From positions 20,703,808-20,767,807 of the forward strand of contig NC_088301.1 of the NCBI RefSeq assembly GCF_032854445.1: DNA of 64,000 bases, written 5' to 3'. Below the pieces are notes generated by a model, which saw only the letters and a list, made by a program, of their open reading frames with translations, was not told where the DNA came from and did not search any database. Shown here one piece after another: positions 1 through 64,000 of this stretch. The stretch comes from Liolophura sinensis (Eukaryota > Mollusca > Polyplacophora > Chitonida > Chitonidae). Every line of letters starts with the position of its first letter. Positions within the stretch are counted from its first letter, which is position 1. Made by a program: the position numbers and the translations under genes.

Positions 1-9
1 CCGCCCGCC

Positions 10-190
10 CGAGCCATTATACTGATACGGGTGAACCAGTCGTTGCACTATCCCCTTCACGCTGAACGCCAAGTGAGGAAGTTACAACTTCCTCTTTTAA
101 AGTCTTAGGTGTGACTCGATCAAGGATTGATCCTGGATCTACCGGTCCCGAAGCGGACGCTCTACCAACTGTGTTATCTGGGCCGGTGGA
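10..190 (-). repeat. tRNA-derived SINE, type 2
   Basis: On the minus strand this segment has a tRNA-like head with an A-box-like TAACACAGTTGG and a B-box-like GGATCAATCC. It then runs into a body that recurs at about 53,700-53,880 (shared features: a 'ttttaaagtct' core and a 'tgaacgcca' block). It is cut by the left edge of the window or begins very near it. Confidence 0.55.
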
Positions 191-197
191 CCAGTCA

Positions 198-330
198 GAA
201 GGCAGTTTACAAAATGAATGTGACCAATCACAAGGCAGTTTACAAAATGAATGTCCAGTCAGTCTCAATGAGTCCATTGCAAGATTTAGAGAAAAGAAGA
301 GTGGTAAAAATTGCATGAATTCTGGATAAG
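198..330 (+). other. short direct duplication, possibly coding
   Basis: A block of about 32 bp (core 'ggcagtttacaaaatgaatg') occurs twice in a row. The stretch is open in one plus-strand frame. I found no splice pair whose phase joins it to the exon at 910, so coding status is undecided. Confidence 0.3.
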
Positions 331-909
331 AAGATAAGAAGTAATATTGAATGATTGGATTTCTTACTGGTGTGTATCCCTCTCATCAACTTCAAGCATC
401 AGTGGTTATCGATCACCTTTTTTTTTATTTTTGGGACACCCGATCTGCTCATTTTGGCCAATATGTATGTAATCAAAGCAGGAATATTGAGTTTCTTTTT
501 TCTCACATGGTTAGATCACCTAATGAACAACATACTCATGTATTTACTTTTCCTAAAAGCTGGTAAAGAAATGTAATGTTCTACTCTCAACACTATAAAT
601 ATCTGTGCCAAAAATTAGAAGAATCAGGGTAATGAATGAGTGAGGTGAACGCCATATTAGCAATATTTAAGCTGCTTAGCTATATAGTGCCGATACGGGT
701 ACTGCAAATACCAAATGATTATGCTTGTAAATGTACTGTTTGCATCCCACATATATAGTCTTTGTATCATCTTTAAGTACAATGTTATATAAGTGCCAAT
801 ACCACATATTTGTTGCAATACAGTGCTGCGTCAACACATGCTATGTTGTTGACCAGAATGTCATTTACACGTACTTTAATAGATTAAGATTGTCTGTTTG
901 CATATCCAG
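331..909. other. intronic or intergenic, no gene seen
   Basis: AT-rich sequence without a convincing reading frame. It precedes the first exon I can support for the gene ending at 4178 and may be its intron. Confidence 0.5.
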
Positions 910-3900
910 CAAAGAAGATGCGAGCAGGAAAATAGTTCCACTCTGCTGGACTGATCAGATATCTTCCCAAGAAGCCAAAGTAGTCCAGGCCAGAGCAACG
1001 CCGCCAACAGTGACACTGAAGCCTGTGAGTATTAGTGCCTATCATATGGTTAGCACACTAGCGCAGCATAATGACCCACGAGCCTCTCACCAATGCAGTA
1101 GCTGTGAGTTCAAGTCCAGCTCATGCTGGCTTCCTATCCAGCCATATGTGGGAAGGTCTGTTAGCAACCTGCGGATTGTTGTGGGTTTCTCCCGGGCTCT
1201 GCCCGCTTTCCTCTCACCATAATGCTGGCCGCCGTCATATAAGTGAAATATTCTTGAGTATGGCGTAAGAGAATCAAATAAATAAATAAATATTACAGCA
1301 TGATATATTACTGTCTTCCCTATCATGATTGCAGCTGAATTTATTCCTTTATTTGTTTGATTGGAGTTCAGACTCAAGAATATGTCACCTATATGACAGT
1401 GGCCAGCATAGTGGTGGGAAAAACTGGGCAGAGCCAAGGGGAAATGCTCAACCATCCAGCAAGTTTCTGGCAGGTTGCCTTGTACGTTCAGAGAGAAAGC
1501 CAGGATGAGGTGGAGTTGAACTCACAGCAGCCACATTGTTGAGAGGCTGCTGGATCATTGTACTTTATGAGTGATTGCAAATAAAAGATGACAAGCTGGT
1601 GGCTTTCTGTCTGCACAGTCAACCAATATAACATGTATGTTCATACAGCAAACACAGAGAGGGTTCATCAGTAATTTGCCTAAGGTCTGAAGTGCAACTC
1701 TGGCATTTTGATTTTCCCACACCTGTAAAGCTAAACAATTTGATTGTATAACCAAACAATTATTCGGTATGACCTTGAACAAATACATCTTTTTATGAGA
1801 ATTGGGGTGTGTATTTTTGATCATGATTGATAGAAAATGACCTCACCTTAACAAAATTCTTGAGATAATGGCTTTACTGAGGCAGAGTGGGAGTCAGCTT
1901 GCATTGACGTGATTGAGGTACACAAGTTAATCCACATGTGCAGTAACATTGATTTGTGACCTGATTGGTTAAGCTAGTGTTAGTTGATTACTTGTGGGTT
2001 TTTAACCTCACGTACCTCACGATGAAGAGGGGCGGTTTTACTTGGCCTCTATTCTTTTCATTTTCCTTGGTCTCTACTCTTTCTGTTTTCCTTGGCCTCT
2101 ATTCTTTTCATTTTCCTTGGTCTCTACTCTTTCTGTTATCCTTGACCTCACCTCTTTCTGTTTTCCTTCGTCTCTACTCTCTCTGTTTTCCTTGGCATCA
2201 ACTCTCTCTGTTTTCCTTTTCTACTCTTTCTGTTTTCCTTGGCCTCAACTCTTTCTGTTTTCCTTGGTCTCTACTCTTTCTGTTATCCTTGGCCTCAACT
2301 CTTTCTGTTTTCCTTGGTCTCTACTCTTTCTGTTATCCTTAGCCTCAACTCTCTCTGTTTTCCTTGGTCTCTACTCTTTCTGTTTTCCTTGGTCGCTACC
2401 CTTTCTGTTTTCCTTCATCTCTACTCTTTCTGTTAGCCTTGGCCTCAACTCTATCTGTTTTCCTTGGTCTCTACTTGCTCTGTTTTATACATTTGTGAAA
2501 ATGTGATGAAATGTACATTAATTTCCTCAAGACAATTGTTTTTCTTTTGCATACTCACATGGTTATAGCTCTTGTCTTACTGTTCTTCTCTTATGTGTTA
2601 CTTTGATGAGTAAGAAGTGCTGCAATGCGTAGGTACAATCCTTTCTTATGTAAGTCTTGTCTTTACCTTTTTCAGAAGAATCTTTGTGAAACGTATCCAG
2701 TTGTGTTTAGAAAGCTGGTTCCAGATGACATACAGAGACCTAAACTGGCTTGTAAGCTGCAAGAATCTGTGACATCGAAAATGCCAAGAATTCTGCCAAC
2801 TGCCTCGTTGAATCACAGATCAGGACAAGAGTCACTTGCTAATAGGCTAGGGACAAGCAACTTTAGGAACATGAAATTGACTCGAACTGGGACGACTGAT
2901 GATGGGCCTTCACATAATATTGAATACGGCATGTCTGTGTCACCAAAAGAGTCCAAACTTGATGATAATTCATCATCTGCAGAAAGCGACCAAAGGCTGA
3001 ATCCAGGGACAAGGTCATCTGAAAGGTCAAAGAATTCTGACAAGAAAGCCACAAAGACTAAACACAGCAGCAAGACTGTGCTAGCAGAGTCGGGATCTCA
3101 TGTTAAACTGCTGAAGGTTAAGCCCAGTCCTGCCTCCCTACTGTTGTACACAAGCCCTGACCCCGAGCTCAGCATCAACGTGTCAGGAACAAAAGCTGAG
3201 CTCATCTCTCCGAGAGGTTCCAGTGCAAACAAGAAAGATTTGCCCATTAGGGACTTGCCAACAAATGGGAAGGCAGCAAGTTCCAAAGCAGTTTCTTCAG
3301 TCTCAAGCACAGGTATTCACAATCAGTCTCTTCAGCCAGAATTCATCCAGTTCGCCACAGGGTTGATCAGCCCAAGCATTCAGAGAAGAGCCAGATCTGC
3401 TGGAAATACAAATTTCGCTATTAGAAAGGTCAAAGAGCACAACCGGCGGGAAGTGAGCTTTGACCTGTCATCACCTGAGGAGGCATCAGTTCAGAATGAC
3501 ACATGCACCAAGGATTTTAACACCAGTCAAGGTGAGGCGCTGAAGAGAACGAACACCCCTGTCTCCCCAGAACCTCTCAGCTCTGAGTCTCCATCCTCTC
3601 CAGTACTGGTACCAGAGGAAACAGAGACTTTTGCCTTCAGCATTCCCACAGCCGAGTCTGACAAAGGCGAGAGAGCGATCACCTCTGTGAGGGGAGACAA
3701 GAGCCCAAGTCTTTCAGAGGACAAGGCAAGTGTTTGGGATGCACAGGAAGTGCAGTCTCGAGCAACATCAGATTCTCAGTTTGAGGCAATCACTGCTCTG
3801 ATGAGAGAGTCTTTAGCAGTATCAAACCCCTCAGATTACAGCTCACAAACAGACAGTTCTGAATCCCATCAAAGTGAGGACAACTGCAATGAAAGCATGA

Positions 3901-4178
3901 CCACAAACTTTCACAATCATAAACATAGCGTGCGTTTTGAGAGCGGCACAAAACTTGATGATTCGACACACAGCGCTAACAGCGATCTGCCTTCCAGGGG
4001 CCCAGATCCAAAGATTGGTGACCTCTTGTCTAGCCAACTTCACCCTGATGTCTTGGATGCCACAGTGGAAGTGAGACGACTTAGGCAACAAATACGAGAT
4101 GACCTGGTAAAACAGCAGGAAGATACGGAAGACGACATTCACTACTTGAGATTGAGACAAAGCAAATGTTTGAACTGA
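910..4178 (+). CDS. unrecognised disordered protein, last two exons
   Basis: Two exons join in phase. Exon 910-1024 lies between a pyrimidine-rich TTTGCATATCCAG acceptor and a GTGAGT donor (38 codons, entering in phase 2, leaving in phase 0). Exon 2676-4178 follows a TTACCTTTTTCAG acceptor (500 codons plus TGA). At least 538 residues are visible and the N-terminus lies further upstream. The protein is rich in Ser, Thr, Glu, Asp and Lys, with many SP, SSP and SES clusters, so it is probably disordered and phosphorylated. It ends in a short charged helix with coiled-coil spacing (EVRRLRQQIRDDLVKQQ, roughly the last 40 residues). I recognise no catalytic domain and no family. The evenly open 1.5-kb frame and clean splice phases argue that it is real. 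A scaffold or cytoskeleton-linked role would be a guess. Confidence 0.7.
1048..1292 (+). repeat. tRNA-derived SINE, type 1
   Basis: Copy of the commonest repeat in the window. It has a tRNA-like head (B-box-like 'gtgagttcaagtcc'), a GC-rich middle ('ctcccgggctctgccc' here) and a conserved 3' end ('gaaatattcttgagta') closing with ATAAA repeats. It lies in the intron between exons 910-1024 and 2676-4178. Confidence 0.8.
1332..1560 (-). repeat. tRNA-derived SINE, type 1, inverted
   Basis: Opposite-strand copy about 40 bp from the plus-strand copy at 1048-1292, more diverged. The two form an imperfect inverted repeat within one intron and could fold into a hairpin in the pre-mRNA. Confidence 0.75.
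1561..2039. other. intron, no feature seen
   Basis: Intronic sequence between the inverted SINE pair and the pyrimidine-rich minisatellite. No exon or recognised repeat was found. Confidence 0.5.
2040..2487 (+). repeat. pyrimidine-rich minisatellite, about 24-bp unit
   Basis: About 18 tandem copies built on 'ctttctgttttccttggy' with 'ctctact' or 'ctcaact' spacers. The plus strand is almost pure C/T except for G in TTGG and CTG. Copies vary by single bases. The array ends about 190 bp before the last-exon acceptor at 2675. Open frames across it are products of the repeat. Confidence 0.9.
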
Positions 4179-4359
4179 GGGGTTACTTTGAACTTGCCAG
4201 ACTTTTAGCTGTCCAAGTGAAAAGTAGCAACCAGTGTCACAAAACTTTGTAAATGTCACAAGGCAGTCTACGACTGATGAGAAGATCTACAAAAGATTGA
4301 TGTACAAACTCTTGCAAATGTGGTTACTGGTATGAAACAAACAGTTAAAATGAACTGTT

Positions 4360-4960
4360 TCCACCTCTTTATTTCGCCCAATAAAAAGTGGCAGTTGGTG
4401 AAGAGAGCAAAGAATTTAGCACGATTTGTGATACTGTCATTAGCTTGCTACATCTTTCCTTGGCCCAATAAAAAGTGGCGGTTGGTGAGCAAGGGAAAGA
4501 ATTAAACATGAACTGTGGTACTGTCATTAATTTGACACCATGGCTTAATTGGCCCAAACAAAAGTGGCAGTTTGTGAGCAAAACAAAGAATTTATATTAA
4601 CATAAATTGTGATGCTGCCATTGACTTGCCACTTCTTTACTTGGTCCAGTGAAAAGTGGCATTTGGTGAGCAATGCAAGTTGGAGTTGGTGTTCAAGCAA
4701 ATGAAATATTTATCATGGGCTGTAGTTTTTGTCTAAGCCTTGCCACTACTTTACCTGTTACAAGGACAAGCTGAATCTTGTAACTAACATGCAACATGGA
4801 CTGTGATAATATTCTTGTCTTACCAGATCTTTACCCGTCCAAAGTGAAAATGAACTTTTAGCAAATGTTCTAGTGCCTAAACTTTGGGACTTCTTTACCT
4901 GCCTTGATGAAAAGTGCATGTAGCAAGTTGTGAGCAAAGCAAACCTTTGACAAGAAATGC
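4360..4960 (+). repeat. 3'-flank tandem repeat, about 88-bp unit
   Basis: Four to six diverged units follow the stop codon at 4178. The landmark 'aaaagtggc' recurs near 4384, 4471, 4561 and 4652, spacing 87-91 bp. It is followed by 'ttggtgagcaa' and 'actgtcatt' blocks. The first two units each contain AATAAA, so this probably lies in or just beyond the 3' UTR. Confidence 0.8.
4380..4472 (+). promoter_or_regulatory. two candidate polyadenylation signals
   Basis: Perfect AATAAA hexamers at 4380-4385 and 4467-4472, about 200 and 290 bp after the stop at 4178, at the same place in adjacent repeat units. Later units have lost the hexamer. Confidence 0.5.
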
Positions 4961-6260
4961 GACACTTGCTAGTACATTTTTTCATTAATACTGTAACATG
5001 TTGGTAAAAAGGAATTGGCTGAGTGTTTAAAGTGTTTGCCTTTCGACAGGTAGATCTTGTGAGGCAATGGATTCTTGGACAGGAAATTGTCAAAATTCCT
5101 GTGCTTTCAATGTTTTCGGGATCCTAGTGGCAGTGAGCTGTGGACTGTGCTCTTTCATGTAAGTTCACACGAAGTTTTCTCGAGACAACATAATTTTCCT
5201 TCCATTAATATGACCTGTGCCACACGTGGAAAAGCTCATTTTAATTTGCCAAAGGTTAGTGGTTTATTCTGTGCACTTCGATTTCCTCCAACCATAATTT
5301 ATCTGCCTCCACCATGTAAGTGAAAATTCCAGAGTATGAGGTTAAACAGCAACAACATGTCATGAGAAAACTGTGAGAATTGAGAATCAGACGGTTTACT
5401 CAAAGTGCTAACCGTGGGGGCAAATCAAGTTTTGTATGAACCAAGATGATTTTCTTCAGTCAGATAGTATTTTATCAAAAGACTCCGTCATATAGGTTTT
5501 TTTGTTTTTGTTTTTTTTTTCTTTACATGTGGACTAAGAAAATTCTGATCATGATTGTGATAAATACGTTGATTCGTTTTTTGAATATTTTTCATTGAAT
5601 TAAATACTGTCAACTTTTTTGTGATTTCATTGTGGTCATACTAGAATATGTAAATGGTACCGGATACGACAGGATGAAGTTGCTGTCTATTTTCCCAGCC
5701 TATGAACTGAGTATTAAAGTTAGGTCCTGTTTGCATGGTGATGGTTTGGTAGATGTGGACACCAGTAGACCTAACACTGCAAAACATGGTTTGGGATGCC
5801 TACTTCATAATTCAGATCTTTGATTTTTTACTTGTTTGATAAAAGAAATTCAGAAATATCAATGAAATTATTTCTGAATGTTATGGAATAATAACTGGCG
5901 CTGACTTATAAGACGAACAGTCATTATATGGAACGGTTTCATTTCTATCTCGGCTTGTGTGAGTCCATGCATTGACATCATGTTAAGCATTGCTCTTTGA
6001 AATAGCTTTACACATAACGTTTATTTTTATGGGGTTTTTTTTATTTTCAATATACCATCCATTGTTATTTACTTTCTTAAAACGGTTTTGACAAAACTAT
6101 TTGTGCCGTCCAAAACACCCAATTCTTGTGATATTATACACATTTTATTCTTAAAGCTTTTTGCTTATTTTTTTCTCTAAATTGTATGTTGAAAAGTTTT
6201 GTAAAAGTTATTTACGTTGATTATTACCGATCTAGATAAGAATTTTGCATGGCCGGCTTT
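4961..6260. other. intergenic, no gene seen
   Basis: No supported gene. Between about 5,230 and 5,345 there is a diverged plus-strand SINE-like tail ('aagtgaaaattcc', 'aggttaaacagcaac'). The rest is AT-rich and unassigned. Confidence 0.5.
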
Positions 6261-6267
6261 GTCGACC

Positions 6268-6270
6268 ATG

Positions 6271-6309
<39 letters not shown>

Positions 6310-6382
6310 TTAATATTATAACGTATTTTGTTGTCATTAACAATGTTGGGATATGGTTGTATATATATGGATATATGGACGG

Positions 6383-6424
<42 letters not shown>

Positions 6425-6475
6425 TATTAAAGCATATTTTGTTGTCATTAACAGTGTTGGGATATGATTACGTAC
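6268..6475 (+). repeat. duplicated unit with two (TA)n tracts
   Basis: Two (TA)n runs (about 6270-6305 and 6386-6421) are each followed by a closely similar flank sharing 'ttttgttgtcattaaca' and 'gtgttgggatatg' or 'atgttgggatatg'. The whole is a tandem duplication of about 115-120 bp containing a microsatellite. Confidence 0.75.
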
Positions 6476-7083
6476 GTACACCAAACATACATCAAAAATT
6501 GCGTCAGTTCTGTGGCATATCCAATCATAATTCACTCCTCCACATGACCACAGCTATTGGTGGTTAGATTGTTATATTTATTTGGGGTTTTAATGTCACT
6601 TTCAGCATCATACCACCACAACGAACACGTGGCAGCATTCCGGTCCCACTGACAACATACCTTTACTGGATGAACACGTCGAAGACACCTGTCCGCTTTA
6701 AGTAAAACGTTAGTTAAGTATGCTTAAGTAAACTACTTACAGCTACACGATGCCATTTGTCGTATAAGTTGGTCGAATTCGAAAAGTGGAGTGAAAATAA
6801 CTCGTTCATAGCGATACGAATTGCTAAAATCGCATGAAATATTGTTCAATTTTCATTTAATTCGACGGCTCGAATGGACAATTGCGCCAATTCTTAAGAC
6901 GTTCCCTAAACCGTCCCCTTGGCAGACACGACGCAGCCTTTCAGATGTCTGTATACTGGCATGTTCTATCCCATTTTATATACTGAATTACCCATTTAAG
7001 GCAAATACTAAGATTGATTACATTTATTTTAAAGTCTTAGTTATCACCTGACAGTGGACTAACCTCGGATCTTCCGCTACGCT
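6476..7083. other. intergenic, no gene seen
   Basis: No coding signal. Diverged repeat-like sequence lies around 6,580-6,720. It is not assignable with confidence. Confidence 0.4.
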
Positions 7084-7341
7084 AAAAAAAAATCTGTTAA
7101 TTTTAACAAAGTCTGTTGTCTGCGTGATGCTAAATGTGTCTGACTGTATTCTGTTATTGCAGCAGATTATTCTGTTAAATGCAGCACACATATTCTGTTA
7201 ATTTAACACTTTTAAGATTGTATCACACTAACAGGATATCATGTTGATTATATCATTATCAGTATTCTGTTCAAACAACAGAATGGATTCTACCATCACA
7301 TGGACAAGAGACTTTCTGTTAAAACTGACAGATTATCTTTT
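7084..7341 (+). mobile_element. MITE-like element with terminal inverted repeats, copy 1
   Basis: The left end (aatctgttaattttaac) and the reverse complement of the right end (aatctgtcagttttaac) match closely over about 28 bp. The interior ('cagcagattat', 'ctgcgtgatgct') recurs in the copy at 26,863-27,063. It has no coding capacity. I could not identify a target-site duplication, so the DNA-transposon superfamily is unknown. Confidence 0.65.
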
Positions 7342-9050
7342 CCGCCAGGCAAGCACTGCAACCATGAAGTCAAAATAATAATAATAAGAGAAGAAAAAAG
7401 TGAAAGAAAAGGAGTTACAATATGTCTAGTTTATTTTAACTGAGTAATTGTTTCACATTTGTGAGAGATCGTGAGATTGTGATTCACGTAAAAGGGCGTG
7501 GCTTTGAAGCTCAGAATTTCCCCTTAAAAGGCCGATAAGAACACAGCTGTGTGCAGAAGGTGGGGGAGGAGTCGGGGAAGTTGGCCGACCCCCATGACGA
7601 CTACGTGCCTGACAGCTGTTCGCTGTAGGAAGCGTGCGCGTGAAATCCACGCACTGTTTAAGGGAGCTTGCAGTTTTTGTTTCAGAAGTCCAGACAGATA
7701 AAGAGAGGGCTTTTGCCTGACCCCTGGCAATAAGCTGCATGAGACCATGCATTGATACGCCAGAGACCGTCCCCTGTCCAACGGGATCTCACAAACCACT
7801 TCACATAGTACACTTTCAACAGACTGTATTGGTTTAATGGTTAATACTGGTATAACACAATATATTGAGTCTCTCTTGTTGGCGGAGCTGAAGTTTGAAA
7901 AGTGGAATGAAAATGGAAGTGGTATGCGTCCAGTCCTACAATTGCATACACTTACATGTTTTACTTTTATACCACGCGGATTAGGTGACAAGAACTTTCA
8001 GCAGTGCTCTCGAGGCGTTCTGCAGTCCTATAAGACGCGATCACATGGTGCGATTTGTCGCATCGATTCGTCCAATTCGATTAGTTGAGCGAATACAGGA
8101 CAAACGTTATTTCGTACAATTTTTACATTTCCACAAATCGAAAGTTTAAAGACGATTTTTAAAATATAGCTGGACTCATTTATGTTCAGATATAATCAAA
8201 TTCGACTATTTTATACGGCAAATGGCATCGAGTGAATGCGGTTTTATGTTTTTATGTTTGAATTTTTTACTTTTATGGTTTTAGGAAACCTGACAACCAA
8301 AGGCAAATTATGGATTTTCGTCAGGTATATGTGAAACTCCCCCTGACTTAAAGCAGCAGCGGAAACAGCCAGAGCTGGATTCGAACACGCGGCTTAATTT
8401 GTTAGAGGCCTGACAGTGGCAGCGAACAAGCTTTTTGAACCATGCGGCAAGTCCCCGTTTTCTCTTTTGAGGAAGTGGGCTATAATGCCATTATGCAACA
8501 ACACTGAAAAACTAATTTCCAGATGGCAATCCCATCGCTTTCTGATTCTAAGAGTCGAATCACATTTATACAGAAAAGCCTTTGATACATGCGCACTAAC
8601 TGATATTCATATATGTTAGCCTTTAAGAATTGTTCATTAGGAAAATAATAGTGTAAGAATGAAAACCTACGGTGCATGACATCTTTCCATACTGAGTTAG
8701 GAAATGGAACCCATGAGTCGAGATCAGGTGGCAAACTAGGACATAAAACACACCTTAATAAATATGTACATGTAAGCAATATATTTCCATCTTATATACG
8801 TTGATGTGTGAGTCACATTTTCAACTTTTGTATAAACTGACCTATAGGTCAATTCATGCAGTCTGTATACATGTTGATGATCAATGTTTTCATAGCTGAG
8901 GTTCCTGCACCGGGACTACCTACGTCAGATATGGTTTTGAATCGGCCAATTTGTTGTTTTACTCCCGATGTGACCGATAGCTGTCATTTTGCGCATTCCC
9001 GTAGCGTCGTTCCGCCAACAGCTGCATTTCCGTAGACAGCTCAGTTCACA
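7342..9050. other. intergenic, no gene seen
   Basis: Unassigned sequence. Short frames here show no protein family. A segment near 8,280-8,420 ('cttaaagcagcagc') resembles one near 55,310-55,390 and may be a dispersed repeat. Confidence 0.45.
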
Positions 9051-9148
9051 ACAACGTATAGGTTAGTCTCTGGATCACAGTTCGGCCTTTTTCACGTTCA
9101 GGTCTGTGTTAATATTTAGGCCTGTAATCAAGCTCCGGATATTTCATA

Positions 9149-9468
9149 ATGGTATGTATTTTCATACTACGTTCATTAGACTTTAACCATGATATATATT
9201 ATTTATTAACACTATTTTTAGATTTATTGCTGTTTTCATTATGATCTAAACGAATAGACCTTTCATTGATCACTCAGTTTCCATCAGAAACTTTGTTCCC
9301 AGAATCATCAAAACGTAATATATTATTTGCTTTTCATTAGGCCTACGTGTAGAAATATTTAGAATTTCAAAAAAAACCTGCTCTTATAAACGCAGTTGTT
9401 AGAAGTTGTCTTGTAACATTTTTATAGGGTTGTATGATATAGCCTTAAATTTTTTTTATGTCTGTATG

Positions 9469-9528
<60 letters not shown>

Positions 9529-11803
9529 TTTTTTTGGAGACCCAGTGTAAGAGAGGCCGCAGTGCATATTATTTATGGGTGAAATCCTGCAATTAAAATC
9601 TCAGAAACGGGAAATTGTAGAGAGACAATTTAGTACCATCAATTCCTGACAGTGTATTTATTTATTTGATTAGTATTAGACTATACTATAAGAATAGTAC
9701 ACTTCCATGACGGCGGCCATGTTCACACATAAATCATGAACTGGCTTTCGATTGTTCACCAGATATCTTCCAAGTTCCCTGACTTAATCCCGAGTCAGTT
9801 GTAAGAGATAAGAATGTATTTCTGTTAGACAGAAATGATAAAACGATAAAGAAAGATGTGTGCGTTGGTACATATAATTTACCATCGCCTTTCCCTTTAA
9901 GGGCACTTTTACCTCTGACTCCATGCACGCTTTAATCAGAGTAGGGCAGTTGGGCGATATATATACGTATTGCCATGCTACATTGCTTGACACATGCATT
10001 GTACCCGTAATTGTTAAAGGATATGGTGGTGAGCTCAATATAACTTGAAACCTTTTTTACGATTTGGACAGTAATTTTATCATGCGGATATAGACACGGG
10101 CTAATTACCACTAAATCGTTTATACTCTCTCCTGCTAATTTGCCGAGAACACTTTTGTAACAAATTTTTGTCGAATATCTCTTGGGCAGTTTCTCTACTG
10201 GGGATAACCGCATCATGTTACCATGTAGCCGGCTAGTGTTAGATTAGATTTGAAAACTGAGGCAATGGGATTGGCCCAAAATAAGTCACCATCTGAGACG
10301 TGGACGTCTACGTACAGCTCTCTAGTACATGTACTGATATATGAGCTTGCTACTTTGGCTTTATTAATGGTAACATTAATATCTTATGTTCGACTAACAA
10401 AAAAAATGCGCTTTTTAAAAGTAATACATAGGCGAAATACTGGAAGTGTCTGCGCGTGTGGTAAGATGTACCACACGCGCAGTTTGTTCTTTCTTCCTTC
10501 AAAGTTTAAACCCAACAAGTATACAAACAAAGATGTTATAGTGCAGTTTATATTCAGTGTAAATTTATCCACCGGTAGAAAACATAAATAAAACGTTATT
10601 AACTCGTCAGACCGTTCAAGTAGGCTGGCTATTACATTTCTTCTATCGTATTTCTTTTTTTCTTTTTTTTTAACTCAGGCAAATCTCGCGTGCTGCTTTA
10701 GACATAGAGAGTTGACAGATTGTGATGGTGAAACAGATCGCCTTTGGCGGGGTCCCTCGACTAGATACGTGGATGTATTTGAGAAGGCTCGCTATCTAGA
10801 GAAATACCGATCCCGCACACGGTCAGATATTGCCGGCGACGAAATACGAAGCAACACTGACGATGGTAAAGGCCAGAGGTCACCGAAAACTACTATCCCG
10901 ACTGGAAAGTCAGTCTGGACAGAGGCACCTTGGATTCGAAAGAAAATGGCCACGTCGGATGTTAAATCTCCTGAGTTGGACGGAAACTCAAAGAAACTCG
11001 TCGAGAATAGTAAGGTAGTGGGACTTAAACTTCAGTCCAGTGACCAATTTTTTAATTTCAACGACTCACGTGATCAGTATACGTGTTTGACAAGGAGCAC
11101 TAGTTCTGTATTTGGATGTAAGCTGTTAGAAAAGGACAACAACTCCAATTCTGTACACCCGTTCGATCAGAAAAGCTCTAACGAGAAACAAGCACTAAGC
11201 CTGTTACAGAGACACCTGCCCTCTTGCATATACAGCAAGTCGCAAAGACATACTGACCGAAAATTCGGTTTACCAACCCTTCCTGGGTCCGAGCCGAAAA
11301 ATTATTGTTGTGAACATTTGAACTCTACGCCAGTCGATTGTCACGAAACGCTTCCACCAGATGTAGAAATTCCCTTTGGAGTTTGCTTGACGAAAGAAAC
11401 CAGATCAAAACGCCAACCTGTGAGAAAATGTAAAAGCCCAGATCCTGATGTTCCCGATCATCTGCGAGTGTTGTATAATAAAGAAGTAGTGTGGGCTCAC
11501 CATGTCCAGAGGCCTCTAAACTGCTGGCTGGGGAAATTCGGGGTTCCTCACGTGGGTGTGATCGTAACCACGGAGGACGGCGAAAAGTGGCTCGTGCACA
11601 AAGCCAAGACGAATGGCACCATGGATACTGTCGTGTCCGATCTGAACTCTTTGAAGCCCAATTGGTCGGTGAAATCGTCAAAGCCCGTCGCAGGCCACAC
11701 CGTAGGGGACTTCGTCAAAGCCAGCGGCTCTAAGTACAACCTTCTTACCAACAACTGCTGGGATTCACGTAAACGTATGATGAAACTATGTGACAATGAC
11801 TAA
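9149..11803 (+). CDS. protein with LRAT/NlpC-P60-like C-terminal domain
   Basis: The main exon, 10679-11803, follows a long pyrimidine tract and ACTCAG. It is open in phase 0 to TAA, giving 374 residues. No ATG lies near its start. Upstream at 9149-9151 an ATG is followed at once by a GTATGT donor, so ATG plus this exon would give a 375-aa protein beginning MANLACC. The alternative start is the internal ATG at 10945. Residues 1-250 are polar and low in recognisable structure. Residues about 259-375 form a compact domain with PHVGV (His about 292), a WLVH strand and a late NNCWD (Cys about 361). This His-before-Cys order with an NC motif is what permuted papain-fold families such as LRAT and NlpC/P60 show. 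The assignment is by motif only, and activity is unproven. A candidate AATAAA lies at 12152-12157. Confidence 0.65.
9152..10678 (+). other. putative first intron of the LRAT-like gene
   Basis: GTATGT at 9152 and a pyrimidine-rich AG at 10677-10678 bracket this interval. It holds a (TA)n tract at about 9473-9512 that runs into poly-T to about 9535, and no exon that I can support. Confidence 0.4.
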
Positions 11804-11989
11804 CAATTTTTTTTTTTTGGTTATAATTTTTATCTATATACAGTTATCTCCCTTGAGTAAAATCAAATCCGGACTTCTTACCAAGCAAAACAGTTGCAGT
11901 AACTCGGGTAAACGTATAACGAAACTATCAGACAATGAACATCTTGAAATTCGCATACATGTTTACAGTTATCTCCCTTGAGTAAAATC
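11767..11989 (+). repeat. tandem duplication of the gene's 3' end
   Basis: The last codons and 3' flank of the LRAT-like gene (about 11767-11864) are repeated at about 11906-11989. Shared blocks are 'gtaaacgtat', 'gacaatga' and 'cagttatctcccttgagtaa' (starts 11841 and 11966). In the second copy the frame continues as GKRITKLSDNE. The copy lies after the functional stop, so it is probably non-coding. Confidence 0.75.
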
Positions 11990-14187
11990 GATTTTACATG
12001 TAGAGAATCGAAAACACTGACTTACAATATGCGAAGCACATACATGTTCAGTATGCGCTTTGATGTGGCATTTTCGGCCAAATATGAGGTAAGTCAGCTA
12101 TGTCATTTTCAAATAGTTCCAGTTCAGTGATGTATTGCAAGAAACCTGTGAAATAAATGAAATATATCCTGCGCGACATGGCGCGTGCGCAATCTGTACA
12201 ACTGGAGAGCACGATAAAAAAAAAATTCATACGAAAAACCCAACTGAACAATCTTTTCAATGACACTTCATTGAACGCATTAAGAAAGTGAATTTCAGTT
12301 TTACACTGACAAAAATGTAGTTCATTGTTCAACACAAAATGATATTTCGCTCTCTGTAAAAAAGCATCAAAACGAGATTGACTTTTCGCTTACTTCAAAG
12401 GCCAAAACAGATATCAACGCCATATAATTATTATGTTAAAGTGAAAGACAGTACCTGACTAATGTTTATGTCCACTGAAAGACTACCATTCACAGTATCT
12501 TAAACCGACATGTTTTTTTTAGATATTTTTCAATCCAAGTGATAAATAGTTTTCTCGGAAACTGGACATTCCATGAAGGATATTTCTTCCACTACTTCTA
12601 CTTTTGATACTGTAAGCCTGCTATGTCATTTACAGTTTAAGCAGATACACGACCGGGGTATTACTGGTTCAGGTCGTATCCTCCAGAGGGTGAGTTTGAT
12701 CCGTATTAAACATTTACAAAATTACAATAGGGCTGACCTAGTTATCGCGGAAGTCAGAGAAAGCACATCGGCTTGAACGCGGCGTTCCAATAATTTTACC
12801 GTATTTCATGAAAAAAAAAGAACAGAAAAAAAAATCATCCCTTGTATGCAAGAAAGACAAAGGAGTAAAATTTAAATTCTTCAATTCTCATGAACTTAGA
12901 GAAAGAAAATTATATCATAATGGTGTCTTCTCATTCCCATCAACTTTCGGTATCCCTAAAGAATTTTTCACTGACCCTGATATTTGTTATTTAGAAACTC
13001 CTGACTAAACGGTAAAATGAACGACAAAACATGTGTTTGTATAATTTGAACAGCGTGTCTTAGTAGGATTGGGGTCTACTGTGGAGATGAATGCGGTTCC
13101 AGTGAGCCGTGCTGGTATACTGCTGTCTCGCATAACTTGTGGTACCGTCGTTGAATATTACACGTAAATCTTGCTGCTTGTAAATCAACTCCTAGGCCTA
13201 ATAACTTTACGTCTCTGGTGGTCTGTATAAATGATACAGACCTGTCCCACAGCATGTGTGAAATTGCCTATCGGTTGTAAATAACTAAATCGTTGTAAAC
13301 AATCTTAAAATGATGTCTTATGCAGTAGCTCTGTGTTATCATGTGTCACTTCATAGAGCGAATGGGTAAAGGCTGCGTCACAGCGCCGGCCGCGCAATCT
13401 GATAGCAACGTGTTTGATTGAATAAAATTCTCAAGATGTCTGCCTGGATTCACACCAGCCATTTGTGCAGTACCGACATTTTGTTCTACATGTTATTCGA
13501 TGAAATCTCGTTAAAATAATAAAGTATGATACTTTTTATCTGAAATTAAAATACACTGTATGCCAGAATTTTGTCGTTTTTGGATGGAACTGAAAACTTT
13601 TTTGCCAGGTAATAAAATTCAATGTCTTCACTTCCAGCAACCACGGTTCAAAAAATGGTGTTCATGGTAGATTGACTTTTGATATATTGTACAGAAAAGA
13701 GCACGCTGCATGTGATGGTATGACGTTGTACCACACGAAGTGTTAGGGACATATATTTGTGAGGTTGAAGTTAACAAATTTACTACATAAGTAGTAAGGA
13801 AAATCAATACACTCGTGAAACGTATTAGCACAGAGACACAAACACATAAAGCCTAGATCCAAAATTCCGCCAAAATGCATGGGGATATAAAAGCACAGTA
13901 CAGGGCCACCTTGGCTAACTAAAACACCAATTTAGCTACAACACGAAACAAACTGATACGTGTTATACAAACTACCTAGTTCTCACACAATTATTAGAAA
14001 GCTGTGATCGATGAACAAGATTGTTTACAGGAAACAACACAGTTAATTCCCCTTGTATCTACGTTACTTCTATAGTATGGACACGCAAAGTAAAGTTGTA
14101 ACCTAATTTTGACTCATGCTGCGTATGACATGTCTTAAGTTTTTTTTTTTTTGATAAAATGAGCCCTTTACACAGAACCACAGACAA
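11990..14187. other. intergenic, no gene seen
   Basis: No supported gene or recognised repeat. A short Lys-rich frame at about 12,808-13,008 has no supporting features and is not called. Confidence 0.5.
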
Positions 14188-14480
14188 ATATTTTATTTAT
14201 TTATTTATTTAACTGGCGTTTTAAGCCGTACACAAGAATAATTCACTTACACGACGGCAGCCATGCAGCATTATGGTGGGACTCCCATGCAGTCCCAAGA
14301 TTAACTTGACCATGATTAATTGTCACACCACAATTTATTTATACTTTTATTCATTTATGCGACGTGCTCAAGAATATTTCACTTATGCAACGGGCAGCCA
14401 TGCAGACTTATGGTGGGAGGAAAACCCGAAGGACCCACGGCCATCCGCAGGTTCATGGAAAACTACATACCCCATATAGG
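14188..14480 (-). repeat. two partial SINE copies, inverted
   Basis: Minus-strand 3' ends of type-1 SINEs at about 14188-14290 and 14328-14480. Each starts with TTTA repeats and carries 'caagaatatttcactta'-like sequence and the 'attatggtgggag' block. Both are 5'-truncated. Confidence 0.7.
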
Positions 14481-14564
14481 CTCGAATCCAGTCGGTAAAC
14501 CCTACGTATGCCACATACCAGCCTCCTGTCATGTGGATTTTTCTAATACTAGTAAATATGTAGG

Positions 14565-14779
14565 AGACTGGTATATGGCAACTCTATATACACGCGTTTG
14601 AGTGTATTTGAAGAGAAAAAATATCCACCCTCCAGGCTGTGACGAAACAAACCGCACATTTTGGCACGATTTTAATAATGGGATCGATTCCATACTTTAC
14701 ACGTAAAACATTAGTTGGAACAATATCTGTATATTTCTGGAGACGTCCGCTACTATGGATTCTTTTGAATGTCAGCTCC

Positions 14780-14816
<37 letters not shown>

Positions 14817-15064
14817 GGTGCAGGTACTGTATACAGGAACTTGACATCTGTACTTGGTGCAGGTAACTGTGTTAGGGATATCTCAGGGAGGTATTAATCC
14901 TAGCTCTGTTGTGATACCTGTATGTCCTACTGTTGTTAATAGACAATATGTCAGCCATATGTGGGGAAATTATCAGCAAATAATACTTACAGGTCTTCTC
15001 TGGGAGTAACAGTTCCAGAAATGGTCGAGTAATAACTTGGGAAAACGAGTTCCAAATTTGGGAC
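14565..15064 (+). repeat. 500-bp duplicated segment, copy 1
   Basis: Almost identical to 17337-17840, including an internal (GT)n tract at about 14785-14812. The right flank continues into a short series of 'gtccca' and 'cctgggaa' motifs, which fits this being the original locus. It contains no coding signal. Confidence 0.9.
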
Positions 15065-15867
15065 TCAGCGTCTCACTTTGCCGAAACTGGGAATCCCAGT
15101 CCCACTGTTGCTCAGGTGCACTTATATGTAAAGACAACTTCTCCCAGTATACATGTTTCAGCACATACTTAGGAATTATAAACTTTAAATTATAAGAAAA
15201 TCCCAGTTACAAACTATATACTGTCTCAATCATGGTTGGGAATACCAGTCCCACAGCCTGGGAAAGTCGGTCCCACAGCCTGGGAACACTTGTGTCACAA
15301 TTTGGAACTAACAGTCTCACTGCCTCTTGGTATGCTCTAAAGCTGAAATCCCACTACAATGCTGACAACTTGTCTAACTACTACTTTAACTGCTGATATA
15401 GATGCAAAATACCTGCCTTAGAAAGCTAGGTGGAAATTGAGATGTTAACACGACGGTGGTCCGAGATCATGTGGGACTAAAAGTGAGCGAGTGAAATTAT
15501 AAATTTGGCGTTTTCCAAGCCCTGAAAAGGGATTATGCACGCCAAGGGACTAAAAGTGGGAATTTGCCCAGTATTTATAGTCTACCCTCATAAATATTCA
15601 TGAGTATCAAGAATGGTACTCAGGGCACTCATTGGCTAATATCAGTCACAACATCTATGTATAGAAATACTATACATGTACATGCGTATCTAATCTGTGT
15701 ACATGGCGCATCCTATTTCTACGTTATAGACAAGGCTGTAAATTAACACCTATCCTGCCATACAATTATATGAAATAATATACTGTCTCTAGCAAAATCG
15801 CCACAGTATTATCGCCTTGATGAAAATATGCCATAAAATAGAACAAAGACTGAGTTTTGCTCCTGGA
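15065..15867. other. intergenic, short degenerate repeats
   Basis: Between about 15,065 and 15,330 variants of 'cctgggaa...gtcccacag' recur irregularly. Nothing else is assignable. Confidence 0.5.
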
Positions 15868-16078
15868 TAGGATTTATTGATTTATTTATTTGGTTGGTGT
15901 TTTACGCCGTACTCAAGAATATTTCACTAATACGACGGCGGCCAGCATTATGGTGGGAGGAAACCAGGCACAGCCCAGGGGAAACCCACAACCATCCGCA
16001 GGTTGTTGTCAGACCTTCCCACTTAAGGCCGGAGAGGAAGCCAGCATGAGCTGGACTGGCGCATAAGAAGCCTTTCGG
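15868..16078 (-). repeat. tRNA-derived SINE, type 1, inverted
   Basis: Well-preserved minus-strand copy from the TTTA tail through 'gtactcaagaatatttcact' and 'attatggtgggaggaaacc' to the 'gaagccagcatgagctgga' block. The tRNA-like head is missing. Confidence 0.85.
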
Positions 16079-17237
16079 AGGAATTTGTAGACGTACATAG
16101 CTTCACTCCGTTTAAACCTTCCGTTTGAGTTACATTGGCCGACTTTACAAATTGCAAAATTTCGGACAAAAATTTGCGTTTCCCGAGTTTATAATACGCG
16201 CCCAATAAAATTATAGTGCGTGAATTTGCTCGAACGAATTAAACGAAATGTTTCACACCCGATTCAAACCAGTGAAGACAGCATTGAACATTCACAGCGG
16301 TGTATTTTTTTTTATATGGTTGGATCGAAAAGTAGGGGGCCAGAACATATGTTGCACCCCCACCACATCTCTTTTGAAAGTGTTGCTCCCTGCCCCCCCC
16401 CCACCCCAACCACCGCTTCATGCGCAACTGAAATACCCGCACACAAATATTAAACCTAACTTCCGACTGAAAACGTTTCTTCTCTGTAAGCACGACTGAA
16501 CACCTGCACATTAGCATTTGAAAACCCACTGTGAAAAAAAAAACAAGGGGAAAAAAAAGCAAAATAGGATATAAACTTAAAAGAAGCCATATGAGGGGTC
16601 AGGATATAGTTACGTGGATCAGAATTAATGACCAGACTATATACACCATGACCAACGTAAACAACCAACAAAATAATATCTCTAGTATATAAACCTTCGA
16701 CATTTTATTTATTTATGCTGATGAAGGATTGAAAGACAGCTTAAAGGTCAAAATAGTTGGCCCAAGCGGCGAAAATTATATAGACCGAACACCCCAACAT
16801 TTGACGGTGCGGTGGGTATAGGTAGTGCAAGATATGGTTCTTTGTTAAGGAGACCAACTTAGTTGCGATTTAGGGCGATGCACTGTATTCTGTGACCTGT
16901 ACATCACAGCGTGAATGCCATTTATACGTGGCAGCCTGGCTTATTTCAATAGGATGATAAAGTGAACACTTCTAAAATGTTGTAGATTATATGACCGTGG
17001 GCATATGATGGGGATTCCCTATGATAATACCCCGCATAACGAAACTTATTTGACACACTGTATGTATAAAATCAGTGTTTTTCTTGTCGCAGTTCTACCA
17101 ACACCAGTAGAAACAAGCATACCATTATTGAACCGAAACGTCAGTTGTCACTGACGACTGGTACACGAATGCCTGGATTCGGTAAGTTCGGATGTGACTT
17201 TAATATTGTTTTCATCGCAAACATGTTTGATGGCTAG
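16079..17237. other. intergenic, no gene seen
   Basis: No supported gene. A C-rich run near 16,390 and scattered A-runs only. Confidence 0.45.
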
Positions 17238-17557
17238 CATTCATGGCTCGGGTTATCTACGTAGGCCTACTCTGTATTGTATATTATATACCCGCTTTAA
17301 ATGAGGGCATAACAAAGATATAAATAGCAACGCTATAGACTGGTATATGGCAACTCTATATACACGCGTTTGAGTGTATTTGAAGAGAAAAAATATCCAT
17401 CCTCCAGGCTGTGACGAAACAAACCGCACATTTTGGCACGATTTTAATAATGGGATCGATTCCATACTTTACACGTAAAACATTAGTTGGAACAATACCT
17501 GTATATTTCTGGAGACGTCCGCTACTATGGATTCTTTTGAATGTCAGCTCCGTGCGC

Positions 17558-17592
<35 letters not shown>

Positions 17593-17938
17593 GGTGCAGG
17601 TACTGTATACAGGAACTTGACATCTGTACTTGGTGCAGGTAACTGTGTTAGGGATATCTCAGGGAGGTATTAATCCTAGCTCTGTTGTGATACCTGTATG
17701 TCCTACTGTTGTTAATAGACAATATGTCAGCCATATGTGGGGAAATTATCAGCAAATAATACTTACAGGTCTTCTCTGGGAGTAACAGTTCCAGAAATGG
17801 TCGAGTAATAACTTGGGAAAACGAGTTCCAAATTTGGGACAAATTTGGGACATTCATGGCTCGGGTTATCTACGTACTCTGTATTGCATATTATATACCC
17901 GCTTTAAATGAGGGCATAACAAAGATATAAATAGCAAC
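17238..17938 (+). repeat. 500-bp duplicated segment, copy 2, between direct repeats
   Basis: Copy 2 (17337-17840) matches 14565-15064. It is bracketed by two near-identical direct repeats of about 90 bp, 17238-17331 and 17851-17938, both starting 'cattcatggctcgggttatc' and ending 'aaatagcaac'. The left repeat has six extra bases (GGCCTA). This layout is absent around copy 1. Confidence 0.9.
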
Positions 17939-18254
17939 TGGATCTTGCCTCTCATTCACTTATACGCACACCCTCACATACGCGTATTTATATATGTATA
18001 TATACATATACATACGTATATACAAAGTACATTTTAATGTAGGTCAGACTTTTGTAATATTAGATATCAGTTATCAAACGTGGCCCCGTAACTGGATATA
18101 GGAAAGAATATTCATATCACATTGAAAGGGAGCGAAAAAACAACATCCAAAGACCGACCTTTTTTGATTTCGAATTTTTCTGAAAATTTCAGCTTTTTCT
18201 CTTTAACTTTAATCCTTCTCCTACAGAATCAAAACGTATACAATAAAGTATAAT
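17939..18254. other. intergenic, no gene seen
   Basis: Contains a short (TATA/TACA) tract at about 17,985-18,020. Otherwise unassigned. Confidence 0.4.
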
Positions 18255-18500
18255 ATTCATTTATTTATTTGATTCGTATTTTACGCCCTGCTCAAAAACA
18301 CTTCACTTATACGACGGCGGCAATGGAGCATTATAGTGAGAAGAAACCGGGCATAGTCCTTGGGAACCCACCCAGCAGGTTGCTGACAGACCTTCCCATG
18401 TATGGTCGGAGAGAAGACAGCATGTGCTGGACTTGAACTCACAGCGACTACTTTGGTGGCAGTGCGCCCTGTTGGCATGCTTCCTCAGTCACACAGGCCC
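18255..18500 (-). repeat. tRNA-derived SINE, type 1, inverted
   Basis: Minus-strand copy with TTTA tail, 'acacttcacttatacgacgg', the 'gaccttcccatg' block and a tRNA-like head region ending near 'cacacaggccccc'. It is diverged but close to full length. Confidence 0.8.
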
Positions 18501-21244
18501 CCTAAAGTATAATAAAGCAGATATTAGTCATAGTGTAAAATTATAAACAAATGGTTAAATGACTGTGAGACTGCTAGACTAAGATCCGGTTACAGATACC
18601 TATTACATATGAAAACCCTCATGATATGACTGAAAATTGTTAAGTACGACATAAAACCCCAAGCATACATACGTACATACTTACTTTCGAATTAATTGTA
18701 ATGTTAATTGTTTGTTGTCCTTTCTTTAACCTGAGAAGAGCACTGGACGATGAACTTCCTGTTTTGAATGCAAAACAAAAATCAGGATAAATCAGGTAAT
18801 TGACTATAATTTAAATCTTGCCTCGGGGAAAATGATATTGGGGTTCCTGACCCCACCTGGAAGCATCAAACGAAGTTGTCGTGTTTAACTGGTGTTAAAG
18901 AGGGCCTTGAGATCCGTCATAGGCCTAATATCTGTTGAAGTAGTCAGTCACACAGACGAGATGGAATATTTTTCACCTGACGTAAACATAGCGCCATGCC
19001 AGAGTGCATGTGATACACTGGGCTTCGAGATTTAGTGGCTCTGACATACTTCTTCATGTAGGTAGAACATCGAAAAAGGGGCTTACCCATGGCAATCCCA
19101 TAACTTTTTTATAACTGATCTTGGAGATTTTCATACGAAATCCTGCGGAACATTATTTTGCCTGTGGCTATGTGGACAGAGCTGCGAGAGATGCGAGATC
19201 GAAATTTTCTCGAACCACACCAGTCCCGATAACGGTAAGTCAGTCCTTGTCTGGATTTGTTCCCTTAGGGCAAGACTTGTACTGCAGAACCTTTTACAAT
19301 TTGTCCATATCTGATTATAATATGCTGAAAAATTCTTCAAATTATAACAAAGGCTTGAAAGAAATGTGCACAAAGAACAATCATCCATCATCCAAATGTA
19401 ATTATTAATTATCATTATTATTATTATTATTATGAATTTATATTCGTTCAACTGATCCACTTCCACGTCATAAATCTTCTCAGCTGTCATTATCATTCTG
19501 GGTTCATAAACAGAGGCTGAAAAAGGCCTGAGTGAGCATATACATGGGTTTGCACACAAAACCAACCGTTCTTCAAATCCTCCAATATTCTAAGTGACTT
19601 TCAGTGAGCTTATAAATGGGTATGAACACACAATCCTACCATTCCTCTAACAAAAAATCAAAACAAGGGCTTAGTGAATCAAAGAAATGGACATGTCAAT
19701 AAATATTTATTAATAAGTAAAGACTTTAAAACTATACATGTATATATATAAAACAATAGAAATACGGTACACTGGGTTATGTATATTTCCTAGGGATTCG
19801 CAGGATTTATAATCACCATATTTAAAGTAGCACATAGTGGCCAGGGTAGGTTTAGGCTACAGTAGCGCAGTAATGATTACTTGGTGATTGCGCAATGCTT
19901 GGTGATTATCTACATTGGGAAAAAGATGTATACGTGACGGTCGCGATGTATATCGCGTAACGTACAGATATTTGACAGCCCTAGCCTGGATTCAGTTCAG
20001 GCCGAGAGTTTCTCCTGTAAACATGATGTGCGCGTAATTCATGACGTCAATACATATATATACTTCCTGATGTTTGGGTTATGAATACATGAATCCGTGT
20101 ACCCAATGTCATCCCACTGGTAAAGAGGGCTTTATGACCTCTCTAGGCGTCAGTGATCTCACACTTTTCTTATTTCGTGCCTTATATAGTTGGATTCTGC
20201 TGGTGGACATAGCATGTCCAAGATCTGGTTACTTCTGCTTATACTATGGTGGTAAGGGGCGTGTAATTTGTTACTATGTAAAAATTTAAATAGCGTGAAA
20301 TGTTTGAGTAAAACCAAAAGTGAGGTTTATTGACAAGATGGCGTACTTCTCTACCACGCTCTACCAACTAAAATGACCATGTTCACGTTCATTCTGGTTA
20401 AACAACAAATTTTTGGTAGCAGTGAACCTCCATTAAAATCGTTATTGACACTAGACTTTTCGATTTTTGTTTGCACTTGGCCATCAGATTACTAAGATTT
20501 CAGTTTGAATATTCGGTTTCAGGAAAGTCCATGTCCTAGATATAGAGACAGTGACGAGGCCCTATACCAGGTTAAGTAACAATAAGAGAAATGGGCAACA
20601 ACATCAGTGCTATTTATATTTTTATATTCAGTATCAAGTCACGTGTAAGGTTTACGGTTACACTCTGACGCACGAACACTATTCGAGATCACGGATATAC
20701 GGGCATTTGCCGTTTTGCTCCCGCCAGAGACCTGTATACATGTATCTATGGAAGCACCTAGGTTAGTGGTGTAACTCAGAATGTCTGTACACTGTTTATC
20801 TTTGCGACAATAGCTTACATACAGTTGGTACAAAGCCACGCTTGGATTTTAGTGCGCCACTCTAGAGATCGGTAACAGAACTTAGCCAATCTGTATACCA
20901 GTCTTCAGGACGTACTTGTCATGAGTAGAACAAAACGGTGTAATATTATATATTTGATAAAAAAAAAATTCACTGCTAAATGTTCACGTCGCAAGTCCTC
21001 TTACACTGGGCATGCAAACAAGAAATGAAAATGGTTTTCGATTGCACACGGAACATTTTCTATCTGAACGTAGTGTATTTGTAAATCTACCAATATCAAC
21101 GTGTAAGTCTGCAATACCGACTCTCAAACTTGTCAAAACTCACTTGTATTGAGAATTTCTAACAAGACTCAGACTCTTCACAAAATAAGTTGTATTCATT
21201 CTATACAAATCATATCTGCTGTCAGATGTCAAAGTGAAACTGCT
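18501..21244. other. intergenic; one weak exon candidate
   Basis: Mostly unassigned. About 19127-19234 is open (HYFACGYVDRAARDARSKFS in frame) and ends at a strong ACG|GTAAGT donor. It could be an upstream, possibly untranslated, exon of the TIR-kinase gene. A small ATTATT run lies near 19,410-19,435. Confidence 0.3.
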
Positions 21245-21764
21245 TACACATGTTTTCACCTCACTGTAAATTCTGCCCCACTACGTACGCATGTTTTCAC
21301 CTCATTATAAATTCTGCCCCACTACGTACACATGTTTTCACCTCATTGTAAATTCTGCCCCACTACGTACGCATGTTTTCACCTCATTATAAATTCTGCC
21401 CCACTACGTACACATGTTTTCACCTCATTGTAAATTCTGCCCCACTACGTACGCATGTTTTCACCTCATTATAAATTCTGCCCCACTACGTACACATGTT
21501 TTCACCTCATTGTAAATTCTGCACCACTACGTACGCATGTTTTCACCTCATTATAAATTCTGCCCCACTACGTACGCATGTTTTCACCTCATTATAAATT
21601 CTGCCCCACTACGTACACATGTTTTCACCTCATTGTAAATTCTGCACCACTACGTACGCACGTTTTCACCTCATTATAAATTCTGCCCCACTACGTACGC
21701 ATGTTTTCACCTCATTATAAATTCTGCCCCACTACGTACACATGTTTTCACCTCATTGTAAATT
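21245..21764 (+). repeat. 41-bp minisatellite with alternating variants
   Basis: About 12.6 copies containing 'catgttttcacctcatt' and 'ctgccccactacgtac'. Two variants mostly alternate: 'acacatg...ttgta' and 'cgcatg...ttata'. The higher-order unit is therefore about 82 bp. Two adjacent cgcatg-type copies near 21,530-21,600 break the alternation. Confidence 0.95.
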
Positions 21765-22627
21765 CGTCAGAAAATTCAACAATTTTCCGTTCAATCCATA
21801 GCCAGAGATACGAAAAATGAGCTTATTTATGTTCACTGAATCGAACGCTGAATTTTATAGTCGACAAAAACTACATACAATTTGCCCCTGCGTTTACATA
21901 GGTGTTTCTGTATACATGCATATAGTAAGAAAATGTTATCTGAGGTCTGCCCATGCTGTCCATCGCTTGTTAAAAATGCTTGTAAATATTTTACTTAATA
22001 TGCTAGTTCCCGGGATCAGCTTTATTGCCGCTTTTAAATAAAGGGACAAGTATAGCAACTTTCCATTGTTCAGGAAATGGTCCATTTTCAAAAACATGAC
22101 AACTTTAACAGGTAATCGTTTACTACTGATGGGTTCTTGAAGTATTCTCTTAGCAGATTATCTACTCCTGGGGCTGATTCCACAAAGCTGTTTTTCACTG
22201 AATTCAAAAATTAAAAACTCTTTACGATGCTTAGCTTTTGATACTGGAAATTGAAATTTAGACACGTTCGCCTTTAGATAACATTGACGAGGGAGGACAA
22301 GATTTGAATTTTCAAAGCCCCAAAATAAGCCTTAAGATCGTATTTCAGATTTTGACTTCAGTCAGAAATGGTTCGTGAAATCTGACCCATGTGTTTTACA
22401 TGGATGGCCTGTTTTGTTTCCTCTCATGTAATAGGGGCATTAAACAGAGCTTCTGTACAATCATCATGTACATATTTAAAATTTGCGCCTGCTCCACTCA
22501 ACTGGTCTGACAGTCTGATTCATCGTCTTTTATGTTAAAAGAGCTGCACTGTATACTGATTCTCGTTTTCCTATTCGAGCGTTAAAGTCACCCTTACGTA
22601 AAATGGCTGTTTCGGAACCTACAGAAC
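21765..22627. other. intergenic, no gene seen
   Basis: Unassigned sequence between two minisatellites upstream of the TIR-kinase gene. Confidence 0.4.
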
Positions 22628-23318
22628 CTCATGTCTGGTGCTGAGATACTGTAACGGGTTTTGACTTTATATCTTGTACTGCAACTGGGTTCGACATCAT
22701 GTTTGGTGCCAAAACTGTAACTTTGAGGGACGTTATGTCTGGCGCCAAGATACTGCCACTAGGTTTGACGTTATGTCCGGTGCCAAGATTGTAACCGGGT
22801 GGGACGTCATTTCTGGTGCCAAGATACTATGACTGGGTGGTACGTCATGTCTGGTGCCAAGATACTGTAACTGGGTTTGACGTCATGTCGGGTGCCAAGA
22901 CAGTAACCGGATGGGACGTCATGCCTTGTGCTAAGATTATAACCGGGTGGGACGTCATGTCTTGTGCGAAGATACTATTACTGGGTTTGACGTCATGTCT
23001 GGCGCCAAGACACTGTAACTGGGTGGGACGTCATGTCTGGTGCGAAGATACTGTTACTGGATTTGACGTCATGTCTGGCGCCAAGACTGTAACCGGATGG
23101 GACGTCATGTCTGGTGGCAAAACTGTAACTGGGTTTGACGTCATGTCTGGTGACAAGATACTGTAACTGGGTGGGACGTTATGCCCTGTGTCAAGATACT
23201 GTAACTGGGTGGGACGTCATGTCTTGTGTTAAGATACTGTAACTGGGTGGGACGTCATGTCTTGTGTCAAGATACTGTAACTGGGTGGGGCGTCATGTCC
23301 TTGTGTTAAGATACTGTA
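22628..23318 (+). repeat. 33-38-bp minisatellite carrying GACGTC cores
   Basis: About 18 units built on 'gggacgtcatgtctggtgcc', 'aagatactg' and 'taactgggt'. Nearly every unit has the palindromic core ACGTCA or GACGTC. A 116-residue frame across it is an artefact of the repeat. The array ends about 390 bp before the first coding exon of the TIR-kinase gene. Confidence 0.9.
22878..23143 (+). promoter_or_regulatory. four perfect CRE octamers
   Basis: TGACGTCA occurs at 22878-22885, 22988-22995, 23064-23071 and 23136-23143 inside the minisatellite. This octamer is the classical CREB/ATF-family site. Whether these act on the gene starting at 23748 is inference. Confidence 0.4.
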
Positions 23319-23706
23319 ATTTCACCCCGTGTGAAATTACACAGTAAATACGCCTGTTTGGGTTTTTTGATGGTCACAGAGATGACCGAAAATGAATTGA
23401 AAATGACGTTAAACGACCTCAAGCAACCCAAGCATGTTTCGCCTAACTAGTTTATCTTTGTTCAAACTGACCTGCATGTACCCATGTGTTACACCTACTT
23501 CCTTGTCCTGCCGTCAAGAATATCAAGGATAGATTGTGGTTGAGAGTTCAATGAAATATGTTCTCCCTCTCCATAATCTGTCGAGTAATTTAACACGGAA
23601 CACGCGGGTATTTCAGACAAAAAGATAAATACATGTATACCAATTTTGTTGATTACTTAAGAAGTTCTTTCTGCATGTACAAGTAATTGCCGTTCAATTA
23701 TTTCAG
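23319..23706 (+). other. sequence upstream of the TIR exon
   Basis: No repeat or exon recognised. It ends in 'caattatttcag' (AG at 23705-23706), a plausible acceptor, so an untranslated first exon probably lies further upstream. Confidence 0.4.
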
Positions 23707-23747
23707 AATCGATACGCACATCTTGACGTGGCAGATTTATCTACAAA

Positions 23748-24460
23748 ATGACAGATGCGGAGGAATACCGGTATGGCGTTCACCTAGCTAAGTGCTCCAA
23801 CTCCTCATGCGCCTGTATGCATATTCAGGAACGTTTACACGACGGCATCAAAACACTGGGTGTGACAACGGTGGTGGGTGATAGTGTATACTCCAAGGCT
23901 GGGTCGCGAAGTGACGAAATCCTCAAATACGCCGGACAGAGTTTGTTTACAGTGATTCCAGCATGTCGTGACGCGACTGTGAGTTTCCAGTACTGCTTTA
24001 CCAAAGCACCAAAGAGCCTCACTGGTCGATTCGTTGTGGTAATGTCGGAGCCAATAAAAATTCCACCATTTCTAAAAGATTTTAATTGCATTCCTCTTTA
24101 CAATGTTAAAGAAACGAACGAGTACACCAGTCTCATAACCTGGTTTGACAATAATGTGACACCGTCGCTAAGAGTTACTCGCAGACCACCAGTTCGAGTC
24201 GTCCCTAAACCTGTGCCTGATCGGCCCTCTCAGATTGTATCGGAGTACAGAAGACCAGAACCGTTACCTGGTGAACATAGCGTCCATTTGTCCGTGGAAA
24301 ATGAAAGTAGCACTTACACCTCCGACTCCCTGTCCACCCTTGGCACTGAAGGAAGAAACAAGTTTGTGTCTCTGCCAAGCCTAGAGATCTTGGAGCATCC
24401 GGACAGCGGACCAACTGCCCGTCAATATTGTACTGACATAGATGATTGCCTTAGGACTGA
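23748..24460 (+). CDS. exon 1: TIR-like domain and linker
   Basis: The ATG has A at -3 and an in-frame TGA lies 27 bases upstream within the same exon, so this start is well supported. Residues about 8-125 fit a TLR/MyD88-type TIR fold. The candidates are VVGDSVYSKAGSR at the box-2/BB-loop position, LFTVIPAC as a core strand, the FVVVMSEPIKIPPFL strand (TLRs show a similar LLEPI) and LITWF near box 3. Box 1 is weak. The WCxxE glutamate of NADase TIRs is absent (YCFTKA here), so an adaptor role is more likely than NAD cleavage. A Pro/Arg-rich and Ser/Thr-rich linker follows. The donor is GTGTAA at 24461 or GTAAGC at 24463; reading past it enters repeat DNA. Confidence 0.7.
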
Positions 24461-27400
24461 GTGTAAGCGTAAATTATTATCATTTATTCATTTGTTTATT
24501 TATTTGATCCATTGGTGCTTAGTTCTTCACTTGTTCGATAGCTGTACGAGTTTCATCGTACAGAAGTTTCCCACATGTGACGTACAGATATTTATATACT
24601 GATGGAAGAGAAGTGGTCTTAAGCGAACATCAGACAATGTAATCGGCCACAGGTTTTTGTGGACCAGTTAGTGTCACCAATGCCCCATAAGCAACGTGAG
24701 CTTATCCACGAGAGCCCTCCAAGGATGACGCACTACAGACTGTTGTGGGGTAGTGAATAAAAAGCAGTCCTGTTCACTAGAATTATTCAAAATAGTGCCA
24801 TAGATTACTCGCTGATGATTGGTGGAACAGTATTCCTCACCACAACTCTTCAAAATTCAGTGTGCCATAGATTAACCACTGGGTCCCAGGAGCCTCTGAT
24901 TCTGAGCTCATTGTGACTTCCTCTCCGGTCGTCAGCGGGAAGGTCTGGCAGCAACCTTTGGATAGTTCACGACCTCTGCCGAGTTTACTCCCACCATAAG
25001 GCTGGCTGCCGTCGTATAAGTGAAATATTCTTGAGTACGACCTAAACAACAATCAAATAAAATAAATAAATATTAGCCATTGGTGATTGGTGCCTTATTC
25101 ACTAGAACTCGTCAAAACAGATCTGATATAAGTTTCATTCTTCCCGGCTTAGTTTTCAAAAGTATAGATCTGTACCCTTCCATTCACCAGGCTGGAGCTG
25201 GGCCTTTTCGACTGTGCTGCAAAAGATGTACGCTGTGAAAGCAGGATTCTTTAATATTGCAATAATTGTGACGTCATAGCGCGTGAATAATAAAGATTAT
25301 AACGTCACAATTGACTCGAATGTGACTGGCGCATCCACTGCCAGCCGAACAGCCACTTTCAAATCTATATTCGACCGCAGTCGACATCGTCCAGACGATG
25401 AACATCATTGAAGGACGATACAAACGACTTTGAGGGTCTTACTTTTATTAGTGTGAAAATATATGAAGAGAATCAACTAAATGCAACTATTGAGAAAAGA
25501 AAAGATTTTTATTTGGCAAGAGCAACAGGGTAAGAGTCCACACTAGCACCGAAGATACATGTGAACTGTCGGTTTCGCGTAGTTCGGATGCTGCCCGAGT
25601 AGATACGTCGGTTACATACTAATTACGACGTTCTGGTCATTATCATTCAAGCTGGTGATATGAAATTAAAATTACTTCAAGGCCTCTTGAAACCTACGAG
25701 GTGCCATGTTGACTTTTGAATATAACACATGGGACAGAACCGAGTTTTGGTTTGTGAATATGGGGATTAAGAGGGGTTACTGTGAAAGCTAAGCATGACC
25801 TATTGATCTCAGAGCTACGAAATGGTGTGTTATTGATTAAGCCTCTGTCGTGGTCGGTGGGAATGCAGTTCTTTTCGCTCTTCAAACTCTTCAAACATTG
25901 AAATAAAACTTTAGTGCTGGCATAGTCAATAAACTATGTGTATTAGAACTTTCATAATCAGTCATTCACTCATTAGAACTTTCATAGTCAGTTATTAATT
26001 CATTAGAACTTTCATAATCAGTCATTCGTTCAGTAGAACTTTCATAGTCAGTTATTCATTCATTAGAACTTTCATAGTCAGTTATTCATTCATTAGAACT
26101 TTCGTAATCAGTCATTCGTTCAGTAGAACTTTTATAGTCAGTTATTCATTCATTAGAACTTTCATAGTCAGTTATTCATTCATTAGAACTTTCATAGTCA
26201 TTTATTCATTCATTAGAACTTTTGTAATTAGTCATTCGTTTATTAGAACTTTCATAGTCAGTTATTCATTCATTAGAACTTTCATAGTCAGTTATTCATT
26301 CATTAGAACTTTCATAGTCAGTTATTCATTCATTAGAACTTTCGTAATCAGTCATTCTTTCAGTAGAACTTTCATAGTCAGTTATTCATTCATTAGAACT
26401 TTCATAGTCAGTTATTCATTCATTAGAACTTTCGTAATTAGTCATTCGTTCAGTAGAACTTTCATAGTCAGTTATTCATTCATTAGAACTTTCGTAATCA
26501 GTCATTCGTTCAGTAGAACTTTCATAGTCAGTTATTCATTCATTAGAACTTTCATAGTCAGTTATTCATTCATTAGAACTTTTGTAATCAGTCATTCGTT
26601 TATTAGAACTTTCATAGTCAGTTATTCATTCATTAGAACTTTCATAATCAGTCATTCGTTCATTAGAACTTTCATAGTCAGTTATTCATTCATTAGAACT
26701 TTCATAATCAGTCATTCGTTCAGTAGAACTTTCATAGTCAGTTATTCATTCATTAGAACTTTCATAATCAGTCATTCACTCATTAGAATTTCATGATCAG
26801 TCATTCATTAGAACTTTCAAAATAGTGTACTGTAGGGTATGTGGTTAGTCAGTGAATGTTACACTAAAAAAATAATCTATGAAATTTAGCAGAAGTCTGT
26901 TATCTGAGTGACGCTAGAAAGTGTTCTGGTCTTGCAGCAGATTATGTTATATATAGCATGCATATTCCTTTAATTCAACATGAAAGTGTGTTATAATTAC
27001 AGAATTCATTATAACATTACTCAAACAAAAGACATTCTCTTAAAATTAACAGATTATTTTTTTGTGTGTAGGTCGTTCTTTGGATTAACATGCAGCATGT
27101 GAGACATTACTATGATGGTAAACTGATATTTTGGTTTGTAGTTAAAAACGATCTACAAGAAGGGAGGTTCCATTTGGTATTTAACCACTGTGACTCAGCG
27201 GCAAAAAAACGAGATGGGGTTCTCTACGCCTTGCAGACTTTTAACAAGCGCACGTTGCCTTTTCCATTATCCTACGCGGCCCAGCTTCTGAGATGCAACC
27301 AGGAAAATCTCCGGCTTCATGGGCTGAGCTACATCGAGTACAAACTTCTCAGATGGGATGCGTACCTGAAAAGCGGAGAGTTTGAAGACCTAATGACACT

Positions 27401-30400
27401 GGAAGGTGAATTGTTTGAAGTACTGGCGGATCCAGGGCCCATTGGGCAGTTCAATATTCCTCAGGTTTCGCATATCGCCGGGTTATACATGCTGTGTCTG
27501 GCTGTTATTCGGGATCATTTTGATCGTGACAAAACTGACCAACATAAACGTTTCAAGAACTTTCTGAAGGAACGGCAATTCCAGATTGATGAGGAAAATG
27601 ACCGAAACTATTATTACAAGGCCCTTCAGATCATTTTACGCGAGGCTTTTGAGAAGGGAAACAAAGGAAGTGTGGCCAGTATTCTTCAGTTCAAGACTAC
27701 CTTGAGAGACGTAAGTACTCAATTGTTCAAACAATCTGGGGAAGGATAATTGAAGGATACATAAGTCCTTTAGGATGTATCCAAACACGTGAAAGTACAA
27801 AAAAATCTGCGGTCGTGACGTCAACAATAATAGATGTCAAATCAACACTGTAGGCGGAAGAGTCCAATTGCGTGGAGCTTAGCTGTTTCCAAATTCCGAC
27901 CAAATCTCAGATTATTAACTGATAATATGCACGAAATAGAAAGGATGTTAAAAAGTATAACAAAGATCCTCAAAGATGAATTGACATATTTGTCCTCCTT
28001 TTCCTTAAAACCATAATCTTCGTTTTAGAGTTTCGTTTCATGTATCCTTAAATTCACTAGAGCTGCTAAATGAACCGTTAAATAGGTAGTGCACTTCATT
28101 AATCACAAGGGGCCTCCGTGACCGTGGTCTTTATCACTCCAGCGCGGCGTAATGACTCAGGAGCCTTCTCGCCAATGTGATCAGTGTGAGTTCAAGTCCA
28201 CCTATCGCTGGCTTCCTCTTCGGCCGAAAAAAGAAAAAAGTACTGCAAAGAATAAAGATCTTTCGACCATATTTAAAAAGTAAAATGAGAAACTCGAAGC
28301 AGTTTTATATCATATCGAAGATATGGCTACTTTATAGACGGCTATTGTGCTATTGTGAGCGGAAGTTTAAAAACATTTCTTTGGAGATTTTTTTCTTTCT
28401 CTTATTTTCGATGTTTACACTTTAGTTTCAGAGAGACCACACCCATGCGTCTCTTCAAGATTTAAAGAAGGTTACAGAACGGACTCTGAGGCAAACTTCA
28501 ATGTATAAATTTCGAAATCGTGAGGCCCGCAAGATGGAACGGATGTTAACGTACCAGGTCATCGTAAGGGCCGTCGTCGCCTCGCTCAAGGACAAATGTG
28601 GCACAGGTATAGATTAGGATTACATTAATCTTAGCGATTTTTGTAACACATTTAGGAAAAATGTGAATATGTATGGTGTTCTTGTTTTAACACCTTTTCT
28701 TCATGGTCAGTGTGTACTTGTCATGTCATCATTTCATTTGTCTCTGACTGGAATCCTTTACGCGCAACTCTCAGTCATGAAGTAGTTAAGTTCACGAGTC
28801 AATGCCGGGAATGTGGAGATTCACACATTGCGTACAGCGCGTGTGCCGCTCCCTACGCTCTCGTCCACGCTTTACGTCACTGCCACCATTACACAAGCTT
28901 GACTTTTGGAGCCTGTACGGCGCATGAAGTCGTGTTAGGAATAGCCTAACCACCCATATCCTTACGCGAGACTACTTGATCAACATTCAGTAATAAGGTA
29001 ACCGTTGTTTCACGTATTTTCTAGAATCATGTATGCACACCTTAAGAGGATGCATGTGTATAAATTATCACTGAAAACAAAAATTGAAAAATTGAGTTTT
29101 TGTGTTTTCTGACATAACTTCCTGCCTCATCGCTGAGCCCAGTGGCTTCGGCGTTGTTCAAGATTTCTGTACAAATTTTGCTAGTGGTGGCAGTGATCTA
29201 AAGTGAACGTAGACATCCGCGCATGCGTTGTAAGGAGGCTCCTTGCTCTCGTTCGGAGGTGACAATAAATGGCGGACGGCTCTAGTGTATAATTTTCATT
29301 GAATACCGCTTGTTTTGAAATCCATCGATAAAGCTTCCACGTTTGTACATCACGTGTAGGAATGTTCATTTGTTACCTACCTAAGGTGGGTGGTTTTACC
29401 AAAAACATTCTGGTTTCTTCAGCATATAAAACTGACTTTCAGTGTATAAGTGAAATACCCTTGAATATATGGCTAAAAACGTTTTAAAAAGTCAATGAAT
29501 TAAATCATGCAATAAACATTTATCAGTTAACGCACCTAATAAGGTCTATGGAATAAGGTAAAATGTAATTAGTAAAGGTTTATTTGGAATATCATGTGAC
29601 AGTTAGAACACCTAATAAAGCCTACGGGATGAAATAAAATGTAATTTGTAACTGTTTATTTGGAATATCATGTAGCAGTTAGCGCGTCTAATATGGAATG
29701 AGGTAAAATGTAATTAATAAACAGTTTATTTGCAACAGAGCATATCATATTGCGGAATGCGGAACTTTTGCAGGAAAGGTAATGAACCTAACGTTTGGTA
29801 TGTAAAATGAGCTTTCAGCAGCACATTATGGCCTTACAATGATACGTCTGATCACAACATTCAACTTTGTCTTATCACAAATTAATCACACTGTACAAAA
29901 GATTCTTAAGAGGCTCTATTAGGTACAGGAATCAGTCAGAATCAAGCAAAATGTATCACTTGATAAAAAAAAGTCAACTTTAGCTGAAGTAAAGCAGCAC
30001 CACCTTACTCTCCCCTGTGCAGATCAGCTTTATTTGTCTAGGAATATAAGTCCCTTGGAAGTCTCTGGTGTATGCGGTGTGTCACAGATATTACAACAGA
30101 ATTCTTTGGTCTCGGATACTCATTGTCACTGTCATGATGTGCCCATTAAGATTTTGGTGCAACTTACAATATTCTGTGAAAAACCTTAGGCACAGGTTAA
30201 TTTCCTAATTAATCAGCTATAAACCTTTTAAAGCTTTATAATAAGTAACAATGCTAATGACTAAATTATTTGGTATCGTGTTTGATAAACATTTTCGACA
30301 TATCCTCGTCACTTTTTTTGATATACAGTGTGTAGGATATATATATGTATATATATATTTATTTATTTATTTATTTATTTATTTATTCCACTGCTGTTTA

Positions 30401-33400
30401 ACGCCATATTCAAGAATTTTTCACTTCTACGATAGCCATCAGTGTTATGGGTGGGAAAAACCGGTGGGCCCGGGGTAAATCACTTACCTTTGGCAAGTTC
30501 CTGACGAACTTGACCACATGTGACGTACAGGCTTGCGCACTATATTGGTGAAGAACGAGTGATCTTCAAAGAACGTTAGACTGTGCAACCGGTGACACGA
30601 CCGTTGCCGACCGTCTGTTGTCTACCAGGGAGAGCAGTGAGATTGTATGGAAGTAAGAATGAGTGTTATGCCGGAAGCTAATGATACAAAGCTAAAGGCA
30701 GATTTTGGAATGTCAGGAAGTTCTTTGGCACACACTTAAAACACCAACAACACATATAAAATAAATACTTAACCATTCAGCTTCAGAATCAGCCTACGAC
30801 AGCCATGAGATAGAGTTGCAATCCAACAGTGATTTGCTGGAGCTCTTACAATTCTTTTCCACACAAGGCATCAAGGCAACGTCAGTCGTCTGGCAGGAAC
30901 AATTCAAACAAGAGCTCTGTCCACTGCTGTTTCACGACAGTGCAAAAATTGTGAAGTGTATTCGCCAGATCGTGCAGTATCCAGTTATGTCGCCGAAAGA
31001 AAGAGAGCACCTGCTTCTAGGGCACTTCTTGGAGCTGTTCTCCACGGTGGGTCTTGAATGGAGAGGCGCCTACTCTGGTGAGCTAAGTAAGGCCGAAAAG
31101 TGTCAACGATGGAAACACTACATAGGCAAGATTGGGGGCAGCAGGAAACCTGCTGGTGCACTTGTTTCTATCATTTTCAACGGTTACTCACCCAGCGATG
31201 ACTGCTCAGAAATGTACAACTACGGCCTTGATGGAGATAGAAAACGTAGAACCGAATGTGAAATCCTTGGACATCTGGGAGAAAGCAGTTTGATTCTTCA
31301 GCTTTACGCTGTTAATTCCTCCTCGGGTAAGTTTTTGTACGTTATGGAAATGCCGCCCGGTGGACCTTTGCAAAAGTTCCTCTTAGAACGACGCTCACAG
31401 AAAAACTGGCTCTTATTGCAGGAGTTGATAGACATTGCAGTACAAGTGATCTGTGCCATCGAATACTGTCACAGAAAACAGATCATTCACCGAGACATCA
31501 GGACTGAGAACTTTCACTACTGTAAGGCTGACCGCACCTTGAAGCTCGATAACTTTGGGATCGCCAGTCACTTTCATGGTCCGGACGTCACCGGTAAGTC
31601 CTTTATTGCTTTCTGTTCTCCATGCTAGCTTTTAGAATTTGTCGCTAGGACTACAGCCATCGTCGGCCATCAACATCTACGCTTCGGTGTTCTTGGAGGC
31701 CTCTGTGGCCGAATTGTTTGCGTGCTAGCGCAGGACAATGGCCCTGGAGGATTTCACCAGTGTGATCGCTTTGTGTTCAAGTCACGTCGTGCTGGCTTCC
31801 TCTCCGGCCGTACGTGGGAAGATCTGCCAGCAACCTCCGTATATTCTTGGGTTTCCCCCGGGTTCCGCCCGGTTTCCTCCCACCATAATGCTGGTCGCTG
31901 TGGTATAAGTGAAATATTCTTGAATACGGTATAAAACTCAAATGAAATAAATAAATCAATGCTCGTGTTAAGGTAAATCAATTAACAAGCAGGTCATATA
32001 CGTCACATTAATGAGTCCAAACCTTGTTATGTTCAAAGTTCTATTTTCTGGGATCGCCAGTCACTGTATGCTTCAGTTTGCATGCAAACTTGACTGTGAT
32101 GCTGGGTGTAGACATTTAACAATTTGCATTACTTTTTAAATCCATCAAGTATCTACCGCTGGTGTGGCTATTACATGTACATTGTCTTCCATCTTACTTA
32201 TTTTAATATAGCCCGGTTATCTCTCATCATAATGCTGGTCAGCGTTGTATAAGCTGAATATTGTTGAGTACGGCGTAAAACTCCAATAAAATTGATAAAT
32301 AAACATTTTAATATACGGACGTCATCTATAGTGTCAAACTTCTCTTTTCTCAGACGTGAATGCAGATGAGATTGCAACATTATGGTCAAGCCCTGAAACA
32401 CTGAGGGACAAGAGAACTTCGACGAGTTCTGACATTTGGATGCTGGGCCAAACACTGTATGAGTTGTTCATGCATGGCAGCTGGCCGTACTCTCCTCGGT
32501 TGATGACTTTTCCATATGAAAAAGTTATTTATTGGGTATGTGTCGATATAGGCCAAGTCTTATCATTCGTTATAAATGGAAGAAATCGTGAAAGAGTAAC
32601 TTGAATAAGTTTTAAACGCAACAAACATGAAGGCAAAATGAACATAAGCGTCTTTTCCGGCGTTTGTGTGCATGCCGTAATTCGCAGAAAATTTCCTACA
32701 ATCCTAAAAGTTAGGGCCTGAAGTATTGCCCACAGTCTGTTTTAAGTCGGTCCATGTCTCAGTTGTCTGTTTTTGTACCAGAAAGGATCAAACATAAACT
32801 CTAGCGAGAACCACTGTTGCCCAGTTTAGTTTTTATGTTTTGGCGTGTAATTCAAAAAAAGCGGTAAAGTGTGTTAATTTTGAAATGGCGATGCCGAATA
32901 CAGAGGCTCTAATATAGGTATTAATGACCTTCTGACCAAATATTTTTAGTCTGGCACGATGTAACATGTTCTTAACGCTATGCGCTCTGAAGATACTGAC
33001 TCCTTCACATCTCCTCCTTATCATATCCTCCACAGATCGCATACAAAGGAATCAAGCCCTTTGAATCATCAGGATGCATTCCTCCTGAAATTTGTAGAGC
33101 GATTCTCACCTGCTTGGAAATGGAAGAAGCCGAGAGACCAACAGCCACGAGCCTGCTTTCGCACTTTGGGGATATGCAGTCTGAGTATCACAATAGTAGG
33201 TGTTACAACTATTCATTTCAATTCTTCTAAACTTTATAGCAAATAATTTTTGTAACAGAGGTCTATCTTTCTTCGAGACTTCACCAGAAATGCTTTTCAT
33301 AACAGAGCCCTGTATTTCTTCTAGACCTCACCCGCGGAACTTTTCATAATAGAACCCTGTATTTCTTCTAGAGTTTACTTGAGGTACTTTTCATAACAGA

Positions 33401-36400
33401 GCCCTGCCTTTCTTCTAGACTTCACCCGAGGTGCTTTTCATAATAGAATCCTATCTTTCTTCTAGAGTTCACTTGAGGTACTTTTCATAACAGAGCCCTG
33501 CCTTTCTTCTAGACTTCACCCGAGGTGCTTTTCATAATAGAATCCTATCTTTCTTCTAGAGTTCACTTGAGGTACTTTTCATAACAGAGCCCTGCCTTTC
33601 TTCGAGACTAACCGAGCCCTTACATTCTTGGAAACTTCACCTGAGGTACTTCTCTTAATAGAGACGTATCTTTCTTCGAGACTTTATATGAAGCACATTT
33701 TGTAACAAACAAGTCTTTCTTTGATACTTTATATGAAGTACATTTTGTAACAGAACCTAGTCTTTCTTTGATACTGTAAATGAAGTATTGTCGTGTCAGA
33801 ACATTATTCCAAGTTGAGCATTCCTCACTGTATATTATGTTATCCACACTCTTTACCGTCTAAAGACCACTTGTGTAGTGCACACCTGTAGGTCAAAGGT
33901 CGGTGATTTACGCTGAGCCCTCCTGTTTCCCGCGCATTTTAAACTGACCGCCATCGCAAAAAAGCAAAAACGATAATGCCGTTAAACAACAGTCAAATCA
34001 CTTTATTGATTTATTGATCTATTTATTTATTTATTTAATTATTTATTTCTTTATTTCATTGGTGTTTGATGGCGTTCCCTTAGAATATTTCACTTATACG
34101 ACAGCGGGAACGCCTCCGTGGCTCAGTTGGTTAGCGCGCTAGCGCAGCGTAATTACCCAGGAGCCTCTGACCAATGTGGAGTCAAGTCAAGCTCATGCTG
34201 GCTTGCTCTCCGCCCGTACGTGAGAAGTCTGCCAGCAACCTGCGGATGGTCGTGGGTTTCCCCCGGGCTGCCCGTTTTCCTCCCACCATAATGCTGGCCG
34301 CCGTCGTACAACTGAAATATTTTTGAGTACGGGTAAAACACCAATCAAATAAATAAATGAGTAAATATACGACAGCGGCCAAATTTATAGTGGGAAAGGT
34401 GTAGGATACGCCCAGCAGAAAACCACGTCTGTCCACAGTCTATTGGAAGACTTTCCCACGTGAAACAATCAAATGAATATTAAAAAATAAACAAATTCTG
34501 CTGATAGGCAACTGATCCGTTTGAACAGAATGATAAAAATGCCTTTGGTCGTTGACAGATGAGGTGCAGATCCCTCATGTGAACATGGAGCAGCTGCCTT
34601 ACCCGCGTCTGTGTAAGTTTCAGGTTGATCGAGCATCAAAGGCAATTAAGGTGAGTTACAAGGATTTATTGATTTATTGATTGATCATTGCGTAATGAAC
34701 AGTGAGATCAGGGGAATGAGAGCGAATGAACAGTATTGTGAAAAAGATGAGTGCTCTGCTCTGTAAATGCAACACACAGACAGCTGTATAGAATAGCTAC
34801 ATAAAAATGTGGTCCTGAAAATCAACAACGTTTCAGGCATCAGGGCCAGTATTTATCAAGCAGCCTAAGACTTGAGTCACAAATTGCATGTCCTTAAAAA
34901 GCCAAACTCGGAACACGAAAGAACTTAAACTGACTCAAGTTAAAGTTTCGTGACCCTGGGGCCACAATTAAATCGCCATCTGAGCTCCTGTTTTATTCAG
35001 TACGCATTTAATGACATCATCGGAATTTAACACTCTGAACAGTCAATATTTGGTAATGGTTAGGCATGGTGTAACGGAAGCCTTGGAACATGTCATTTCT
35101 GAGGGGAGGGACAGGCCTACAGGTGCTTGAAAGGAATGTTTACTCAATTGAAGTTGTACGAACGAGGACATATCTAGAAATTGTCATGACAAATCATGTA
35201 AATTAACTTTTGCTTTCAGGGAATCCCGCCTGAACTGTCTTTTCCTGATTCACCAGACGGTGAGTACATGTGTTCTTATAGCCGAGAAGAAACTACCTTT
35301 GTGTATTCAAGTCACTGACAATTAACAGTCATCAGCTTTTTTGCTAAGTGCCCAGTGGTCATACCAGTAAAATTGTCCAAATAGCTGAACAGAAACTTTC
35401 TAATACCGGTCCTCGTTTCTTCAAATCCAACTCAGACTATACAGTCATTAGGTGTTGCTCAACACTCAGTCGTCATAGCAGTAAAACCGGCAAAATAGTT
35501 GAACAGAAATCGTTAAAGTCAACTGTGTTGGCGTTATTCCTTATTTGTTTTCTATTTTGTTTACTTTTAGTTATATTTATTGCTTTAAATGGTCGTGGGT
35601 TTTCCCCGGGCTGTGCCCGGTTTCCTCCCGCCAGAATGCTATTATAAGTGAAATATTCTTGAGTACGGCGTAAAACACCAATCAAATGAATAAATAAATT
35701 AAAAAATATATTTTTGAGTCAGACCTGTTTCATATCCTTGGTACAATGAAATTTCTGAATATGGAACCTTTGTCAATCGTTGGAATAATGAAATATAGTA
35801 AGACTGTTTTGTTTTGTTTTCTTCGCAAAGTTGTATATTTGCCTTCATTGTATTGGTAATGAATCAAGTGCCTCACTTCTGTTACTCAGGCATAGAGGAA
35901 CATTTCGAGCCAGACCACTGGGAAACTGACTTCATTGAAGACGATGATCCAGAGTTTTCAAACCTGGTAGGTCGGCATTATCAATCCTCATGACATTATA
36001 ACTATAAAACAATAACAACTTTAATTTGTTTATTTATCTATTTAATTGTTGTTTTACGCCGTACTCAAGAATATTTCACTTACACGACAGCAGCCAGCAT
36101 TGTTGTGAGAGGAAAAAGGACAGAACTCGGGGGAAACCAACAACCATCCGCAGGCTACTGACTCGACTCTCCCACGTATGGCCGGAGAGGGAGTCAGCAT
36201 GAGCTGGACTTGAACTCACAGCGACCACATTGGTGAGAGGTTCCTCAGTCATTGCGCCGCGCTGGCGTACTAACTACCTCGGCAACGGAGGACAAATACA
36301 GCTTTTAAAAAGTAATATTATGGTAATTAGGCCTTACAGAGATCCATATATGCGTGCTGTTTTAACTCTTTATTATAAAAAAAATACGACATCGATTCGA

Positions 36401-37804
36401 TCTCATGGTGTCCTTTTATGAAAATCAAAAGAGAACCATATGGAAAAGTATTGGTCAATTGTTCAAATTTATTCTGATCATAACACTCGTTGAAAGTCAC
36501 ATGCACCTGCAATCCTCAGTACCGGTATTGAGAATCGTCAACAAGGCTGGTTACATTTTCTGATTCCAAACATTGGTATAAGAAATCATGATCCAGTAAA
36601 TACAGAGCCAAACCTGAAAAAAACGTAGAACTTTCTAACGTCTGGCGTGTAGAAGTGCACACCCGTATTGGCGGAAGACGAGTGATCCTCAAGATTGCAA
36701 TTGCAAATGTACAAAATCCTTGCTCAAGGCCGGCTTTGAACCAGCACCTAGTGTGTATTAGTGATTGGAAGGCAAGCGGCTTAACACTCGACGATGACCT
36801 GTTTCCACACCTACAAAAACAGTAGCATATGAAGCCATTAGCTTTAGGCTGCTTATGCCGACTGTGTTATAAAGAGATCCATACTGTTTGTACAAACAAA
36901 AGAACATGTCCACACAAGCATGGAGCATTCTGTACAATGCAATTAAAATCATACAAAGAACGATCGTATAATGAAAAATCAACTACAGAAAGCAAACAAT
37001 TATTTCATAATATAAATTTATTTTTCTAATATTTTGCATGCTAATAGTGAAGGCGTAAAAATAACTCAATATATGGAAATTGCTTAAAACGCTTCTTCAC
37101 CATTGCAAAATACAACACCAATACTTCTATTTCCCTGATTAATAACTGTATTTATTAAACCTTAAAACGTTTATTAGCACTGTGATGCATAAATCAAGTA
37201 GTTTGTATACTGGAAAGAATCACTAGTTCTAGTTTTACAGGAATTATTGGTGTACATGCATTGTAAAATTATCACAAACATGTGACAATGTCCCGGGAAG
37301 TGATCCGCACGTGAAGTGAATTCCCCAAGAATTCATAAATGTTTCTTGATGAGACAAACTGTTCTTGTGCTTTTCTCAGACTGTCAAGACCGTTACGCAC
37401 GAGAGTCCGTTGTATCAGCATACAACAGAAGAAGTGAAGACTCTGTCAGGTCCAATTTCTGGTCTTATTCGACTCACAGCGCACACAAGGCAACAAGAAG
37501 AAACAGTTATGGTAAGCTTTGGTTTTTTCTTATTAGATCCAGACCATCGAAAAAACGAGCCAAATGAGACAGGAACGTTGCGCTCTTGATATACATGTAT
37601 ACACATCCTCTTTGTTCTAGTCAACCGAAGAAAACTGACATTCAATCACAAAGAGAAAAACAGAATTGAGAATCAAAAGACGGTGAGAAAAATACAGGAA
37701 CAATCAGAACAAGGAATCGCTCAGAACGACCATCGAGAATGACTGCTAAGTAAAGACACACAAGTCTTTGGCATAGCCAGAACGACTAGACTACTTGGAA
37801 AGGA

Positions 37805-37842
<38 letters not shown>

Positions 37843-40800
37843 GTTAGCCCCATTCTAACGAATGATTTGTGCCATAGCTCAGCCATTAGTACCAGTAGGT
37901 ACATATATGTACTATAATAAGCATATGCATACACACACATATGTATACGACACACAATTTTTCCATGTCTGGGTTTGTCTCAGTAAATACACACCGCCAA
38001 ACAGTCAAGTATGAATGACTAAACAACATAACTCTTGAGGAGGCATATTCACAGAGGGCACGGAGTCACACCATAGTTTGGGGTTGACACAGAGGGTCAA
38101 ACAATAGACAAACAGTCATGGATTAACAAAGGTTAACATAAAATGCTTATTGCGGTGTCAGAGCCTATTACAGCGCATCAGGAAGGAGGTAATAGCCTGA
38201 AGGACCTTAGCATGCTGTGGCCTAAAGATTGTCTCCATAGAGGGATTAAGGACGCCAGCTTTAATGAGGTCAGCAAACAATAGTGCCATACCACGCGTGT
38301 GCAGTCTGGAGTTAAATAACAAATGCTTAGTATCATCAGCCACAAAACAATAATCACATAGACCAGTGGGATGAAGATTAAATCTATACAAGTATGAGTT
38401 AACGGGAATATGACCTGTTAACAAACGATGTACTAAAACCTCGGCACGTCTAGATTGTAACCGTGCCACCTGAGACGTCACCAGAGGGGAAAAAGAATAA
38501 AAGAAATGGCCTTTACTGTCACCATCCCAATCATTCTGCCATAAGTTGACAAAGACAGTTTTCAAAACGCACATCGTTTCTGAAAGGGGAGTAATATTAG
38601 TGATATTCTCAAGCATTAGCCCAGCCTCGGCTAGTAAGTCGGCTTGTTCATTGCCATCAATGCCAAAATGACTGGGAACAATATCAAAAAAAAAACATGA
38701 ACCCCTTCACGGAGTAGAGCAGTATACATATAGAATATTTCATAGACAATTGGCAAGGATTTGCCAGCATTAAAACTGACTAGTGATTGTATAGAGGAGA
38801 GAGAATCACTAAATATAACAGACTTGAGCGGTTTAAAATCATTTAGAAATTGAAACGCTAAAAGAATAGCTGTAAGTTCTGCAGAGCATACAGACACGTG
38901 GTCAGAAAATCTACATGTTTTACTGTAACCAAGCTCTGGGATGCATATCGCTCCCACTACTTTACCCGTCTCCTGGCATTTGGAGGCATCTGTAAAGATC
39001 TGCAAATAGACCGACCAGTTTGATCTAATGTAATCATTACAGCACAATCTACTGACATCATGGGGATCAGACTTTTTAACTTGAGACAACAAATTACATG
39101 GAATTTGTGGTATGCAAATATGCCATGGTGGAAATCGTGGGGTAATACAACCTTGTGTAACAAGCTTATTAGCGCCAGAGTTTTGATAGATATCTTCAGC
39201 ACGAATCTTAAACAAACGAGGAGCTTTCGTATTATCCTCGTAGAGAACATCGTAGACAGAAGATTCCAACACGGCAGATGCCGAATTACTTCTACTGGAC
39301 TTAAGCTTAACAGCATACTTTATAGTACGGGATTGTCGTCTAATATTCAATGGCCATTCTTTACACGAAATCTGGAGGACATTAAGGGGCAATGTTCTCA
39401 GAGCCCCTGTACATACGCGTAAGACAGTGTATTGAAAAAAATTTAACTTAGACTTCGCAACAATAATTTAAGCGGGATCTTATCAGTTCTCCGGAAAGCA
39501 AAAGCAAGGTGGACTTGTCAGCTTCCCATGATTTTCCTGAAATACAGCGCATCAAATTCTTAACCTTCTGACATTTACTAATGACCATGCTGATGTGATC
39601 AGACCAAGTTAGACACTTATCGAAGATCATACCCAAGTATTTAAATTTACCAGACACTCTAACCACACTGCCACCTAGATAGAGAAATGGTGTATAATTC
39701 GGCCGCCTTCTAGTAAACAGCACACACTCTGTCTTCACATGTGAAAACTTGAAACCCCATAACTTGCCCCATTCGACGATATCATCCAACCCTTGCTGGA
39801 TGAAACTTGATGCTACAGAGAGATTACCAGAGACGCACTAAATGGCCTTGTCGTCAGCAAATAAAGAGCGCTCGGGCTTTGGGTTTATAACTGAAGGTAG
39901 ATCATTGATGGCCAAGTTGAAAAAAGTAGGTGACAGAACACTTCCTTGGGGCGTACCGTTTATAATTGGGACAGGATGTGAAAAATCTCTTCCAATCCTT
40001 ACTCTTATAGATCGGTCGGACAAAAAACTTTTTACCCAGCCCAACATCTTACCCCCTATGCCCATGGCTTGCATTTTCACCAGCAGGCCTTCTCTCCATA
40101 ACATGTCATACGCCTTTTCTATATCCAAAAAAACTGCAAGAACATATTCTTTATTGATAATCGAGCGTCTTATTGTATTCTCTAGTGTAATGAAATGATC
40201 AGTAGTGCATCAGTTCTTTCTGAACCCACTCTAGACAGGCGACAACAAACCATTTTTATCTAAAAACCATATATGGCGAGAGTTTATCATTTTCTCCATA
40301 ATTTTGCACATCATTGATGTCAAAGCAATAGGACGGTATGATGACGGAAATGAAGGATTCTTACCAGATTTAGAGACAGGAATAACAACAGACCTTTTCC
40401 AGGAAAGAGGTAGCTGCATATTTGTCGAGATGGTATTATACTGTGTGCGTAGAACAGAAAGACATTGATCTGGAAGATTCTTCACCATGGAATAAACAAT
40501 CCCATCTTCGCCTGGAGACGAGTCTTTTGACGTATGAAGCGCCTGCTTAAGCTCAAACAGAGAGAAGTCCTCATTGATTGGCATGTTATCAAAAGCAATG
40601 ATGTCAAACTGACACTTTTCCTCTACTTTATGTTTATGAGTCAGAAAATCAGCAGAATAATTGTCTGAGCTAGATAAGTGGGAAAAACTGTTAGCCAAAA
40701 GGTTACATTTTTCAACATTGGTGATATATTGGTTACCATCACAAGTGAGAGTAGGCACACTGTTAGATTTCTTTTTGCCGCTTATCGCTTTAACCTGCGA

Positions 40801-43800
40801 CCATACAATCTTAACAGAGGTATTTCTAGAAATGTTTGAACAGTAATCTCGCCAGTGATCTTTTTGGGCTCCCCTAATTACTCACTGAACCACTGCCTTA
40901 CACCTGTTGTAACACACAATATCATCGAGGGACCCTGTACGTTGCGCCCTGTTCTTAGCCCGCTTTCTATCCTTGACTGAAACAGAACATTCATCATTCC
41001 ACCACCGGAACAGGGATTTTCTTCGCAGGGTCACCAGATGTACGAGGAATGGATTTAGTAGCAGCAGAATTAATACCATTTGTCACATTATTCAGAAATA
41101 CATCCACATTTTCATTGGCCAAACTATCAGTTATTGTAAATTTACATTGTTCTCTGTATGCAAACCAGTCAGCTATGTTCACCTTCCATCTTGGAGGATT
41201 ACCCAGGTGATCAGAATATGGAGCCACCCAAAAGTAGCCGTAACAGGGAAATGATCACTTCCACATGGTGATTGTTGATCTGCCGACCACGAGGATGCAG
41301 CAGCCAAATCACTAGAGCACAAAGTGAGGTCTATAGCTGACAACTTACCAGTGCTGATATCTAGCCGAGTGCCGGACCCATCATTTAGAACAACAAGATT
41401 ATTATCATTCATAAAGTCGTACAGGCCTTTGACATTTGCATCGCTATGGGAGCCACCCCAAAGCATGTGGTGGGAGTTGAAGTCACTACAAATGACGAAC
41501 GACCCAGTCAGTGATGTAATAAGCGAATTCAGATCCGCTATACTCAGCTTGTTGCAAGGGTTGTATAGATTAACTATGCAGATAGGTTTACGAGATGATT
41601 GGGATAGCTGGTAGCACTGACATTCAAAAGATGTAAATACATGGAGCTTTACCTCAGTAAACGAAATGTCATCTTTAATGAACACGGCAAGTCCACCCCT
41701 GCAGGCTGATTCCCGTTCAGCTCTATTCACTGAATAACCTGGAAGTGTGAACTTAAGGTGTGGTTTCAGAAATGTCTCTTGTATACAAACAACATGAAGA
41801 AGAACCTCCAGATTAGTCATATATAACTTAAATTCCTGGCCATGCGCACAAAGGGACTGGATATTTTGAGGAAGTATTGAGAGGGCCATTAATAAAGTAA
41901 CGAATACAGAGCGAGATTGATACACATATGTGTGATACATTGTTTACGGGTAGAAGCTCTTTGTTTTACGAATGCCAACAAATCAGTGGAGGCAACAACA
42001 TCACTCCCCAGGTGGCGCTTGGCTGACTCCGTGATAAACTCAATGACTTTAGTGCCCTTCGGAATCTTAACACAGTGGAAGAGAACTTCTGTAAACAAGG
42101 CAACAACACTGGACATACATACTGGCGGAACAGCATCTGTCTGAACAGCTACATCAGCCTCAGTTTGAACTGCTGTGGACTTCATCACACGACTGCCAAC
42201 TCGAGTAGAAAGAACTTCTTCCTCCAAAATATCCTCACCAACACCGTATATGACCCCTTTCACTGACGGTTTGCTCCCTTGCCGACATTTTATATGTCTA
42301 CCCATAATATGCTCTAGATTCAATATCTTTTTAACTTGGGTTTGACTGGAGCACGCAACAAGGTAATCTTTTGCAGCTAGCTTTTTGAGAAATTTTATAT
42401 TCCCCAGAGCTTTCTGTAAGGCACTACCAAACTTAACAGGATTAATATTTACAATGGGAGTCTCCCCCATAGCCGACATTATCACATTAAGGGTCTTTAC
42501 CTGTTGTTCTGAGCTTGTGGTAGACCTTGGTTTTTTACCATACTCTCGGTATGAACCCTCCGACCTATCGCAATCTCGTTTCCCTCGATCAGCTCTCGAT
42601 AAGCTAAGATAAATTCCATATCAGAGTCCTCACCTTCTTCCATGGAAGCCTAAATAGATAGGTTATAAAACCTTACCAATAATAATAATGCCTAATCCTG
42701 ATTCAGGGAGTTTAATTAATTAATTAGGTGCACTGGACAAGGGACGATATTATTACATATTATCACCGTTAAGAGAAGATGACCCCTGGGGCGACTCAGG
42801 GCGAGGGGAAAGACGAAAGGAGCCCTAGAAAGAAAGAAAAAAAAAAAGAAAAAAGATAGTGTTGAGATTCACAGTGCAAATACAGGATTTGAACTTCGGA
42901 GCTAGATTAAACTAAGCATCGATCAATCTGAACTTAACTTAGCTACTAGAAGCCGAAGCTGGGATCAGGCCGGGCTAGGCGCTGTGAACAACAGGTGTGC
43001 ACAATACAACAACAACATAAACAACCAACAGAAACAGTCAAATCCAGACCAAATACGAAGTTTTTCCAACAACTAACTATGTACACAACTTATTTATCAC
43101 ATATACACACTGAGACATGAGACAAACCCAGATTTAAAGAGACCAAAACCTGAAATTTAGTCAAATTTTCTTTGATCAGCCAAAATCAGCCAAGGGCTGA
43201 TAACTCCCTCTGGAAAGGAGAAGCCTTTAGAATAACGACAACGACATGACAACTTGGAACGAGAAAGTTTTTAAATAACCACAACGACTAGGCGACCTAG
43301 AACGAGAAGCTTTCAGAATAGCCACAACGACTAGAAGACCAGGAACGAGAAGTCTTTAGGGTGACAGCACAGTTTAGATGACCTGGAACGAAAAGCCTTT
43401 GGAGTAACAACATGAAATATACGACCTGGAACGAGAAGCCTTTAGAATAACGACAGGGATTACATGACTAGAAACAAAAAAACCTTTAGAACAACGGCAA
43501 ACAGAAGAGGAACCTAAGCACATAGAATTACCAGAAGAAAGGCCAGAACACGTATAAAAAGGCAAGAACTCATATAGAAAGGCTAGAAGGCATACAATAA
43601 ACAGAATGGCTAAAATACAGCCAGTACGGAAGAATAGACGAGTAACTATTTAGGGTGCGGTACAAACTGAAACCAAAATATTATTTTCAAGCTAATTTGG
43701 TAGCTTAGAAAGATTTGAATATATGCGTCGAAACAGACATTCGTACATCAACCAAGATAGACGTTCCAGGTCAATAGTCGTAAGGACAATTCCCAAAACG

Positions 43801-46800
43801 GCGTTTAGCACAAACAACTAAAGAAGTAAGAAAGTATGTAAAGTGCGAAATTAAGACGAAATTATGTAAAGAGAAGCAGTGAAAAATTTTTAATGATGTT
43901 GTAAAGGCGCAAGGAATGTTCTAGACGAATGAGTGAAATCATTATTATTATTTATACATTATTCAATGTACAATAACTACCATAAATTATCGATAATAAA
44001 ATGATCTAACAAATGGTGCAAGGCGGCACAATATATTAACGTCATCCTCATGTAACAGGTTATCCACTTCAGTTGTGTTTATTTCGATGACTACTTTTCC
44101 AGGAGTCCGAATGGAGCTGTCCAAACCCTGTATTTCTCAGTCAGTACGTAACCAGGGCAATTGACAGAGATGACTCGTTCATTGATGAAGTTATCCAGAT
44201 CTTCAGGGACGTAACCAAAACTCTGACAGAACTCCACAAGAACCGATGCATTCACCGAGACATCTGCGCCAAGCACATTCTGGTTGACCCACAAAGCGGA
44301 CAAGTAAGCATACTTATGACAATAAAAGCAACAATACTAAAAACAAAACGCATATTGATGTCATTAATTTAAGGGTTAACTTTCAAAGGAAATAGGGCGT
44401 CTCCGTGGCCGAGGTTTTTGGAACGCCAACGTGACGCAATGACCCAGGAACCTCTCACCAATGCGGTCGCTGTGAGTTCAAGTCCAGCTTCCTCTCTGCA
44501 GCAACCTGCGGATGGTCATGGGTTTCCCTCGGACTCTGCACGGTTTCTTCCCACCATAATGGTGGTCGCCGTCGTATAAGTGAAATAGTCTTGAGTACGC
44601 TGTAAAACTCCTATCAAATAAATAAATAAATAAATCCAAAGAAATCAGGGCGTTTGACCTTGCCAAACAGCTGTAGAAATCATAGCTCAAAAAGACAATT
44701 TGTCAGAGCACTTTCATGTAAGAATTTGCATATACCATAGAAATCGGAACGTTGTTTTAAAGATTGTTATAAACTGTCCACTTGTCTTCATCGTACATGT
44801 ATATACTTCCATTTGGTGTCTCCGACATACTTGTATGTATGTACATTTGCTCTTCTCAATATGCATGTGCATACTTCCATTTGCTACCCTCAATGCGCAT
44901 GTATATACGCCCATTTGCTGTCCTTAATGTACATGTGCATACGCCCATTTGCTGTCCTCAAGGCGCATGCGTATACGTCCTCTTGCTGCCCTCAACGTGC
45001 ATGTGCATACGTCCATTTACTGCCCTCAATGTGCATGTGTATACTGCCATTTGCGGTCCTCAGTGTGCACGTGTGTACGTCCATTTGCTGCCCTGAATAT
45101 GCATTTTCACACGTCCAATTGCTGTCCTCAATGTGCATGTGTATACGCCCATTTGCTGTCCTCAATGTGCATATGTATACTTCCATTTGCTGTCCTCAAT
45201 GTGCATGTGTATACGCCCATTTGCTATACAACAATATATACATTCACTTGCTGTCTACGATATATTTATGTCACAATCACGCTGATCAGCATATGTTTTA
45301 ATTGACATTAGGCCTGCGTGTACAGAATAGCGCGGGTAAAGCAAATCAAAAGGAAGCATGGAGTCAAAGTTGAAGGTTTCAAAGAAAACTGGTCAACTCA
45401 TGAAAAATTCTTCAAGCGAGTTAGATGGTAAGTTGAACCGACACGTTCTATTCCTATGACTTGCTGATATTATTTCAATTGGCACTGCAGGCCTATTACA
45501 AATAGCTCTGCAGATATGTTGCAAATAGCTCTGCAGATATAATGCAAATAGCTCTGCAGATACACTATATGTACCTCTGGAGATATGTTACAAATAGCTC
45601 TGCAGATATAATGGAAACATCTCTGCAGACATATTACAAATAGCTCTGCAGACATATTACAAATAACTCTGCAGACCTATTACAAATAGCTCTGCTGACG
45701 TATTATAAATAGCTCTACAGACCTATTACAAATAGCTCTGCTGACATATTATAAATAGCTCTGCAGACCTATTACAAATAGCTCTGCTGACATATTATAA
45801 ATAGCTCTATAGTGCAAGTGGCTGACTTCTCCCGCAAAGTTTCGTTGCACGTTTGTGATGTCAAGTCTGTGAAGAAAGCTGACAAACATTCAGCATCACT
45901 CAGCGGTTTCTCACAACAGAGAAGAACCAAAATTTGATCACAGTTACATTATTGGTCCTTAAATACATAACTCGTGAAGTTTTGCGAACTGCCATTTTTG
46001 TATTCCTGAACTTTCATCCAGTTTTAATACAAAGTTTAAAAGTTTTATGTGTTCCTTGCCCTTGGTAGTGTGGTCCACAAGGTCCCCTTCACAGTTGGAT
46101 CATTTGAGGTCTATTTGGATTTAATTCAGTGAAAGAAAGTCCCCAAAAAATTACCTTCCTTTTTCCTTCAAGTTCGATCAGCAATAGAATCAGGAAACTG
46201 CTTCCACGAGTACGACTGGAACAGCAATTTTGATTTTTGGGAAATAGTCAGAAGCAAAGCATAGGTCTGACTATGTGAAAACACTACACTGCTTCCAAGC
46301 ATTTACGTACTGGATTTTCACGCGCCGACTTTGGTTCACAGGTTTCCAGTAGAAGTGCTACAAGACGCATACTACTCATTTAAAGGGGACGTGTACATGT
46401 TGGCAATAACAATCTGGGAGACGTTCAACATCATCAACCGAGTAAGACAGAGGCGCTCATTAACCCTCCCATTTAGCACCATCTCAAAAGATAAGGTGAG
46501 CAAATGATCTGTGGGTAAATACAAATGTAAATCCTTATATTTGTATGGTATCATTTTGCAATTGGTGAAAAATTTCTACAAAGAAATTGTCTTCAATAAT
46601 AATGTGTTATCTTTTGGGCACACAAATAATTTATATTTTATTTATAATTCCTTCACAATAACCTCATATGTTTTATGTTTATCAGTAATAAAGCTGTATA
46701 AGTAGCTGACATCGCCGTCAAAATAAATCAAGCATTCAGGAGATGTATTTGAACACGTGGGCCTGTACAAGTGGTTGACATGGTTTTGTTTTATTGGTGT

Positions 46801-47249
46801 TTCACGCGGTACTAAAAATATTTCACTTATATGATGTAATTAAGACATACAGCATAGAGAGAAGAACTAGAGCAGCTGCGACAGTGTGATAGCTGGCAAA
46901 TGGTCACATGTACCCGGTGAAATACGGCTTCTTGTCAATTTACCTCAGTCAGGGTTTTATTCTAAATGTTCATGTAAATATATAAATAGCAGCAAATTCC
47001 AGCATTATGACGGGAGGTTCCCTGGGGAAACCCACGATCATCCGCGGGTTGCTGGAAGACATTCTAACGCTTGACTTGAACTCACAGCCCCATGGTGCCA
47101 TGGCAACCACATCGGCCACGGAGGGCCCTTAGATGACATGGTTTAAAAAAAAAATAAAGAATTCAGAAGATTTGAGGAGATCCATTTGAATACGTGGGCC
47201 TGAAAGTAGTTCATATCAACCTCAAAGGTAATAAAACTTTCAGGCTCTC

Positions 47250-47294
<45 letters not shown>

Positions 47295-49705
47295 ATTTTA
47301 TTGTCTCTATTTTAGCTATCTGGTCATTTAGCCAAAGGCGCTATTCTGCCTTCCCCCGGGACCTGCTGCCCTAACTGGCTGTATGACGTTATGAAGGAGT
47401 GCTGGAGCACTTCACCTGCGGCTAGACCAACAATGGCGCATGTCAACTTGTGCTTAGAAAGAAGGTGGGTATCCCGTGTGACGGAAACATAAAATCCTCG
47501 CCTCCATGTATATGTAATTTTGGCATGTATCTGAAGCCTGCTTCACCAAGTCACTTCGGGTGGAAGTGCAAAACTATAGTCTTCTTTACAAAACAAAATA
47601 TTTAAAACTTGCTTCTCAAACTTAGGTTAAAGTTAGAATCAGCGGTCAACAACTTATCAATTTTCAGCATGTATATGTTCAGCTTTATGAAATTGGCCCG
47701 GATTTCTAAGAATGTATTCAGTGTTGCTCATATAGCAATCGCATTCTCGCAAAACCTCCTATGAAATTAAGACAGCTTTCTCAAGCAGTTAAACGAGCCA
47801 TCTGTGCCGGAAAATTCACCATTGAAAGGAGGCAGCATTTATGGAAAGACGGTGATAAAAGATTCACAATCTAATTTTCAGTGTAGCCGTGGTCGAGGGG
47901 ATTAGCATGCCAGAGCGGCACAAAGACAAAGAAGCGTCATGCTAGCTTCCTCTCCGGCCGTTAAGTGGAAAAGTCTGCTTGCAACCTGCGGATGGTATTC
48001 GGTTTCCCCCGGGCTCTGCCCGCTATCCTCTCACCATAATGCCGGCTTCCGTCGTATAAGTGAATATTCTAAAGTACATCTTAAAACACAAATCAAACAA
48101 TAAAAAAATCAAAGTAGCCTTAGGGCGCATTCGATTCAATTAAATGGCCAGACCATGACGCATGCACAGTGACTCGTGACGCAGGCGCACTAGTAAGACG
48201 TATCGAACACTTTGTGATTAATGGAGGCATCCATAAAGATGCCTTGCTCCGATGTTGTTCACCCTTGTAAAAACACCTGATCTAATCGTGGCATACTTTT
48301 CCTGTGCTCGTGTCACTCGACATTCATAATCGAACACATCCTAAGAATTGCACGTGGATCAAAGGATAACAGTACGTGAGTGCAGGAAATTGATGACTTG
48401 CTGTGATTTATAGAAACATAATCTGTGACATACAAACATATACATTGTACTTAATCCTAGCTTTTTTATATATTAACTAAAGAAGAAGAAAACATAAAAA
48501 TGATGACAAAATCAGATGGAAGAGCACGAAAACTTGCAAATATGGTCTTTAATATTTTTTTCATTTTTCTCTCCCAGGAAAGAATGGTAATTTGGAAGTA
48601 CTTTTGCATCATGGGATCACCTCTTGGTGTATATCGTCTTTGCGTAATGTTGTTTTAAATAAGGATCTGATGCACGCCTAGTAAATTATCTTAATAGCAA
48701 TGTGTTGTTCATATTACACGTGCATGAAATCTGAATGTTTATGAATATATTCAAAAAAAGTAAATATGAAAATCCAGGTTGAACACATTTTTATTAGCTG
48801 AAGAGACCGAATCCTGGTGCAAATATATTTACTAAACATGTGTTACATCCTCATTTATAAAGTTATAACACTAGGACTATACATACAAAGATTTGGTCCC
48901 AAATACCAAGAGGTGGTTTGCAAGTATCTTTTTCTCTTTCACGAAAAATCGGGAAAAATATTAAAATCCACCTTTACAACTAACTTTTTGGCACTCTTTC
49001 ATTTGAACTTTATTATTTTTTATGATTTCTGCACCTCTGACACTCGTTCTTACTGTCACATACTGTCGCTGGTGCGAAATAATGTTACTTGATTGGCTCT
49101 GATGGTATCACATCACGAGGTGAACTCTCAAGACATGACAGCTTGATGCAGTCTCTTCACAAAAAGGTGAAGGTCATCATAACAAATAAACTTTTTTCTG
49201 CCGCAGCATGTTCAATCGGCAAAAATAAACCTACCGGCTGTCCACATTAGTTTCAGTTTTAAGCTAATCAGGATATGATATCGCTCTGTCTTCTGTTTGC
49301 AGGGAATATATCCCATCATTTGAGTTCAAACGACGAACGGATCTTAACAAGAACAGGAAAGCAAGCTGTTTTCCGCAGGGAGGTAGTATGTGGTTTGACG
49401 GCGAGGATACAGTGCCTAAGAGACCTTACACAGTAGACTTTACCCTCTGCCGCGAACCCTGGGTCAACGACCCAAGCAATCGCTTCACGAACGTTCCAAG
49501 GCAAATGTGCAACAGGGTCGCAAAGACTTTAGCAAATATTCCACCAGTTGATTCCATTCCACAGGCGAATAAGGGGGATCACATGTATGAACAGTTGATT
49601 CCATACGATCCCACTGTACAGCTGGAGGCCGAGTCGGATGCCGCGGTGTATGACGATATCCCGTCATACCATGGGAGCAGTAATGCTATGCTGCATTATG
49701 AGTAG
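23748..49705 (+). CDS. TIR-like plus tandem kinase-like protein
   Basis: Gene-level entry. Coding exons by splice phase: 23748-24460 (end uncertain), 27072-27710, 28432-28606, 30787-31593, 32354-32535, 33036-33195, 34559-34650, 35220-35259, 35890-35966, 37380-37511, 44103-44303, 45312-45427, 46342-46495, 47316-47464 and 49303-49705. From 27072 onward all junctions keep frame over 1,108 codons to TAG. With the TIR exon, about 1,345 residues are visible. Order: TIR-like domain, helical region, kinase-like domain 1, acidic linker, kinase-like domain 2, Tyr-containing tail. No signal peptide or membrane helix is evident, so a cytoplasmic signalling protein is inferred. The tandem kinase layout recalls JAKs, but I see no FERM or SH2 domain, and JAKs have no TIR. 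At least one small exon is unplaced between 24460 and 27072, and one may be missing between 37511 and 44103. The TIR exon could belong to a separate gene. Confidence 0.75.
24470..24660 (-). repeat. diverged SINE-like repeat
   Basis: Begins with TTTATTTA-type sequence and carries 'cccacatgtgacgtacag', shared with the repeat at 30,352-30,560. The apparent extension of the TIR reading frame to 24,602 comes from this repeat. Confidence 0.55.
24880..25072 (+). repeat. tRNA-derived SINE, type 1
   Basis: Plus-strand copy with 'cccaggagcctct', 'acttcctctccggtcgt', 'gtataagtgaaatattcttg' and an ATAAA tail, in the first intron after the TIR exon. Confidence 0.8.
25452..25529 (+). CDS. possible small exon of the TIR-kinase gene
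   Basis: A TTACTTTTATTAG acceptor and a GTAAGA donor bracket 78 bp that is open in one phase only and reads KIYEENQLNATIEKRKDFY. It accepts phase 2 from a donor at 24460. It leaves in phase 2, which does not match the phase-0 start at 27072, so another exon or a different boundary is needed. AT-rich composition means chance is possible. Confidence 0.3.
25947..26815 (+). repeat. 30-bp minisatellite, about 29 copies
   Basis: Unit core 'attagaactttcatagtcag' plus 'ttattcattc'. A second variant ('cataatcagtcattcgttc') is interspersed, giving irregular higher-order pairs and triplets. It lies within the intron between the TIR exon and the helical exon. Confidence 0.95.
26863..27063 (+). mobile_element. 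MITE-like element with terminal inverted repeats, copy 2
   Basis: The left end 'aaaaaaataatctatgaaat' and the reverse complement of the right end 'aaaaaaataatctgttaatt' form the terminal repeat. The interior matches copy 1 at 7084-7341 ('tgcagcagattat'). Its right end is only 8 bp from the AG at 27070-27071 used by the next exon. Confidence 0.65.
27072..27710 (+). CDS. exon: helical region of the TIR-kinase gene
   Basis: Open for 213 codons in phase 0 from TGTGTGTAG to a strong GAC|GTAAGT donor. It opens with a strand-rich stretch (KLIFWFVVKNDL) and then long amphipathic helices rich in Leu, Lys and Glu. I do not recognise the fold. Helical-repeat or bundle architecture is inferred from composition. 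It could be the start of a separate gene (first in-exon ATG at 27090). Confidence 0.7.
27711..28431 (+). other. intron with SINE fragment
   Basis: GTAAGT to TTTCAG intron. It holds a truncated plus-strand SINE head at about 28108-28225 ('cgcggcgtaatgactcagga'). Confidence 0.6.
28432..28606 (+). CDS. exon: charged helix of the TIR-kinase gene
   Basis: 175 bp, in at phase 0 and out at phase 1, between TTAGTTTCAG and GTATAG. It reads as a basic helix (SLQDLKKVTERTLRQ, NREARKMERMLTYQ). Both junctions keep frame with the neighbouring exons. Confidence 0.7.
28607..30351 (+). other. intron with dispersed repeats
   Basis: No exon seen. It holds one dispersed repeat at about 28,815-28,915 (plus) matching 57,525-57,630 (minus), and another at about 29,135-29,230 (minus) matching 56,950-57,055 (plus). 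Further along, 29,385-29,475 is a diverged SINE 3' end, and 29,510-29,740 holds three loose copies of 'aaaatgtaatt...gtttatttggaatatca'. Confidence 0.55.
30352..30560 (-). repeat. diverged SINE-like repeat, inverted
   Basis: Starts with seven TTTA-type repeats, then 'gccatattcaagaa', 'ttttcacttctacgata' and 'acatgtgacgtacag'. It is the same variant as at 24,470-24,660, about 220 bp before the next exon. Confidence 0.6.
30787..31593 (+). CDS. exon: helical segment and kinase-like domain 1, N-lobe to DFG
   Basis: In at phase 1 after CAGCTTCAG, out at phase 1 before GTAAGT. The first part is a predicted helical bundle (LLELLQFFSTQ to HFLELFSTVGLEW). The kinase-like part begins near KHYIGKIGG (glycine loop). 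The beta-3 motif reads ALVSIIFNG with no VAIK lysine. A plausible alpha-C glutamate is in RRTECEIL, and the hinge is FLYVMEM. The catalytic loop IIHRDIRTENF is complete (HRDxxxxN), but the metal-binding DFG reads NFG (LDNFGIA). Loss of the lysine and the DFG aspartate predicts a pseudokinase or a very atypical kinase. Confidence 0.8.
31693..31955 (+). repeat. tRNA-derived SINE, type 1
   Basis: Near full-length plus-strand copy from 'ggcctctgtggccga' to an ATAAA tail, in the intron immediately after the NFG-coding exon. Confidence 0.85.
32212..32305 (+). repeat. SINE 3' end, truncated
   Basis: Only the 3' portion ('cataatgctggtcagc', 'gagtacggcgtaaaactcca', ATAAA tail) is present. Confidence 0.75.
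32354..32535 (+). CDS. exon: kinase-like domain 1, activation segment to alpha-F
   Basis: Phase 1 to phase 0 between TTTTCTCAG and GTATGT. It encodes the SSPETL equivalent of the APE motif and SDIWMLG with the conserved alpha-F aspartate, then LYELFMHGSWPY, a typical tyrosine-kinase-group C-lobe pattern. Confidence 0.8.
32536..33035 (+). other. intron, no feature seen
   Basis: GTATGT to TCCTCCACAG. No exon or recognised repeat inside. Confidence 0.6.
33036..33195 (+). CDS. exon: kinase-like domain 1, end of C-lobe
   Basis: Phase 0 to phase 1. It contains CLEMEEAERPTATSLLSHF, the subdomain XI motif with the conserved arginine (C...RPT). The kinase-like domain ends about here. Confidence 0.8.
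33240..33790 (+). repeat. about 47-bp minisatellite with splice-acceptor-like units
   Basis: About ten units containing 'cttttcataacagagccctg' and 'tttcttctagacttcac', alternating with a variant ('aatagaatcctatctttctt'). It begins about 45 bp after the exon ending at 33195. The 3' units are more diverged. Most units carry a pyrimidine run ending in TAG. Confidence 0.85.
33840..34000 (+). repeat. diverged SINE-like repeat
   Basis: Variant with 'gtcaaaggtcggtgattta', 'ctgaccgccatcg' and 'gccgttaaacaacagtcaaa', related to copies near 53,400, 54,480 and 54,700. Confidence 0.6.
34008..34450 (-). repeat. older SINE split by a younger SINE
   Basis: The minus-strand element runs 34008-34107 and resumes at 34366-34450. 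The interruption carries 13-bp direct repeats (tatacgacagcgg at 34095-34107 and 34366-34378). Confidence 0.85.
34108..34365 (+). repeat. full-length type-1 SINE, nested insertion
   Basis: The best-preserved copy in the window. The tRNA-like head carries an A-box-like TGGCTCAGTTGG, then come 'ccaggagcctctgaccaatg', 'cctgcggatggtcgtgggtt' and an ATAAA tail. It lies exactly between the 13-bp target duplications. Confidence 0.9.
34559..34650 (+). CDS. exon: linker after kinase-like domain 1
   Basis: Phase 1 to phase 0 between GTTGACAG and GTGAGT. It reads QIPHVNMEQLPYPRLCKFQ. No domain is recognised. Confidence 0.65.
34651..35219 (+). other. intron, no feature seen
   Basis: GTGAGT to TTTGCTTTCAG. 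Unassigned. Confidence 0.6.
35220..35259 (+). CDS. microexon, 40 bp, linker
   Basis: Phase 0 to phase 1 between TTGCTTTCAG and GTGAGT. It reads GIPPELSFPDSPD. Its short length would be missed by frame-based searches, but both splice sites are strong and the phase fits. Confidence 0.6.
35585..35702 (+). repeat. SINE 3' half, truncated
   Basis: From 'ggtcgtgggttttccccggg' to the ATAAA tail. The tRNA-like head is missing. Confidence 0.8.
35890..35966 (+). CDS. exon: acidic linker
   Basis: Phase 1 to phase 0 between GTTACTCAG and GTAGGT. It is strongly acidic (ETDFIEDDDPEF), linking the two kinase-like domains. Confidence 0.65.
36022..36290 (-). repeat. tRNA-derived SINE, type 1, inverted
   Basis: Near full-length minus-strand copy from the TTTA tail to the tRNA-like head ('cattgcgccgcgctggcgta'). 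Confidence 0.85.
36291..37379 (+). other. intron, no gene seen
   Basis: AT-rich and unassigned, ending in a strong GTGCTTTTCTCAG acceptor. Confidence 0.5.
37380..37511 (+). CDS. exon: start of kinase-like domain 2
   Basis: 44 codons, phase 0 to phase 0, ending at ATG|GTAAGC. The end of the exon, LSGPISGLIRLTAHTRQQEE then TVM, fits a glycine loop and beta-3 strand. The exon stops just where the VAIK lysine would be, so its presence cannot be judged. Confidence 0.65.
37690..37806 (+). repeat. minisatellite unit left of the LINE
   Basis: A unit (about 37,758-37,805; 'agaacgactaga', 'caagtctttggcatagcc') matches the array at 43,190-43,570 on the far side of the retrotransposon. An (AT)n tract follows at 37,808-37,842. 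Confidence 0.6.
38158..41940 (-). pseudogene. LINE ORF2: endonuclease, reverse transcriptase, RNase H
   Basis: Read from 41940 downwards in broken frames. The endonuclease (41940-41179) has IQETFLK, a CSDFNSHH..WG block, AIDLTL and SDHFPV. The reverse transcriptase (about 40758-39448) has SYRPIALTS, DIEKAYD, NGTPQGSVLSP and FADD. RNase H (39392-38631) has IFTDAS, SAELTAI and SDSLSS, which supply the D-E-D residues. A C-terminal LTGHIPVN..CDYC block ends near 38158. Stops after NGLLSPV (40231) and after FADDKAI (39838), plus frame changes, show decay. Confidence 0.9.
41889..42485 (-). pseudogene. LINE ORF1 remnant
   Basis: 198-residue frame overlapping ORF2 by about 50 bp in another frame, the usual arrangement in this group. 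It contains KFLKKLAAKDYLVACS, which resembles the RNA-binding region of ORF1 proteins. No CCHC knuckle was seen. It is probably 5'-truncated or frame-shifted. Confidence 0.6.
42701..43189. other. probable LINE 5' UTR and flank
   Basis: Continues the retrotransposon direction without a reading frame. I searched it for the missing kinase exon and found none. Confidence 0.4.
43190..43575 (+). repeat. about 45-bp diverged minisatellite
   Basis: Eight or so units with 'ggaacgagaagcctttagaa' followed by 'taacgacaacgacta' variants. Units also occur on the other side of the LINE. Confidence 0.75.
43755..43945 (+). repeat. dispersed repeat, copy 1
   Basis: About 190 bp with blocks 'gttccaggtcaat', 'caattccca', 'gagaagcagt', 'atgttctag' and 'gagtgaaat', matching 57,110-57,295 in order. 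Family unknown. Confidence 0.7.
44103..44303 (+). CDS. exon: kinase-like domain 2, hinge to catalytic loop
   Basis: 67 codons, phase 0 to phase 0, between ACTTTTCCAG and GTAAGC. VFLSQYV fits beta-5/hinge. The catalytic loop is CIHRDICAKHILVD: HRD is kept, but the metal-binding Asn is His (HRDxxxxH). Joined directly to exon 37380-37511, the alpha-C and beta-4 elements (about 40-50 residues) would be absent. Confidence 0.8.
44396..44638 (+). repeat. tRNA-derived SINE, type 1
   Basis: Plus-strand copy from 'ggcgtctccgtggccgaggt' to the ATAAA tail. A short internal segment of the middle domain is missing. Confidence 0.85.
44800..45235 (+). repeat. 34-bp minisatellite
   Basis: About 12 units with 'catgtgtatacgcccatttg' and 'ctgtcctcaatgtg'. 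Long open frames in several phases here (up to 162 codons) are repeat artefacts. Confidence 0.9.
45312..45427 (+). CDS. exon: kinase-like domain 2, activation segment
   Basis: Phase 0 to phase 2. ACVYRIARVKQ lies where DFGLAR would be, so the DFG motif is lost. The segment ends in FKRVRW, the start of the RW-APE motif. Confidence 0.75.
45480..45812 (+). repeat. 23-bp minisatellite
   Basis: About 14 units of 'acaaatagctctgcagacat' and variants, starting about 50 bp after the donor at 45428. Confidence 0.9.
45813..46341 (+). other. intron, no feature seen
   Basis: Unassigned, ending in TTGGTTCACAG. Confidence 0.5.
46342..46495 (+). CDS. exon: kinase-like domain 2, alpha-EF to alpha-G
   Basis: Phase 2 to phase 0. 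With the previous exon it reads RWFPVEVL (APE equivalent PVE), then SFKGDVYMLAITIWETF with the alpha-F aspartate. This pattern is typical of tyrosine kinases. Confidence 0.8.
46780..47128 (-). repeat. SINE, inverted, with foreign insert
   Basis: Minus-strand SINE pieces at both ends. Segment 46,807-46,870 ('atatgatgtaattaagacat') is not part of other SINE copies and recurs at 50,039-50,101. An (AT)n tract lies at 47,250-47,291. Confidence 0.7.
47316..47464 (+). CDS. exon: kinase-like domain 2, end of C-lobe
   Basis: Phase 0 to phase 2 between CTCTATTTTAG and GTGGGT. CCPNWLYDVMKECW followed by SPAARPTMAHV is a strong tyrosine-kinase-group signature (CP..LY.LM..CW...P..RPT). Confidence 0.85.
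47880..48110 (+). repeat. tRNA-derived SINE, type 1
   Basis: Plus-strand copy with diverged head and preserved middle ('cccccgggctctgcccgcta'). Confidence 0.8.
48111..49302 (+). other. last intron, no exon seen
   Basis: AT-rich, ending in CTTCTGTTTGCAG. Unassigned. Confidence 0.5.
49303..49705 (+). CDS. last exon: Tyr-containing tail
   Basis: 133 codons after the phase-2 junction, then TAG. No domain. Short tyrosine motifs (DHMYEQL, LIPYDP, AVYDDIPSYH, LHYE) lie in acidic or Pro context, as in SH2-docking tails. No AATAAA is seen soon after the stop; the nearest noted is at about 51,311. Confidence 0.75.
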
Positions 49706-49854
49706 TTACTTGTTACAGCCTAATATAATACTAGGTCGTTTTCAGAGGCGTGGACAAACATCTGAAATAAGCTCAATACGCAGCATGAATATTAACAGCA
49801 TTAACTGGTGTTAACACCCATATATGCCCATGACGACAGCAACATAACGAGAGA

Positions 49855-50990
49855 GCAGGGACAAACATCTGTTCACACATAACCAGCCACGACCATGCTA
49901 CAACTACCATCTGTTCACACATAACCCACCACAATCGTGCTACAACTAGCATCTATTCACACATAACCAGCCATGACCGTGCTACAACTAGCATCTGTTC
50001 ACACATAACCAGCCATGACCGTGCTACAAGTGACATCCGCGGCACTAAAAATATTTCACTTATATGATGTAATTAAGACATACAGCATAGAGAGAAGAAC
50101 TGCTGTATCGGCATCGACCCGTGTCAGAACAACCATTTAGTCAAACATAACTAACAGCGACTATGCCATAACATCAACTTGGTCACACATAACTAACAAC
50201 GACTATGTCATAAAACAACCACTTGGTCACACATAACTAACAACGACAATGTTATAACAACCACTGGTAACACATAACTAACAACGACAGTGTTATAACA
50301 ACCACTTGGTCAAACATAACTAAAAACGACTATGTCATAACAACCTCTTGTTCACACATAACTAACAACGACTATGTGATAACAACCACTTGGTCACACA
50401 TAACTAACAACGACTATGTGATAACAACCACTTGGTCACACATAACTAACAGCGACTATGTCATAACAACCACTTGATCAAACATAACTAAAAACGACTA
50501 TGTCATAACAACCTCTTGTTCACACATAACTAACAACGACTATGTGATAACAACCACTTGCTCACACATAACTAACAGCGACTATGTCATAACAACCACT
50601 TGATCAAACATAACTAAAAACGACTATGTCATAACAACCTCTTGTTCACACATAACTAAGAACGACTATGTCATAACAACCACTTGGTCACACATAACTA
50701 ACAACCACTATGTGATAACAATCATTTGGTCACACATAACTAACAACAGTTTTATAATCACCATTTAGTCAAACATAACAGCAACAATGTCATAACAATC
50801 ACTTGGTCACACATAACTAACAACGACAGTGTTATAACCACCACTGGGTCACACATAACTAACAACGATAACGCCATTACAACTATCTGACCAAATACAA
50901 CCAGCAATGACAGTGTCATAACCATGCAAAACAAAGAACCACCGTGTCATGACCACCATTTGATCACACATGACCACCAACGAAGCAACA
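49855..50990 (+). repeat. about 42-bp minisatellite after the TIR-kinase gene
   Basis: About 25 units with 'cacacataactaacaacgac' and 'ataacaaccacttggt'. The first four units are a distinct variant ('accagccatgaccgtgctac'). It is broken at 50,039-50,101 by the segment shared with 46,807-46,870. Confidence 0.9.
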
Positions 50991-52159
50991 TTAAGTGGAA
51001 ATAAGCAAGATAGATATGAGTGGAGTTTACAAAAGTCATGGAATTGATCCTCCTATATAATCCTTTCTCCACCAGCAAATACGATAATCCACTGGTATTT
51101 CTGCGGGTATATATGTTTTTTTTTGTTTTTTTTTCAAATATCCAGGTCTACTTGTTACATAAGTTACAAGATTCGACTTTCGTATATATTTACTTTTCTA
51201 CCAAATTCGGTATTTCTGTGTCGTATATATTTACTTTTCTACAATATTCAGAATATCGCTGAAAAATGAAAACGTTTGTACATAAATTCATGTGGTAAAT
51301 TCATTTTTGCAATAAAACCATCGTCATCACATACATCATTCGTTGTTTATGGGTAATATAGTGAGTTTTGTCTGATTGAGTGATCTTTTGATTAATACTT
51401 GCACGATTACGATGGGTTTCTTAGGTGGATAGGTTCCGAGAGAAAACAAAACACGTTTGGTAAGCCGGTGACGAACTTGTCCACGTTTATTTTTCATTGA
51501 TCTTTTACGCCGTATTCAAGAATATTTCACTTACACGACGGCAGTCAGCATTGCGGTTGGGAGGAAACTCACGACCACCTGTTTGTTTGCTTTTTGACTA
51601 AAATCACCCAGGGGATACGTTAGGCACACACGAGGCCTTTGCCGTTCTCACAGTCATACATTCGTTGACGGCCATCTTGGTGGAAAACAATTGCCAATAA
51701 CTTGCCAAAGGTCAGAGCTGTATACCTGGAGCCATGCGGTTTCCTGACTTATGGCGTTGAACAATCAATATATCAATCGATCAATAAATCAGTCAGTCTC
51801 ATTTTCGAAATAACGATTATTGATATTTCGTTGCCCTTGGAGGCATTCATAGCAATGGACAATCGCAGACTTGTATGGTTGTTTGAGGGTTCTAACATGA
51901 AGGTACTTTGCCTATATCCCATAGTGCATTTGTACCTCACATATGGCAAAAGTATACCGTACGTTTATACCGTTTATTTCCCTGTGGCTACTGTGTTGTA
52001 CCACATGGGCTAAATGGTTTTGGTTGGCCACAGGTATAGGTTGCCTTCTTTCAATATCCCTTGGTGCATTTTTACGTCAGATACTGGAAAATTGTACCGT
52101 CTATCTCCGTGTTGCTACTGAGTTGTATCACACGGTCTAAAACTGTTTTTGGTAGGCGT
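50991..52159. other. intergenic with a SINE fragment
   Basis: A minus-strand SINE 3' end lies at about 51485-51585 ('gccgtattcaagaatatttc'). Otherwise no gene or recognised repeat. Confidence 0.5.
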
Positions 52160-52450
52160 ACAGTGCCGCGGGGAGGCCGTACAGTGTCGTGATCATAAGG
52201 GCAGTGCCGGTGGCCATACAGGGCCGTGCAGTGGCCCAACTGGGCCGTGCGGTGGCTGTACAGGTTCGTGCGGTGTCCATACAGAGCAATGCGATGGGCG
52301 GACAAGGCCATGGGTTTGACCATACTCGGCTATATGGTTGCGCTCTTTGGCCATACTAGGCCATGCGTTTGTCATATTGGGCCATGTGTTTGTCATACTT
52401 GGCCATGCGTTTGTCATACTGGACCATGTGTTTGCCACACAGGGTCGTGC
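52160..52450 (+). repeat. about 20-bp diverged minisatellite
   Basis: Units built on 'ggccatactgggccatgcg' and 'tttgtcatac'. The 5' half is more GC-rich ('gccgtgcggtggc'). Confidence 0.75.
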
Positions 52451-52742
52451 GGTGAACGAATTGTTGTGCAGATTATATCACACAAGAGATTTCTACCCGA
52501 GACAACCTCTCTGCCACTTAGAAAGCGAAACGGTGGACGGGTGCGATTCACCTGGTTTTTACCCTTTTCACAGTCGATTCCCAGCTTAAGAATGACGTTG
52601 CAAGTGTGGCAGTAATAAAAACATGTCGGTACTACATGACATCAATATAATCTTGACAGCCACGTGCAATCCCGAGCAAACGTAGAATTAAACAAGTAAA
52701 TATAAAAAAAAAACATCACACCGTAACCTAAAAACGTGAATA

Positions 52743-52748
52743 TTTATT
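52743..52748 (-). promoter_or_regulatory. candidate polyadenylation signal of the SDR gene
   Basis: AATAAA on the minus strand, about 87 bp beyond the stop codon at 52835-52837. Confidence 0.5.
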
Positions 52749-52834
52749 AGCCTTGTTTATAATACGTATACCATAACTGATTAAACGCCATCAAGTACCC
52801 TAAATTCGCCCTATGGCTGACAAAACATCCGTTG

Positions 52835-53488
52835 TTATGGCAACTGCTCCGTTGGCCTTACCAGTATATCGTGAATCTGTGAAGGAAAAATGGAAGAGCA
52901 GTCATCATCTTCAACAGCATTGTATGTTTGCTAACTGGTCATTGTTATCCCCTATATATTGCCTCTTTACACAGGACAGATAAGGACATTACATTACATT
53001 ACATTACATGCACAGCAGACTAAAAGTAACGTGGTATAAGTAGGCTAAACGTGGCGTAAGTAAGCTAAACGTGGCATAAGTAGGCTAAACCTGGCTTAGG
53101 TTAGTATAAGTTCCGCTTGAGTTCAGATAATGACCATGTGTGCCATTTCAGGGTCTGTATGAACTCAAAAACATAACACATTCCCACGCATGGCCTGGAC
53201 GTGACAGTTTAGTTTACGTCGACCTGGCCTCGTACATTGCCCTCCCTCTCGTGTTCGTGGGGCCTTGAATGGTAAGGATTAACTGTCCACGACGCTCCTG
53301 TGATCACAAGAATAGTCCGCTGTCTCCTGAAGACCACTTGTCAGTATATGGTGTGCAAATTTGTACGTCACATGTTCGGTGCCAAAGGTTGGTGGTTTAC
53401 ACCGGACATTCCGGTTTTTTCCACCCATAAAACTAACCACCATTGTATAGTGATACATTCTTGGATATGGCGTTAAGCAACAATCAAA

Positions 53489-53527
<39 letters not shown>

Positions 53528-56500
53528 ATTAAATAAATAAATAAATGTACGTATGCTTGAGGGTTAACGTCGTACTTAACAATTTTCCAGTCATACCACG
53601 ATCAGGAGTCAATAGGTATATGCACATATACTGTGTGTTCTTGCGGCAGGGCGATTCCTTGCCGCTGAAGTGCTGCCACCACTGGAGAATCATGCTGAAG
53701 ACACCAGATATGACACCCCACCCAGTCACATTATACTAACACCGGGCCAACCAATCCAGTTTCCTTCCTCCAACCTCTCAGTATTGAACGCCAACCGAGG
53801 CAATAGAAAGCACCATTTTTAAAGTCTAATATCTCCCTACCCGGGTTTGAACCCGGAACTCCCGACTTCGAGAAATAAATAAATAAAAATCAGTTTACCT
53901 GGACATGCTTAGGCGTAGACAACACGGTTACGACCATGTCAGCGATATCTTTGGCCTCCAAATACTGAAAATAAGCAGAAATTGTTGCAAATGTTTATTC
54001 TCTTAAAACGCAAATGCAAAAACGTATTGTAAGATGTTACTCCGCCTAATGATTGCAGGTTGCAAAGTAATGTTACATTGCAAAGATTTTTAGTGTTTAT
54101 AATGCGGAGAACTACAACTGTCACAGTTTAGTTTAACATTTAACAATACAGTGTTAGATTACAACATCTTCTAAACACTTTGGAAAGTGTTAACCTAACA
54201 TTATAAACGTAATAACATTATAAATGTAATAACATTATTATAACATATCAATTTTAAGAGAGTAAAAAAATAAGGCTACGTGGAATGCAAAGTATTACAT
54301 AAAACAGAATGCAAAGTATTACATAAAACAGAATGCAAAGTATTACATAAAATCAACCAATCTTAAACTGAGAGGGTAATTGCCATTTTTTAAACTGTCC
54401 ACTTGGTGTAAACCATGAATTTCATGACAAGCTATCGATTAACCACTTGTCTACTACCAATATAGACATGTAAACGTTTGTCACTAAATTACCGCAGGTT
54501 TGTGGTTTTCCTCATGCACCCTGGTTTCAGCCGCCCATAAAATTGACCGCTATCGTTTAAGTGAAATATTAAACTACAATCAATCAATTAAATAAATGAA
54601 GACTGACAGAAAAATGCAGAATATATAATTGAAAAAAATCTTGATTACGGCGTTAAATATCTGTCGTTGAAGACCACATGTGAGAAAGTCCTTAGGAAAT
54701 TGTCAAAGGTCGGTGGTTTACGACGGAATTCCAGAAACTACCACCCATGAAACTAACCACCATCATACAAGTGAAGAACTAAGCAACGGTCAAATAAATA
54801 AACAAATAAATAAAGGATTACATTAAGATTAAGAAAAGTTTATGATAATGAGATTACTTGTCGGGTGTTGTATGTCTCCGCGGCTCCTGCCTCTCCCATC
54901 AAAACGCTGGCAAAGTTCGTCTTCACCAAGCCTGGACTAATACTCTGAAAGAAATCAGGGTGTAGCAAATCGGCTTTAACATGTAGCACAGAACATATAG
55001 TGGTTTGTACCATCTCCGTGTAATGTGAACACAGATAACATTACAGGCAATGTGTGATACACCCAAAATGTAATAGACAATACCCAATTAGTGTGTTATA
55101 GATAGTATAACAAATAATGCAGGCCTTGTAATAAGGAATGCAGAAAAACGTAAAAGAGAATGCATATTGAATGAAATGATTCATTTCTTTGACTCTGATT
55201 ATTATATCCAACAATGTTTCACTTAAACGATGGGCATTATGGATACTGGGTAATTATTATTTATTGCTGATTTTTTCTATCTGTTTATTTATTTTTGGGT
55301 AGGCGATTTTGCGTTTGACCGCCTTCGCCTGGTTGCCTACCTAACAAACCCGCTGACTTAAAGCGGCAGCCATTGCCACGGTATACACGACGAAATACTT
55401 AAGCGTGTGTCAGCCAGGGTCAAAAAGAAAACGAGTAATATAGATGTAACCCAAATAGCAGACTATATATGAGTGTGGTTCAAATATGCATGATAATCTA
55501 TAACCCAGTAGAGGGCTGCGTGGCCGAGTGGTTATCGAGCTGGCGCAGTATATTGACTCAGAGGCTTCTCACAATTGCGGAAAATAACAGTAAAGATAGA
55601 GTGATAAGCAGTACAGAGTGAATATATTGGGAGTGTAATGGGTGGGATCAAATACAGAGCAACACCTGTACGAAATTATATTGCAATAATGAGTATACAG
55701 AAATAGTGCAATAAGCACCATATACATGACGTGTGAATGCAATCATAGAAGGCATCATAGAAGGAGAGTAATTGACCAGATGGAGTATTACTGACAGTAT
55801 AGATGGAGTGTAATTGACAGTATATATGGAGTATAACTGACAGTATAGGTGGAGTATAATTGACAGTATAGATGGAGTGGAATCGACAGTACAGATGGAG
55901 TATAACTGACAGTATAGATGAAGTATAACTGACAGTATAGATAGAGTAATATTGACAGTATAGATGGAGTATAATTGACAGTATAGATGAAGTATAACTG
56001 ACAGTATAGATGGAGTATAATTGACAGTATAGATGAAGTATAACTGACAGTATAGATGGAGTAATATTGACAGTATAGATGGAGTATAATTGACAGTATA
56101 GATCAAGTATAACTGACAGTATAGATGGAGTAATATTGACAGTATAGATGGAGTATAATTGACAGTATAGATGGAGTATAACTGACAGTATAGATGGAGT
56201 AATATTGACAATATAGATGGAGTATAATTGACAGTATATATAGAGTATAATTGACAATATAGATGGATTTGATTTGATGGGTGTTTTACGTCACACTCAA
56301 GAATATTTCACTTATACAACGGTAGTCAGCATTATGGTGGAGGGAAACCGTGTAGAGCCCGGGAGAAACCCACGACCATCCGCAGGTTGCTGAAAGACCT
56401 ATGGCCGGAGAGGAAGCCAGCATGAGCTGGACCTGAACTCATACCGACCGCATTAGTGAGAGGCTCCTGGGTCATTGCACCACATTGGCATTCTAAGCAC

Positions 56501-59500
56501 CTCGGCCACGGAGGCCCCTTAATATACGTTGTGTATAATTGACGATACAGATGGGATGTAACAGACAGCACAGATGGGGTATAAATTGCAGTGTAGATAG
56601 GGTGTAAATAGCAGTATAGATGGGGTTTAAATGGCAGTATAGATAGGGTGTTAATTTCAGAAAAGATGAGTGTAAATGTCAGTATAGATGGGGTATAAAT
56701 AGCAGTATAGATCGGGTATGAATAGCGGTATGGACAGGGCGTAAATGGCAGTATTTATGTGGTGTAAATGGTCATATAGATGGGGTTAAATGGCAATAAG
56801 GGCGGGGGTTAAATGACCGTATAAATGGGGTGCAAATGACAGTGTAAATGGGATGTAAATTATATACATGGAGTGTAAATGCCATAAATGGTGTAAATGG
56901 GTAGTATAGCTGGCGGTACAGAGCAAGCTTATCAAAACAATATTGATCCCATACTCCTTAAAGCGCATGCGTCGCTCTACCTTTCGATTTACATCACTGC
57001 TACCACTAACAAGTTTTGTACAGCAAGCTTGAACAACTCCGAGGTCATAGGGGTCAAGGTGATGAATCTAAGCGTTGAAAAAGACAATCATACACAAGCC
57101 GTCAAACAGTTAGGATGTTCCAGGTCAATGATCCCAAGGGCAATTCCCAATATGACGTAAAACACTAGCCACCAAAGAGCTAAGAAAATATATGAAGTCC
57201 GAAAATAGAACGAAATCATGCATGAGAAGCAGTCCAAAGTTTTCACTGATGTTATGAAGACGGCAAAGTATGTTCTAGGCGACTGAGTGAAATCCGTGTT
57301 CAAATTGTGTATCATGCAAGAATATCAGTCACAGGAAAGGATGCCAGAAAAACACAAACATTCCGTCTCAACCTTTGTCTCTAATAACACTTTATACGCT
57401 TGCATTCTCTTTATCCGGAGTATGTGATGATTATGTGAACATGCTTCTAGCCAAAACTTAAAACAAATTTATTGATGAATGCTGATTAAATACCTCTACG
57501 GGAGTTATGTGGTTAAACCTAAAGGCTCCAAAGGTCAAGCTTGTCTAGTGGTGGCAGTGTTGTGAAGCGAGCACAGGGAGCAGCACATACACTATAAGGT
57601 GTATGTATAGATCCATCCATTGATTCATTGTTTATGAAGGGAGAGGACTTCAGTAAGCGCACCCCGTGCACAAAGTCAGCTCTGTTAATAGACTGGTTAC
57701 TGATTATCAGAGCACTTAAAATGATAAGTAGGATACGGTTTGACAGACCCATTGTTTTGCAGATGTTCTATACACTAACTAAACAACACCGTTCTGATGA
57801 ACACATGTCTTTATTTGCTCCAGTCCACCACTTTGGGTTTTCTAGAAAGCTAACCACCACATGCCTTTCGCATGATATAATAATGAAAATACATCTACCG
57901 GCGCTGTCTGTGATAAATATGAAGTTTCAATGAAAAAAAAAAAACAAGAAGGAAAACACCTTTATTCATTAATTAATTCATTTCTGCGACGTCAAAATAT
58001 GTTATTGTGGGCTGTGTTCATTGGTGTAGCAAAGTGTCCGTAGAACCTAAATATGCATATATTCTTACACTGGTTTTGCCAGCGATTTGGAAGTGTTCTA
58101 GATCAGTGACGTCTAATAAATTGTAATTAACATCACCGCATGTTTTTTTACCTAATTCTGCTTACACCATGGTTCTATGGGGGGTGGGGGCGTATAATTT
58201 GATACTATTTAAGAATTTAAATAAACGGTTAGAATACGACCTTAACTCAGGTACATTGGTAAGAGGCTGTATTTCTCTGGTTATGTGTGACCATTTACCA
58301 GATATCACACTGTCGTCTCTACTTTTACTCACTTTACTGGACGTGTTTAACTATATATTTAATTATATATCACGCAGCTGGCTTGTCAGGTACAAGTATC
58401 TGGCTAAGAGCAATGGATTACTCTGTTTCCGCCACAAAAATTCTGACCGCCAAGGTATATACGAATGGGGCGTTAACCACAAATCAAATGTCTTTGATTT
58501 GATTTGTTTTTTATGCTCTATGTAATCAAGAATATTTCACTTATACGACGACGGCCAGCTTTATGGTGGGAGGAAACCTGGCATACTACTAGCCCTTTAT
58601 GAAACCCAAATTCACATTAATAAATAGATAATTATAACTGTTATGTAGCCCAGTCCTAGATGTTGAATGAACTATAAGGATTTGCTGCTTTCTTTTCTTT
58701 ATTTTTTTTTTGTTTTTTGAACAATAGCATAATCTATTGTAGTGTTTAATTCCGATTAACCTGGTGGCATTAATTTGCTTTAATTTTATTTCAGATTGAT
58801 TAATTTAATTATTTTTATGGTCGTGGGTTTCCCCCGGTTTCCTCCCACCATAATGCTGGCCGCCGTCATAGAAGTGAAATATTGAGTGCGGCGTAAAACA
58901 CCAATGAAATAAATAAATAAGTAAATTTAATTGTTTTTATGAAGTGCTCAAATGACAGTCAGACATTCAGTTCCAATTACAAAATGCGATAGAAATACAG
59001 TATTGTACTAGACTACGGTACCTATATGTATGAAACCTGGGTAAGTCTAACGTCATGCATCTACAGCGCTATCCAGACCATCGCTGTAGTTTGCTGTAGT
59101 CTTCTATATGTCTTATTATGTCCAACTGTTGACATATTTTACGGCACTGCCTCTGTGAGAGATCTGTTACATTCTTCCCATTTTACATTTCACAAATGCA
59201 GATCTGTATTTCTCCATTCACTGTCCTAGAACTACAGTCTGTTTCTTTTAAAGTTTCCCTTTCGTTAGTGAAATGTAACAAGGCAAGCTATATGCATTGA
59301 TATAACGGACGTCCATACTACTGCAAAGAAAAATGCCGTTAGAATACTTATTTTAAACGAATTAGACAAAGTATTATAAATGCATTATATTTGCAATAAT
59401 ATGATCGTTAAACATAGCTTGTGGTGTTGCGTGTCATTAAGGAAAGCCAATTATGGTACTGAGTATGAGTGATTTTAGAGATAGTTGAGTATAGACTACT

Positions 59501-62500
59501 AGTTAAAAGAAACAACCAATATGTCTTTTCGAGTGTGCTGTCTCTGTACGCTACAAATACGGCACTATGAAGGAGACACTCTAATCCCTCTACCAGCGCA
59601 GTTTTAAAGATTGTAAATGAAATATCGACTTGCACCTCTTGACATCTTCAAAAAATGACTGGAATATTCAAGTTGAAGTTGCTGCACGTGGCAGAGCGAA
59701 GTCAATTCATTGAATTAAGAACAAGTTTTTCACATTGAACTTCTCAGAAGGGGTTCATTGACTAACGAAAGCATTAACCGAGTCTCTACAGCTGTCATTT
59801 TCTTCCACATGTAAGAGGTTTTATTTTAAGTATGTTTTGTATCGTAACAATAGTTGACTGACACCAGAAGTAAACTTTGCATGTGGCCATCGATTAGGTA
59901 TGTCCTGCTTCCGTGGACTGAGACTCAGTATACTGTTGTCCGACAAGACGCTTAGATTTAATAAATACTGACACAGGATGCTACCAAAATCAAACTACTG
60001 ACTTATCGGCACAATCAGTCATAAGGTAATGGAGAATCCGATTTTGAAACTCCTCTTAATATCTATGAAATGACACTTTCCCGTCGCCCATTGCAAGCGT
60101 CGTTCTATTGGTTACCACAAGAAAAAACTGTCTAAGACGAACAGCACTCCCACTCTTATAAAACCAATCAGAAATGTATATGGCGTACTCACTGTTACCC
60201 GGATGTGAGAGTCAATACCTCTCAATTCCCAACGAGTTCCTTCCGTTAGTGACGTCAGCGCGAACTTGGTGGCCGAATAGAAGTGAGCTTTCCCAACTCT
60301 GTGACCTGATAAGCTATAACACAAATGGATGGATCGACTCATTTACTGACTAAAACCAGGCAGAATAGAAAATATGTCATTATTATGTATGTGAATGAAT
60401 GATTGACACAACTGTAGTCACACAAATCAATGAATCTTAAAAACACCAGATATGAAACCTGGACCATTCTCAATAAATTTACACCATGCAGCCATGACAC
60501 CCAAACCAGTCATACTTAACGTGGATCGCAATGGCCATTCGGGTCCAAGCTGGAATCACCATTGTTCTTTTCATTCCATTTCGTTACCAGTTAGACTTTT
60601 TTAATTGTTGCTTAACGCCAATCAGTTTGTTAGTTTTCATGGGTGGCGAATATCGGGGTTCCCGGCGTAAACCACCGACCATTGTCAAGTTGTTGACAAA
60701 CATTCCAACATGTGACATACAAATATGTGCACCATTCTGGTTTGCCTATAAATGAAGAATGCAACAATTGTTAGAATGCTCATATGGCCACAGGAGGGCT
60801 ACACATTCCTTGTCCAATGCCGAGTCCAGGTCATTGAAATTCATGTGCCTCTGACCGCGTGTTTGCAACAAAACTTCATCGTGAAAACAGATATCAGTAA
60901 TAGTGTACACATATTTAGTCCGAATTACATTGGACAGGAAAACATCCTCATTACAACCGTGCACCAAAAAAAATGTAATTTTTCACAGTTTTTTGGCACA
61001 CTCTACCTGGGTTTTAAACTCTACATCTTAAGAACATTACCTGTTTATGTTAATGACTTGTCCGTCATCGACTTGCCTCCTTCTCATCGAGCGTACGGAC
61101 TCTCTTGTACAGTAACAAACAGCCATAACGTTTACCTGTACAGATGATTGATTTATTCGTTTTCAATTAAAAATATTTTTATTACCGTTGAACTAAAATG
61201 AGCACACAGTAATCAAAATTTCCCGAATTGGTCCCTTATTTTTGAGAGATATTGAAAAGGCTTTTAAGTAAGTTTATACTTTTATTTTTTCGCAGTTCTT
61301 GTCATTTTTAAAGGTTATATATACCGGAGTATTTGGGCAAACCATATCGATCCTCACAAATTCAATCAAATTTTTGTTATTATTTAAAAATAGTCCTGTA
61401 ATAAAGTTCGTAAATGTGTAATGCGGGTCGCTATATAGTCTTTTCATTTTATCACTATAGGTAGAGGGTAAAGGTACGAGATCTGATATTTTCAGAAAAA
61501 CAATAATATTGCGAACGTAATTTGATTAACGAAGATCGATTTTTTTTACCAAAATCTCTAGTATGGCCTCTTTAAAACTTGAGCCTATGCAATATTTTTA
61601 CAACAAAATGATACTTATGAAGCAACAAAAAAATAAAATATGAACAAAATAATATAGCATTTTTAGGTATTTGTCAGGATTAATGTTCGTGTGGCCCCAG
61701 GTGTTTGAACACTGACATCAATCATTGTCCTCCAGTCTTCGCTGTCACCGTCAATAATAGAAGCGTTCAGCGCGAGGCCGGCGTTGTTGACGCAAACGTC
61801 AACGCCACCCCAGCGTTCCTCTATCGCGGCGAACATCTTCAAAATGTCTACCTCCGATCTCAAGTCACAGCGTATGGGAAAGACATCTCCCATGCTGGAT
61901 TGTAGTTCCTCGGCCAATTCCTGTTAAGATATAATATTATCGAGGATTTAAGAAAATGTTTTTAAAGAAAAGAAGAAGGGCAACATTTACTGCTCACCAC
62001 CAGTAAAACGTTCGCATAAAACAACCATAAATAAGCTATGTATCGTATATTTACAGGTTTTAAGACTCTTCTATCACTACTTACTTGCACTCTTCTATCA
62101 GTACATAAATGAAATCTTTATGTATGTTCATCCCAAAACCATAATTGAATTCAAATCAATTTGATAAACTATTATAATAGACGGTCTATCTTTGTATTCA
62201 CCGTTGCCTTTGCTAATTTCGTTACAAGTTGGCCACTGCTAGCTATCGCTAAGGTAGTGTGGCGCATGCAATGTGCAGAAGAACATAGGGCCTCCGTGGC
62301 CGAGGTGGATAGCACGCCAGCACGGCGCAATGACCCAGGAGCCTCTCACCAACGTGGTCTCTGTGAGTTAAGTCCAGCAACCTGCACATGGCTATGGGTT
62401 TCCCCCGGGCTCTGCCCGGTTTCCTCCCACCATAATGCTGGCCGCCAGCATAAGTGAAATATTCTTGAATTAAGCGTAAAACACCAGTTAAATAAATATA

Positions 62501-63973
62501 AATAAAAAAGTATTAACCCACTACACTTCCAGCAGTTAAATCTGCTAAATCCAAACGCACCTCTGCGTGCGCGATGGAAACTGCATGTGCTCGAATCTAT
62601 TTTCTCAAGCTTTTATCATTTACACTCTCCTTCTTCGTTTACCTTATCTAATCCTTGCTCAAATTAAGCTTTCGTCGCTAAAACGTTTCGCCCTGATCTG
62701 CCTCTTTGAAGATTACGTGAAAAGGTAAAATCGGTATGCGTAACGTCTCTGCATGACGGCACGTACACGCAACGTTTCGTGCGCTTTGTGTCACTTAATT
62801 TTCGGACTGACCGCTGGGATCTTATAGGAGAACGCTGAGAAATTTATTTGTGTTTTTATAAGTTAGGACACATCCTGAAATGCATATTAAGAAATAAATT
62901 TGAAATATTTTATATATATTTTATGTATACAAGCCGGTTAATATGATCGGTAAGGCCCTATTCATACCATCGTTCTATCGTTCCTTCCCCACCCCCGGGC
63001 TCTGCCCGGTTTCCTCCCACCATAATGCTGGCCGCCCTCGTATAAGTGAAATATTCTTGAGTACGGCGTAAAACACCAATCAAATAAATAAATAAATAAA
63101 TCAATAAATAAATAATCGTTCCATCAATTATGGAACGAAATGATGAACCCATTGTGGAAAGCGATAACACGTTGGTCCTACAGTGACTGAACACAGCGAT
63201 GGAACGATACTGCAAAGCGATAATACGATACTGCAAAGCGATGAAATGATACTGCGAAGTGATGGAACAATGGTAGCACCGTTAGCAGAAGTGTGTTATC
63301 GTTTTGTACTATCCTGTCGTTGATTTGTTTCATAGTTTCATCGCTTTAACATGTCGTGCCATAGGCTTAATTCCGTTTTGAATGGTCTCAGTCTGGGCGC
63401 AGTAGAAGAATTTGCTACGTACCAGAAAGCAACCATAACTGAGGACAAAACTACAGATTGTAAGAGTAAGGGCCTTTCGTGTTCCCGTGGCTAGCGAGTG
63501 AGCATAAAACAATAACCCAGGAGCCTCCCGGCAATGTGGTCGATGCATTCGCCGTGACTTCCTCTCTGGTCGTACGTAGGAAGGTCTGCAAGCAAGCCAA
63601 CAGATGGTCGCGGGTCTCCGCGGGGCTCTGCCGGATTTCTTCCCAACATAATGCTGGCCACCGTTGTACGAGTGAAATATTCTTGAGTACGACCAAAAAT
63701 CACAAATTAAATAAATAAATGACATGAGTAATTACCACTTGTAAGAGTGTCGTCAATAATTATGATAATGTACGTCGCTGAGGGTACTGAGTGTTTTACT
63801 GAGGGTTTTTTTTTTTGTGCTGTGCCAGGAAGATGACACACCTGCAGTTTATCTTCACTCCGAGCACATGCTACAACCTTTAGACCATGGCTAGCCAACA
63901 CCCGTGTGATCTGTGATCCGATACCCTTCGATGCACCCGTTACCAAGGCTACTCGTCCACGCCAGCGTTCCAT
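52835..63973 (-). CDS. DHRS11: DHRS11-like short-chain dehydrogenase/reductase
   Basis: Seven coding exons on the minus strand join in phase: 63973-63842, 61920-61717, 61135-61041, 60313-60193, 54944-54858, 53964-53899 and 52876-52835 (stop TAA), total 248 residues. The Rossmann cofactor loop is TGASKGIG (residues 13-20), with NNAG at 89-92. Catalytic residues are Ser144, Tyr156 and Lys160 (HFYSATK). The C-terminus is ILVRPTEQLP. Start MERWRGR and the order of motifs match the vertebrate DHRS11 family (about 260 aa), cytosolic NADP(H)-dependent reductases of keto-steroids and other carbonyls. The loop between SGHRV and HFYSATK is about three residues shorter than in the human protein. A TATTTTCAG acceptor five bases before the ATG suggests an upstream untranslated exon or short N-terminal extension outside the window. 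Intron 4 (54945-60192) holds most of the repeats. Confidence 0.93.
53030..53098 (+). repeat. 20-bp tandem repeat
   Basis: About three and a half copies of 'gtggcataagtaggctaaac' in the last intron of the SDR gene, after a short ACATT run at 52,985-53,010. Confidence 0.75.
53320..53535 (+). repeat. diverged SINE-like repeat with long ATAA tail
   Basis: Variant with 'ggttggtggtttacaccgga', 'ataaaactaaccaccat' and a long AAATA run (53,485-53,545). Confidence 0.65.
53700..53880 (-). repeat. tRNA-derived SINE, type 2
   Basis: On the minus strand it has a clear B-box-like GGTTCAAACCC and the body shared with 10-190. Confidence 0.6.
54270..54355 (+). repeat. 24-bp tandem repeat, three copies
   Basis: Three copies of 'aatgcaaagtattacataaa' plus 'acag'. 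Confidence 0.85.
54440..54812 (+). repeat. two diverged SINE-like repeats
   Basis: Copies at about 54440-54600 and 54660-54812, with 'ggtttgtggttttcc' or 'ggtcggtggtttacg', then 'aaactaaccaccat' and an AAATAAA tail. Confidence 0.6.
55510..55580 (+). repeat. SINE head fragment
   Basis: tRNA-like head only: 'gctgcgtggccgagtggtta' and 'gactcagaggcttctcac'. Confidence 0.6.
55770..56910 (+). repeat. 23-bp satellite split by a SINE
   Basis: Unit 'cagtatagatggagtataat' plus 'tga'. About 21 well-conserved copies (55,770-56,262) and about 16 degenerate copies ('cagtatagatggggtgtaaa') at 56,520-56,910. A minus-strand SINE separates the two blocks. Long minus-strand frames of up to 193 codons are repeat artefacts. 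Confidence 0.9.
56262..56518 (-). repeat. full-length type-1 SINE inside the satellite
   Basis: From 'gatttgatgggtgttttacg' to the tRNA-like head ('ctcggccacggaggcccctt'). It interrupts the 23-bp array. Confidence 0.9.
56950..57300 (+). repeat. dispersed repeats
   Basis: 56,950-57,055 matches 29,135-29,230 in inverse orientation ('accactaacaagttttgtac'). 57,110-57,295 is copy 2 of the repeat at 43,755-43,945. Confidence 0.6.
57525..57630 (-). repeat. dispersed repeat
   Basis: Inverse match to 28,815-28,915, sharing 'actgccaccactagacaagc' and 'gctccctgtgctc' on the minus strand (28.8-kb copy slightly diverged). Confidence 0.6.
57631..58494. other. intron of the SDR gene, no exon seen
   Basis: A 118-codon plus-strand frame at 58169 starts with a favourable context (accATGg) but runs into SINE sequence and has no family features. 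It is not called. Confidence 0.5.
58495..58600 (-). repeat. SINE 3' end, inverted, truncated
   Basis: 'taatcaagaatatttcactt' and 'tttatggtgggaggaaacc' are present. The head is missing. Confidence 0.75.
58815..58925 (+). repeat. SINE 3' end, truncated
   Basis: 'atggtcgtgggtttccccc' through 'gcggcgtaaaacaccaa' to an ATAAA tail. Confidence 0.8.
58926..60192. other. intron 4 of the SDR gene, no exon seen
   Basis: Unassigned intronic sequence between the SINE tail and coding exon 4 at 60193-60313. Confidence 0.5.
60600..60745 (-). repeat. diverged SINE-like repeat, inverted
   Basis: 'ttgttgcttaacgccaatca', 'gtaaaccaccgacc' and 'acatgtgacatacaa' place it with the variant at 53,400 and 54,700. 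Confidence 0.55.
61136..61716. other. intron 2 of the SDR gene, no feature seen
   Basis: AT-rich intron between coding exons 2 and 3. Confidence 0.6.
62287..62505 (+). repeat. tRNA-derived SINE, type 1
   Basis: Plus-strand copy from 'gggcctccgtggccgaggtg' to an ATAAA tail, lacking part of the middle. Lies in intron 1 of the SDR gene. Confidence 0.9.
62985..63112 (+). repeat. SINE 3' half, truncated
   Basis: From 'cacccccgggctctgcccgg' to a long ATAAA tail. The sequence is close to the consensus, suggesting recent insertion. Confidence 0.85.
63480..63722 (+). repeat. tRNA-derived SINE, type 1
   Basis: Plus-strand copy with 'aacccaggagcctcc', 'cggggctctgccggattt' and an ATAAA tail. Diverged head. 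Confidence 0.8.
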
Positions 63974-64000
63974 TGTCTGAAAATAGAAAAATGGCCGTTT

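What the first reader, a model, noticed from the sequence alone, without database searches (positions are those of the whole stretch)
23748..49705. TIR-like domain and two kinase-like domains in one gene
Seen: a TIR-like exon with its own supported start, followed on the same strand by exons that keep frame over 1,108 codons and encode two successive kinase-like C-lobes with clear HRD, APE-like, alpha-F Asp and RPT motifs. Known: animal TIR adaptors (TLR, MyD88, SARM1) and tandem kinases (JAKs) are separate families. Inference: a TIR to tandem-pseudokinase protein would be an unusual innate-immune signalling architecture. I am not aware of it as a described family, but I could not search.
Basis: partly seen in the sequence, partly recalled or inferred. 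Interest (0 to 1): 0.9.

Follow-up and report, generated by a model that had tools for sequence, protein, structure and literature searches.

The report
Tandem pseudokinase gene; TIR claim unsupported
What looks like a single-copy animal gene encodes a protein with two kinase-shaped but probably inactive domains; the immune-type TIR domain claimed in front of them could not be confirmed by sequence tests, nor could its membership in the same gene.

Summary
The kinase half holds up; the TIR half does not. Spliced + strand exons give two kinase domains: K1 (30,787-33,195; Pfam PK_Tyr 9.8e-32) and a K2 C-lobe (44,103-47,464; 1.9e-24). Motifs predict both to be pseudokinases. A 15-exon chain stays open for 1,323 codons, but a K2 alpha-C/beta-4 exon was not found. 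The 'TIR' exon is a real-looking 291-codon frame, but no TIR is listed by Pfam at E up to 10, and a profile of 22 TIRs from this genome scores it -2.1 bits, with 26 of 200 shuffles of itself higher, while 30 of 30 control TIRs scored 42-155 bits. Its join to the kinases is the weakest link: the strongest acceptor (27,072) brings a stop after five codons; the best in-frame one (27,142) is poor. TIR plus kinase in one protein is already described in choanoflagellates (PMC6040629). Most likely: a lone, divergent, JAK-like tandem pseudokinase with an N-terminal region of unknown family and no detected FERM or SH2.

The parts
23748..24462 (+).
   Evidence: 291-codon frame; no TIR match; single copy in own genome
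27142..27710 (+). Exon 2 in the in-frame reading (start 27,072 if the strong acceptor is used, then ATG 27,090); unknown family
   Evidence: 225-codon frame; single copy; no Pfam or PDB match of note
28432..28606 (+). Exon 3, continuation of the unknown N-terminal region
   Evidence: phase and splice sites
30787..31593 (+). Exon 4: end of the N-terminal region, K1 N-lobe to HRD and NFG
   Evidence: Pfam Pkinase 2e-17 for the frame alone
32354..32535 (+). Exon 5: K1 APE-like and alpha-F
   Evidence: Pfam PK_Tyr 1.4e-8 for the frame alone; coding score slightly negative
33036..33195 (+). Exon 6: K1 alpha-G to alpha-I with RPT
   Evidence: no match alone, joined K1 9.8e-32; weak donor
34559..34650 (+). 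Exon 7: linker
   Evidence: phase and donor score only
35220..35259 (+). Exon 8: linker
   Evidence: phase and splice scores only
35890..35966 (+). Exon 9: acidic linker
   Evidence: splice and coding score
37380..37511 (+). Exon 10: possible start of K2 N-lobe
   Evidence: splice scores; no Pfam match, coding score near zero
44103..44303 (+). Exon 11: K2 hinge to HRD
   Evidence: Pfam PK_Tyr 2.1e-6 for the frame alone
45312..45427 (+). Exon 12: K2 activation segment without DFG
   Evidence: phase; raises K2 from 74.7 to 86.8 bits; coding score near zero
46342..46495 (+). Exon 13: K2 APE-like and alpha-F
   Evidence: Pfam PK_Tyr 0.0026 for the frame alone, below cut-off; joined 1.9e-24
47316..47464 (+). 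Exon 14: K2 alpha-G to alpha-I with RPT
   Evidence: Pfam PK_Tyr 1.6e-6 alone
49303..49705 (+). Exon 15: C-terminal tail and stop, with MYEQL and VYDDI
   Evidence: strongest acceptor of the chain; no Pfam match

Best explanation
A single-copy, fast-diverged signalling gene whose protein has an N-terminal region of unknown family (about 340 residues, helix-rich by my reading), then two tyrosine-kinase-type domains in tandem, both predicted catalytically dead, then a tail with YxxL/I tyrosines. Most likely it works as a JAK-like scaffold: the N-terminal region docks to a partner, the two pseudokinases act as an allosteric or protein-binding pair, and tail tyrosines phosphorylated by another kinase recruit SH2 proteins. 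Shown: kinase domains, their order, motif loss in an alignment. Inferred: splicing, docking, tail phosphorylation, scaffold role. Exon 1 is probably an upstream exon of the same gene, but is not demonstrably a TIR.
For: K1 9.8e-32 and K2 C-lobe 1.9e-24 in Pfam PK_Tyr; frame kept over 15 exons; K1 keeps HRD but has NFG for DFG and no Lys at beta-3, K2 keeps HRD but has His for the catalytic-loop Asn and no DFG; best PDB relative of K1 is a 1,173-residue 'Tyrosine-protein kinase' (7t6f, JAK1 by my recall) matched in two kinase stretches; exons 1 and 2 have no second copy in the genome, and K1 and K2 only remote kinase relatives.
Against: No transcript. K2 alpha-C/beta-4 exon not found. Three exons (32,354; 37,380; 45,312) have coding scores at or below zero. 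Best PDB hits of K1 include FGFR3 almost as good as 7t6f, and those of K2 are EGFR and FGFR4 before JAK3, so the JAK likeness is mainly the tandem order. A pseudogene is not excluded. The helix propensity of the N-terminal region is only slightly high (1.053).
Confidence: 0.5

Rival explanations
1. One reading: exon 1 encodes a cryptic TIR domain, spliced in frame (24,462 to 27,142, or through a missed micro-exon) to the tandem pseudokinase, so that TIR assembly drives a kinase-like scaffold.
For: The exon looks like alternating strands and helices by eye; 24,462 to 27,142 is open; no credible terminal or 5' exon was found between; choanoflagellate Kinase TIRs set a precedent.
Against: No Pfam, NCBIfam or PDB TIR match; -2.1 bits and hhalign 0.6% where 30 of 30 controls score 42 bits or more; poor acceptor.
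Confidence: 0.15
2. Two neighbouring genes: an upstream gene ending in or soon after exon 1, and a tandem-pseudokinase gene that starts at ATG 27,090 in the exon opened by the strong acceptor 27,072.
For: 27,072 is the strongest acceptor of the exon (99.8th percentile) and is out of frame with exon 1; ATG 27,090 has A at -3; seven AATAAA or ATTAAA motifs lie between.
Against: No 5' exon or terminal exon identified; such hexamers are common by chance; the coding score of 27,072-27,141 is almost neutral (1.09 nats).
Confidence: 0.3
3. A degenerate true JAK orthologue whose FERM and SH2 have diverged beyond recognition.
For: Tandem kinase order; 7t6f (JAK1 by recall) is the best PDB hit of K1; JAK-type FERM_F2 and SH2_1 were not found elsewhere in the genome, exon by exon.
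Against: No FERM or SH2 in the joined N-terminal region at E up to 10. The two genome searches rang in no control genome, so they do not show that a canonical JAK is missing.
Confidence: 0.2

Closest known systems
Janus kinases (JAK1-3, TYK2)
   Same: Two tyrosine-kinase-type domains in tandem, the first a pseudokinase, behind a long N-terminal region
   Different: No FERM or SH2 detected here; both kinase domains look dead, whereas the second JAK domain is active (recalled)
Choanoflagellate 'Kinase TIRs' (PMC6040629, passages)
   Different: TIR not detected here; listed there as Pfam-detected Pkinase and TIR; two pseudokinases here
Invertebrate cytosolic TIR proteins (ARM-TIR, EGF-TIR, orphan TIR; Aplysia survey PMC9334734, passages)
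   Same: Would be cytosolic TIR proteins with unusual partners
   Different: No kinase partner is named in the passages I read; their TIRs were found by domain prediction

Membership tests
TIR domain | Match to a TIR profile | tested here: not met
   None at E up to 10 in Pfam; -2.1 bits and 0.6% against an own-genome TIR profile, controls 30 of 30 detected
TIR domain | TIR fold (five-stranded flavodoxin-like sheet) | not testable with these tools
   Structure prediction switched off
Protein kinase, tyrosine-kinase side | Kinase-domain profile match | tested here: met
   K1 9.8e-32, K2 C-lobe 1.9e-24
Active protein kinase | beta-3 Lys, HRD, catalytic-loop Asn, DFG | tested here: not met
   K1: HRD and Asn present, NFG, no beta-3 Lys; K2: HRD present, Asn to His, no DFG, N-lobe incomplete
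JAK | FERM domain | tested here: not met
   No match in the joined N-terminal region at E up to 10
JAK | SH2 domain | tested here: not met
   No match at E up to 10
JAK | Kinase domains grouping with JH2 and JH1 in a tree | not tested
   Only pairwise PDB hits: 7t6f first for K1, JAK3 among the first 60 for K2
Kinase TIR (choanoflagellate class) | TIR and kinase in one polypeptide without a transmembrane segment | tested here: inconclusive
   TIR not detected; junction weak; transmembrane segments not tested

The most novel reading that the evidence does not exclude
An animal protein in which a cryptic TIR fold, a helical linker and two tandem tyrosine-kinase-type pseudokinases form one all-scaffold innate-immune signalling molecule, an animal counterpart of choanoflagellate Kinase TIRs.
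Probability: 0.15. Interest if true: 0.7.

Novelty: new variant of a known kind. Interest (0 to 1): 0.35.

Why it matters
If the TIR fold and the junction were real, Toll-type assembly and tyrosine-kinase-type scaffolding would be joined in one animal polypeptide, a combination I saw described only in choanoflagellates. Without the TIR, a lone tandem pseudokinase of JAK-like order without detected FERM and SH2 could still help to show how the JAK architecture arose. As it stands it should not be recorded as a TIR-kinase fusion.

Tried and rejected
Rejected on sequence: TIR identity. Rejected: direct splice of exon 1 to exon 4 (24,462 to 30,787), which makes a stop. Considered, not supported: bridging micro-exons between exon 1 and exon 2; four were listed, none convincing, and the first overlaps a dispersed repeat. 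My simple gene-finder was too permissive to trust as a whole; I kept exons with kinase-profile or splice support. Searches for the missing K2 alpha-C exon by pattern and by phase gave nothing convincing. The Chou-Fasman helix propensity of the N-terminal region (338 residues) was 1.053 against 1.015 for strand, so 'helix-rich' is mostly my reading. Sub-threshold matches that I take as chance: exon 1 to a short cysteine-rich toxin family (16 residues, E 0.018, 15.8 bits against a cut-off of 25.1); the N-terminal region to three families (best E 0.066) and to PDB chains (best E 0.52); the linker to Sep15_SelM (E 0.0019, 18.6 bits against 26). PHROGs and PADLOC were not searched. Paper searches for TIR plus tandem kinases gave no animal case; one search matched 97,184 papers on two loose terms and says little. 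Four papers were opened, all by term passages only: PMC2575513, PMC9334734, PMC6321704, PMC6040629; the others, included, were seen as listings.

Full report
The window lies in a 609-Mb assembly of 632 contigs, at C7:20,703,808-20,767,807. The species is not known to me; 'animal' is inferred from the 103 or more TIR matches in long frames and from intron-exon structure.

Kinase domains. The frames at 30.8, 32.4 and 44.1 kb match protein-kinase models above the curated cut-off on their own, the one at 46.3 kb only below it. Spliced, K1 reaches 9.8e-32 (110.7 bits) and the K2 C-lobe 1.9e-24 (86.8 bits) against Pfam PK_Tyr_Ser-Thr. For K2 the join includes 45,312-45,427, which fits in phase and raises the score from 74.7 bits, and 47,316-47,464, which carries alpha-G to alpha-I (1.6e-6 alone). 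K1's best PDB hit is 7t6f, labelled 'Tyrosine-protein kinase' (JAK1 by my recall), matched in two kinase stretches (3.1e-21 in all, best single stretch 48.1 bits); FGFR3 (1.6e-20) and EGFR (2e-20) are close behind. K2's best are EGFR, FGFR4 and MST1R, with KIT and JAK3 among the first 60. So both lie on the tyrosine-kinase side; a JAK assignment is only suggestive. In the own genome K1's exon 4 finds 5 other places at E up to 0.01, 26-34% identical; the frames of three of them (L032, L033 and the place of L036, printed as L045) read to me as ordinary Ser/Thr kinases. K2 finds 7 places that are not itself, 23-35% identical. Exons 1 and 2 find only themselves.

Catalytic state. In an alignment with two kinases of the same genome, K1 keeps HRD and the following Asn (HRDIRTEN) but has NFG for DFG and no Lys at the beta-3 position. 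K2 keeps HRD but has His at the Asn position (HRDICAKH) and no DFG. Both are predicted pseudokinases. The alignment holds only four sequences and the K2 N-lobe is incomplete.

Exon chain. Fifteen exons from 23,748 to 49,705 stay open for 1,323 codons with a single stop at the very end. Of the sites ranked, apart from the junction in question, 12 of 12 acceptors lie at the 94.7th percentile or above of all AG sites, and 11 of 12 donors at the 95.1st or above of all GT sites (the donor after 33,195 is at 89.0). These sites were partly chosen by the same scores, so this is consistency, not proof. My splice matrices are recalled approximate animal frequencies; the coding model was trained on long frames of this genome, mostly Toll-like receptors (22,603 codons; the training set grew a little in later calls as loci were added, so scores shift slightly). 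Three exons have coding scores at or below zero. An exon for K2 alpha-C/beta-4 was not found between 37,511 and 44,103.

The putative TIR exon. Its 291-codon frame exceeds the longest frame in 30 of 30 simulated windows (maximum 221), so it is probably coding. Pfam at E up to 10 returns one sub-threshold 16-residue hit to an unrelated family, NCBIfam none at E up to 1, PDB two chance hits at E 0.71 and 1.5. The genome-wide Pfam TIR search lists 103 matches, none in this window. I built a profile from 22 own-genome TIR sequences (28 were cut out; six were dropped because my cutting gave wrong or very short pieces). The first 160 residues of exon 1 scored -2.1 bits; 26 of 200 shuffles of the same residues scored higher (145 of the 200 were reported at all), and hhalign gave 0.6% where 60 shuffles reached up to 2.1%. 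Controls: 22 of 22 TIRs, each against a profile without itself and its near relatives, scored 68.9-154.7 bits and 98.9-99.9%; 8 of 8 taken from the 15 lowest-scoring rows of the Pfam list scored 42.0-123.8 bits and 97.6-99.9%, there with relatives left in the profile. The controls were chosen because Pfam sees them, so a TIR as cryptic as some known adaptors could escape. By eye the exon does alternate strands and helices in a TIR-like way; that is a judgement, not a test.

The junction. The two best late donors of exon 1, 24,271 and 24,463, both leave one base; coding signal runs on to 24,462 and turns negative after it. The three strong acceptors of exon 2 (27,072, 27,237, 27,465) need zero bases. 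Splicing 24,462 to 27,072 gives ...TECRSLD and a stop at codon 244. The best in-frame acceptor, 27,142, sits at the 85.9th percentile, the next, 27,199, at 85.4; an equally good acceptor in the right phase lies within 75 bases of 18.0% of random positions (3,596 of 20,000). That the frames can be joined is therefore weak evidence. Against a split, I found no credible terminal or 5' exon in the 2.6 kb between, which holds a dispersed repeat (24,905-25,075) and a 30-base tandem array (25,942-26,809). I put one gene at roughly two in three and a TIR fold at roughly one in three or less; these are judgements.

What it most likely does. A tandem pseudokinase with tail tyrosines (MYEQL, VYDDI) and no catalytic centre would signal by binding: docking through the N-terminal region, and SH2 recruitment after phosphorylation by another kinase. 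This is inference from motifs.

Literature. PMC6040629 (passages) describes choanoflagellate 'Kinase TLRs' and 'Kinase TIRs' and calls both architectures unique to choanoflagellates in its data set. Surveys of amphioxus, Aplysia and placozoans (PMC2575513, PMC9334734, PMC6321704; passages) describe many TIR combinations; the passages I read name no TIR-kinase fusion. So TIR plus kinase is a known kind outside animals, and an animal case with two pseudokinases would be a new variant, if it exists.

Verdict. A divergent tandem pseudokinase gene, of moderate interest, and unproven in the part that made it exciting.

Noticed in passing
38,158-42,620 (- strand): A LINE-type retroelement in the intron before K2: endonuclease (3.2e-22) and reverse transcriptase (9.1e-16) matches, split over several frames.
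   Followed up: partly
24,905-25,075 and elsewhere in the window: A dispersed repeat: of 31 alignments of 24,300-27,150 to the rest of the window (tandem array left out), 25 were printed and 22 of these start in this stretch. Its frames give recurring peptide pieces.
   Followed up: partly
25,942-26,809: A tandem array of 29 copies of a 30-base unit, open in one frame for 265 codons; it could be mistaken for coding sequence.
   Followed up: no
2,610-4,175 and 10,592-11,800 (+ strand): Two long open frames (522 and 403 codons) upstream; the tested parts, 2,676-4,166 and 10,679-11,800, have no Pfam match at E up to 1 and no NCBIfam match of note.
   Followed up: partly
whole genome G000: At least 103 Pfam TIR matches, many in frames of 600-1,200 codons and in clusters, such as on C13, C11 and C4: a large Toll-like receptor expansion by my reading.
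   Followed up: no
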